Source of the DNA: Xestospongia bergquistia
Lineage: Eukaryota; Porifera; Demospongiae; Haplosclerida; Petrosiidae
DNA: 64,000 nt
Assembly (NCBI GenBank): GCA_963965975.1
Contig: OZ014415.1
Coordinates: forward strand, 1,741,001-1,805,000
Direction: 5' to 3'
Shown: positions 1 to 64,000 of the stretch, piece after piece
How positions within the stretch are numbered: the first letter of the stretch is position 1
Layout of the letters: every line of letters begins with the position of its first letter
Notes under the pieces: model-generated
Told to the model about the DNA's origin: nothing
The model's database searches: none
What the model saw: only the letters and a program-made list of their open reading frames with translations
Translations under genes and position numbers: made by a program

Positions 1-3000
1 CATGCAGTTCTCTCTCATCTCAACAAGAGATGCTAACCCTCCAGTCTTCACTCTCACATTCAATGTCTCCGATGGACCTCCCACTGATGTCAAGTGTACA
101 CATGGAAATAACTCATTGACCATCGATAGTGGTGACTTGTCTCGTGTGGTAGTGAATGGAACAGGATCTGTTACACAGGTGACAGTGACAGTTAGGATGA
201 GACAGGCTGGTACCTACCAGTGTACTGTCTCTAATGCCAGAGTGATTAATGGTCCTGCAGTGAATGTATATGAAATTGCTACAAATAGTAGTAGTACATC
301 AAAGCCTATAACAGGTTAGTAAATCACTGAGTAGAATAGTGTCCATGTTTTCTTTGTGATATGTAGTTGCTGGTACTCCTACTGGTTTGACTGCTACAAG
401 ACTGAACACAGGTCTTACTCATGTGCAACTCTCCTGGTCATCTGTGTCAGGAGTAGCTGGCTATGAGGTGTTCTATCAACTCAGTAATTGTAGTAGTTCT
501 GTTATGACTGCAGGAACTACCACTGACACAGTGTTGGATATAACATATGGACTAAGTTATGATGATACATATAATTTCTTTGTAGTATCATATGGCAGTG
601 AGGACAGTACAGTATTACCTAGTGATCATAGCGACAACATCACTATAGAATTATGTGAGTGAATTAAAAGTCATCTTAAAATCAAGTAATCTATTCTTTT
701 TTAGCTCTTCCCTATACAACTCTAATGTTTACTTCCACAAATACCACTATTACTATGACATGGACATCACCTTCATTTGCTCCTCAAACATATCAGGGTT
801 ATCATCAATGTCATAGACTATGTGACCTGACTATAGGTCCTACTATACTCACTAATTCATCAATCTCATCACCATATACATTTACTGGTATTGATCCTGG
901 TACTTACTGTATTGTTGGTCTTAATGGAACATATGGTATTGATCAAGTATATCTAGATACTAGAAATACCACTACACTCTCATCTGGTAAACTATAATAC
1001 ATCCTCATATTTATAATTATTATGTTGTTCCCACATTATCTATAGCACCCACTTCATCTGTCAATAATATCACTATCTCATCAGTTGAGGCAAGATCCAT
1101 GACTATCTCATGGGATGAGGTACCTTGCTCTGGACAGAATGGACCCATCACTGGTTACTTGCTCTATTACACTAAAACAACATTCAGTGACACTGTTAAC
1201 ATTACTGGAGAAAACAACAGACAATACAACCTCACAAAACTCATACCTAACACTAACTACACTGTGACAGTAATAGCATACAATGATGGTGGGACTGGAC
1301 CAACAAGTAGTGAGGTAATACAACAGACAAAAAAAGCTGGTAAGAGTATCATAATCTTTGTTAACTAACTTAATTATCATAATCATTAAAGTACATGCCT
1401 TTCTTTATTAATTCAAGTTGTTCAAGACTTTGTAATGACACCACTTAATACAACAGCAGTATGGTTGATGTGGCAAACTCCTCAAATATCTGACATACTT
1501 TATTACACAGTGTATTACAACAAATCTAGTGATACAGGAATGATGAACTTCTCTTCTAATGCTATCAATGGTGTCATTGGAGGACTAGTTCCAAATAGTG
1601 CTGAATATCAGTTCACATTATCTGTGATCATTGATAGTAATAATGGAATGCATTATGAGAACCCCCTAACACAACTGACTTCTCCTGGTATGTGCTCTAT
1701 ACTATCATAAATATACTTTTTACCTTATAAGCGATGTTGACAGCTGTCTTTAGCAGCTGTTTTCATATCAAGAAAGTGACAGTTATGTAATTAACTTATA
1801 CCTTATAAGTGATTTTAAGAGCTAACAGCTGACAAAGAAGTAACAGTGTTGTTTATAATGTTTGAAAGTATATGGTCAATTATTCAATAATAATTGTAGC
1901 AAATATATTTCAGATATACATAAGATTACTTATAGTTTCAGTCATATAGCCATACCAATTTAGTGTGTCCTTATTGATTGAATTGGTCAATATACATAAT
2001 ATTATAGTATGGTATAGTTGTTTAAACTGAAGGAGCCTGAATTATGACAAATTTAAGTAAAATTAAGAATGGGCATTACCTTGACACAATACATAATTAA
2101 ATACAATAATATTCTATATGCTCCAGTATTAAAATGATCCATATTATTAAGTATAAATTATACTCCAAGTTTGAGGTAGATATGTGATTTATACTCTGAC
2201 TACCTCAGAGCAGAGGTGTATAAACATTTAGCTAACTCAACTGAGGTGTATGACTGACATGTACCATGTTGACCAATCAGATTGCTTCAATTGCTGTATC
2301 AGATATGTAGCATCTGCTCCTTTGGATTTGTAGTATATTTGGATTTGTAGATATTTTAGGTCAGCATACACATCCCAGAGATGTGTATACTGACCTAAAA
2401 TAGAGCAATCTCATTGAATTGGCCAATTAAGACATATATAGCATAGTATAATGTATGGATATTATAACAGACTAATTAATTTTAATTATTATTTCATATA
2501 CAGGTCAACCTCCTGTTGTAGTCACAACAATGACCTATAGTCTTAGAGCTGTTGGAAAAACCTTTGCAATCGCTTTCATTATAGAGACAGTTAAAGGATT
2601 AGTACTAAATCCCATTTATTCAGTAAAAAAGATGGATGAACTCCATAACAGTGATATTCAAGACCTTGACATCACCAACATTACTCAAGAATATGATACA
2701 TTTACAAATGTAACAATAGTATTTGAAATACTAATGTTTCAAGACAGAGGAAAGTACATGTGTATAGTAGATTATACTAGTGCTGCTACAATTGGTTCTG
2801 TATCTTTTATATCACAACCAGAAATAGTGTCTGTTGAATGTAAGTATAATTCTTACATATGATTACATATAGAGAGTTATACTTTCCTATCCCATTAGAT
2901 TATATTGTACAAAGAGATATATATCTGTAATAAAAAATCCAACATTATATTAAGCTTCATTTATATATAATTTAGTCCTAATTTTTAAAGGATATATATA

Positions 3001-4333
3001 ATTTCTATTTGTCAATGTTACTTCTTTCCAATTTAGTTCCTCCACTTAAAACTAACATTACCAAAAGTTACTATGGATCAGTCCATGCTAGTACACCATT
3101 AACACAGAACTGTTCATTACAATTGGATGACTTGGTTGATATTAATACAATAGTGTCATTTCAATGGACAAAGGATGGAATGATTGTTCAAGAAGATTCT
3201 CGAGTTACTATTAGTTTTATTACTATTTCTTCATTGGAGTATGTATCCTCTCTCTCTTTTAGTCCATTGAATATAACAGATAACGGACAATATCACTGTT
3301 ATGTTTCTGTGGTACCAAATGTGACAGACAGTTATATACTCAATGCTAGTGCAAATATTACTAGTAATATTACAGTGAAAAGTAAGTTAAAAATAATCAA
3401 TACATTTAATATAAATCATGTGTTTACTTATTTAAAAGACACAAAATTAACAATATAATATAAAATGTAATCATAAATGACATGGTTAATTCTCTTTGTA
3501 TAGATATAAACACTGCAACTCAACTTCTATCTACTACTGCTATTGTAGTAAGTAGGACATCAATTGTTATGAGTGATATAATAATTGTCCATACAGGTAA
3601 CTAATAAATTAGTACTGTATACTTAAATCATCATGGTTTTTGTCTTACAGTGCCACCCACAGATGATGGTTCTAGTAGTAATGTATTAGTCATTGGTTTA
3701 GCAGTGATATTGGGTATTGCATTTATTATTATTATTTCTCTGGTTTTTATTGTCCTATGTGCTTGTATGTATATGAAAAAATCCAATACTTATGAGTTGA
3801 ATACAAAATCCAATACTGATGGACTGAATAGGTAACTAAATTAAACATTTATTGAAGAAGTCTAATGTGTTTTAATACAGAAACAAAGAGGAGGATATTC
3901 CCATGAATATAAGTCCAAGTTATGTTTTTGTTAATAAACATGCCTCATTGTTAGTTGCTTAACACTATAGCATGGTATTATCTGTCTTTCCATTTTCTTA
4001 TTGTAGTTTTCCTGCAGAAAACATATATGACAATATTTTAGATGAGTCCTCAGCAAATGCAGATTATGAAATACCAGTATCTCCATGTATAGCTTATAAT
4101 ACTACTCAATTTACATTGTTAGTTGCTTATTACAATTATTGTTTGCTATTTTTTGCCTTTCCACTGTCTTATATAGTAATGTTCCTCCAGACCTATCAAT
4201 TGACAATACTTTAGATGAGCCTTCAGCAACTGCAGAGTATGAGATACCAGTGTCTCCATGTACAGCTTATGATACTACTCAATTTATATACAAGGAATCA
4301 TTAGAAGGCTCATATGTTGACACACAACCTTAG
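1..4333 (+). CDS. Receptor A1: Ig/FN3 type I membrane protein, 5' end outside window
   Basis: Twelve exons are visible: 1-314, 367-654, 705-986, 1046-1339, 1418-1687, 2504-2839, 3037-3381, 3504-3596, 3651-3831, 3881-3949, 4007-4117 and 4177-4333. All have GT/AG borders, and the frame stays open across every junction. Order: C-terminal part of an Ig domain (YQC motif), four FN3 domains, two Ig domains (YMC and YHC motifs), a Ser/Thr-rich stalk, a transmembrane exon (VIGLAVILGIAFIIIISLVF then CACMYMKK) and a tail without a kinase or phosphatase domain. The tail has SPSYVFV, YDNI, two YEIPVSPC...AYD(N)TTQF cassettes and a final SYVDTQP. Compared with A2 and A3, one FN3 exon between 1339 and 1418 is missing. 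Role inferred: surface recognition receptor signalling through phosphotyrosine. The signal peptide and first Ig domain presumably lie upstream of base 1. Confidence 0.85.
2353..2401. repeat. Near-perfect hairpin in A1 intron
   Basis: Two 22-nt arms (2353-2374 and 2380-2401) are reverse complements with one mismatch, separated by a 5-nt loop. They sit in the 816-bp intron 1688-2503 of A1. This may be the remnant of a small palindromic element or a structured intronic RNA; nothing further is visible. Confidence 0.7.
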
Positions 4334-6000
4334 TTATGTTACTGCTGGTGTTGTTATTGAATTTTTGTGGACAATAAAATAACAAAAAATTTTTATTATA
4401 AAATGTTTATTTATTCCTCCAATATAATCAATATTGTGAATGTGATGTTAAACCAATGTAATTCATGGTCATTTATATTGCATATAATATATATGTATTG
4501 AGTAATATTATCATTACAATGTTTTCATACATTGTTTATATAATGTATTAACTGATTGAAAGTTATGTAGTTCAAATAATTTTAATACAGCTGTGCCTGA
4601 ATGTGGAGGGCTGTCAATTTAAATAAGCCACATACCCTTATTGAGCAGTCATTTGTTAAAGGACATGAATTAATTAAGTAACTTAATTAAACAACTAATA
4701 TATCACAAGTTGACTATACATATATTAACATAGAAACTTAGTTATATTATATTTGATTGTACTTGTTATGGACAGTAAATAAAATAAAAGAAAATTTTAT
4801 GTATTGTGCTTTTTATAAGTTTATTTCTCTTACATAAACAATAACATGATTGCCCTTACATATTATTGACTGAATGGTTAATTAACCAGTACATGTATGA
4901 TCATTTATGTCAGATACAGTACATTGTATATAAGAACTAACAATGTAGTATGTTTACTCAAATTTTGAATTATATATCTATACACTATTACAAATATATG
5001 AAAGAGTGTATACTTGTCATAGCATTACTCTGCTTGCTATTCACTCAGAGTATTTTTGACAGCAGCATATGTAATAGTGTCATCATTTTATTGGTTAGAG
5101 TAACCAATCAATTTAATTTAAAAGTTACAATCTCTTTACAACTTCAACAACACTGTTTAATTTTATCTCTTCTATCTCTACACATATCCTTTGATATTGT
5201 ATAGAACTTTCAACTGGAGGATAACTAATAACATCTGGTGTAAAGTGCTAAAAATTATTCTCATTATTATATAAATAGATTCAATAATTTTTCACCCTTT
5301 TATTTACTCTATTATCTATGATAGTGTAAATTACTAAAATATCAGGCATTCCTAGTCTTCAGATCAATTAGTGTTGTATTAAAATTTATTATTGCTTAAT
5401 TAGAGGACCCCACTCGATTTCAGGTGTATGGGAGTGCTGTCGTTTGGAAACAAGTGAGGGCTATAGGGTTTAAATAAAGAAAGGCTAGAGAGCTCAGGCC
5501 TTTAATGTACATGATTGGAGCCTATAAGTAGCCTATGCCCTCACCTTTTTCTGTGTTAAGTAGTCCTGATTCAAACAGTGTATCCTATAAAGTATATTGT
5601 TGTTGATAAACAGGTTGTTAGTTAGGTATGTGTATATTAGTGACAATGCAATTAACAATGCAATTAATTATATGTTTTGTGCATTCAACCCTTCTTCTCT
5701 TCTTGTTTTTTGTAATTTGTACAAGAATCAGAACTTAAACAAACTTTTATTTAGACCAAGTTTCTTACCTGTCAACTATAGAACATTTTCCAAATTATGA
5801 CAGCTAAAATTTGCTCAGCTTTCTAGAGAAGACTCCATGGCCCTGGATAAAGTGAACAGTTAATTTAACCACTTAGTTATTTAGGTATTTTTATATGTCA
5901 TTTACGTATTGCCATGACTCTCAGTCCATGTTATGACTATCACTTCAGGTTGTGATATAGACACTTCACTGTGATATTGATCAATGTTGACATAATATTT
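4334..6000. other. A1-A2 intergenic spacer, first part
   Basis: No gene is seen here. Most of the stretch is repeated after A2 (about 12344-14400), so it is part of the duplicated unit of about 8.25 kb. The shared landmark is a GC-richer patch near 5410-5560 (again near 13675-13835) that is unlike the surrounding AT-rich DNA and was not identified. The two copies differ by small indels and by a piece of about 300 bp present only after A2. Confidence 0.6.
4373..4378 (+). terminator. Poly(A) signal of A1
   Basis: AATAAA lies about 40 bp after the A1 stop codon. The same signal sits at the same place after A2 and A3. Confidence 0.7.
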
Positions 6001-6003
6001 TCC

Positions 6004-6440
6004 TTTTGTAGAGCTTTAGAGCCAATATATGACTACTGCTGATCATATGGAGTATGACAGACCAGTAGTTAACACTAATACAGAGAGAGAGATGATGTTA
6101 ACCCCAAACAAATTCAGCCTTTCGATACATTTAAGGGGCAACTATACAACAATCCTCGTAAAAACATGGAGTATAAGGAACTAGTTGATGGCAATAATGT
6201 ACTAGTGACAGCAGAGAGAGATTATGTTAACACAAAACATGAAGAAACTCAGCAAGTGGAAACAATACATTCATTAAATGAGCCACAACATGACAAGTTT
6301 CCTTAAGATATGAAGTATGAGACAATAATAATATATCAGTGACTGCAAGCACAGAAAATATCTAAAACAAAACCTAATGAAAACCAACAAATTGAACCAA
6401 TATGTACATCATACATTAATGTTGATGATGAAGATAATAA
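6004..6440 (+). pseudogene. Relic receptor tail exons (third tail type), unit 1
   Basis: After an acceptor-like pyrimidine stretch comes a degenerate segment that starts like the tail cassettes (EPIYD, then EYDRPVVNTN in another frame). It continues as a stretch with YNNP, a YKEL tyrosine motif, and a repeated pattern of the kind VTAxRDYVxTKHEETQQVETI. Frames change between pieces, so this is read as a decayed cytoplasmic-tail region of a former receptor gene. A better preserved copy is at 14418-14870. No membrane exon belonging to it was found. Confidence 0.5.
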
Positions 6441-6660
6441 TTAGCTGAAGTGTACTTTTTAAATATTTAATATTAATATATTTTAACACTTGTATACATG
6501 TAGTTGCCATGTTGTCCCTCTTATATAAGTGATGCTAATTTCTTGAATCATACATTTTTATATGTCATACTTAATATATGCACTGATCAATGCCACAGAA
6601 AGAGTTTTAAATGAAAGAGGCACTTTAAGGTTCAATGGAGTATATGTAAAAGTAGTATCA

Positions 6661-6747
6661 ATATGATACCAATAGTTACTACTGATATATCAGTGACTCG
6701 ACGTCCAACTTATACTACTACAATATTCACTGAAACAGAAGTGTAGA
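6661..6747 (+). pseudogene. Relic of a family-B terminal tail exon, unit 1
   Basis: It reads IPIVTTDISVTRRPTYTTTIF followed by TETEV and a stop. It matches the last tail exon of the B genes (IPVVTTDIPV-PCPAY-TTTFTETEVKID). The CP before AY has become RP and the KID end is lost. It is a single isolated exon remnant, duplicated near 15089. It shows that a B-like gene once lay inside the A cluster. Confidence 0.6.
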
Positions 6748-7049
6748 AAGACTAAGTTAATGTCATATACATTTACTGCAATAGCTGTATAAACTATTAA
6801 GTATATTAATTGTAATGATGATATTCTTGTTTGTTAATACTATTAGCAATTTTTTGATGCTAGAATTGTATGCATGAGTAATGATAAACTTGATAGTTAT
6901 ACACTCCCAGTATAATGGATATTAAAATAAAACATGTTGAATAAAGTTAATTTCAGTCTTTGTCCTCTTACAGTGATAGGGTAGGTTGAATAGATCCCTC
7001 TTATGTCTTGTTAATGTCTTACTAGTCCTAGAGACAATGATAAGTAGTT

Positions 7050-7545
7050 GTTGTTAGAGTGATAGTTGATATCACTGTACTGTTGTTTACTGGAGCATCG
7101 TGAATTGTGATATTAACATCAAGAGGTTTACAGGTCAGATTGCATTGTTTAGAAGACAATCTACATCAGGTGTTGAAGGTTTGTACACTTGTATCATTCT
7201 TGATGACATTAGCATTAGAAATATATGCATTTTTTACTTACCTTGACTGTGGTCAGTGACTGAGTTCATGTAGTGATAAAGTGATGATATATTTCACTTC
7301 TATATAGATGGTCCTGATGCAAACTCCTCTATGCAGTTCTCTCACATTTCCACAAGAAATGATAATAAATCTCCATTCTTTATTCTCACTTCAATGTCTC
7401 TGATGTACTTGTAAAGATGGAAGTAGCCTAGTTGTTGGTGACCTCTCTCACGAAGTAGTGAATGGACCATGATCTGTTACAAAAGTGACAGTGAAAGTGT
7501 ACATAAGACAGGGTGGTGTTATCTACGTCTCCAACGACAGAGAAG
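7050..7545 (+). pseudogene. Decayed 5' Ig exons of an A-type gene upstream of A2
   Basis: The segment near 7130-7205 reads GQIALFRRQSTSGVEGLYTC then IILDD. It matches the end of the first Ig exon of A2 and A3 (GYEGLYTCIIPDENG). Near 7310-7390 the start of the second Ig exon (DGP-DA...MQFSHISTRN) follows, and near 7480-7545 its end (VYIRQGGVIYVSNDRED). Frames are broken and the conserved YQC is gone. This is the leftover 5' end of another family member. The second copy (15515-15790) has lost the middle part. Confidence 0.65.
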
Positions 7546-7559
7546 ATACTGTACTATTC

Positions 7560-7651
7560 GAGGTATTTAATAGTGTTACAAACAGTTTTGATAAGATTTT
7601 TAAGTAATGAGCAAATTACTTCCTCACAGATGATCGTCTGCAGCAAACAAG
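7560..7651 (+). promoter_or_regulatory. Conserved 5' flank directly before the A2 start
   Basis: About 90 bp before the start codon are almost identical before A2 and A3 (15806-15894), including the run GATGATCGTCTGCAGC just ahead of the ATG. This probably holds the 5' UTR and possibly the core promoter. A CACAG before GATGATCG could alternatively be a splice acceptor for an upstream non-coding exon. No TATA box stands out. Confidence 0.35.
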
Positions 7652-10600
7652 ATGTTGTTAAAAGTGTTATTGTCTTGTGTGTTACTACTAGTACAACTAG
7701 GAGTTGGACAAGAACCAATCAACAGACCTAGCAATGGTAAGTAGTTGTTGTTAGAGTGATCATTAATATGTACTACATAATCATAGACGTACAACTGTAT
7801 CTACCCTATGAGAATAAAATAATACCAGACTTCTCAATGATATATGAGAAGCAGGTTTATAATATTGATCGAAATATGGATGGTAGTAATGATGCCTTGT
7901 GGTGTCAAAGTGCTAATAATGGTTCTGATATTGGACTGTGGTATTATCCTAATGGTACTGAAGTACCTTTGTTTAATGGAAGCTTTTATGATAGTTCTGC
8001 ACCAAGTCCATTATTTTCTAAGAGGTTAAAAGGTCAAATTGCAATAGCTAGAAATGGAGGATTATCAGGTTATGAAGGTCTATACACCTGTATCATTCCT
8101 GATGAGAATGGAGTGAATCAAACACTAGTGGTAGGAGCATATACAAATGCTTTTTACAATGGCAATGGTTAGTGATTGAGTTTATGTAGCAATAAAGTGT
8201 TGATATATATCTAACTCATGTATAGATGGTCCAGATGCAGACTTCCCAATGCATTTCTCTCTCATTTCCACAAGATTTGCTAACCCTCCAGTCTTTAATC
8301 TCACCTTTAACGTATCTGATGGACCTCCCACTGATGTCTCTTGCATAAACCCATTAAACATCAATAGTGGTGACATATCTCGTGTGGTAGTGAATGGACC
8401 AGGATCTGTTACACAGGTGACAGTAACAATGATGATGAGACAAGCAGGTACCTATCAGTGTACTATTTCAAATGATAGAGTGTCGAATGGTCCTGATTCT
8501 GAAGGAACTGGCCCCACTGCTACAGTTAGTATTACTACATCAGAGCCTATAAAAGGTTAACAAATCACTGACTGAGTAGGATGGCATAAGACTTCTCTCT
8601 CTGTTACAGTTGCTGGTACTCCTACTGGTTTAATTGCTACCAGACTGAACACAGGTCTGTCTCATGTACAACTCTCCTGGTCATCCGTGTCAGGAATAGC
8701 TGGATATGAGGTGTTCTATCAACTGAGTAGTGGTAGTAGTTCAGTTATGAGCGCAGGAACTACCACTAACACAACATTAGATATAACATCAGGACTAAGT
8801 TATGACGATACATATGATTTCTTTATAGTATCATATGGCAGTGAGGGAAGTACAGTTTTACCTAGTGATCATAGTAATACTACTACTTTGACATTTAACA
8901 GTGAGTGCTTGAATAAAAAAGTAAAGTGGAATAATATTAACCATTTTTATTAGGTATTCCTTTTGTCACTTTCATGGTCACTTCAACTAATACCACTATT
9001 ACTATGACATGGACGCCACCTTTATTTGCTCCTCAAACATATCAAGGTTATCGTCAATGTCGTAGACTATGTGAACAGAGTTTTGGTCCTAGCAATACCT
9101 CCAATTTAACCACCTCATCATATACGCTTATTGGTATTGATCCTGGTGTTTTTTGTATTATTGCTCTAAATGGAATATATGGAAGAGAATTAGTTGAACT
9201 GGGTACTCATAATACCACTACACTCTCATCTGGTAAATTATATTAAATCCTCAAATTTACAATTATCATTTTTATATATTTACAGCACCTACTTCATCTG
9301 TCAATAATATCACTATCTCATCAGTTGAGGCAAGGTTCATGACTGTCTCGTGGGATGAGGTACCTTGCTCTGGACAGAATGGACCCATCACTGGGTACTT
9401 GCTCTATTACACTAACACAACATTCAGTGACACTGTTAACATCACTGGAGGAGACAACAGACAATACAACCTCACAACACTCACACCTTATACTAACTAC
9501 ACTGTGACAGTAATAGCATATAATGATGCTGGGACTGGACCAGCAAGTAGTGATGTAATACAACAGACAGGAGAAGCTGGTAAGAGTATGATAATATTTG
9601 TTAATTACTTAATAGTCATTATAGAACCTGGTGTGGTATCTGATCTACAGCTTAGTGGTGTTGGTATAGACTTAATTAGTGTGATGTGGAATATGCCCAC
9701 AGTACCTAATGGTGTCATTATCACATATGAGATACGTTATAGAGAGTCTAACAGTAATGGTCCATACAATATGACTAATACAACCAACACACGATACAGT
9801 ATAGGAGGACTGCTACCTTTCACTAACTATACCATTGGAGTAAGAGCATATACCAGTGTAGGACCAGGAGAATGGAATGATATATTTGCCTCAACAAGAT
9901 TAAGTTTGTTATTTAATGCGAATTCATTCACATTTCAAGTACATGTCTTTCTTTACTAATTTTAGTTGTTCAAAACTTTATAGTGACACCACTTAATATG
10001 ACAGCAGTATGGTTGATGTGGGAAACTCCTCAAATATCTGACATACTTTATTACACAGTGTATTACAACAAATCTAATGATACAGGAATGATGAACTTCT
10101 CTTCTAATGCTATCAATGGTGTCATTGTAGGACTAGCTCCTAATAGTGCTGACTATCAGTTCACAATATCTGTGACCATTGAAGTTAGTGTTGGAGTAAC
10201 TCAAGAAGGTCCCCAAACACAACCGACTACTCCTGGTATGTACTCTATTCACAATATCTACATAAACAGTTTACCTTATAAGGGTTATTGACATATACAG
10301 TTACCTTAGCACTTGTTTCTAAGATAAGGAAGCAACAATATTGTAGTAATAATTATACAATAATGAATGATGCAAATATCCTTAAGATAAATATGATGTA
10401 CTTCAGTTCCACTTACATAACTGTATCAATTATTTGTGTTATTATTGATTGAATTGGTCACTATATATATTATGAGTGCTATTTGTGTATACTGAAAGAG
10501 GCTGAATGCATTGCTAGTGCAATATTTTATTCTAATAGAGAATGTCTTATAGATTTACATAATAATCTATTCTGTGAACTATCACTAATGTATACTGTTT

Positions 10601-12343
10601 ACAGATTCTATAACATACTTATTACATATTGTTACTAAAGGATTAAAATGAATCATCTTATTAATATAGACATATTATGACAAACTGACTAATGTTGAAG
10701 CTTATTATTTCATTTGCAGGTCAACCTCCTGTTGTAGTTACAACAATGACATATAGTCCTAGAGTTGTTGGGGAAACCTTTACAATAATTTTCCTTATAG
10801 AGACAGTTGAAGGATTAGTACAAAATCCAATTTATTCAGTGAGAAAAATGGACGAACTCCATAATAGTGATATTCGAAACCTGGAAATCATCAACACTAC
10901 TCAAACATATGATGCATTTCCATATGTGACAATAGTATTTGAAATGCTAATGTTTCAAGAGAGAGGAAAGTACATGTGTGTAGTAGATTATACTAGTGCT
11001 GCTACAAATGGTTCTGTATCTTTTATATCACAACCAGAAATAGTGTCTGTTGAATGTAAGTATAGTTCTTACATATGATTACATATATAGAGTATCCTAT
11101 CCAATTAGTTTATGTTGTACAAAGAGATATATGTCTGTAGTCAATAATCCAGCATTATATGGAGCTTCATTTATATAATATAATCTAGTCCTAATGTTTA
11201 TATATTGTCCCCATTATCACCATTTCTTGTTCCAATTTAGTTCCTCCACTTGAACTTAACATTACCAAAAGTTACTATGGATCAGTCTATGCTGGTACAC
11301 CATTAACACAGAACTGTTCATTACAATTGGATGACTTAATAGATATTAATACAATAGTGTCATTTGAATGGACAAAAGATGGAATGATTGTTCAAGAAGA
11401 TTCTCGAGTTACTATTAGTTTTATTACTATTTCTTCATTGGAGTATGTATCCTCTCTCTCTTTTAATCCATTGAATATAACAGATAATGGACAATATCAC
11501 TGTTATGTTTCTGTAGTACCAAATGTGACTGACAGTTATATACTCAATGCTAGTGCAAATATTGCTAGTAATATTACAGTGAATAGTGAGTTAAAAATAA
11601 TTGGTACATTTAGTAATATAAATTATGTGATTATTTAGTTAAAAGACATAAAATTAACAATATAACATAATTGAAATCATGTATGACATGGTTAATTCTC
11701 TCTGTATAGATATAAACACTGCAACTCAACTTCTATCTACTACTGCTATTGTAGTAAGTAGGACATCAATTGTTATGAGTGATATAATAATTGTCCATAC
11801 AGGTAACTAATAAATTAGTATACTTGAATCGTCATCATGGTTTTTGTCTTACAGTGCTACCTACAGACGATGGTTCCAGTAGTAATGTATTAGTCATTGG
11901 TTTAGCAGTGATATTGGGTATTGCATTTATTATTATTATTTCTCTGGTTTGTATCGCCCTATGTGCTTGTGTGCATATAAAAAAATCCAATACTGGTGGA
12001 CTGAATGGGTAACTAAATTAAAAATTTATTGAAGAAGTCTAATGTGTTTTAATACAGAAATAGAGAGGAGGATATTCCCATGAATATAAGTCCAAGTTAT
12101 GTTTTTGTTAATAAACATGCCTCATTGTTAGTTGCTTAATGCTATAGCATGCTATTATCTGTCTTTCCATTTTCTTATAGGAGTTTTCCTGCAGAAAATA
12201 TAAATGACAATATTTTAGATGAGCCTTCACCAAATGCAAATTGTGAGATACCAGTGTCTCCAAGTATAGCTTATGATACTACTCAATTTATATACAAGGA
12301 ATCTTTAGAAGGCTCATATGCCTATGTTGTCACACAACCTTAA
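7652..12343 (+). CDS. Receptor A2: Ig/FN3 type I membrane protein, 1122 aa
   Basis: Fourteen exons: 7652-7736, 7787-8167, 8226-8555, 8610-8900, 8954-9232, 9286-9579, 9625-9903, 9966-10235, 10720-11055, 11241-11585, 11710-11802, 11855-12008, 12058-12126 and 12181-12343. The spliced length is 3369 nt, a multiple of three. The ATG was chosen because it opens a signal peptide (MLLKVLLSCVLLLVQLGVG) ending in a phase-1 donor. Approximate residues: Ig 29-155 (LWC and YTC), Ig 156-265 (VSC and YQC), five FN3 266-736, Ig 737-848, Ig 849-963, stalk 964-994, membrane exon 995-1045, tail 1046-1122. The tail has one cassette, and its two usual tyrosines are changed (INDNI and CEIPV where A1 has IYDNI and YEIPV); AYDTTQF and SYAYV remain. 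The 93-bp stalk exon is identical to that of A1. Function inferred: surface receptor, perhaps with weakened signalling. Confidence 0.88.
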
Positions 12344-12381
12344 TTATTTTACTGCTGGTGTTGTTATGGTATTTTGTGAAC

Positions 12382-12387
12382 AATAAA
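12382..12387 (+). terminator. Poly(A) signal of A2
   Basis: AATAAA lies about 40 bp after the A2 stop codon, equivalent to the A1 signal. Confidence 0.7.
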
Positions 12388-12689
12388 ATAACAAAAAATT
12401 TTTAATAAAGTGTTTATTTTATTCCTCCAATATAATCAATATTATGAATGTGATGTTAGACCAATGTTTTTTAAGTAATTCATGGTCATTTATATTGCAT
12501 ATAATATATATGTATATTGAGTAATATTAATTGAAAGTTGTGTAGTTCAAATAATTTAAATACAGCTGTGCCTGAATGTAGAGGGCTGTCAATTTATATA
12601 AGTCACATACCCTTATTGATCAGTCATTTGTTAAAGGACTTGAATTAATTTGGTAATTGAATTAAACAAATAATATAGTTGTCTTATGT

Positions 12690-12980
12690 GTTTTAATGCT
12701 GACACAAAGACACAACATTGTCATGTCCCTAAGTCCAAAGAAATGTATAGTTAATAAACAATCCTCTGTATTTAGAAGTTTTCCTTCAGAACCAATATAT
12801 AACAAGATCTTAGACAAGTCTCTAGCATCAGATTAGATTATACCAGTAGTTACCACTGACATACCAGTGACTCCATGTCCAGCTCATGCTACTACAACAC
12901 TCACTGAGACAGAAAGGATACCAGTAGTTACCTCTGATATATCTAGCTTATACTACTACTCACTTACAGATATACAATGA
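12690..12980 (+). pseudogene. Relic family-B-like tail exons after A2
   Basis: A cassette-like start (GTCATGTCCCTAAGTCCAAA, then SFPSEPIYNKILDKS) is followed by IPVVTTDIPVTPCPAHATTT and a second IPVVTSDIS piece. These match the B terminal exon, with an in-frame stop and the DYE motif lost. The piece is absent from the equivalent place after A1, where flanking sequence joins directly. It is either an insertion into unit 2 or a deletion from unit 1. Confidence 0.55.
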
Positions 12981-12989
12981 TCACAAGTT

Positions 12990-14415
12990 GACTATACATA
13001 TATTAACATAGAAACTTAGTTAATATATTATATTTGATTGTATTGTTATGGACAGTAAATAAAATAACAAAAGAAAGTTTTATTTATTGTGTTTTTTTAT
13101 AAGTTTATTTCTCTTACATAAACAATAATACGATTGGCCTTACAACATATCATTGATTATAAGACTGAATGGTTAATTAACCAGTATATGTATGATCATT
13201 ATGTCACATGTAATACATTGTATAAAAAAACTAACAATGTAGTATGTTTATTCAAATTATGAATTATATATCTATACACTATTAAAAATATATGAAAGAG
13301 TGTATACTTGTCATAACATTACTCTGCTTGCTATCATAATTTCACTCTTTGACAGCAGCATATGTAATAGTGTCATCATTTTAATGGTTAGAGTAAGCAA
13401 TCAATTTAATTTAAAAGTTACAATCTCTCTACAACACTGTTTAATTTTATCTCTTTTATCTCTACACATATCCTTTGATATTGTATAGAACTTTCAACTG
13501 GATGATAACTAATAACATCTGGTGTAAAGTGCTAACAATTATTCTCATTATTATATAAATAGATTCAATAATTTTTCACCCTTTTATTTACTCTATTATC
13601 TATGATACCAGGCATTCCTAGTCTTCAGATCAATTAGTGTTGTATTAAAATTTATTATTGTTTAATTAGAGGATCCCACTCGATTTCAGGTGTATGGGAG
13701 TGCTGTCGTTTGGAAACAAGTAAGTGAGGGCCATAGGGTTTAAATAAAGAAAGGCTAGAGAGCTCAGGCCTTCAACGTACATGATTGGAGCCTATAAGTA
13801 GCCTATGTCCTCACCTTTTTCTATGTTAAGTAGTACTGATTCAAACAGTGTATCGATACAACTCAACCATAATAGGAAAGTATATTGTTGTTGATAAACA
13901 GGTTGTTAGTTAGGTATGTGTATATTAGTGACGTCGCAATTAACAATGCAATTAATTATATGTTTTGTGCATTCAACCCTTCTTCTCTTCTTGTTTTTTG
14001 TAATTTGTACAAAGAATCAGAACTTAACAAACCTTGATTTAGGCCAAGCTTCTTAATTGTCAACAATTGAACTTTTTCCAAATTATGACAGCTAAAATTT
14101 GCTCAGCTTTCTAGAGAAGACTCCATGGCCCTGGATAAAGTGAATAGTTAATTTAACCAGTATTTACTTATTTAGGTATTTTTATATGTCATTTAGGTAT
14201 ATATCTTGAGTGATCAACTGGTAAGTAAATAACTTGTTCATTATTGGGTCAAAATTGACTTCTGATCCTATTGCCTTACACAAGTCATCAAAGTAACCTT
14301 GAAACACTTAAAAAATGTATTCATACCATGACTCTCAGTCCATGTTATGACTATCACTTCAGGTTATGATTTACACACTTCACTGTGATATTGATCAATG
14401 TTGACAATATTTTCC
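12990..14415. other. A2-A3 intergenic spacer
   Basis: No gene is seen. The sequence repeats the A1-A2 spacer with small indels; a piece of about 130 bp near 14195-14330 is absent from the first copy. Short open frames such as the one ending near 13488 also occur in unit 1 but have no splice context or recognisable domain. Confidence 0.6.
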
Positions 14416-14417
14416 TT

Positions 14418-14870
14418 TGTAGAGCTTTAGAGCCAATATATGACTGTCTGCTGATCATATGGAGTATGACAGACCAGTAGTTAACACTAATGTGCCAGTA
14501 TAACTACAGAGAGAGATGATGTTAACCACAAACAAATTCAGCCATTGGATACACTTAAGAGGCCACTATACAACAATCCTCGTAAAAACATGAAGTATGA
14601 GGAACTAGTAGATAGCAATAATGTACTAGTGACAGCAAAGAGAGATTATGTTAGCACAAAACATGAAGAGACTCAGCAAGTGGAAACAATACATTCATTA
14701 AATGAACCACAACATGACAAGTTTCCTTAAGATATGAAGTATGAGACAACAATAATATATCAGTGACTGCAAGCACAGAAAACATTTAACACAAAACCTA
14801 ATGAAAACCAACAAATTGAACCAATATGTACATCATACATTAATGTTGATGATGAAGATAATAATTAGCT
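14418..14870 (+). pseudogene. Relic receptor tail exons (third tail type), unit 2
   Basis: After an acceptor-like stretch comes the EPIYD start, then EYDRPVVNTNVPV in a shifted frame. A longer open stretch then runs to a stop at 14730, with LYNNP, MKYEELVD and RDYVSTKHEETQQVETI. A third repeat (NTKPNENQQIEPICTSYI, then acidic residues) ends before 14870. The pattern VTA/ITT - RDxV - K - QQ/QPLxxI recurs about three times, so the ancestral tail was built of units of roughly 35 codons, with tyrosines in YEEL and RDYV contexts. It could alternatively be a still-used alternative 3' exon, but no intact splice path was found. Confidence 0.5.
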
Positions 14871-15088
14871 GAAGTGTACTTTTTAAATATTTAATATTAA
14901 TATATTTTAACACTTGTATACATGTAGTTGCCATGTTGTCCCTCTTATATAAGTGATGCTAATTTCTTGAATCATACATTTTTATATGTCATACTTAATA
15001 TATGCACTGATCAATGCCACAGAAAGAGTTTTAAATGAAAGAGGCACTTTAAGGTTCAATGGAGTATATGTAAAAGTAGTATCAATAT

Positions 15089-15174
15089 GATACCAATAGT
15101 TACTACTGATATATCAGTGACTCGACGTCCAACTTATACTACTACAATATTCACTGAAACAGAAGTGTAGAAAA
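15089..15174 (+). pseudogene. Relic of a family-B terminal tail exon, unit 2
   Basis: This is the second copy of the remnant at 6661-6747, with the same IPIVTTDISVTRRPTY reading and the same early stop. Both copies therefore descend from a relic already decayed before the 8-kb unit duplicated. Confidence 0.6.
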
Positions 15175-15514
15175 ACTAAGTTAATGTCATATACATTTAC
15201 TGCAATAGCTGTATAAACTATTAAGTATATTAATTGTAATGATGATATTCTTGTATGTTAATACTATTAGCAATTTTTTGATGCTAGAATTGTATGCATG
15301 AGTAATGATAAACTTGATAGTTATACACTCCCAATATAATGGATATTAAAATAAAACATGCTGAGTAAAGTTAATTTCAGTTTTTGTCTTGTCTTTGTCC
15401 TCTTACAGTGATGGTGTAGGTTGAATAGATCCCTCTTTTGTCTTGTTAATGTCTTATTAGTCCTAGAGATAATGATAAGTAGTTGTTGTTAGAGTGATAG
15501 TTGATATTACTGTA

Positions 15515-15790
15515 CTGTTGTTTACTGGAGCATCGTGAATCGTGATATTAACATAAAGAGTTTACAGGCCAGACTGCATTGTTTAGAAGACAATCTACAT
15601 CAGGTGTTGAAGGTTTGTACACCTGTATCATTCTTGATGACATTAGCATTAGAAATATGTGCATTTTTTACTTACCTTGACTGTGGTCAGTGACTGAGTT
15701 ATGTAGTGATAAAGTGATGTTACAAAAGTGACAGTGAAAGTGTACATAAGACAGGGTGGTGTTATCTACGTCTCCAACGACAGAGAAGAT
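15515..15790 (+). pseudogene. Decayed 5' Ig exons of an A-type gene upstream of A3
   Basis: It contains the same remnants as 7050-7545: a degenerate first-Ig-exon end with GLYTCIIL near 15600-15640 and a second-Ig-exon end (VYIRQGGVIYVSNDRED) near 15740-15790. The part encoding the start of the second Ig domain is deleted between them. Confidence 0.6.
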
Positions 15791-15894
15791 ACTGTACTAT
15801 TCGAGGTATTTAATAGTGTTACAAACAGTTTTGATAAGATTTTTAAGTAATGAGCAAATTACTTCCTCACAGATGATCGTCTGCAGCAAAAAAG

Positions 15895-18800
15895 ATGTTG
15901 TTTAAAGTGTTATTGTCTTGTGTGTTACTACTAGTACAACTAGGAGTTGGACAATTGCAAATTGGACAAGAACCAATCAACAGACCTAGCAATGGTAATT
16001 AGTTGTTGTTAGAGTTATCATTAACATGTACTACATAATCATAGGCATACAACTGTATCTACCCTATGAGAATAAAACAATACCAGACTTCTCAATGATA
16101 TATGAGACCCAGGTTTATCATATTGATCGGTATGAGGATGGTACTAATGATGCCTTGTGGTGTCAAAGTGCTAATAATGGCTCTGATATTGGACTGTGGT
16201 ATTATCCTAATGGTACTCAAGTACCTTTACATAGTGGTTCATTTTTAAGTGGACCATCTCCTATATTCTCTAAGAGGTTCACAGGTCAGATTGCACTAGC
16301 AAGACAGAATGAAGAAATATTAGGTTATGAAGGTCTATACACCTGCATCATTCCTGATGAGAATGGAGTGTACAAAACACTAGTGGTAGGAGTATATACA
16401 AATGCTTTTTACAATGGCAATGGTTAGCGATTGAGTTTATGTAGCAATAAAGCGTTGATATATATCTAACTCATGTATAGACGGTCCTGATGCAGACTTC
16501 CCAATGCATTTCTCTCTCATTTCCACAAGAGTTGCTAACCCTCCAGTCTTTATTCTCACCTTCAACGTCTCTGATGGACCTCCCACTAATGTTTCTTGCA
16601 TAAACCCATTAGGCATCAATAGTGGTGACATATCTCGTGTGGTAGTGAATGGACCAGGATCTGTTACACAGGTGACAGTAACAATGATGATGAGACAAGC
16701 AGGTACCTATCAGTGTACTATTTCAAATGATAGAGTGTCAAATGGTCCTACTCCTCATGAAAATGGCCCCACTGCTACAGTTAGTATTACTACATCAGAG
16801 CCTATAAAAGGTTAGCAAATCACTGAGTAGGATGGCATAAGACGTCTCTCTCTGTTACAGTTGCTGGTATTCCTACTGGTTTAATTGCTACCAGACTGAA
16901 CACAGGTCTGTCTCATGTACAACTCTCCTGGTCATCCGTGTCAGGAATAGCTGGATATGAGGTGTTCTATCAACTGAGTAGTGGTAGTAGTTCAGTTATG
17001 AGTGCAGGAACTACCATTAACACAACATTAGATATAACATCAGGACTAAGTTTTAGTGATACATATGATTTCTTTATAGTATCATATGGCAGTGAGGATA
17101 GTACAGTTTTACCTAGTGATCATAGTAATACTACTACTTTGACATTTAGCGGTGAATGCTTGAATGAAAATGTAAAGTGAAATAATATTAACCATTTTTA
17201 TTAGGTATTCCTTTTGTCACTTTCATGGTCACTTCAACTAATACCAGTATTACTATGACATGGACATCACCTTTATTTGCTCCTCAAACATATCTAGGTT
17301 ATCGTCAATGTCGTAGACTATGTGAACAGAACTTTGGTCCTAGCATATTTTCTAATTCAATCTCATCACCATATACATTTTCTCTTATTGCTTCTGGTAC
17401 TTACTGTATTGTTGGTCTAATTGGAGTATATGGTAGTGAACAAACTGGCCTGGGTACACGTATTGATACTACACTTTTATCTGGTAAAATATAATACATT
17501 GTCACATTTGCAATTATTATGTTGTTCACACAATATTTATAGCACCTACTTCATCTGTCAGTGATATCGCTATCTCATCAGTTGAGGCAAGATCCATGAC
17601 TATCTCATGGGATGAGGTACCTTGCTCTGGACAGAATGGACCAATCACTGGTTACTTGCTCTACTACACCAACTCGGCCTTCAATGAGACTGTTAACATC
17701 AATGGAGGAGACAACAGACAATATAACCTCACAACACTCACACCTTATACTAACCACACTGTGACAATGATGGCATACAACAATGGTGGGACTGGACCAG
17801 CAAGTAGTGAGGTAACACAACAGACAAGAGAAGCTGGTAAGAATATTATAATATTTGTTAATTACTTAATAATTATTATAGAACCTGGTGTGGTATCTGA
17901 TCTACAGCTTAGTGATGTTGGTATAGACTTAATTAGTGTGATATGGAATATACCCACAGTACCTAATGGTGTCATTATCACATATGAGATACATTATAGA
18001 GAGTCTAACAATAATAGTCAATATAATATGAGTAATACAACCAACACACAATACAGTATAGGAGGACTACTACCTAACACTAACTATACCATTGGAGTGA
18101 GAGCATATACCAGCGTAGGACCAGGAGAATGGAATAATATATCTACCTCAATAAGATTAAGTTTGTTATTTAATGCGAATTCATTAACATTTCAAGTACA
18201 CGTCTTTCTTTACTAATTCTAGTTGTTCAAGACTTTATAGTAACACCACTTAATACAACAGCAGTATGGTTGATGTGGCAAACTCCTCAAATATCTGACA
18301 TACTTTATTACACAGTGTATTACAACAAATCTAACGATACAGGAATGATGAACTTCTCTTCTAATGCTATCAATGGTGTCATCGGAGGACTAGTTCCTAA
18401 TAGTGCTGACTATCAGTTCATAATATCTTTGACCATTGAAGTTAGTGTTGGAGTAGCTCAAGAAGGTCCCCAAACACAACTGATTGCTCCTGGTATGTAC
18501 TCTATTCACAATATCTACATAAACAGTTTACCTTATAAGGGTTATTGATAAGGGAGTAACAGTAGTGATATTATTGTAGTAACAATTATATAATAATAAG
18601 TGAAGCAAGTATACTTATATCTTTAGCAACTGCTTTCATGATAAGGCAGTAACATTATTGATTATATTGATTTGAAAGTATATTGTCAATTATACAATAA
18701 TAATTGAAGCAAATATACTTGAGATATAGAAAAAAATACTTTAGTTCCAGTTACATAACTATACCAATTATTGAATTGGTCAGTATATATATTATGAGTG

Positions 18801-21800
18801 CAATTTGTGTGTATTGAAAGAGCCTGCATGGTCATTGCCTTAACACAATATTATACTCTAATGCAGAATGTCTTGTATATTTATACATATATATAACAAT
18901 CTATTTTATGAATTATCACTAATGTATATTGTGTACAGATCAAACTCCAGTTGTAATCACAACCACGACCTATTATTCTAGAATTGTTGGGGAAACCTTT
19001 GCAATTACTTTCATTATAGAGACAGTTGAAGGATTAGTACTAAATCCCATTTATTCAGTGAGAAAGATGGATGAACTTCATAACAGTGATATTAGAGACC
19101 TTGACATCATCAACATTACTCAAGAATATGATACATTTACAAATGTAACAATAGTATTTGAAATGCTATTGTTTCAAGAGAGAGGAAAGTACATGTGTGT
19201 AGTAGATTATACTAGTGCTGCTACAAATGGTTCTGTATCTTTTATATCACAACCAGAAATAGTGTCTGTTCAATGTAAGTATAATTCTTACATATGATTA
19301 CATATATAGAGTTGTGGTATCCTACCCAATTAGTTTATGTTGTACCAAGATATATATGTCTATAGTCAACAATCCAACATTTTATGAAGCTATAATTTAG
19401 TACTAATGTTTAAAGGATATATATAATTTCTAATTATCAAATATTACTTCTTTCCAATTTAGTTCCTTCACTTAAACCTAACATTACCAAAAGTTATTAT
19501 GAATCAGTCTATGCTGGTACACCATTAACACTGAACTGTTCATTACAACTGAATGACTTAATAGATATTGATACAATAGCGTCATTTCAATGGACAAAAG
19601 ATGGAATGATTGTTCAAGAAGATTCTCGAGTTACTATTAGTTTTATTACTATTTCTTCATTGGAGTATGTATCCTCTCTCTCCTTTAATCCATTGAATAT
19701 AACAGATAATGGACAATATCACTGTTATGTTTCTGTGGTACCAAATGTGACAGACAATTATATACTCAATGCTAGTGCAAATATTACTAGTAATATTACA
19801 GTGAATAGTGAGTTAAAAATAATTAGTATATTTAAAATAAAATATCTACTTATTTATTTTGAAGACATAAGAATTATAATATATAATTTAATCACAGATG
19901 GCATCATACTAAAACATTTAATATATATTTTCTTCCATTACAGGTCTTCCTAATCCTATTATTGACATTTTAACTAGTGGAAATGAATCTATTGGTGGAA
20001 CTTATAATATAACATGTGCTGTTAATGTAGTTGACAGACTAATAGTAAACCCTATTATTGAATGGAGAAAGAATTCCTTAATAAATTCTAATAATGATGG
20101 TGACACACTCAGTGTAACACCAACTGTTCTTGGAAGTAATGCTCAGTCTTTGATATTTTCATCACTTAATACTTCAGATGCTGGACAATACACATGTCAA
20201 GCTACTACAACAGTACCTAACATTGCTAGTACAATAGCCAGCTCAAGTGAAAATCTGCAGCTACAAGGTAAGTATTATAAAATGTTATTACTCATTTATG
20301 ACATTACTTTCTAGTTCCTACTCCTGATGTAAGAATTGGCTTATCAAGACAGACTGATATCTTAGCTGGTAGTACTCTTAACATTACATGTACCACTACT
20401 GTTAACTCAAGAGTTAATACACCTGTTACCATAGCAATAACTTGGACAATGGGATCAAAACATCTCCAAAGTGATACTAGATTGACAATTCATAGTGGTA
20501 CAAAGACAGGCAGTAATCAGTATCAGTCAGTTGTTCAATTTAATACACTTAGCAGCATTGTAGACTCAGGCAATTATGTATGTAATGTAACTGTTAATTC
20601 AGACTCTAACTATAATTATGTTGCTGGCTCTAATAGTGTTACTACTACAACATCTCTGATTGTTACAGGTATACACACACACACACATATATATATTATC
20701 ATAATGATAACATATTAAATTACAATAATGTCACTGGTATCTTATAGATCCTATCATAGGAGACTTTAGTGCCTTGCCAGAATCATTTTTGAGTCTCGAA
20801 TCATTTTGTCCTGCATCAGATGCTTATGATAACTTTACTCTAGTGTGTACTGCTAGTAAATCAGCTCTAATAATACCAGTTCTTGAAGTGATTTGGTTAC
20901 ATAATGGTACTGAACGTCAAGGTGTTGTTACCACAAACAATGATATCATGACTAATACATTGAGTGTTGCTACCAGTAAAACTAGTGACTCTGGTAGCTA
21001 TACCTGTCAAGCTACTCTAGTCATACCTGACTCAAACAACATTACAACATCAGAAATAAGTACTGTTATAATAAAACGTGAGTGACAATACTCAATTGTT
21101 ATGTATGCTATATATGACCAATAGCTTCACAAGCTCCCTACTCAGCCCAAGACATCAGGGTTGTGTCTTTAATGAATACTAGTGCTACCATCTCTTTCAC
21201 TATTCCAAGCATTGCTTATACACTAGAGACCTATACTATACAATACATTGGTCTAGACTTACCGAATATGCTGGAAAATAGTATAAGTGAACAGAGTCCT
21301 AATATTACAGCTACTAATATGAAGTATCAGATCACATTAACTAATCTAGAGGAAGCTAAAACTTATAACTTCACTGTTGTATCTGCTAACTGTATTGGTA
21401 ATACTAGTAGTGAAACAATGAACTTGACTACTTTACCAGGATGTGAGTAAAAGGATATTTTTTGATGTTATTATTAATATATTTTGTTGTTTAAATATTT
21501 ATCAATATTTATTTTTCTTTTTGTTATAGTTTCATCAGTTATCAATCTATTCACAATTCCAATTAACATAGCTAATATTTTAGTCATCACTTCCATACCT
21601 GTTGTCAATGATTCCACAGTTAACCTCACTTGGACTCCACCTACCTCACCCAATGGATATATTAGTGGTTATAATATAGCAGTACATAATAAAAGAAATA
21701 AATCCAATAGCACAACCTTTGTCCCAAGTACTCCTGATACACATGTATACACTAATTTGATCACTCAACTAGGTAAGTTACTAAAAACCTAATACTTCAA

Positions 21801-23438
21801 TATTTATTTCTATTGATATAGCCTCTGGTATTCCATATTACATTACAATTGGTGCTGTCAATGAAGTAGGTCAAGGAGAGAATGTAACTATTACTGTGTT
21901 CAGTAAGCCGTCATGTAAGTAAAGATGAGATGTCTTGAAATATCACTTAATTTATTAATGTCTTTTTTAGTACCTATTCCAAGTCCTGTAGAAATTAAAG
22001 CTTCTAGATCTCAAGATAGTTTTTCCATCATTGTCACATGCTCTCCATCAACTTTTAAAGACGTTGGAGCATTTTTTATATACAAAATTACAGCTACTCC
22101 TGATAGCAGTCAGGTGGCCAATCCTATAGTTCGGTATAAGCCCTACAATGAAACTTCAACTATCCTTACTAGACTTGATCCTAGAAAGGAATATTCTGTC
22201 ACAGTAAGCTATGTAATACTTGGTCAAAATGGAGAAGTAACTGGTCCAGAAAATAATCATATTCAAGTTCCTCCTAGTAAGTGATTATGATGACAATCAA
22301 ATTGCTGTTAATTCTCCCTAAATAGATGATATTACAGTGAATAGGACATCAAGTGTTATAAGTGAAGCAATAATTGTCTCTACAGGTAACTAACAAATTT
22401 ATATATTGAATGACTATGATTTTGTCTTACAGCGTCACCTACAAATGATGGTTCCAGTAGTACTAGTACTGGACTGGTCACTGGTTTAGCAGGAATATTG
22501 GTTACTATAGTTATCATTTCTCTTATTTTTATTGTTCTATGTACTTGTATGTATAAGAAAAAAGTTAATACATACAAATTGAATAGGTAACTAAATTAAA
22601 TATTTACTGAAGATATCTAATTTTTTAAATACAGATACAGAGAGGAAAATATTGCCATGACTCCAAGTCCAAGTTATATTATAGTTAATAATCATGCCTC
22701 ATTGTTAGTCATTTAATATTATAGAATGCAATTATCTGTCTTTCCACTGCATTTTAGAAGTGTTCCTGCAGAGCCACTAAATGACAATGGTTCAGATGAG
22801 TCTTCAGCAACTGTGGACTATGAGATACCAGTGACTCCATGTACAGCTTATGATACTACTCAATTTACATTGTTAGTTGCTTAATACTATAGCATGCTAT
22901 TACTTGTCTTTCCACTGTCTTATGGAAGTATTACTGCATGCGCAGAGCCACTAAATGACAATATATATATTTTAGATGAGTCATCAGAAACTACAGATAA
23001 CAAGATAGCAGTAACTCCATCTAAAGCTTATGATACTACTCAATTTACATTGTTAGTTACCTAATACTATAGTTTGCTATTATTTATCTTTCCATTGTCT
23101 GATTGAAGTATTCCTTTAGAGCCATCAAATGACAATACTTTAGATGAGCCTTCAGCAACTGCAGAGTATGAGATACCAGTGACTCCATGTACAGCTTATG
23201 ATACTACTCAATTTACATTGTTAGTTGCTTAATACTATAGCATGATATTATTAGTCTTTTCACTGTCTTATATAGTAATGTTCCTGCAGAGCCATCAAAT
23301 GACAATACTTTAGATGAGCCTTCAGCAGCTGTAGAGTATGAGATACCAGTGTCTCCATGTACAGCTTATGATACTACTCAATTTATATATGAGGAATCAC
23401 TAGAAGGCTCATATGCATATGTTGATGTACAACTTTAG
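15895..23438 (+). CDS. Receptor A3: long Ig/FN3 type I membrane protein, 1887 aa
   Basis: Twenty-four exons: 15895-15994, 16045-16422, 16481-16810, 16861-17151, 17205-17483, 17543-17836, 17882-18160, 18223-18492, 18939-19274, 19463-19807, 19944-20267, 20315-20668, 20748-21077, 21125-21442, 21530-21772, 21822-21914, 21971-22276, 22326-22385, 22433-22586, 22635-22703, 22758-22871, 22929-23051, 23109-23219 and 23276-23438. The spliced length is 5664 nt, in frame throughout. Approximate residues: signal peptide (MLFKVLLSCVLLLVQLGVG), two Ig 34-269, five FN3 270-740, two Ig 741-967, three extra Ig 968-1303, three extra FN3 1304-1623, short stalk, membrane helix within 1644-1694, tail to 1887. The tail has four cassettes. 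Three keep YEIPV with S/TPCTAYDTTQF; the second (22929-23051) reads NKIAV and has a weak acceptor. Function inferred as for A1 and A2. Confidence 0.87.
19944..22276 (+). other. A3-specific ectodomain extension (3 Ig + 3 FN3)
   Basis: Seven exons inside A3 have no counterpart in A1 or A2, where the fourth Ig exon joins straight to the stalk exon. Ig domains: 19944-20267 (NITCAV, then WRKN and YTCQA), 20315-20668 (NITCTT, then YVCNV) and 20748-21077 (LVCTA, then YTCQA). FN3 domains: 21125-21442, 21530-21914 (split by an intron at 21773-21821) and 21971-22276. All borders are phase 1, so the whole block can be present or absent without a frame change. Confidence 0.8.
22758..23438 (+). repeat. 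Tandem tyrosine-motif tail cassettes of A3
   Basis: Four exons (22758-22871, 22929-23051, 23109-23219, 23276-23438) and their introns of about 50-57 bp are tandem copies of roughly 170 bp. Each exon is bordered by phase-2 introns; the donors are GTTAGT, embedded in a conserved TTGTTAGTTRCYTA context. Each encodes a D/E-rich stretch, a YEIPV-type motif and AYDTTQF. Exon skipping or unequal crossing-over changes the number of phosphotyrosine sites while keeping the frame. Confidence 0.85.
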
Positions 23439-23478
23439 TTATGTTACTGCTGGTGTTGGTATTGTATTTGTTGTGGAC

Positions 23479-23484
23479 AATAAA
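23479..23484 (+). terminator. Poly(A) signal of A3
   Basis: AATAAA lies about 40 bp after the A3 stop, as in A1 and A2. Confidence 0.65.
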
Positions 23485-23637
23485 GTAACAAAAATGTTTT
23501 GTTATAGTATTTATTTATTTCACTGACATAAGTCATTGTGATGTTGACCAATGTTTTTAATTAATCCATGGTAATTTATGTTTTGCATATAATTTATATC
23601 TATTGAGTAGTATAAATATCATGTTGTTAGTTTATAT

Positions 23638-23638
<1 letters not shown>

Positions 23639-23698
<60 letters not shown>
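23639..23698. repeat. (CA)n microsatellite
   Basis: About 30 CA units, followed by a short (TA) run. Confidence 0.95.
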
Positions 23699-23699
<1 letters not shown>

Positions 23700-23709
<10 letters not shown>

Positions 23710-25263
23710 TCTGTAAAAATTATTTGCTAATATATATATATATTAGTGTAAAAATGATTGGTTTATTTTTGTTTATTTAATACTGTGTAAAGTCATAAAG
23801 TAAACTCAATAATTTTATTAAATTACGGGACACAGCATATATATCAATATGCTATAACGTGTTTAAAGATATTTGAATAGAAGCTCCAATTATATGCACT
23901 TCCTCTCAATTAATTATTTTATTAGTATGCTGGAATGATAGTTCCGTAGTTTTGTGGCTTCTCTTTCTTATCATGAACAGGATTGGACAAGTATATGATT
24001 GTCTTGTAGGCCTTTTGGTGATACGTCTATGCTGCATTACTAATCTGGACAGTGGTATAGTTAGTATTAATTATTATTCTCTCTCTCCTCTCTCTACTAT
24101 ATTCGTGTGTGTGTAAAGTAAAATCTTAATTATTTAAATAACATTTAGAACATCATAGTTAGCCATGAGGTACAAAAATCTGAAATTTTCAAGGAATTTT
24201 TTTGTTATACACCTGGCCCTTTTCATTGACTGTAAATCTAAATTTCCAACAACTTGTACTAAACTATAATCTAATTAGTCTTGTTGGGTTCCTTACAATG
24301 ATAGTAGGTGTGAAATGTTATTTGACCACAATTGAATTTTATTTACTGATACAGCATTGCTACAATTTTCATTTTGAGCATGATTTAAGAAGATGCCTAC
24401 ATCAGCATTTGTTTGAAACCTGCTAGCAGTCCAACTAAAGTATTTTGAAAGTTCTATAGGGATGTAGTTGGATTATATAGTTTAATATAAGCTGCCTGGC
24501 AAATTTGTTTCACATTGAAATGGGCTAAGTACACAAAAATAGAAAACCTTTTGAACATATACAACTAAACTGAGACAACACACCAATTACTATGAGAATT
24601 AATGAAAGATTATAATTTGGATTGGTGGCCTGAAGAGCATGCCAACAAAAACATGTATAATTGAACACTTATAATTAAAATAAACAAAATTATAGGGTGA
24701 ATCGAGAAAATAACAATAACAAGAGAACATCAAAACCATTAAGAAAGGTATATCTCTAGGAAAAAGAAAAAACTCACCGGAAGAGAAAACCCTTAGCCAA
24801 AAACTAATGAGACTTTGTAAATTATTGGTATTTGAATACAAAATCAACAAAAAGCAATATTGAAGAAATCAATGTAAGCAATTGTTTATAGATGGATTAA
24901 GGAAAGTATAGAAGGGTAGATAGGAAGGAAAAGAATGATAGAAGTAGCCAACAGAAGGTATGTAATTTACAGCCTAAATTGAACAACTCAATTTCTATTG
25001 GTAGTGACTATTGTCCATCTAGGAATGTACTCTTTGTTGCGTATAAAACTGTTCCCCACCCCCTAAACCCTAAGCATTAACTATACACAGCAAAATATGA
25101 CAAACTATGACTTCCTGCCAGATGCCATAGGTATTGTATTATACATTGACAGACAGGAAATCATGTATGCTTCAAGCATTCCTGTGAAAGTTATTTCCTG
25201 TCTAATTCATATGCATTCAAAGAACAGAATATATATATATAGAGAGAGAGAGAGAAAGAGAGG

Positions 25264-25326
<63 letters not shown>

Positions 25327-25592
25327 AAGGTATCGAAACATATAAATGGTATCTGATTTGTGAAAAGGGACTACTGTTGAAACATCTCAAAACACTTTTT
25401 TGTACATACAGTTACTGTATATACACAACTATTCATGGTAACTAACTGTATGTATACAACACTGTTTTTAAGATGTTTTAACAAGTCACAAATCAGATCA
25501 CAAATTTTTAACAGAAGTAATCCCTTATTGCAAAACAGGTCACACACACATACATGTATATACAAAGATGTAATTATACCTTCTTTTCTTAG
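23700..25592. other. Spacer between family A and family B
   Basis: No gene could be supported. The sequence is not obviously shared with other spacers in the window and lacks a B-type signal-peptide exon or an IgGFc-type exon. The 5' part of B1 is therefore missing rather than simply distant. Short open frames on both strands here have no domain or splice support. Confidence 0.55.
25241..25321. repeat. (GA)n microsatellite
   Basis: About 80 bp of GA with a few interruptions. The RERERE open frame across it is meaningless. Confidence 0.95.
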
Positions 25593-28500
25593 TTCAAGCT
25601 ATCTTGATATCTCCTGAGAACCAGTCAGTAATGTATGACTCTAATGTCACCTTTACTTGTACAGTACACTCACTTACAGTATCAAATATAACATGGTCAA
25701 CTAATGCAACTTCATCTATCTCTTCTCAACCTGTGGTCATAACCAATAATAATAATACATATAAAAGTGTATTAACATTAACTCAAGTTACATTTGATAA
25801 TATTGGAACATATACTTGTATTGCTATTAATGAAGAAGGAAAAAATACAACAGCGGCTGGTCTCTCTATTTATGGTAAGCAAATGAATAGAAGAAAGAAC
25901 ATTGTGCCATCTTTACATAGTCAGTGCTACTATTCTCTTCTCTCTTGTAGTACCACTACCTACCATACACCTTATACCAGACATGAATGTAACAATTGGT
26001 CTAAATGCAACCTTTACTTGTAAAGCTACTGGATTTGGTCTTACATTTTCTTGGGAAGTGCCATTCCCTCTTACTAATAATAATGGTATTGTTATTGGTG
26101 ACAATACTAGTGAATTGACTGTTGTTAATGTGACAAAACATGCCAATGGAACATATACTTGTTATGTCACTGATTTTATTGGACAAGAAGACATTGCTAT
26201 GGCTGAACTGATAGTTGTTGGTGAGTTTATAAATTATTGTACATTATATGTACATTACAGTTATTGTCGTGCCTTTAAAAAGCCTATTAGTATGTATATA
26301 TGTCACTTGAAATTTATATATATTATTGTTGATTTTAATAAGTAACTCTTTTAAGATGTTTGTAATTTAGCATTTTGGAATTATACTCCTAATACTTAAT
26401 TATATTTCTAATGATTTATCAAACCTTGGTCTCAGTTTAATAAATTCTGTATAATTCTTCGCTTCACTGTATAATCTACTGAATTTATGATATCACATTT
26501 AATTTAAATTATTATATTTCAGTGCTAAACAAGTTTCTTTATTGGTTAATGGTGATTATAAATATATTGAATCAATTTGTTTTGTCCATCTAGTACCTGC
26601 TCCTGATATAAAAATGGATCCTGTAGTTGCAATTAGAATCTACAACACTACATTCAATCTCACTTGTACTGTAACATCATTGACAGTACCTATTATCACC
26701 TGGTCATCATCAGCTCATGCCGGTCTTCCTTTTCAACCATTAATTACGAGTCATATAGCTAGTCACACTAGTATATTAACATTGAAACAAGTCAATTTGA
26801 ATTATACAGGAACATATACTTGTACTGCTGTCAATGAAGGAGGTACAGATACTGGGACAGCTAATATAACTATTGTTGGTAAGGAAATGATAGAATAAAC
26901 ATTTTTGAGAAATGTTGTAACATTTGATATGTGTCTATATGACATGATGTTCTCAGATGTTTCTAGTAACATCATCAGTGCTATAATATACTCATTGTAC
27001 CTTAAGAGCTGTATATTATTGTAATTCATTGATTTAATGTTACTTTCGTTCTCAATTATTTATTTTCAAAATAAGAACAGCTATAAGAATAAGATTGAGT
27101 TGTTTTTTTCATTTGTAGCTCCTGCTACTCTTCATAATGTAAGAGTAACTGAAACCAACTTTACTATCATTGAATTGAGTTGGGAAAGAGTTAGTCCTTT
27201 AAATGGAATTATCACCAATTACACGGTATGTCACTTTAAAGCAACTATAGTATTTTCAAACACACATAGTTAAACACAAACATGATGAATATTGTGATTT
27301 ATTTAATTACTATTGGTTGGATTTAACAGCTACTCTTTTCTAGATATATTGGGGGTGTTACTGGTCAACAACAGACAAAAATTGTGTTACCTCCTCAAAT
27401 GTTATCATATCAATTTACTTCACTTACTGGAGATATGTCATATTCATTTTCTATTAGAGCAGCTACTAATGAAGGAATAGGACAACTTGTTAACATAACA
27501 ACCAGTACTTATGCAGGAGGTAAAAAACATTCTAGTAATAGTTGCAATATAATTGTTATATAGTAGACTAAAAGTCACATATTAATAAAATATATTTTGT
27601 TTTTTTTTGTTATATTTATGTCTGGATTTATCTGTATTTATAAAGCTAGAATTCACATTTTTGTTTAATTTCTTAGTTGCTGAAGTACCTAGGCCTGAAA
27701 TTGTAGCAATTGATGGCAGTACAGATCAATTTAATGTTATTATCGGTAATTTTTCAACTCAATATGGACCACTCAGGTGAGTGACATGCTGTTCACACTG
27801 ATTAATACACCTCTTATTAGCTATCTATATTAACATTTTAAATTATGAATTGCATCATTTTTGTGTTTTTTGGGTGGAAGTCACTTGAATTTGTAATAAC
27901 TTTAAACTTTATCTTTCCGTTTCAGTATTTATAAACTGATCATTGTTACTAACAACAGTGAAGGTCCATTTCCTGATACAACTCTATGTCCACACTCAGA
28001 CAGTAAATGGAAGTCATTGGGATACTATGTTACCAGTCTATTTCATGCTAAGCATGATAATATGACATATACTGTGGGTAATAGGGAAAGCAGACAATAT
28101 CTTGGTGTAACTTATTACAACTCTCCACTGTCTACAGATGTTAGTTATTGTGTGTTTATTTGTTTGTAGTCATCAGCTACTGATCCAGTAAGTCAAGTAT
28201 CCAAGATTAAATGTCTCAAATGAAAGTATAACTTTGTTGGTAAACATTAATTGATATGATATGTTATCATGATTAATAGGAGCAGTCATATGGAGATAGT
28301 CCTTTAAGCAAATCATTTGGTAAGTATTCATACAGGTTAATGATTTTTTAAAACTCTCATTAACATACACTTTCAGAAACTATGCAGGATATAAAAAATT
28401 GTCAAAGACTTTCTAGCAATACCTTTATTTCCTAGCACTGCAACACATTGTGTTTAGGACTTTATTGGTCAAAATGATTCAATAAAATTTTTTCAAGTAA

Positions 28501-29429
28501 CTCAGTCATTTTTAAAAGATAACCTGATGTTATTTTAATTGTTAAGGGGAAAATGGTGTCTGTAGTAAGACAAAAATTGTTGAGTATACATTCACAGATT
28601 TTAACAACCTTGCACAGCATATCTTCGTTGCGTTTCATACAATATATTACTTGAAATAAGGTATAGATTGTATTGGCTTCAGATCAAAGTTTTAGAGATG
28701 GTTCATTTTGTAGTAAAGTATAAACATTTTATGATTTTAGATTTACTACTGATAAATGTTTTACTGATCTGTTTTTTCTTTCCAGTACTTTCATCTGAAT
28801 CTGATTTGAATAATGGACTGTATCTTGTAATTGGTGTAGTAATTACAGCAGCTATATGTTTATCTTGCAGTATCTTACTTATACTCATTATCATGATTGT
28901 GTGTGTTAAGAATTATAAAAAGTACATATTAAATGCTAAGCTAAGATCACAGTAAGTTATCAAAAATGTTTAGATTATTTTAAATTTTTTATTCTATGCA
29001 GGGAAAACACTGACATGGATATTGTTATGACAGTTAGTCCAAGTTATGCTGTAGTAGATAATTCAACTAAATTGTTAGTTGACTATTATTAGTTATCATT
29101 AATTGTACTAATATACTCTATTTATATTCAGTAATGAAGAGCCATTTTATGAGACATTAACAAGTGACAGAAAATCTCACTCAAATTATAAAATTCCAGT
29201 GTTAGTTGACTGCTAATAGTTGTGAATGATCTCAATAATTATAATTATATCTTATAGAAATGAAGTCCCATTATATGATAATTTGCCAGATGAAGAACAT
29301 GACATACCTGTGGTCAATACTGGCACACATGAATATGAGATACCACTTGTTACTACTGATATACCAGTGGCTCCATGTCCAGCTTATACTAATACAAAAT
29401 TCATTGAGACAGAAGTGAAGATAGATTAA
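25593..29429 (+). pseudogene. Receptor B1: 5'-truncated Ig/FN3 receptor pseudogene
   Basis: Exon-like segments: 25593-25874 (Ig, FTCTV and YTCIA), 25951-26220 (Ig), 26594-26878 (Ig), 27119-27225 and 27344-27519 (FN3 halves), 27677-27776, 27926-28187, 28280-28319, 28786-28951 (membrane helix), 29002-29073, 29132-29200 and 29258-29429 (tail). Evidence for loss of function: no signal-peptide, IgGFc-type or Calx-beta exons upstream; segment 27344-27519 is 176 bp against 175 bp in B2 and B4 because of an extra G, which shifts the frame; and a TAG at 28167-28169 stands where B2 has TAT. The Ig order also differs from B2, where the homologue of 26594-26878 precedes that of 25951-26220. The membrane and tail exons are still open (YETL, YDNL, YEIPL), so a short transcript from a new promoter remains possible. 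Confidence 0.75.
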
Positions 29430-29900
29430 CAAGTTAATGTCATGTATATTTGCTTCAATAACTATACAAAACCATTAACTGTATACTAGTGTAGAAATTG
29501 TCAATGTGAGTAAATTCATTAGTTTTTTTATTTTTAGTTCAACTTGTATAAAAATTAAATAATATATGCATTAAACAATAGTCATTAATAATATTCAGAC
29601 AATGTATGAATAATTATATTTGATGTTGATAAAAACATAAGGTATGTATCAATCTAATGATAGAGTGCAAATTGGTTATAAACCTGAGTTATCTATTTCC
29701 TCAATAGATACCTCAGCTTTCTCATTAACATTAAAAGAATTGTTCAGAGTCTTCTGAGTCATCACACTTGTTTGTAACATGACTATCTAGTGTCTAAATC
29801 AATTAGTCAATACTTTTGAGGTTTCTACAGGAAATAGGATAGTATTTAGCTATTTGGATACAAAATCATGGCATCCTTCCTCTGCTATCACTAAACATCA
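29430..29900. other. 3' flank of B1
   Basis: No gene is seen. The flank resembles the sequence after B2, B3 and the orphan tail module (a GTTAATGTCATG-type run and a conserved TTTTTAGTT patch), so it belongs to the duplicated B unit. No canonical AATAAA was found near the B1 stop. Confidence 0.4.
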
Positions 29901-30540
29901 ATCCATCTTGATAACTTCCTCAAGGTCATGACCGTTTTGCATGCTTCAAAAATATTGTCGTTCAAATATTTCAAATACTGCTCAAGAATCAGTATGTTTG
30001 GAAATTTAACATTAAATGTATCCTGTATGGTAGTAACCTTCTCAATCCAAATTTATATAACTCTGACAAGCCATCATTTATTTATATACAGACATTATCA
30101 ATGTTCCTTAAAAATTAAATCATTAATCTCTACTCCTATCAATTACAAACAGTGATGTCCTTATATCACAACTCTGAAAGTACTGATTTCATCCAATCTT
30201 ACATTGTGCATTCCTCATTTTGGTCTTCTTCCTATCACAAAACAGGCATAACACTTCGTTATGCTGCATGTACAACCCTACAGTTGTACCATTTTCTAAT
30301 TAATCACTAATGTACCACACTACAGCCAATAAGAGACCATGTGGCTCATTATGATATATAAAAATACTATAATCTCGTGTAAAGATTTTGCTCACTTGAT
30401 GGCGGGCTTTATTTGGATTGATAATTAAAATTCAACTCACTACGGCGAAATTTTCTTTTATTCTATCGTCTTCATTAATTTATGTCTGCTAAAGTGGACT
30501 CCTCTTTATAAGGAAACCAATAAAAAAGAAGGTAAGGGAA
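29900..30540 (-). pseudogene. Minus-strand coding relic, copy 1
   Basis: It is similar over several hundred bases to 43270-43870, 45820-46660 and 54160-54860. On the minus strand it begins after a TATAAAGAGG at about 30500, contains NPNKARHQVSK, then a degenerate segment like the RxDTAVELYLQHNEMLC piece of copy 2. Several frames are needed, so it looks dead. The family was not recognised. Confidence 0.4.
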
Positions 30541-31039
30541 CGTTCTAAAATGAAACTAAACCTGACTTAGGAGTCAAAGATCAGTACAGAACTGAATATG
30601 GAACATATAATTCATCATGTTAACAATGTTGTCATATTGTTATATTAATATAAGGCCATTGCAATAGAAGTCAGAGATGTAAATAGATTGGCAAAGTTAA
30701 ACAGCATTTTCAAAATGTGTATATGCCAGCATAGATATTTCTGTATGATGTAGTTATAGTTATCATTTCAGCAATAGTATCTATATGACTTGTGCATATT
30801 TGCTAATAAGCAAATTCCATGTTATAATTATGCAGCAAATATATGCTATGTTAGCATAAACGTTTAATAAACTCATACTAAGAGTTGTTAGTAGTGACTT
30901 TAAATCATTATATCATCCAGACAATGATTGGATCCATAAAACTCCATTGATAAGATAACAATGTACACTGTTTCAATTAAAAGAATTTTATAGTTTGTGC
31001 ACTTACACAAACTAATTCCATAAAAGGACATATGTGTGG

Positions 31040-31318
31040 TGTGGTAGGATGTTCATTTTGACAGCCCTTATACACACAATGACACAGCAAAGGTATCTAT
31101 TGATATATAGATGTATTGTAACACCCCTTAGACACAGGCTTAGCAAAGTCCATGAAAAGTTTCTAACTAATGAGATGTTAAACAGAATCTTTATTTGTTT
31201 ATATAGATAGACTACACATTGTATATTCAATAATGACAACATTTTTAGTAATCTCCTTCTTTGTTATTTGAAATATAAATGACCATGGATTGGTTAGATC
31301 AACCAATCTACTTTCAAA

Positions 31319-31417
<99 letters not shown>

Positions 31418-31735
31418 TTAAAGTGAATATTGAAATGAGTTGTAATATCTAAAGACATTAGTGTGTTTATTGTCTAATAAATACTTTGCATTATTATATT
31501 AACTTGATCTAACGAATACATTTGCAAAAAAATTAAAAGAATGAGAGTGGAAAACATTACACACTCTCATTGCTATAATATACTGATTGATAGATGTGTA
31601 GTTAATAATATCTCATTACTTGGATGAGATAACAGATGCTATAAGGGCTGTCACTATGTAATATGTAATAGCTTTGCTGTAACTTTGTGTGTAAAGGGTA
31701 TATATATAATATAGAATTGATAATAGGACATCCCT
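31040..31735. mobile_element. Inverted-repeat (MITE-like) element upstream of B2
   Basis: The left part (about 31040-31320) reads as an imperfect reverse complement of the right part (about 31420-31735). Shared landmarks in opposite orientation are GACAGCCCTTATA, an ACACAAWGWYACAGCAAAG run, TAATGAGAT, and a GGTTAGATCAA run. The centre is a long (TA)n. There is no coding capacity. The same arms occur before B3 and B4. It is most likely a non-autonomous DNA transposon with long terminal inverted repeats; exact ends and target-site duplication could not be fixed by eye. Confidence 0.45.
31322..31414. repeat. (TA)n microsatellite
   Basis: About 93 bp of uninterrupted TA lie between the two arms of the inverted-repeat element. 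Confidence 0.95.
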
Positions 31736-32071
31736 AAATACTACATGCATGCCCTTTTAGGAAGTTTTATTCAAGTACACAAAAGTCCAGTTCCATAATA
31801 ATTAAATACCAAAGCTGTCATTGTTCTCAATTTTTCAATGTTTTGATACACAGGTACACAGTGACTGTTAATTAGTTTAAACAAACAATCTATTTTAGCT
31901 GTGACTCTGTATAACCTAACTACTTATTACAACATTATTATGTTATCAAATAAATATATCATATGGTAATAAATAACAACATTATGTTTAGTAAATGATA
32001 GGAAGTCACTACTTGTTATACCTCATCTCTTGTATTATATCCCTGGTATTTGTGCAGTAACTGTAATCATC

Positions 32072-35000
32072 ATGATCAGAGTGATTGTCATCTTGATGCT
32101 ATTGAATTGCTCTTGTAATGCTATAGTGGACATTGACAAAAGAACCAGAGGTAATAATGACACTTTATAATATACTTTATGTATTGAACATTTCCTAGGT
32201 ATTCCTATGGATGCCTCACATGAAGGGAATTTCTTTTGTTTTGCTTTCTTAAGAAACTGGGGAAACATAGAATCTTTCAATGGTAGAGAAGCTCCTAGAA
32301 ATCTAGGAATCTTTATAACCACACTAAACTCAGATCAAGTTGGTTATCGGATAAGATCTAATAGTACTGGCTATACAAGGAATGGTACAGTCACAGCTGG
32401 AACAATTGTAAGAGAAGAATATATGACACCAAATGTACAAGAGGTGAACATGGAAACATCATCAGTTGGTATAATTGTGGAGACAATTAATTCAAGTCAA
32501 ACAATTCAAGTGATGGGATTTAGTGATTCTTTTGGTTCTAGTGATGGTTTTCTAGCTGTTCCAATAATACAATATAGATCAAATTTTACATATGGTTATG
32601 TTAGTCTAACTGCATCAGGAATGCTTCATAACAGCATGGTAGCTGTAGTTGCTTGTGGTGACATAGTAGAGAATGATATTATCTATTTAACGAAAAATAA
32701 AGCTTCATTCTATGTACCAAGTTCTTATCTAAAAGGTGGATTAGCACATGTTGAGAATGGTGATTTTTTTTCAGCAAAAATGAGTGAATATAATACACTA
32801 GGTTTGCAAAGTTCATCCTATGAATTTACAGGTTTTCGAGCTAACTCTAATAAACCAATTGGTTTCATGACTGGACATGAATGTGCACAAATACAACTGT
32901 ATGAATATGGCTGTGACCATATCATTGAACAGATACCTCCATCTTATACATGGGGTTATAACTTTTTTGTGGCTCCATTTAAAGAGAGAAGAGGTTATTT
33001 ATTTAAGGTCTGGCCAAGATATGAAGGTGCTTCCTTAACAGTGTATTGCACTAACGGAACAAATTTTAGCATCTTAAACTTTCAATTTAATGAAATCAAT
33101 GTAGACAACAGACAAAGGTTTGAACTAAACAATCAATCTTATTGTTATATCCAGTCTGATCAACCATTACTTGTTATGCAATATGGTTTCTCACATGAAC
33201 ATGATAATAACATACAATTTGGTGATCCTAATATGGTTTTAGTAGCTCCTATTAGCCAGTATTTGAACCAACATGTCTTTACTACTAATGTTAGTATGTA
33301 CACTAGGGAGAATGATGATTTCACATCTCACTACATATCAGTTACTGTGTTAGCAAGGTACTTTGTTCCTAATGCCATATTACTAGATGGTATACCATTA
33401 GAACCTAATGTTACTAAATGGAGTATAATTAACTGCAGTCAAAATGATCCATGTGGTTATGGTATTAGTAAGAGAGTTAACATTGGTACTCATATAGTTC
33501 AACATACAAATCCTAATGCTTCTATTAATGTTATTGTATATGGTTGGAGAATTGAAAAAGGATATGCTTATCCAGCTGGATATGGTATGAATCCTATAGG
33601 AGGTTAGTGGTATATAAACATTTAATCTTCTCTATACTCTTTCAACACATAGAAACATTCTACTCACTTGTTGCACTCAATGAATCAGCATTAGAAAGTA
33701 ATCAAGGACCAATGATTGTTCGAGTATATCGATCAGGAGATGTGAGTCAATCATCAAGTGTAAATTTAAGAACATTTACTACATGTAAGTTATGTTAAAT
33801 GTTGTAGTCAATATTTAATTAACAATGTTTTCTCTCCTTTTGATGTATTTATCTTCAGCTGGAGACAATGCAGCAACAAGTCAGTTAAATAATAATATTG
33901 TATAATTAATTTAAAGTAATTTCTAATTTATTAGAAATGTTAAACCTCATTTACTTTTTTGTCTTTTATATAATTGTCAATGAAGTTACTAATTTCCTAT
34001 CATTTCAATATTTTAACATATTGACAAAGACATTGACTGAGTTATATAAAGTCAATATTATTCTACAGTTGGACCTAATGGTGACCTCATATCACAAACC
34101 AAGACAGTCTCCTTTGTATCTGATCAGACATTTGTAGATGCCTCATTTGAGTTCATGGATGATACTACACTTGAATCTGATGAAACATTTGGTGTTGAAC
34201 TTGTTCCAAGAAATGATCTGACTTTTGGTGTACCATCCAGTGTTATAATGACCATTATTGATGATGATGGTAAGAAATATTTAATTATCTCAACATTATA
34301 TTCTTAACAGATACAGGTATTACAATCTTTTTTATTCCTATCCATTATAATATTACTGAGGGAATTAATAATGTGACAGTTACACTGAGAGCTCAAACTT
34401 CCAACCCACTTCCCACATCATCTTCTATTAGAATAAGAGCTCAATCTACAGGATCAGCTACAAGTAATAATTTATCAATTTTACAGCTAATGAATAATTA
34501 ATTGTTTTCATAGGTGGTGTAGATTATGTAGCCTTTGATGAAGTCATTGATCTTCAAACTGGAGCTACTGGGTTCACATATAATGTCACTATTATATCAA
34601 ATCCAGTCACTGAACCAACTGAAACATTAAATGTTATCATTTCTTTTGTATCTGGAGGGACTCTTACAGTCACTCAAGATATAGCAACAATTCAAATCTT
34701 AGATAATGAAAGTAAGAGATTTCTTAATTATCTCAACATTGCATGATTATATTAAAATAATTCAACAATCAACAATCTTAGTTCACACATTTCCCTATCA
34801 GTTATTCATAAAGAAAATGTCTTCTCCAAGAAGTGCAAAATCAAGACCATCCTTTTATTTAAGTGTGTTACATTGTGAATATGATGTTCAAACTGTTTAT
34901 GGTTATTGTGTTATTTTGTTGAGTTAAAAAGTAATGTCAGTGGCAGAGAAAGATCGACAAATCCAATTTTAGAGCAAATTGTGTCTGTGATGTTTAGAAA

Positions 35001-37499
35001 GCTTATGTTAACTTTATAGCTGAGTAACAATGAAGAGATTATCACAAATATTTGAAAATTTGATCAATTTTGTGTGAGATATTAATTTGTTTTCTGTCAA
35101 TACACTAAAATGGATATTACCCAGTCCATCCTTACATAGACACTGCTATTGCATGCTTGATATGTAATAGATAAAGATTGTACTATACTTATAGCCATCA
35201 TCATATGACTGGTTAGACTCTTTGTGGGCATTGTTACTGTAAACTAAACATAATTTTTGATGAAAATATTGGGTGCTATGCATGACTATGCAAATTTAAG
35301 TGTACGTTATTGTTTTAAATTGTCAATAGAATGAGGCTATTGAGATGTTTTGTGAGTTTGTAATTGGAATTATATTATGTATGGTGTTTCTGATTTAACA
35401 AACTTAGCTCTTTTTATTCTCAGTTCAATAAATATTCAGTGGAAAACTTTATCTCATCATATAACATACTACTTTGATTGTTTTATGATATACTATTAAA
35501 TCTAATTTATTTGTTTACTAAACTTGTTCCTTTATCAAATAATGGTAATTACAAATATATTGATTTGGTTTGTTTTTCCATCTAGTATCTGTTCCTAATG
35601 TAACAGTGGATCCTGAAGTTGCTATTATAATATACAACTCTACATTCAATTTCACTTGTACTGTAATATCATTGACAGTACCTAGTATTACCTGGTCATC
35701 ATCAGCTATTTTCAGTCTTCTGTTTCAACCGTCAATTATTACAAGTCATAAAGATACTTATACTAGTATATTAACATTGGAACAAGTCAAGTTGAATTAT
35801 ACAGGAACATATACTTGTACTGCTGTCAATGAAGGAGGTCTAGATACTGCAACAGCTGATATAACTATTGTTGGTAAGGATATATGATAAATAAATTTGT
35901 TTGGGAAACGGTGTAATTTTTGATATGTGTATATATAACATCATCTTAGATAGCATCATCTATGCTATAATTTGCTCCTTTAACTTGAGAGCTATATATA
36001 TATACATATCTTATGATTTAATGTTATGAGCTAAGTGTGTACTTTGTTTTCATTGTCAGTAGAATGAGACTTCTAAAAAGGTTTTGTGATTTTGTTTTAT
36101 AAGAGTATACAATTGGAGTTATACTATGCATGGTTTTTACTGATTTATCAAACTTTGCACTTTTTTCCTCATTTCACTAAATTCTGTAGGAACCTTTATC
36201 TCAATGTATTAAATATATTGTCACATAAACATTCCATCCAGTCTAATTTACTATATTTTAGTACTAAACTTGTTTCTTTATCAGTTAATAGTAATTACAA
36301 ATATATTGAATCAGTTTATTCCCTCCATCTAGTACCTGCACCTATTGTAACACTAGATCCTGAAGTTGCTGTTATAATCTACAACTCTACATTCAATCTT
36401 ACTTGTACTGTAACATCATTGACAGTACCTAGTATTACCTGGTCATCATCAGGTGTTGCTGGTTTTCCCTCTGAACCATCAATTACAAATCATATAGCAA
36501 CTCATACTAGTATATTAACATTGGAACAAGTCAAGTTGAATTATACAGGAACATATACTTGTACTGCTGTCAATGAAGGAGGTCTAGATACTGCAACAGC
36601 TGATATAATTATTGTTGGTAAGGATATATGATAAATAAATTTGTTTGGGAAATGGAGTAATTTTTGACATGTGTATATATAACATCATCTTAGATAGCAT
36701 CATCTATGCTATAATTTGCTCCTTTTAACTTGAGAGCTATATATATATACATATCTTACGATTTAATGTTATGAGTTAAGTGTGTACTTTGTTTTCATTG
36801 TCAGTAGAATGAGACTTCTAAAAAGGTTTTGTGATTTTATTTTATAAGAGTATACAATTGGAGTTATACTATGTATGGTTTTTACTGATTTATCAAACCT
36901 TGCACTTTTTTCCTCACTTCACTAAATTCTGTAGGAACCTTTATCTCAATGTATTAAATATATTGTCACATAAACATTCCATCTGGTCTAATTTACTAAA
37001 TTTTAGTACTAAACCTGTTTCTTTATCAGTTAATAGTAATTACAAATATATTGAGTCAGTTTATTCTCTCCATCTAGTACCTGCACCTATTGTAACACTA
37101 GATCCTGAAGTTGCTGTTATAATCTACAACTCTACATTCAATCTCACTTGTACTGTAATATCATTGACAGTACCTAGTATTACCTGGTCATCATCAGGTG
37201 TTGCTGGTTTTACATCTGAACCATCAATTACAAGACATATAGCTACTCATACTAGTATATTAATATTGGAACAAGTCAAGTTGAATTATACAGGAACATA
37301 TACTTGTACTGCTGTCAATGAAGGAGGTCTAGATACTGCAACAGCTGATATAACTATTGTTGGTAAGGAATATTATAATAGTTTTTGAAAAACGATATAA
37401 TTATTGATATTGTAGATATGACCTTATATTCTCAGACAACATCATCATTTCTATAATATACTGTCCTAATAGCTTGGGAGCTGAATATAAATGCACATA

Positions 37500-37563
<64 letters not shown>

Positions 37564-40500
37564 TCATATACATATATATCCATATTCCATATATATATGT
37601 GAATATGTAGTATATATTAATTCATTGAGATTTAATGTTATAAGCTTTTATTTATTTACCAAATTATGCATCTATATACAAAATATTTTTATAATTAAAT
37701 TTTGGAATAACCCCATCTTACTACTTTATAACATGTCAATTTGATTTATAATATAAAGAAGTAACACATATACCTTCTCTCTTGTAGTACCACCACCTAC
37801 CATACAACCTATACCAGACATGAATGTAACTATTGGTCTAAATGCAACCTTTACTTGTAAAGGTACTGGATTTGGTCTGAACTATACTTGGAAAGTACCA
37901 TTTTCTCTTACTACTAATAATTATATTGTTATTGGTGACAATACTAGTGACTTGACTGTTGTTAATGTGACAAGACATGCCAATGGAGAATATACTTGTT
38001 ATGTCACTGATTTTATTGGACAAGAAGTCAATGTTATAGCTGAACTGATAGTTGTTGGTGAGTTTATAAATTATCGTACATTATATATTAGTATGTGGGT
38101 CTATGAAGTCCGTTAATATGTGTTAATATCATTTGTAACTATTAGTATTGTTAACTATAATAAGTAACTGTTATGAAGTAATTTGTAAGTTTGTTTTATG
38201 TCATTTTAAAAGATAATTAGCAATTGGAATTATATTGAAATTACTTTGAGAATATTGATAATTTGGAAATAAAAACAAATGGGAAATAATTTTATCATTT
38301 TATTGTTAATATCATTTATGTTCTATATGCACAGGTCCACAAATACTTGAGTCTAATAACACTAATTCAATTGTTGTTGAGAATACTGTGAGGTTTTTGA
38401 GATGTGTTGTACAAAACAGACATGATGCACCAGCAAAGTTGAACATAAGATGGATCAATCAAGGAAAAGTTATAAATGTATTAGAACAACCTTCATTTAT
38501 CATTGACACAACAATGGAAGACAATAATAGGATAGTGACGAGCATATTAACATTTAATCCTGTTTATTATAAGATGTTCGATTTACATGCTTTGTATATA
38601 AATCGTTTCCAATGTGAGGCATCCATTGGTAATTATATTTTTGATGCTGTCAGGAACAGAGGTGCTGTATTAACTCTAAACTGTAAGTTAATATTATAGA
38701 ATATAAGTTGGTCATAACAAGTGTCTATAGTGTTTAGATCTACATGTTGGATGCTCATGATATCAATGTTATTTTTTTCCTTTAGTTATTCCCAAATTTC
38801 TAACACAACCACCAAGTACTGTTAGAATCAACCTTACTGATACTGAAGAACTAGAGTGTTCAGGAACTGGACAACCTGATTTCACCATAACATTTTATAG
38901 ACACTTTGATAATGGATCATCAGTAGTTATATATGAAGAAAAAAATGATGTAGCGAAGACAACAATCAACAATGCTAACTATAATGATGCTGGTAATTAC
39001 AGTTGTCAGATGTCTAATTATGTTGGTGCAAATGTGTCAAATTTTATTATTATAATACAAGGTAACCCAGTGACTTTTTTATAAAAGTTTTAAACAATCA
39101 TCTTTAATTTAGATTCACCAGATCAAGTTGATCATACCAATATCAACATCACTGTCATTTCCTTTTTTCAAGTTCTTATCACTTGGTTACCTTCATTTAA
39201 CAACTTTGCTCGTCCTACCACTCAAACATATCATGTGTATTATGAAGACAGGAATACTGGAGTTTTAACAGGCACTAATCAAAACTCTGACACAACTTCT
39301 GTACGCTTAGATCTACCAGTCAACACAAACTATTTACTAAACATAGTCAGTTGTAATATAGTAGGCTGTGGACCAGCATCTCATAATGTGTCATTTACAA
39401 CAGTTACACAAGGTAAGAGCAATACAGGACATAAACTATTTATAGATTATATAAATGCTAATATAGTTATGTTTGTTATACAGTGACTGTTATAGAGTAC
39501 ATCATATTTCTCCTATAGTATATTTTTGTGTGTATGTTCCCTTTATAAGTGTGATATTTAAAATGAGTCATAGATGCTATGTAAATTATCCATTAGTATA
39601 TGAGATGAGTAGATCAGTGTTATAAGTTAAATTTAGTATGTATATTATTGTCATATAATATATATATATGTGTATTGTTAATGGAGTGTAAGGAGTGTAT
39701 GTACTAGATATCAATTTGAATTTAAAACTTGTATATAATCAAACTGGATTAACTATCCAATTTAAAAGAAGGAAACTGTTCATTATGACAAATGGATTCT
39801 ATTTTTCAATTTTGATTACTGTGTCTTTATATTTTAGTAATGGCCAAATTAAGAAATGTCTACATACCTTTTATACTCATCAACTCCTCATCAATCTTCA
39901 TTAGTTGGAAACTTCCCTCTTTGGCGATCGATCCATTTGGTGAAAAACCAACTATTGGAAATTTTGAAGTGTTTTATAGATTCATTGGTGATGTTGTTAC
40001 AAAAACAAAAACAACTAATTCAAATCAGTTTAATATAACTATTAGTGATCTGAAACCGGATACTGAATATGAAGTTATTGTAGGAGTTAAGTACGAAAAT
40101 CCAAATTTCTCTGGAGAAAATGTAACATTTCCAAGTATTAGAACAAGACCACAAAGTAAGTTATTAGTTCAAAGAAACTTTAAATGAATACTATAAGCTA
40201 TTATATACCATAGCTATCACATATGTATTTCAGACATTTTTGTCTTAATTTTCAAAAAATTATTAAATCTCTCTTTACACAGACAATTTCCCTGACAAAA
40301 ATACAGCTATTGATGATAAATCTATAAATGACAAACAAAACCCTCGTGTGTTAGTCACATGGAATAAACTTAAGGAAGAGGATGGTACAGAATATTTGCA
40401 ATCCTATAGTGTTGTTGTTACTATTGAGGTGAGGGGATCAAATAGAAACGCACAAAAGAGACAAATTAATGAAAAAAAGAGAACTTTTGATGTGGATAAA

Positions 40501-43089
40501 ACTAAAAACACATTTCAATATAATGACACTGAACCATTTATGTCATATACATTTCAAGTGAATGCAAAATTGTTGGTAAATGGAGAAGAACGGATAGTAT
40601 CTATTACACAACCTAATACTGTTGTATCAGGAGAAGCAGGTAAACATTTTTCTATATACTAATATAAACGTAATGTATGGACAATTATAAATGTAGTATT
40701 AAAATACTTCTAATATTTTAAAGTATCTACATTAAGGGACTATAAGAATAACATTGATGACTCGTTTTGATTTTCATTTGTAGCTCCTGCTACTCCTCGA
40801 AATCTAAAAGCAACTGAAACCAACTTCACTGTCATTGAATTGAGTTGGGAAAGACCTAGTCCTTCCAATGGAATAATTACCAATTACTCAGTATGTAAAC
40901 AACTATACCACTTTTAACCACACATAGTTAAGCACATACGTGATCAATATAATATATTACACATATTGATTTATTAAGCTACCATTGATATTATTTTACT
41001 ACTACTCCTTTCTAGATATTTTGGGGTATTAGTGGTCAACAACAGAGAGAAATTGTGTTAACTTCTCAAATGTTATCATATCAATTTACTTCACTTATTG
41101 GAGATATGTCATATTCATTCTCACTTAGAGCAGCTACTAATGGAGGAATAGGAGAATATAATAACATAACAGTCACTACTCATGCAGGAGGTAAAAATCA
41201 GTAGAATTAAGGTTATAATAGATTACAACTTGCTTTATGATAATTATGTGTGTACTGAAAATATATTTAATTTTTTGTTATTGTATACGTGTGTCTGGAT
41301 TTATCTGTGTTTAACTTCACATTTTTTATTTAATTTCTTAGTTGCTCCAGTACCAAGACCCAAAATTGTAGCAATTGATGGCAGTACAGATCAATTTAAT
41401 GTTATTATTGGTAATTTTTCAACTGAATATGGACCACTCAGGTGAGATGCTTACACTTCATACTGTTTGGCACACTTCTCACTAAGTTAACATTTTTCAC
41501 TATATATTTGTAATTAAACCATGTTTTCTGGGAAGACCTTTGAGTGACAATTGAAGTTGTAAAGATAATCTGAAACAGCTATCTTTTTTCCTTTTCAGCA
41601 TTTATAAACTGATTGTGGTTACTAACAACAATGAAGGTCCATTTCCTGATACAACTCTATATCCATACTCAGACAACAGATGGAAGTCATTGGGATACTA
41701 TGTTACTGGTGTATTTCATGCTAACAATGATGATATAACATATACTGTAGGCAATAGAGAAAACAAAATATATCTTGGTGTAACTTATTACAACTCTCCA
41801 CTGTCTTCTGATGTCAGTTATTGTGTGATTATTCGCTTGTATTCATCAGCTACTGACCCTGTAAGTTAAAAGTTTGAAATCAAATTATTGAGTTTGAACT
41901 TTGTGGTAAAAATAAGTTAATGTGATATTTTATCATGATTATTAGGAGCAGCCATATGGTGATAGTCCTTTAAGCCAATCATTTGGTAAGTATTCACTCA
42001 GGGATGATGCTCTCTATAAGTTTTCTACATTATAAATTTTAGAAACATAATAACATTTTTTCCTCTAATTTTCTATTTTTAGCTATGCCTTCACTTTTTA
42101 ATACCACTATGCATCATCTTAATACTTCATTTGGTCAGTATAATTCATTATATTTTTATGCGTCTCTATCATTTTATTTAAAGATAGGCTAAAGTTATTT
42201 TGTTATAGTAAAAATTTGAATTGTTGAATTAAGACAAAAGTGTTGAGTACATGTTCACATTCTTTAAAATCAACATTGCAGAGCCTGTCATTGTAGTGTT
42301 TCAAACAAATTATGTATAGATTGTATGGCTTCACATCAAATTGTTAGTAATATAGTTTTATACAGTGATCGTTCATTTTATGATACAGTATAAACACTAT
42401 TTATTTTAGAGTTACTATTGATTATTATTTTACTAATGTGCTTATTCTCTTTCCAGTACTTTCATCTCAATCTGAATCTGAATCTAAATCTGATTTGAAT
42501 AATGGACTGTATTTTATAATTGGAGTAGTAATTACAGCAGTTTTTTGTTTATCTTGCAATATCTTACTTATACTGGTTATCATGATTGTGTGTGTTAAGA
42601 ATTATAAAAAGAACAAATTAAATACTGACCTTAGATCACAGTAAGCTACTAAAAATGTTAATAGTATTTTAAATTTATTATTCCATCCAGGCAAATAAGT
42701 GATATGGACATTGTCATGACAGTTAGTCCAAGTTACGTTGTAGTAGATAAGACAACTAAAATGTTAGTTGTCTATTATCAGTTATCATTAATATACTAAT
42801 ATACTCTATTTATATTTAGTAATGAAGAGCCACTATATGAGACATTAACAAGTGATGAAATACTTCCTCCAAGTTATGAAAAAGTAGTGTAAGTCAACTT
42901 TTAGTAGTTGTCAATATAGTGTAATTAATTAAAATTATATCTTATAGGAATGAAGCCCCATTATATGATATTTTGCCAGATGAAGAATATGACACACTTG
43001 GAGTTAATGATTATGAGTTACCAGTTACTACTGATATACCAGTGACTTCATGTCCAGCTTATGCTACTACAACGTTTACTGACACATAA
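32072..43089 (+). CDS. Receptor B2: IgGFc-type/Calx-beta/Ig/FN3 membrane receptor, 2038 aa
   Basis: Twenty-six exons: 32072-32150, 32199-33602, 33653-33784, 33859-33879, 34069-34269, 34311-34463, 34514-34711, 35586-35873, 36333-36617, 37078-37362, 37788-38057, 38335-38682, 38786-39061, 39113-39412, 39838-40155, 40283-40639, 40784-40890, 41016-41190, 41342-41441, 41599-41860, 41946-41985, 42083-42133, 42457-42640, 42691-42762, 42820-42888 and 42948-43089. The sum, 6117 nt, is in frame. Approximate residues: signal peptide (MIRVIVILMLLNCSCNA), IgGFc-binding-like domain 27-494 (HIIEQIPPSYTWGYNFFVAP is typical), Calx-beta 495-612 and 613-729, six Ig 730-1313, four FN3 1314-1732, a juxtamembrane module 1733-1853 resembling that of receptor phosphatases, membrane helix within 1884-1944, tail to 2038. 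Tail: SYVVV, YETL, PPSYEKV, YDIL, YDTL, YELPV. No enzymatic domain. Role inferred: adhesion or recognition with phosphotyrosine signalling. Confidence 0.87.
35330..37370 (+). repeat. Triplicated Ig exon plus intron in B2
   Basis: Ig exons 35586-35873, 36333-36617 and 37078-37362, with their introns, are tandem copies. Donors are spaced 744 and 745 bp apart, and intron sequence is also shared (the GGTAAGGATATATGATAAAT run after copies 1 and 2). The second and third copies are the most alike, which suggests stepwise, recent unequal crossing-over. B4 has no copy of this Ig type; B1 has one (26594-26878). Confidence 0.9.
37503..37556. repeat. (AT)n microsatellite in a B2 intron
   Basis: About 27 AT units lie in the intron between the third and fourth Ig exons, followed by degenerate AT-rich palindromic sequence. 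Confidence 0.95.
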
Positions 43090-43269
43090 GTGAAGATGGA
43101 CTAACTTAGTTAATGTCATGCATATTTACAGCAATAACTGTAAAATCTTTTAACTGTACTAAAGTAATTGTCATTGTGACTAAATTCTTCACTTTTTTGT
43201 TTAAGTTGTATTTTAGTGAAATTGCCAATAATGGATGGATAGAACAGTGGTTATTAATTTTATTTAATA

Positions 43270-43870
43270 TTTGGTAGGTGTTCCTGACCCATCTACTTCT
43301 AGATATACATCATCTTCTTGGTACTCTTAGCTTCCTCTCAAAATTTCTACAAATTGTATATCCTTTTAAACAAACCTTCTCAGACTCCCTCACTATTCTG
43401 TCCCAAAACATTTTTTCTAAACTCCTTAAACACTGCCCAAGAATCAGTGTGCTTGAAAAGCTCATATTACATTTTATTCTAAGTCTTAACCTTCTCAACC
43501 AAATACACAAGTCTGATATGCCATCACTTATGGATGTTATCAAACTTTCCTAAAATTTAATTATTCATCCGTACTACAATATCAATTAAAGATGATGTCA
43601 CATCCTAAATTCATTCAATGTTACAATATACATTCTTCAACAACACGTCCTCCTATGTTACAAAACTGACATAACATTTCATTATGCTGCAGGTACAACT
43701 CCACAGCTGTGTCATTTCTTAATTGAATGTATTCTACTACAACTAATCAGAGACAAGTGGCTTCTGATGATCTATGATTATGTGATATATATATATAGTA
43801 CTGTCAAAAGATCTACATCATATGCCATGCATACTCAATGATGCACTTTTGGTTCGTGATTTAAATTGCA
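43270..43870 (-). pseudogene. Minus-strand coding relic, copy 2
   Basis: On the minus strand one reads RNDTAVELYLQHNEMLCQFC then GGRVVEE (about 43735-43650), and further on LGQCLRSLEKMFWDRIVRES (about 43440-43385). Stops between these pieces prevent a single frame. It is homologous to copies at 29900, 45820 and 54160. Protein family not recognised. Confidence 0.45.
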
Positions 43871-43896
43871 ATGTGACATTGCATTATTCTCGTCAG

Positions 43897-45052
43897 GAGC
43901 AGCCATATGGAGATAGCCCTTTGAGCCAATCATTTTGTAAGTATAAACTCAACAATGATAATCTATGAGTGTTGAACACAAAAAGTATAATGTTTAAAAA
44001 TTGGCAAAGATTTTTCTCTAGTAATCTAGCTACTTCTTCATTTTCTAAGACCACAACTCATGTCTTTGGACTTCATTCAGTCAATATAATTTATTGTATT
44101 TTTGAGGTATCTTTATCATTTTATTAAAAGATAGGCCAATGTTATTTTGCTATAGTAAAAAACATTGGTTTGTTGAATTAAGACAAAATTGTTAACTATA
44201 ATTATGTTAACAAACACTAACATCAACATTGTGTTTCTTGCAATGAATTACTAGGAGACTGCAAGTAAGGTATACATTGTATGGCCTCAGAGGAATTGTT
44301 AGTAAAATAGTTTTTGATAGTGATAATTCATTTTATAATAAAGTATAATCACTATTTATTTTAGATTTACTATTGGTAATATTTTTCTAATAAGCTATTC
44401 TCTTTCCAGTTCTTTGATCTCAATCTGAATCAAAATCTGATTTGAATAACGGACTGTATCTTGTAATTGGTATAGTAATGACAGCAGTTGTTTGCTTATC
44501 TTGCAATATCTTATTTATACTGATTATCATGATTGTGTGTGTTAAGAATTATAAAAAGAACCTATTAAATACTGAGTTGAAATCACAGTAAGCTATCAAA
44601 AAATTTTAAACTATTTTAAATTTATCATTCTATGTAGACAAAACAATGATGTGGACAATGATATGACAGTCAGTCCAAGTTCTGTTGGAGTAAATAAATT
44701 AACTAAATTGTCAGTTGACTATTATTAGTTATTATTAATTTTATTAATATACTCTGTTTATGTTTAGTTATGAAGAGCCATTTTATGAGACATTAACAAG
44801 TGATGAAATACTTCCTCCAAGTTATGAAAAAGTAGTGTAAGTGACTTTTATTAGTAGTTGTCGTTGATCTTTATATTTATACATACTAGAAATGAAGACC
44901 CATTATACAATATTTTGCAAGATAAAGAATATGATACACTTGCAGTAAATGCAGATTATGAAATACCAGTAGTTACTAGTGATATACCAGTGATTCCATG
45001 TCCAGCTTATGCTACTACAACATTTTCTGAGACAGAAGTGAAGATAGACTAA
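43897..45052 (+). pseudogene. Orphan 3' module of a B receptor (membrane and tail exons only)
   Basis: Five exons with intact splice borders match the end of B2: 43897-43936, 44410-44587 (membrane helix), 44638-44709, 44768-44836 and 44890-45052. Tail motifs are YETL, PPSYEKV and the closely spaced YNIL, YDTL and YEIPV. In the expected phase the membrane exon has a stop at its third codon (TTCTTTGA), and no ectodomain or signal exon lies between it and B2. This looks like the rump of a deleted B gene. An alternative is that the last three exons serve as a spare tail for B2 by alternative splicing that skips 44410-44587. Confidence 0.7.
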
Positions 45053-45800
45053 CTATGTTAATGTCATGTGTAATAAATATAGAAACGTTTAACTGCAATT
45101 AAAGTAGATAATTGTCATTGTGACTAAATTCTTTACCTTTTGGTATAAGTTGTATTTTAGTAAATCTCGCCAATAGTGGATGAAAATTAAACAGTGGCCA
45201 TTACTTAGTGTCTAGTAGGTTTTGGTGTTGTCTTCAACAAATTCAGAATAGTTATAACAATAAACACTTTCCTTTCAAAAGTGTGATTGTCACTGTAAGT
45301 TAGTGTTCACTATTAGAATATTATTTTTAGTGAAACTTGACAATAATGTATGGGGATTAAGTGATGGTCATTATATTTTGACATTTTATGCATAATCCCT
45401 TTTATGTTGATGAAATGGTTATAATCATAATGTATCACTTTCCTTCACAGATTCCTCAGGTTTAACATCAAAGAAAATTATTCAGAATTCTTATGAGTCA
45501 TCACACTTGAATTGAACTTAAGTTATGACTATCTGGTTTAGATTGACCTTGTGGCTTAAAATTGTTAAAATTGGTCAGACAATGCAATGCATTGAATTTT
45601 TATACTGTAATAGTGTACTTGGGTTTTATCCGTACATGGTCGTTTCATGTATAAACCTTGAACCAATTGTCTAACATATATATCTGGTAGGTTTCAGTCT
45701 GTGCTCGATTTGGGTGTCTCTATATCCCTGCAACAAATGGACTTGAGTTAGTGTCTATCTTCTAAATAATAAAATAAATGCTTAGTATTCCTTTCTAAGC
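45053..45800. other. Spacer after the orphan tail module
   Basis: No gene is seen. Two adjacent diverged copies of the B 3' flank lie here (around 45100-45215 and 45285-45385, sharing a TTTTAGTRAAWCTYGMCAATA-type core). This suggests a former second tail module was deleted but its flank remained. Confidence 0.4.
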
Positions 45801-45819
45801 CTTCTTAAGGCTCTTGACC

Positions 45820-46512
45820 ACTCTCCGAGCTCCTGTTCTAATTATAACCATCTTCTTTGACTCTTCCTCTCAAATCTTTACTATTGCTTAAACGTCTATC
45901 TTTCTTAATGTAAGCTTCCTCAAAATTACTCACCAATCTAAGGTCCCAAAACAATTTTTCTAAATGCCTCAAACGCTGTCAAAGATCAATATTCTTGGAA
46001 AATTCACATTACTTTCCATTATACATCTTAACCTTCTCAACCAAATACATAACTTGCCATCTCTTATATACAGACATTAGCAATCTTCCCTAAAAACTTA
46101 ATCACTTACCTGTACTCCAGTATCAATTGCAAAGGATGATGTCTTCATATCACACCTCTCAAATTCCTCAATTAATCTGATGTATTCCTCAATGACAACC
46201 CTTCCTTCCATTTTAAAAGGAGCATAACATTCCTTACGCTGCAAATGAAACTCAGCAGCGTCGTATCATTTCCTAATTCTACTATAAGCAATCAGATACA
46301 AAGTAGTTCCCAATGATCTCTAAAAATGCTACAGTCTCATCAAAAGACCTGTATTTTATGCCATTACCACTTAATGGTGTACTCTTAGGTTCATGATTTA
46401 AATTCCATTGTGACCTGTATTAGTCAACCTGTATTAGTCATTAGTCCTTGTCCACAGCCAGCCACGTCCCACAAGCGAATAACCGGAATTTATTGGCAGA
46501 GGAAGTTGTCAT
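45820..46512 (-). pseudogene. Minus-strand gene or relic, copy 3 (best preserved)
   Basis: Reading the minus strand: an ATG at 46512-46510 opens MTTSSANKFRLFACGTWLAV. After a TGACTAATACAG branch-point/acceptor at about 46415 comes an open piece with GNGIKYRSFDETVAFLEIIG, ending before a GTATCT donor near 46280. After TTTCATTTGCAG comes KECYAPFKMEGRVVIEEYIR followed by LIEEFERCDMKTSSFAIDTG, with a GTAAGT donor near 46108. Further segments (YLVEKVK, LRHLEKLFWDL) follow. Two neighbouring pieces have proper splice borders and a 60-bp intron, but the join of the first exon is unclear and later pieces carry stops. No family was recognised. It may be a decayed gene or a short live one. Confidence 0.4.
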
Positions 46513-46617
46513 CGTCACAAAATAGGAAATAACAAATTTAGTTATTTTTATAGTTATTAAAATTAAATTAGTATGTCAAAAAGCGTCACAGAACTTGCGA
46601 TAACAATTACGAATCGC

Positions 46618-46664
46618 TGACGTAATCGAATAATAAAATATTTATAAGTCATGCAAGACGTCAT
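46618..46664 (-). promoter_or_regulatory. Possible minus-strand promoter: TATA box with CRE-like sites
   Basis: On the minus strand a TATAAATA (46646-46639) lies just downstream of ATGACGTC (46664-46657) and upstream of TTACGTCA (46625-46618). The local sequence (46450-46850) is richer in CpG than anything nearby. The minus-strand copy-3 start codon follows about 110 bp downstream. The other copies also have a TATAAA-type run in this place. Confidence 0.35.
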
Positions 46665-46969
46665 GAGAAAGGGCAAATGTGATTGGTGATCCACCATTCC
46701 TTCTCAGCTGCCAAGAAAATATACTTTTCGCCCGTGGTTACAGCAGGCTGGGCATGAGATTACCTTTCACATATTAACTACGCAACTTTCGTCTATCCTA
46801 CATTTCCTCGCGTCTCTATCTACAAAAGTAGACTCTTTAGAGGAGGCAAAAACTGAGAAAAACAAGAAGGCAAAGGAAACATTATAGATAATAATTAAAC
46901 CCGACTAAGAAGTCATAGGTCAGTTAAGAACTGAACTTACATTGAAATTAATCAGCAAATATATAGCTA

Positions 46970-47815
46970 TTTTCTATCTAATAAGATGTTAAACAGAATC
47001 TCATTGCTTTATTTACATAGACTATACACTGTCATTAGTATTTTTTATTAATGACAATGTATGATGTTTATTAATCTTGTTCTTTATTGTTTATATTATA
47101 AATGAGCATTGATTGATTAGATCAACCCGTCTATTTGCACAGTGATATATACGCTTTTACAGTAAACATTAAGATGATTTGTAATAACATTAGTATATTT
47201 ATTGTCTAATAAATACTTTGTATCATTATATTAACTTGTTCTAACAAGTAAATATCTCCCAATACCACTAAATAAACATGTAAACACACTGTAAAATGGA
47301 TTGGTTGATCTAACAAAGTGATGACTTTATTAATCTATTGTCTAAAAGTGATTGGCTAATTTAACTAATATAGAGTTATACAGATACCATGATCCCAACA
47401 TAAAGTACACATGATATAGATTTGATCTATGGATTTGACTGTTTACAAAATGATAATGTTTTTATTGTCTTAAGAAAATCATAATTAGTTCTAACATTTT
47501 GTAAACAGTTTGCATCATGTAATATGTATTGCCATAAATTGGTTAAATCAAACAAACAGTTTTTACAGTGAGCTATACATTTAGAAATAATGAATAACAA
47601 GAATATTTTTCCTCACATGCTGTCATTACTAAAATATACTAATTGACAGTTATGAAATTAATGATCAGAGCAATGAAATTCTGTTTAACGTCTTATTAGT
47701 TTAATGAAAAAAATGCATCATGTAAGAGCCGTCAATATATAATCCATGATAGCTTAGCTGTGTCATTGTGTATAAGGACTAGCACTATATATGGATTTGA
47801 TAGGACATCCCTAGA
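46970..47815. mobile_element. Inverted-repeat (MITE-like) element upstream of B3
   Basis: The left arm (about 46975-47165) has AGATGTTAAACAGAATCTCA, a TAATGACAATGT core and a GATTAGATCAACC run. The right arm (about 47490-47815) shows the same landmarks in reverse order and orientation (ACATGCTGTCATTA, AAATTCTGTTTAACGTC, GGACATCCCTAGATACTACA). Between them is unrelated AT-rich DNA with further partial arms. It matches the element before B2. No coding capacity. Confidence 0.4.
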
Positions 47816-48164
47816 TACTACATATGTACCATATTTAGAAGTTGTTTGTTAAATACAAACTGTTAAGTTTCATAAGTTAATAATAAGCAGTGTATGTTGT
47901 TAATACTTTTCAATGTATTAGGTAAGGATACAGCTAGCCAAGTGATTGTTAAATAGTTAAAACAAGTAATTTATTTTAGCATTGACTCTGTATACCCTAA
48001 CTACTTATTATAACATTATTATGTTTATAAATAAACATATAATGTAATAAATAACAACAGCATTATATTTAGTAAATGACAGGAAGTCACTACTTATTAG
48101 ACCTCACACCTTTTATTTAAGAAAAAGCACATCTGTTTGTACTTGTATAGTAACTGCAATCATT

Positions 48165-51100
48165 ATGATGAGAGGTATTGTCATCTTGGTGTTACTGTAT
48201 TGTTTCTGCAATGCTATTGTGGACATTGACAAAAGAACCAGAGGTAATATTAACACTTAATAAATATAATGATATTAAATATTTCCTAGGTATTCCTATG
48301 GATGTCTCACATGAAGGGAATTTCTTTTGTTTTGCCTTCTTAAGAAACAAAGCAAACATAGAACCTGGTTGTGGAGAAGCTCCTGGAAATCTAGGAATCT
48401 TTATAACAACACAAAACTCAAACCCAGTTGGTTATCGGATTCGATCTGGTAGTACCAGCTATATAAGGAATGGTACAGTCACAGCTGGAACAATTGTAAG
48501 GGAACAATATATGACACCAAATGTACCAGAAGTGAACACGTCAACATCATCAGGTGGTATAATTGTGGAAACAATTAATTCAAGTCAAAGAATTCAAGTG
48601 ATGGGATTTAGTGATTCTTTGAGTTCTAGTGATGGTTTTCTAGCTGTTCCAATAATACAATATAGATCAAATTTTACGTATGGTTATGCAAGTCTGACTG
48701 TGTCAGGAAAAGGTAGCATGGTAGCTGTTGTTGCATGTGATAACATAACCGAAAATGATATTAGATATTCAGCTGAAAATATTGGTTCCTTTCATGTACT
48801 AAGACCTCTTTATGTTAGTGGCAGTTCGGAATATCTTGGGAATGGAGATTTTTTTTCAACAAAAATGAGTGAATATAATACTTTAGTTTTGTATAGTTTG
48901 TCCCCATATAATTTTACAGGTTTTCGAGCTAACTCTAATCAACCAATTGGTTTCATGACTGGACATGAATGCGCAAAAATACTACTAGGTGGGAAAACCT
49001 GTGACCATATCATTGAACAGATACCTCCATCTTATACATGGGGCTATAATTTTTTTGTACCTCCACTTGAAAAAAGAAAAGGTTATCTATTTAAGGTCTG
49101 GCCAAGATATGAAGGTACTTCCTTCACAGTGTATTGCTCTAATGGAACAAATTTTAACATCTCAAACTTTCAATTTAATGAAATCAATGTAGACAACAGA
49201 CAAAGGTTTGAACTAAACAGTCAATCTTATTGTTGTATTCAGTCTGATCGACCATTACTTGTTATGCAGTATGGTTTCTCACATGAACATGATAATGACA
49301 ATAAATTTGGTGATCCTAATATGGTTTTAGTAGCTCCTATTAGCCAGTATTTGAACAAACATGTCTTTACTACTAATGTTAGTATGTGTTCTAAGGAAGA
49401 CAATAACGTCACACATCACTATATATCAGTGACTGTGTTAGCAAAGTACTTTGTTCCTAATGCAATATTACTAGATGGTATACCATTAGAACCTAATGTT
49501 AATAAATGGAGTATAATTAACTGCAGTCAAAATAATTCATGTGGTTATGGTATTAGTAAGAGAGTTAACATTGGTACACATACAGTTCAACATACAAACC
49601 CTAATGCTTTCATTAATGTTATTGTATATGGTTGGAGAATTGAGAAAGGATATGCCTATCCAGCTGGATATGGTATGAATCCTGTAGGAGGTGAGTGGTA
49701 TATAAACATTTAATCTTCTCAATAATCTTTCAACACATAGAAACATTCTACTCACTTGTTGCACTCAATGAATCATCACTAGAAAATAGTGAAGGACCAA
49801 TGATTGTTCGAGTATATCGATCAGGAGATGTCAGTCAATCATCAACTGTAAATTTAAGAACATTTACTACATGTTAGTTATGTTAAATGTTGTAGTGGAT
49901 ATTTGATTAACAGTGTTTTCTTTCCTTTCATGTTTATCTTCAGCTGGAGACAATGCAGCAACAAGTCAGTTTAAATAATAATATTGTATAATTAGTTTAA
50001 AATAATAACTAATATATCAAGAAATGATTAACCTCAGTTTCCTTTATCTAAGTGACAAAAAAGTTAACATTATCTTAACATTTTAATATTTTAATATATG
50101 ATAAAGCGATACATAGAGTTATATAAATTCAATATTATTCTACAGTTGGACCTAATGGTGACCTCATATCACAAACACAGACAGTCTTCTTTGTATCTGA
50201 TCAGACATTTGTAGATGCCTCATTTGTGTTCATGGATGATACTACACTTGAATCTGATGAAACATTTGGTGTTGAACTTGTTCCAAGAAATGATCTGACT
50301 TTTGGTATACCATCCAGTGTTATACTGACCATTATTGATAATGATGGTAAGTAATATTTTATTATCTCCACATTATTATTGTAAACATATGCAGGTATTA
50401 CTCTCTTTTTTAATCCTATCCATTATAATATTACTGAGGGAAATAACAATGTGACAGTTACATTAAGAACTCAAACTTCTAAACCACTTCCCACATCATC
50501 TTCTATTAGAATACAAGATCAATCCACAGGATCAGCTACAAGTAATAATTTATCAATTTTACAGTTAATGAATAATTAATTGTTTTCATAGGTGATGTAG
50601 ATTATATAGCTTTTGATGAAGTCATTGATCTTCAAGCTGGATCTACTGGATTCACATATAATGTCACTATTATATCAAACCCAGGCACTGAATCAACTGA
50701 AATATTTAATATTATCATGTCTTTTGTATCTGGAGACACTTTGACAGTCACTCATAATACAGCAACAATTCAAATCTTAGATGATGACGGTAAGAGATTT
50801 TTAATAATCTTAACATTATTTATGTTAGAATAATGAAACAATATATCGTTTTAAGGTAATGAATATCTTTAATTGTTTGTGCCTCCTTTGCTATATTGTA
50901 TCAATGATACAATTGCTATCTTTATTTTCTTGTTTGCTTTGAATTTTAAATAACTTTTATGTTCGACCAGCTCATTAAAAACATCATAGGTAGTTGTGAA
51001 CTTGGACTTGTTCCATCATTAGTTCTGGATAACTAGGAGGTCCTCCAGATCTAGAATACAATTAAAAAATTGATATATACTTAATTCAATTCATTATAAT

Positions 51101-53716
51101 TATTATAATATAATTAGAATTATAATCACTGGCTTATTAGTCATACAATAATGATCCTTGATTTTCTTTAAGCTGAATACCAATGCAGGAAATAGATTGT
51201 AATTACTATCAGAAGTAGATCATTTACAATCAATATTAGTCTCTGTTCATTATTATTGTTAACAGATGAAGGTATTGCAATCTTTTTTAATCCCATCCAT
51301 TATAATATTACTGAGGGAAATAACAATGTGACACTTACATTGAGAGCTAAAACTTCCAACCCACTTCCCACATTATCTTCTATTAGAATAAGAGATCAAC
51401 CCACAGGATCAGCTACAAGTAATAATTTATTAATTTTACAATTAATTTATAGTTGATTATTTTCATAGGTGGTGTAGATTATGTAGCATTTGATGAAGTC
51501 ATTGATCTTCAAGCTGGATCTACTGGGTTCAAATATAATGTCACTATCATATCAAACCCAGGCACTGAATCAACTGAAATATTTAACGTTATCATGTCTT
51601 TAGTATCTGGAGACACTTTGATAGTCACTCATAATACAGCAACAATTCAAATCTTAGATGATGACGGTAAGAGATTTTTAATAATCTTAATATGATTTAT
51701 GTTAAAATAATGAAACAATATATCATTTTATGGTAATGAGTATCTTTAATTGTTTGTGCCTCCTTTGCTATATTGTATCAATGATACAATTGCTATCTTT
51801 ATTTTCTTGTTTGCTTAAATAACTTTTGTGTTCGACCAGCTCATTAAAAAATATGATAGGTAGCTGTGAACTTGGACTTGTTCCATCATTAGTTCTGGAT
51901 AACTAGGAGGTCCTCCAGATTTAGAATACAATTAAAAAATTGTAATGATATATACTTAATTCAATTCATTATAATTATAATTACAATCACTGGCTTATTA
52001 GTCATAAAATAGTGATACTGGATTTTCTTTTAAGCTGAATACCAATGCAGGAAATAGATTGTAATTACTGTCAGAAGTAGAAGACCATTTACAATCAATA
52101 TTAGTCTCTGTTCACATCCATTCTTTCTCTTACTATCAATTATTCACAAAGAAAATAGCTTCTCCAAGAGTAGTTGTTGATATAAACTGCTGAAATAACT
52201 AGTTTTGTTTCTGAAGTGTTAAAAATGAGACCTACAAAAAACCATACTTTGCAGAGTTGATTGTCAATACATTTAAATGGAATAATCCAAGTAATCCCTA
52301 CATAGGCTCTGCTTCTGTGAACTTATATGTAATAGATAAAGATTTTAATATACTTATAGCCATCTAATGTTTGGTTAGACTTTATTTGGTCACAGTTACT
52401 GAAGACTAAGTGTAAATTGTCTATGAGACTATTAAGTGATATTATACATAGCTAAGTGTATGTTATTGTTTTAATTGCTAGTGAATAGCTTGTAGCTAAA
52501 ATGTCACATTTACAAGTTATGGAGAAAAATTAATGTGTTGTAGTAAGTCAAAAACCTTGCAGAGCATGTCCATTACATGGAGGCTAGAATTTAGGTATAG
52601 ATTGTTTGACCTCATTTCAAATTGTTAATAGGATAGTATTATAGAAAAAGTTTATTTATAATAATGTGTAAGTGCATTTTTTTGGATTTACTATTGATAA
52701 ATATTTTACTATGTCCCTATTCTCTTTCCAGTAATTTCATCTGAATCTGAATCTGATTTGTATAATGGATTGTATCTTGTAATTGTTGTGGTAATGACAG
52801 CAGTTGTTTGTTTATCTTGCAATATCTTACTTATACTGATTATCATGATTGTGTGTCTTAAGAATTATAAAAAGAATGATGACCTAAGATCACAGTAAGC
52901 AATCAAAAATATTAATACTATTTAAAATTTATTATTCCATATCAGACAAACCAATGACATGAATGTTGTCATGGCCATCAATCCAAAATATGTTGTAGTA
53001 GATAATTCAACTAACTTGTTAGTTATTGTAGTTATTATTAATTATATTAATAAGCTCTATTTATATTAAGTAATGAAGAGCCATTATATGAGACAATAAC
53101 AAATGATGAAGTACCTCCTCCAATTTATGAAAAAGCAGAGTTAGTTGATTACTAGTAATATCTATTGAATAATTATAATCATATATTATAGAAATGAAGT
53201 TCCAATATGTGATATTTTGCCAGATGAAGAGCATGACATACCTGTGGTTAATGCTGATTATGAGATACCAGTAGTTACTACTGATATAGCAGTAACTCCA
53301 TGTCCAGCTTATACTACTACAACATTCACTGAGACAGAAGTAATACCAGTAGTTACTACTGATATAGCAGTAACTCCATGTCCAGCTTATACTACTACAA
53401 CATTCACTGAGACAGAAGTGATACCAGTAGTTACAGTTACCACTGATTGTGGATATAAAGATGTTGATACTAGTCCAGAGTCTATTGTTGTTACTACACC
53501 AACTAAAGTGTTAGTTAATAGTAAATAGTACAACATAGTCAGTTATATTATACTTATAGAAGTGTTCCTGTAGAGGTACTACATGATAAGATTTTAGATG
53601 AGTCTTTAGTAGCAGCAGATTATGAGATATCAGTAGTTACTACTGATATACCAGTGGCTCCATGTCCAGCTTATGTTACTTCAACATTCACTGAAACAGA
53701 AATGAAGATAGACTAA
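48165..53716 (+). CDS. Receptor B3: IgGFc-type/Calx-beta membrane receptor without Ig or FN3, 1102 aa
   Basis: Fourteen exons: 48165-48243, 48290-49690, 49741-49872, 49944-49964, 50146-50346, 50395-50541, 50592-50789, 51266-51418, 51469-51666, 52732-52894, 52946-53017, 53071-53139, 53192-53509 and 53560-53716. The sum, 3309 nt, is in frame. Approximate residues: signal peptide (MMRGIVILVLLYCFCNA), IgGFc-binding-like domain 27-493, Calx-beta 494-611, 612-726 and 727-843, membrane helix within 844-897, tail to 1102. Exon 6 uses an acceptor shifted relative to B2 and B4 because the usual CAG has become CAT, costing two codons. The Ig and FN3 exons of B2 are absent; the 1065-bp intron 51667-52731 joins sequence like B2's post-Calx intron to its pre-membrane intron. 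The tail is the longest of the family, with YETI, PPPIYEKA, YEIPV, repeated PCPAY motifs and an extra cassette (YEISV). Confidence 0.87.
50395..51666 (+). repeat. Tandem duplication of a Calx-beta unit in B3
   Basis: The two-exon Calx-beta unit (50395-50541 plus 50592-50789) is repeated at 51266-51418 plus 51469-51666. The following introns are also alike (for example TAATGAAACAATATATC and CTAGGAGGTCCTCCAGAT occur after both). The offset between equivalent donors is 877 bp. B2 and B4 have a single copy. Confidence 0.88.
53265..53420 (+). repeat. 78-bp tandem repeat in the B3 tail exon
   Basis: Two in-frame 78-bp copies (53265-53342 and 53343-53420) each encode 26 residues, beginning IPVVTTDIAVTPCPAY and ending TETEV. 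They differ by one base at the end. A third, diverged start (IPVVTVTTD) follows. This doubles the PCPAY tyrosine site. Confidence 0.92.
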
Positions 53717-53844
53717 CTGTGTTAATGTAGTGTACATTTGCTGCAGTAAATATAATTCTTTTAAGTGTGTTAAGAGTATGAATTGTCACTGTGAGTGAAT
53801 TGTTCACGTTTTGGTATAAATTGTATTTAGTAATGCCTGAAGAT

Positions 53845-53850
53845 AATAAA
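53845..53850 (+). terminator. Possible poly(A) signal of B3
   Basis: AATAAA lies about 130 bp after the B3 stop. It is further away than in family A, hence the lower confidence. Confidence 0.4.
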
Positions 53851-54159
53851 TTTAACCATCTAATTTCATATTATGATCTTTTGTGAGTTTGCCAAAACTT
53901 GCTCTCAACGCAGACTGTCAATACTTGTCGTCTTTCTATACAAATAATCTCTGCTAAATATCTAAATATTACTCTATCTATTTCCACAGTTAGAACAAAA
54001 AATTTTTTGTCATGTCTAAGATATTTTGGCCCTGAATTCAGTTGATGTCTCCTTCTTTGCTGTACATCTATAGAAATGTATATAAAACATATACATTACC
54101 ATTGTTAACATATAACCTTGAACTCATGTCTATCCTCAACCTAATATTTGATGTTCCCT

Positions 54160-54860
54160 CCCTGACCATTCTGCTGAGTTCCAGTTCTAGTTATACATCA
54201 TCTTCTTGGCACTCTCCCTCTCAAATTTCTCTTATTGCTTAAACATCTATCACTTTTTAATGATTTATCTGAACATTCTGTCCCAAAACAAATTTTCTTA
54301 AAAACCTCAAACATTGCCCAAGAGTTAAAGTGTTTTGAAAGTTCATATTACATTCTCTTCTACATCTTTACCTTCTTAACCAAATACACAACTCTAATAT
54401 ACCATCACTTATGGACGTTATCAAACTTCACTAACAATTTAATTGTTCATCTGTACTTCAGCATCAATTATATAGGATGAGATCTTTATATCACACCTCT
54501 CAATCTCTTGAATTAATCTGATCATAAATTGTGCAGTCCTCAACAACTTACACTTTTGGTATTTTTTCTATAATAATTGCAAAAGAGCCATAACATTTCT
54601 TTATGTTGCATTTGCAAATCTACAACTGCACTATTTCTGATTGAGTATTACACTACAAGCAACTAGAGACAAAATGGCTTCCTATAATCTGTAAATACTA
54701 CAGTCTCTTCCAAAGATCTATATCACATGCCTACTTGATAGCGGGCTTTATTTGGACTCTTGATTTAAATTCCAACGTGTACTTGACCTTTTCGTTCTCA
54801 ACAGCACAATTTTCGCCTGTATTTTATCTAGTAAAGAGGATTCTCATTTATAGGGAAGAA
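54160..54860 (-). pseudogene. Minus-strand coding relic, copy 4
   Basis: On the minus strand, after a CTATAAATGAG run near 54850, one finds SPNKARYQVGM, YRSLEETVVF, then RNSAVVDLQMQHKEMLWLFC, then degenerate KFDNVHK and YLVKKVK pieces. Stops and frame changes are frequent. It is homologous to the copies at 29900, 43270 and 45820. Protein family not recognised. Confidence 0.45.
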
Positions 54861-55065
54861 AGAAAGAAGAAGAAGGTAAGGAAAAGTTCTGTTAGCTGTA
54901 ATTGTAAGTGTCCAATGGTCATTATTTTCCTGCGTATATAATGGCTCTTGAAGACTTGCTGCTAAAAACTTAATGTGCATTATCTTGGTTATATTAAATT
55001 AAGGAAACGATGCATAATACAACATGTTGTTCAGCTCTGTTATAAAGCCATATAAAATGATAACA

Positions 55066-55070
<5 letters not shown>

Positions 55071-55105
<35 letters not shown>

Positions 55106-55148
55106 TAATAATAATAATCATGATGATAATAAAAATAATAATAACAAT
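55071..55148. repeat. (AAT)n microsatellite
   Basis: An imperfect AAT/ATA trinucleotide run. Confidence 0.9.
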
Positions 55149-55524
55149 ATAACCTTTACATATTAGCTAACATGCAGGCAAAAACTTTGTTAAAATTTTA
55201 CAGCAAGCATAGATATGTTAATAAAATCAGGCGAAAATTTGAAATCACTACATATATTGACTACATTACAGTAAAATTTATCTTGAAATAATAATTACTA
55301 CAAGTGACAATGGAAAACCAGATTATTGTTGAGTCTAAAGCATCAAGTATATACCATTGTTAAAATAGATTGGTTGTTTAAACTGATTTTTAGTCACTTA
55401 AATTGCATACTTCCATAAAAATACATTGATAAGATAACAATATACACTGTTTTGATTAATAGAGTTATATAGTTTGTACACTTAAACAAATTAATTCTAA
55501 AAATGGACATATGTGTAGTATAGT

Positions 55525-56960
55525 AGGATGTTCATTGTGACAGCTCTTATAATTCACTCAATGACACTGTAAAGTTATCTATTGTAGTATCCAAAGAACA
55601 AGCTGGCTTCTGGTCTTTATTATTCGCATTAGAATGTCAGCACATTTAAATCAATCCAGCTGTCTATACTCTAGATCCTTGTGTGTTATGAAGAATAGTG
55701 TTCAGTGTGAATGAAGGACAGTCAATTGATCTAGTTCTTGTAACTATTGTATAATTATAATAATTAATTATAACCATTTGGCTATGAAACAGTCTCAGTT
55801 GGATGCTCCAGATCCATACATACCTGTTGCAGTACAATTGTGAATTAATTCTTTGATCTCTCTAGTTAAAATTTCATGATTTTCAGCAAAAACTCCAATA
55901 ATATTAACAAAAATGTTTAGGAATATGATAAAGAAAAAAATAAAATAAAGATTCAAACAATTTTTATCTATTCCATTGGAGAGGGAGGGGCTACCTAGCA
56001 ATACTCAACCCACCTTATTCACAATTTATAATGATAGTTGTCCTAAGTATTACATGTTTAATATGTGTACTTTATTATGATCAGGTTAGTAGTCTATTAA
56101 AAGTTATCTTTGACTGTTAGCTTGTCTGGTGTTAAACTAGTTTTAATCCAACCAAATGTTGCTACAAGTCAATAAGGCTGCTACATTTGTTTAGCTTCAT
56201 TTATAGAACAGTTAATGGTATGATATAATACTATATTCAATAGTACAACACAATAGTTATACAGTATTTCTATGGAAGGTTAATACTATTATATTAAGTT
56301 AATATGAAAGACTTGTTATCAGGTATGTTATATGTGATGGTGTATCCAGTTTATCTTTGTTATTATTGGAGTAAGATAGGTTATCTCTCCAGGAAGTAAG
56401 TGATGACCATGTGTTTAATATGTCAGATCACTGACATGACATGATCCCTTTTCATAGCCAATGTGGTCTTTATTATACCTCCATCAGCATGAGATAAAGG
56501 CACCAAGGAATGATCAATCTCTCTGTGTGTATTTTGAAATTCCATTCTTAAAGAGTACAAGCAATAGTCCTCACACACAGACTTAGCATCATCCTTGAAA
56601 ATGTTTTGGTCTAACTTATGAGATGTTAAACAGAATCTTCATTGTTTTGGCAATTAACTACATAAACTATACACTATCATCAATATATTTTAGTAATGAC
56701 AATGTGTGATATTTATTGCTCTCATTCAATATTATTTGTATTGAAAATAACCACATATATGGATTGGTTAGATCAACCCATCTATTTTTACAGTGATTAA
56801 TATACATTTCAATTAAATATTGAAATGAATTGTAATTTTTTCAAGTGTGTTTGTAGTCTCATTTTTGCATTACAATATTAATTTATTAAAAAGTAAATGT
56901 GTCATAATAACACTAAATAGACATGTACACACATGTAAAAATGGATTTGGTTGATCTAAA
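55525..56960. mobile_element. Interrupted inverted-repeat element upstream of B4
   Basis: The outer left arm (about 55430-55600, with GTAGGATGTTCATTGTGACA) matches 30950-31110. The inner left arm (about 56570-56800, with GAGATGTTAAACAGAATCTT and ATGGATTGGTTAGATCAACC) matches 31150-31300. About 970 bp of unrelated DNA separates them. The right arm is reduced to short pieces near 56940-56960. This is read as a decayed copy of the element before B2 and B3 that suffered a later insertion. Confidence 0.35.
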
Positions 56961-57042
56961 AAATCCATAGTTATTTATATTTGCAAATATTAAGGGACAA
57001 ACGCATCATCTACTTTCTGCAAGTGTGGTAACTGTAATCATC

Positions 57043-60000
57043 ATGATCAGAGTTATTGTCATCTTGATGTTACTGGATTGTTACTGCAATGCTATTGTGG
57101 ACATTGATAAAAGAACCAGAGGTAATATTAACACTTAATAAATATACTTTATATATTAAATATTTCCTAGGTATTCCTATGGATGTCACACATGAAGGGA
57201 ATTTCTTTTGTTTTGCCTTCATTAGAAACAAAGCAAACACAGAACCTAACACTGGCAGAGAAGCTCCTAAAAGTCTAGGAATCTTTATAACAACTCAAAA
57301 CCCAAATCCAGTGGGTTACCGAATTCGATCTGATAATACTGGCTATTCAAGAACTGGTACAGTCACAGCTGGAACAATTATAAGGGAACAATATATGACA
57401 CCAAATGTACCAGAAGTGAATATGGCAACAACTTCAGTTGGTATAATTGTGGAAACAATTAATTCAAGTCAAACAATTCAAGTGATGGGATTTAGTGATT
57501 CTTTTGGTTCTAGTGATGGTTTTCTAGCTGTTCCAATAATACAATATAGATCAAATTTTACATATAGTTATGCTAGTCTAACTGCATCAGCTCGAAGTTT
57601 CAACAGCATTGTAGCTGTAGTTGCTTGTGGTAACATAGCTCAAGATGATATTACATATTCAACTGAAAATTCATTTTTGGTAGTAAGTTCTTTTGTAAAA
57701 GGTGGATTTGCGCTTTCAAATCAAAAGACTTTTTTTTCAGCAGCAATGAGTGAATATAACACTCTTGGTTTACTAAGGGCATCCCGACGTGATATTACAG
57801 GTTTTCGAGCTATCTCTAGTCAACCAATTGGATTCATGACTGGACATGAATGTGCAGAAATACAACTAGGTGAAGATACTTGTGACCATATCATTGAACA
57901 GATACCTCCATCTTATACATGGGGCTATAACTTTTTTGTGGCTCCATTTGAAGTAAGAGCAGGTTATGTATTTAAAGTCTGGCCAAGATACAATGGTACT
58001 TCCTTCACAGTGTATTGCTCTGATGGAACAAATTTTAACATCTCAATCTTTCAATTTAATGAAATCAATGTAGACAACAGACAAAGGTTTGAACTAAACA
58101 GTCAATCTTATTGTTATATCCAGTCTGATCGACCATTACTTGTTATGCAATATGGTTTCTCACATGAACATGATAATAACCATCAGTTTGGTGATCCTAA
58201 TATGGTTTTAGTAGCTCCTATTAGCCAGTATTTGAACAAACATGTCTTTACTACTAATGTCAGTATGTATACTAGGCAAAATGATGATTTCACATCTCAC
58301 TATATATCAGTGACTGTGTTAGCAATGTACTTTGTCCCTAATGCAATATTACTAGATGGTACACCATTAGAACCTAATGTTACTAAATGGAGTATTATTA
58401 ACTGCAGTCAAAATGATCCATGTGGTTATGGCATTAGTAAGAGAGTTAACATTGGTACTCATACAGTTCAACATACAAATCCTAATGCTTCCATTAATGT
58501 TATTGTATATGGTTGGAGAATTGAAAAAGGATATGCCTATCCAGCTGGATATGGTATGAATCCTGTAGGAGGTGAGTGGTATATAAACATTTAATCTTCT
58601 CTATACTCTTTCAACACATAGAAACATTCTACTCACTTGTTGCACTCAATGAATCATCACTAGAAAATACTGAAGGACCAATGATTGTTCGAGTATATCG
58701 ATCAGGAGATGTCAGTCAATCATCAAGTTTAAACTTAAGAACATTTACTACATGTAAGTTATGTTAAATGTTGTAGTAGATATTTGATTAATAGTATTTT
58801 CTCTCATTTTATCTTTATCTTCAGATGGAGACAATGCAGCAACAAGTCAGTTTAAATAATAATTTTATATAATTGGCTTAAAAGGAATATCTAATTATTA
58901 AGAAATGATTAACCACATTTTCTATTTCTAAGTGACCACACTAGAGTTATCTATTACTTCAACATTTCAATATTTAATAATTGTTAAAGAGATTGACAGA
59001 GTTACGTAAAGTCAATATTATTCCACAGTTGGACGTAGTAGTGATCTCTTATCACAAACTCAGACAGTCTCCTTTGTATCTGATCAGACATTTGTAGATG
59101 TCTCATTTGTGTTCATGGATGATACTACACTTGAATCTGATGAAACATTTGGTGTTGAACTTGTTCCAAGAAATGATCTGACTTTTGGTATACCATCCAG
59201 TATTATACTGACCATTATTGATGATGATGGTAAGAAATATTTTATTATCTTTACATTATTATTGTAAACAGATGCAGGTATTACAATTTTTTTTAATCCC
59301 ATCCATTATAATATTACTGAGGGAAATAAGAATGTGACAGTTACATTGAGAGCTCAAACTTCCAACCCACTTCCCACATCATCTTCTATTAGAATACGAG
59401 ATCAATCCACAGGATCAGCTACAAGTAATAATTTATCAATTTTACAGTTAATAAATAGTTGATTGTTTTCATAGGTGATGTAGATTATGTAGCATTTGAT
59501 GAAGTCATTAATCTTCAAGCTGGATCTACTGGGTTCACATATAATGTCACTATCAGATCAAATCCAGTCACTGAACCAACTGAAACATTTAATGTTACTA
59601 TGTCATTTGTATCAGGAGGGAATCTGACAATCACTCATAACACAGCAAAAATTCAAATCATAGATAATGGTAAGAGACTTTTATTTATCCAAACATTACT
59701 TAATGCTGGATGGCAAAGTTCCCTGTTCAACTAGTATACTGTGATAACATAGAAGTAGCTGGGAATTGTTTGATCATAACTTCTCCAGAATATTATAAGA
59801 AAGTTGTAATGATACCTAATTCATTTCATTGTAGCTAGGCTTACAGTCACTGGTTTATCATTCATGTAATAATAATCCTGGAGCTTGAACATCAAAAAAG
59901 GAAATAGTCTATAGTTACTGCTAGAAGTAGGAAACCTTAATTAGTCTTAACTGAGTCGCAATTAAGAAGATTATCAAAGAAAGAATGAATTGAAAGATTT

Positions 60001-63000
60001 TGATCAATATATCTGTTATGCAAGGTCTGCAATAACAAATGCAATGAGTGCTTTGTACATTTTCCATAAGTGAAAACGCTTGTCTTTTTTTTCAGTATAC
60101 ATGAACAAAAGTGGTTTAAATTGGATCTTAAATGAACAGTAAACATTTAACAATATTATATAAAAAAATAAATTTCCATAAAATTTTAATTATAGTATGT
60201 TTTTGTATGGACTGAAAATGTACCAAATTCACAAAATGACCGGTTTTCTCATATTGGGTCACACACACATATGTATGTGTGTATATTATTTAATTAAGAT
60301 TTAATGTTATAAGCTTTTTATTAATTTACCAAATTATGTATCCTTATACAATTATCTTTATAAAGAATAATTTGTCATAGTCCTAACTTTTTAAATTTAT
60401 AACAGGTCAATTTGATTTATTATATAAAGAAGTAACACATATAACTTCTCTCCTGTAGTACCACCACCTACCATACAACCTATACCAGACATGAATATAA
60501 CAACTGGTTTAAATGCAACCTTTACTTGTAAAGCTACCGGATTTGGTCTTACGTTTTCTTGGGACGTGCCATTTTCTCTTACTAATAATAATGGTATTGT
60601 TATTGGTGACAATACTAGTGAATTGACTGTTGTTAATGTGACAAAACATGCCAATGGAGAATATACTTGTTATGTCACTGATTTTATTGGACAAGAAGAC
60701 ATTGCTATGGCTGAACTGATAGTTGTTGGTGAGTTTATAAATTATTGTACATTATATATTAGTATGTGGGTCTATGAAGTCTGTTAATATGTGTTAATAT
60801 CAATTATAATTATTAGTATTGTTAATTATAATAAGTAACTCATATGAGATGCTTTGTGGGTTTGTTTTGTGTTATTTTAGAAGATAATTAGTAATTGGAA
60901 TTATATTGAAATTACTTCGAGAATATTGATAGCTTACATAATTTGGAAATAAAAACAAATGGGAAATAAGTTTGTTATTTATTGTTAATATCATTTATGT
61001 TCTATATGCACAGGTCCACAGATACTTGAGTCTAATAACACTAATTCAATCGTTGTTGAGAATACTGTGAGGTTTTTGAGATGTGTTGTACAAAACAGAC
61101 ATGATGCACCAGCAAAGATGAACATAAGATGGATCAATCAAGGAAAAGTTATAAATGTATTAGAACAACCTTCATTTATCATTGACACAACAATGGAAGA
61201 CAATAATAGGATAGTGACGAGCATATTAACATTTAATCCTGTTAATTATAAGATGTTCGATTTACATGCTTTGTATATAAATCGTTTCCAATGTGAGGCA
61301 TCCATTGGTAATTATATTTTTGATGCTGTCAGGAACAGAGGTGCTGTATTAACTCTAAACTGTAAGTTAATATTATAGAATATAAATTGGTCATAACAAG
61401 TGTCTATAGTGTTTAGATCTACATATTGAATGCTCATGATATCAATGTTATTTTTTTTTCCTTTAGTTATTCCCAAATTTCTAACACAACCACCAAGTAC
61501 TGTTAGAATCAACCTTACTGATACTGAAGAACTAGAGTGTGGAGGAACTGGAGAACCTGAATTCACCATAACATTTTATAGACACTTTGATAATGGATCA
61601 TCAGTAGTTATATATGAAAAAAAAGATGATTTAGCGAAGACAACAATCAATAATGCTAACTATAATGATGCTGGTAATTACAGTTGTCAGATGTCTAATT
61701 ATGTCGGTGCAAATGTGTCAAATTTTACTATTATAATACAAGGTAAGCCAGTGGTTTTATTATAAAAGTTTAAACAGTCATCTTTGTTTTAGGTCCACCC
61801 GATCAAGTTGATCATACCAGTATCAATGTCACTGTCATTTCCATTTTTCAAGTTCTTATCACTTGGATTCGTCCATTTAACAACTTTGCTCCTTCTACTT
61901 CTCAAACATATCATGTGTATTATGAAGAGAGGAATACTGGAGTTTCAACAGGCACTAATCAAAGCTCTGAGACAACTTCTGTACGCTTAGATCTACCAGT
62001 TAACACAAACTATTTACTAAAAGTTGTCAGTTGTAATATAGTAGGCTGTGGACCAACAACTCAGTATGTCTCATTTACAACAATTACACAAGGTAAGAAC
62101 AATAAAGGATATTATTATATATATCCTAATATAATTATAATTGTTTTACATTGACTATTGTAGAGTATGTCATAGTTTTATTACAGACTATTTTGTCTAT
62201 ATGTCCCTTTATAAGTATGACGTTCAAACGAGTCATAAATACTATGTAGATAAGCCCATTAGTATAATTTTTGTTTTGAAATGAGTTTTATAAGTTTAAT
62301 TTAGCATGTATAATATATAAATATAATATGTATGTGTGTGTATGTTAATGGAGTGTAAGGAGTGTATGTATTAGATATCATTGTTGCTTAGATTTAAAAC
62401 TAGTAATCAAACTGAATTAACTAAACACATTAATTGAAGAGGAAAACATTCATTATGACAAAATGATCCTCTTTGCTTCAATTTTGATTACTGTTTGTTT
62501 ATATTTTAGCAATGGCCAAATTAAGAAATGTCTACATACCTTTTACGCTCATCAACTCCTCATCAATATTCATTAGTTGGGAACTTCCTCCTTTGGCGAT
62601 CAATTCAGTTGGTAAAAAACCAACTATTGGGAATTTTGAAGTGTCTTATAGAGCTATTAGAACTGTTGTTACAGAAACAAAATCAATTAATTCAAATCAG
62701 TTTAATATAACTATTATTGATCTGAAACCAGATACTGAATATGAAGTTGTTGTAGGAGTTAAGTATGAAGATCCCCCCAATTTTTCTGGAGAAAATGTAA
62801 CATTTCCAAGTATTAGAACAAGACCACAAAGTAAGTTATTAGTTCAAAGAAACTTTAAATGAATACTATAAGCTATTATATACCATAGCTATCACATATG
62901 TATTTCAAACTTTTTGTCTTTAAATTTCATTTTTTTATTAAATCTTTCTTTACACAGACAATTTTCCTGACAAAAATACAAATATTGATATTGATGACAG

Positions 63001-64000
63001 ACAAAATCCTCGTGTGTTAGTCACATGGGATAAACTTAAGGAAGAGGATGGTGCAGAATATTTACAATCTTATAGTGTTATTGTTACTATTAAGGTAAGG
63101 GGGTCAAATGGAAACATACAAAAAAGACAAATTAATGAAAAAAAGAGAACTTTTGATGTGGATAAAACTAGAAACACATTTCAATATAACGACACTGAAC
63201 CATTTATGTCATATACATTTCAAGTGAATGCAAAATTGTTGGTAAATGGAGAAGAACGAATAGTACCTATTACACAACCTAATACTGTTGTATCAGGAGA
63301 AGCAGGTAAACATTTTTCTATATACTAATATAAACGTAATGTATGGACAATTATATATGTAGTATTAAAATACTTCTAATATTTTAAAGCATCTACATTA
63401 AGGGACTATAAGAATAACATTGATGACTCGTTTTGATTTTCATTTGTAGCTCCTGCTACTCCTCGAAATCTAAAAGCAACTGAAACCAACTTCACTGTCA
63501 TTGAATTGAGTTGGGAAAGACCTAGTCCTTCCAATGGAATTATTACCAATTATACAGTATGTAAACAACTATGCCACTTTTAACCACACATAGTTAAGCA
63601 CATACATAATCAATATAATATATTACACATATTGATTTATTAAGCTACCATTGATATTATTTTACTACTACTTTTTTCAAGATATATTGGGGTTTTAGTT
63701 GTCAACAAAAGAGAGTAATTGTGTTAACTTCTCAAATGTTATCATATCGATTTACTTCACTTACTGGAGATATGTCATATTCATTCTCAATCAGAGCAGC
63801 TACTAATGGAGGAATAGGAGAGTATAATAACATAACAGTCACTACTCATGCAGGGGGTAAAAATCAGTAGAGTTATGGCTATAATATAATTATTATATAA
63901 TAGATTTCAACTTGCCTTATGATAATTATATATGTGTTGAAAATATATTTAATTTTTTTTGTTGGATTTATCTGTGTTTAAGTTCACATTTTTGTTTAAT
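57043..64000 (+). CDS. Receptor B4: IgGFc-type/Calx-beta/Ig/FN3 receptor, 3' end outside window
   Basis: Fifteen exons are visible: 57043-57121, 57171-58571, 58622-58753, 58825-58845, 59029-59229, 59272-59424, 59475-59669, 60459-60728, 61014-61361, 61467-61742, 61793-62092, 62510-62830, 62958-63305, 63450-63556 and 63682-63856. The next acceptor would lie at or just past 64000. All phases agree with B2. Order: signal peptide (MIRVIVILMLLDCYCNA), IgGFc-binding-like domain of 467 residues, two Calx-beta, three Ig (YTCYV, FQCEA and YSCQM motifs), four FN3. The triplicated Ig type of B2 is absent: the intron 59670-60458 leads straight to the homologue of B2's fourth Ig exon. The four last exons are very close to B2. 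The juxtamembrane, membrane and tail exons are expected beyond the window. Confidence 0.86.

Follow-up and report, generated by a model that had tools for sequence, protein, structure and literature searches.

Two families of diversifying tyrosine-tailed receptors in a demosponge genome have relatives with similar heads that are receptor tyrosine phosphatases

Two receptor families with unrelated heads, called A and B here, each exist in this sponge in two forms, one with catalysis-free tyrosine cassettes in the tail and one that is a receptor tyrosine phosphatase (RPTP). The window that we have analysed (the whole stretch of 64,000 nucleotides, C5:1741001-1805000 of a 146-Mb demosponge genome, one assembly) contains a cluster of the first form, and gene models place the RPTP form of both ectodomain families on the same chromosome, about 1 Mb away. 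We consider it probable, with some reserve, that the two forms constitute a paired system with shared heads: tyrosine-tailed receptors, as kinase substrates and docks for SH2 proteins, would be opposed by phosphatases with similar heads.

An earlier note on this DNA had described seven receptor genes or relics, three of type A and four of type B, all on a single strand and differing from each other by whole domains, and this is borne out by gene models, exon matches and stop codons. The + strand carries 320 of the 323 exon matches within the 244 kb covered, the remaining three being fragments of the Calx-beta region of B (exons c1 and c2). The exon phases hold as well, with 65 of 77 ectodomain matches in the window at phase 1-1 and 14 of 18 tail matches at phase 2-2 (only matches with a modelled exon are counted, which excludes 11). 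For gene models we have used fixed splice models and penalties, since a self-trained gene finder predicted too many short exons and was rejected. These models still fuse neighbouring genes and include doubtful exons, and gene ends were therefore taken from signal peptides and stop codons. The DNA had been supposed to come from an early animal, and this is supported by C21 (18,997 bp, readable under code 4), whose mitochondrial gene order, with gene identities assigned by eye, we take to be of the demosponge type.

All the genes and relics described below are on the + strand. The first A-type gene, A1 (1..4333; gene model, exon matches and stop codon, as for A3), is a tyrosine-tailed receptor whose N-terminal Ig exon lies just beyond the window edge (C5:1740550-1740921) and in which the exon-match search found no FN3-4 exon. 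A2 (7652..12343; Pfam in addition) is complete, with a signal peptide (7652-7736) and the order Ig-Ig-5 FN3-Ig-Ig-TM-tail; its N-terminal Ig, second Ig, FN3-1 and Ig3 exons had no Pfam match to their own domain. The long receptor A3 (15895..23438, signal peptide 15895-15994) has Ig5-7 and FN3 6-8 in addition. The 3' part of A3 contains four tandem copies of a unit of about 168 bp (22700..23385; 4.0 copies and 81% matches in TRF), each with one tail cassette, of which three have YEIPV and one NKIAV, while AYDTTQF is found in all four. Between A1 and A2 (6660..7541) exon matches also revealed a relic tail cassette together with broken head exons of type A, and between A2 and A3 (15085..15665) another with one such broken head exon. 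About 500 bp beyond the stop of A2 there is a B-like tail cassette (12838..12980) that, in the splice-border check, has no AG immediately 5' and is either a relic or an alternative terminal exon.

The B-type genes begin with a relic, B1 (25593..29429; gene model, exon matches, stop codon), in which no IgGFc-binding head exon was found by exon matching and whose last ectodomain exon carries a TAG stop (within C5:1768927-1769187); the TM and tail reading frames remain open. B2 (32072..43089; same evidence plus Pfam) is complete, with a signal peptide (32072-32150), an IgGFc-binding head (32199-33602), Calx-beta exons, Ig and FN3 exons, TM and tail. It is followed by a second TM-plus-tail set (44410..45052) with AG/GT splice borders present, where SPSS replaces SPSY in one tail motif. 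B3 (48165..53716; gene model, exon matches, stop codon), complete in the gene model, consists of an IgGFc-binding head, Calx-beta exons, TM and a long tail, without a match to any Ig or FN3 exon; its tail exon has a 78-bp tandem repeat (53265..53434, 2.2 copies, 98% matches). B4 (57043..64000; gene model, exon matches, Pfam) is truncated by the window end, its TM and tail extending to C5:1807071. The head domain was scored on B4 (PF17517, IgGFc_binding, E 1.1e-36, 127 bits against a cut-off of 25.6, profile positions 59-297 of 297), and the B2 head is 82% identical to it. Calx-beta was matched in two B exons at E 0.0023 and 8.7e-6, neither of which reaches the curated cut-off, and gave no match in two further exons of the same region. 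The B head had no match in the PDB up to E 0.1, and its AlphaFold model was set aside for the fold search (mean pLDDT 40).

The RPTP forms are the central piece of evidence. The twin of A3 (C5:733900-745600, minus strand, gene model) has all the A3 ectodomain exons in the A3 order and two further FN3 exons, and then a TM and a tandem PTP (PF00102, D1 E 1.8e-29, D2 5.4e-8), with PTP-sigma and LAR as the nearest solved structures for D1. The twin of B (C5:602.9-616.2 kb) was recognized by collinear exons and PTP exons: Ig4 (89%), FN3-3 (86%), F5b (75%) and Ig exons at C5:602.9-613.2 kb lead into TM, I-set Ig and PTP exons. The similarity to the RPTPs ends in an intron in both families, past the last FN3 exon in A and immediately 5' of the transmembrane exon in B. 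A tyrosine-tailed A3 relative at C5:6.51 Mb can be aligned to the A3-type RPTP in a single block of 4,500 columns, 91.1% identical with introns included, and both this block and the alignment of A3 itself stop 6 nt beyond the last FN3 exon. Along C5:0.62-0.76 Mb heads alternate with PTP exons, and each of the 11 complete heads (two partial matches, 636546 and 666263, are excluded) is followed by listed PTP exons before another complete head appears; four of these 11 pairs have gene models. None of the other 87 head matches on C5 has a PTP exon within 15 kb among the matches listed, both counts resting on a PTP exon list for which 150 of 405 candidates were scored. Other RPTP members have a cytoplasmic I-set Ig and one PTP domain modelled in the stretches read. 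Two of five exon trees put the RPTP heads together, with weak support (31 and 62), so that head exchange between the forms is not demonstrated for those exons. The titles and abstract beginnings of the papers listed included no sponge RPTPs with ectodomains common to tyrosine-tailed receptors.

The absence of kinase and phosphatase from the tails, as previously claimed, holds here: a six-frame motif scan gave no PTP, kinase or SH2 signature in 244 kb, but both ectodomains adjoin PTP exons elsewhere on C5. As a control of the PTP scan, the WPD motif was recovered at four of four RPTP loci and the catalytic-loop motif at one, being split by an intron in the other three; the kinase and SH2 scans were simple and had no positive control. 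Heads linked to kinases were rejected, with no kinase match listed inside the A-head intervals inspected (129 of 1201 candidates scored). Candidate decoders of phosphorylated tails are present in the genome, with at least 7 intact SH2-SH2-PTP frames and at least 12 SH2-kinase frames among the matches listed. Src-like kinases are found on C6 and SHP-like proteins on C3.

The tails themselves are indeed rich in Yxx-hydrophobic motifs, with 37 Yxx[ILVM] in 12 tails against 21.1 +/- 4.0 in shuffles. Their supposed likeness to ITIM and ITAM tails was not upheld, since the same 12 tails have no strict ITIM (5.3 expected from shuffles) and no strict ITAM, and we have rejected an ITIM/ITAM system. Strict hemITAM was found in neither of the two tails tested (B1 and B2), where a hemITAM reading survives in loose form only. 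Over the 12 tails, YxxP taken by itself shows no clear enrichment (13 against 8.4, reached by 125 of 2000 shuffles) and YxN is not enriched (6 against 7.3), and [ADEST]YE[IL]P recurs 11 times with about 0 expected. A profile of A cassettes (n=12) detects six of the seven B-like cassettes tested (E 1.4e-12 to 3.4e-6; best E of 700 shuffles 0.31), and the A and B cassettes are homologous in spite of the unrelated heads.

Because strict ITIM and ITAM motifs are absent from the 12 tails, their Yxx-hydrophobic and PPxY motifs could be endocytic rather than docking signals, and the proteins could serve as receptors for clearance or as decoys of the RPTPs. The enrichment of Yxx[ILVM], the two PPxY (0.7 expected, reached by 313 of 2000 shuffles) and the lack of a catalytic signature in the tails are consistent with this; however, the recurrent [ADEST]YE[IL]P would be superfluous, AP-2 binding having no need of it, and tandem multiplication of cassettes would better suit multi-site docking. 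We regard endocytic sorting as a quite unlikely role for these tails.

Positive selection in the ectodomains is favoured by site-model tests among paralogues. The A N-terminal Ig gives a 2dlnL of 47 (34.7 gap-free), far above null simulations fitted to this exon, the only one simulated, whose maximum was 4.1 when recombination was left out and 9.7 when it was included (12 simulations in each case); gene conversion alone is thus rejected for the N-terminal Ig. The other A exons give 28.7 (FN3-2), 19.3 (Ig2), 16.6 (FN3-1) and 13.1 (FN3-4), FN3-3 is not significant (2.8), and the B head gives 17.2. Left out of the selection set were matches with less than 80% exon coverage or less than 50% identity, second copies of an exon within one gene, and the FN3-4 of the second C8 gene (which has a stop). 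AU comparisons among the exon trees ended in rejection in 18 of 20 cases.

Ordinary adhesion receptors expanding by drift might look similar, with relaxed constraint and gene conversion imitating diversification. Mean pairwise dN/dS is below 1 in all 16 exons (0.04-0.90) and lies at 0.41-0.90 in 14 of them, the conflicting module trees are as expected of gene conversion, and relics are present. Against this stand the preference for M2a in the N-terminal Ig, well beyond null simulations with and without recombination, and a constrained site class (w0 0.12-0.25) that comprises 52-70% of sites in five of six A exons (31% in FN3-3). The PTP exons of three RPTPs are also constrained (0.21-0.32), the phosphatase exons being more constrained than the paralogue heads. 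Drift is in our judgement an improbable account, and conflicting trees together with positive selection are what is expected of a complex of recognition receptors.

The window is a sample of a larger dispersed family and not a self-contained locus. The A-type N-terminal Ig exon is matched at no fewer than 150 places, spread over several chromosomes, which led us to reject a single isolated locus, and full-length B heads number 10 on C5:1.773-1.861 Mb and one on C12. Relatives from other sponges were sought by tblastn in contaminated assemblies (genome contigs, 21 pattern matches; viral contigs, 13), which gave none.

The likeness proposed earlier to the Alr complex of Hydractinia is therefore partly supported: the early animal and the diversifying IgSF genes stand, and the ITIM/ITAM tails and the compact cluster do not. 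Compared by architecture, both consist of IgSF type I membrane proteins in tandem, with relics among them, but the sponge family is rich in FN3, has RPTP twins and is larger and dispersed. As the twins found for the two ectodomain types of the window are RPTPs, the evidence favours a paired phosphotyrosine design over Alr-like genes. A strict allorecognition complex, in which heads would bind one another across individuals and decide between fusion and rejection, seems to us rather unlikely. Its case rests on clustered and diversifying IgSF membrane proteins with relics, and on an A head with a predicted Ig fold (top PDB match NCAM Ig1, modest TM-score 0.49; NCAM also ranks first for the head profile, with nothing below E 0.07). 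The excerpted text of PMC12065747 adds that the candidates of Botryllus and Hydractinia are tyrosine-tailed receptors bearing ITIM/ITAM-type motifs, and that those of sponges, cnidarians and ascidians are unconserved among these groups. The size and dispersal of the A-head family exceed those of a single histocompatibility locus, and strict ITIM and ITAM motifs are lacking; also, the words "immunoglobulin" and "tyrosine" are missing from the main text of one sponge graft study (PMC5450542). The fester co-receptors (FcoR) of Botryllus resemble the sponge proteins as IgSF type I molecules with tyrosine tails and a core YxxI/L/V, but can encode canonical ITIM or hemITAM (same excerpts of PMC12065747), unlike the tails analysed here. 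The receptors may have an allorecognition role.

Other known systems share parts of this architecture. Like LAR and the type IIa RPTPs, the window A genes have an Ig plus FN3 ectodomain, and the A3 twin (Ig and FN3, one TM, tandem D1-D2) follows the same plan; they differ in that phosphatase is confined to twins outside the window, and that other RPTPs of this genome depart from it in their cytoplasmic Ig and single modelled PTP. Sponge receptor tyrosine kinases differ by the kinase, for which the simple scan above found no signature. Sponge aggregation factors have VWD and Wreath domains; the B type may share Calx-beta-like exons with them (scores under the curated cut-off), but its product is predicted to be a receptor in the membrane, with IgGFc-binding as its head domain and no VWD in the B exons scanned (F5a, juxtamembrane, t1, t2 and t4 were outside the scan). 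The vertebrate paired receptors KIR, LILR and SIRP are clustered and fast evolving and put related ectodomains on opposed signalling ends. The sponge families do the same as far as anatomy goes, but one of the partners is itself a phosphatase and strict ITIM/ITAM are lacking.

From the shuffled heads and the positive selection we would expect a role in self/non-self recognition, either of conspecifics or of microbes. Receptors for microbes or symbionts, with heads diversifying against bacteria and tails driving uptake or tolerance, are a possibility that we take seriously, while judging it short of probable. Sponges have large microbe-sensing families, NLR and SRCR (PMC8242945, in excerpt), the N-terminal domains are under positive selection, and the Yxx-hydrophobic motifs would also be compatible with endocytosis; the very long Ig/FN3 ectodomains and the RPTP twins, however, would resemble cell-cell adhesion receptors more than lectin-like sensors.

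In the paired system that we prefer, diversified Ig/FN3 heads would carry interchangeable signalling ends. Once a head has bound its ligand, Src-type kinases would phosphorylate the Yxx[hydrophobic] and YEIP motifs, SH2 proteins such as SHP-like phosphatases would dock on them, and the RPTP twins would remove the phosphate. Since the heads are similar, the twins may recognize one common ligand or related ones; the heads are not identical, and a common ligand of both forms is therefore an assumption. The threshold of the response could then be set by the ratio of tyrosine-tailed to RPTP forms, in the manner of the paired receptors of vertebrates. It would go further, and we think it unlikely, to see in C5 a histocompatibility-type complex, with opposed substrate and RPTP forms of the heads, recombination through phase-matched introns and an early non-self discrimination independent of ITIM and ITAM.

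The earlier observations on the window hold in outline, and the twin pairs, being defined, allow direct testing. If the paired reading is true, tyrosine-tailed receptors set against phosphatases with similar heads would be a different way of building a threshold, with effectors swapped by exon shuffling between genes, one pair of which still preserves 91% identity over 4.5 kb including introns.

The window lies at C5:1741001-1805000 of an assembly of 146,460,797 bases in 21 contigs (C1 to C21); one of these, C21 (18,997 bp), carries in its first 10 kb, read with code 4, cox1, S, D, C, nad1, L, I, Y, M, M and nad2 (identities assigned by eye), which we take to be a demosponge mitochondrial order. 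Genes in the window were called by combining a gene finder with searches for signal peptides, stop codons and Pfam domains, and this returned the same three A-type and four B-type genes or relics described in the earlier note. Its account of their architecture was also borne out: 65 of 77 ectodomain exon matches in the window are phase 1-1, which it had said of nearly all, and 14 of 18 tail matches have the phase 2-2 that it gave for the tail cassettes (both counts are of matches with a modelled exon, 11 matches without one being excluded), while the single orientation holds for 320 of 323 exon matches, on the plus strand, across C5:1661001-1905000.

After an N-terminal Ig exon, A-type genes continue through Ig, FN3 and Ig modules to a TM exon and a tail rich in tyrosines. 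A Pfam search gave no match for the N-terminal exon; the top PDB match of its AlphaFold model (mean pLDDT 91.6) in Foldseek was NCAM Ig1 (E 1.9e-4, TM-score 0.49). The second Ig, FN3-1 and Ig3, lacking a Pfam match of their own domain, are named from position. B-type genes open with an IgGFc_binding domain (PF17517; E 1.1e-36 in the case of B4). Next come Calx-beta-like exons, whose matches (E 0.0023 and 8.7e-6) both fall under Pfam's cut-off. These are followed by Ig and FN3 exons in B2 and B4; no Ig or FN3 match was found between the Calx-beta exons and the TM of B3, and B1 has no head exon, its last ectodomain exon being interrupted by a stop. A second TM-and-tail set with good splice borders, 3' of B2 (window 44410-45052), is possibly an alternative cytoplasmic end.

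The cytoplasmic motifs were counted in 12 tails (the seven window genes and five others) against 2000 shuffles, which overstate independence since the tails are mutually related. The abundance of YxxI/L/P motifs noted earlier stood for Yxx[ILVM] (37 versus 21.1 +/- 4.0, reached in 0/2000 shuffles) but less so for YxxP (13 versus 8.4 +/- 2.6, 125/2000). [ADEST]YE[IL]P had 11 occurrences, with about zero expected, YxN 6 (7.3 expected) and PPxY 2 (0.7 expected). The likeness to ITAM/ITIM tails was not upheld, with no ITIM (5.3 expected) and no ITAM (0.5 expected) in the 12 tails. A profile built from 12 A cassettes recovered six of the seven B-like cassettes tested, missing that of a giant A relative at 1903 kb; therefore, judged by sequence, the cassettes are common to both head families.

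Both families extend well beyond the window. At least 150 matches to the A N-terminal exon were found in the genome (150 of 190 candidates scored); C5 has 100 of these, and the remaining listed ones are on C8, C2, C1, C3, C14 and C9. Full-length B heads (91 of 211 candidates scored) number ten at C5:1.773-1.861 Mb and one on C12, and a broken one with stops lies at C5:1839293-1840697. The C12 head (6855036-6856433), on a different chromosome from the B cluster, is 90% identical to B4 and perhaps reflects a recent transposition or translocation. Many remoter IgGFc_binding-like frames, mostly 26-35% identical and often closely spaced, occur on C1, C13 and others. Giant A-type relatives outside the window (L018, L019) contain homogenised Ig arrays: at C5:1720435-1727955 there are three tandem units of 2.5 kb, each with several Ig exons, whose mutual identity is 92-96%. 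Similar arrays, with periods of 2508 and 2503, are seen at about C5:2.53-2.54 Mb and 2.56-2.57 Mb, respectively, and an A-subfamily receptor at C5:1.04 Mb (L033:1309-2485) has a long SSVNEIST repeat stretch past its FN3 exon.

Gene models of A heads sampled in other clusters differ in their tails: those at C5:1.58 Mb have SLYEIADQEP cassettes, the C8 tail is short, C2 shows other tyrosine motifs, and a C1 subfamily, about 50% identical, carries NPYALPVYAEV repeats. At C5:0.73 Mb the model continues into a PTP domain. A PF00102 search showed PTP exons and A heads alternating at C5:0.62-0.76 Mb, where each of the 11 complete heads is followed by listed PTP exons before another complete head occurs (the partial head matches at 636546 and 666263 are omitted); four head and PTP pairs have gene models. 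None of the other 87 C5 head matches has a PTP exon within 15 kb among the PTP matches listed (150 of 405 candidates scored). Elsewhere, listed PTP exons group at C9:1.99-2.15 Mb, C10:0.97-1.25 Mb and C2:6.83-6.93 Mb.

The receptor tyrosine phosphatase (RPTP) at C5:733900-745600 (minus strand) has the ectodomain order of A3 plus two FN3 exons, then a TM, PTP D1 (1.8e-29) and D2 (5.4e-8), the solved structures closest to D1 being PTP-sigma and LAR. Its dS from A3 is 0.07-0.36 per exon and the DNA alignment of the two runs at 83-86%, while a tyrosine-tailed gene at C5:6.51 Mb matches it at 91.1% over 4,500 columns, introns included. Both alignments end at RPTP position 7069, the last FN3 exon ending at 7063.

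A B-type counterpart was assembled from separate exon matches and stretches rather than one continuous piece. The only match to the B exon F5b beyond the B cluster lies at C5:612921 (75%), with FN3-3 at 611597 (86%), Ig4 at 609668 (89%) and further B-type Ig exons, five of them 74-82% and three 31-47% identical, at 602885-608532, all of these (602885-612921) collinear and on the plus strand. In the stretch L043, DNA likeness to B is kept in F5b (83%) and the juxtamembrane exon (76%), after which the TM differs and is followed by an I-set Ig (7e-15) and PTP exons (7.8e-15, 7.2e-6, 2.1e-11). Because no IgGFc head appears there among the matches listed (91 of 211 candidates scored), what this gene has in common with B2 and B4 may be solely the Ig/FN3 part. 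The three shorter A-type RPTPs read, like the B twin, contain an I-set Ig (for example L031, reverse, 2803-3257, and L043:984-1265) that separates TM from PTP, with Pfam values of 3.6e-16 and 7e-15 for two of them; by topology it should be cytosolic. By eye, the second position of the canonical Ig cysteine pair holds another residue in the sequences read.

Positive selection in the ectodomains, raised in the earlier note, was favoured by site models among paralogues, not alleles, in five A exons (11 to 14 genes, tyrosine-tailed and RPTP) and the B head. The M1a/M2a comparison gave 2dlnL of 47.0 for the N-terminal Ig, 28.7 for FN3-2, 19.3 for Ig2, 16.6 for FN3-1 and 13.1 for FN3-4; FN3-3 (2.8) was not significant. 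With gap columns removed, the N-terminal Ig and FN3-2 gave 34.7 and 35.9. In simulations, fitted to the N-terminal Ig alone, the value never exceeded 4.1 in 12 nulls and 9.7 in 12 further ones with two trees. The B head gave 17.2 among paralogues, its variable stretch being at about residues 170-213. Compared with each other, the head exons of two RPTP genes on C5 (P690 and P733) have a dN/dS of 0.72-1.60, and in three RPTP genes the PTP exons show 0.21-0.32 and the I-set 0.50-0.70. Exon histories are largely discordant, as 18 of 20 cross-exon AU tests (12 genes, five exons) reject at p < 0.01, the exceptions being the Ig2 and FN3-1 trees, accepted by the N-terminal Ig data (0.085, 0.188). RPTP heads form no clade in three of the five exon trees and group weakly (31 and 62) in two.

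Proteins that could read phosphotyrosines are also encoded in this genome, gene counts being taken from neighbouring listed matches with the same open-frame length. At least seven intact SH2-SH2-PTP (SHP-like) frames, an unusually large set, were found among the matches listed, six on C3 (916188-917681 and 1265457-1283528) and one on C7 (8318067-8319560), and a further one is interrupted by a TGA. SH2-kinase frames number at least 12 among the matches listed, 11 on C6 and one on C14; ten lie within 76 kb (C6:1621395-1697212). Both classes are candidate readers of these tails. The mechanism we propose would involve a tail swap between tyrosine-tailed and RPTP forms, ligands common to both, and phosphorylation of the tails followed by SH2 docking; the set may serve in recognition, whether of other individuals (allorecognition) or of microbes. 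The anatomy of these genes, as far as sequence can tell, speaks for a set of receptors that share heads and carry opposed phosphotyrosine ends.
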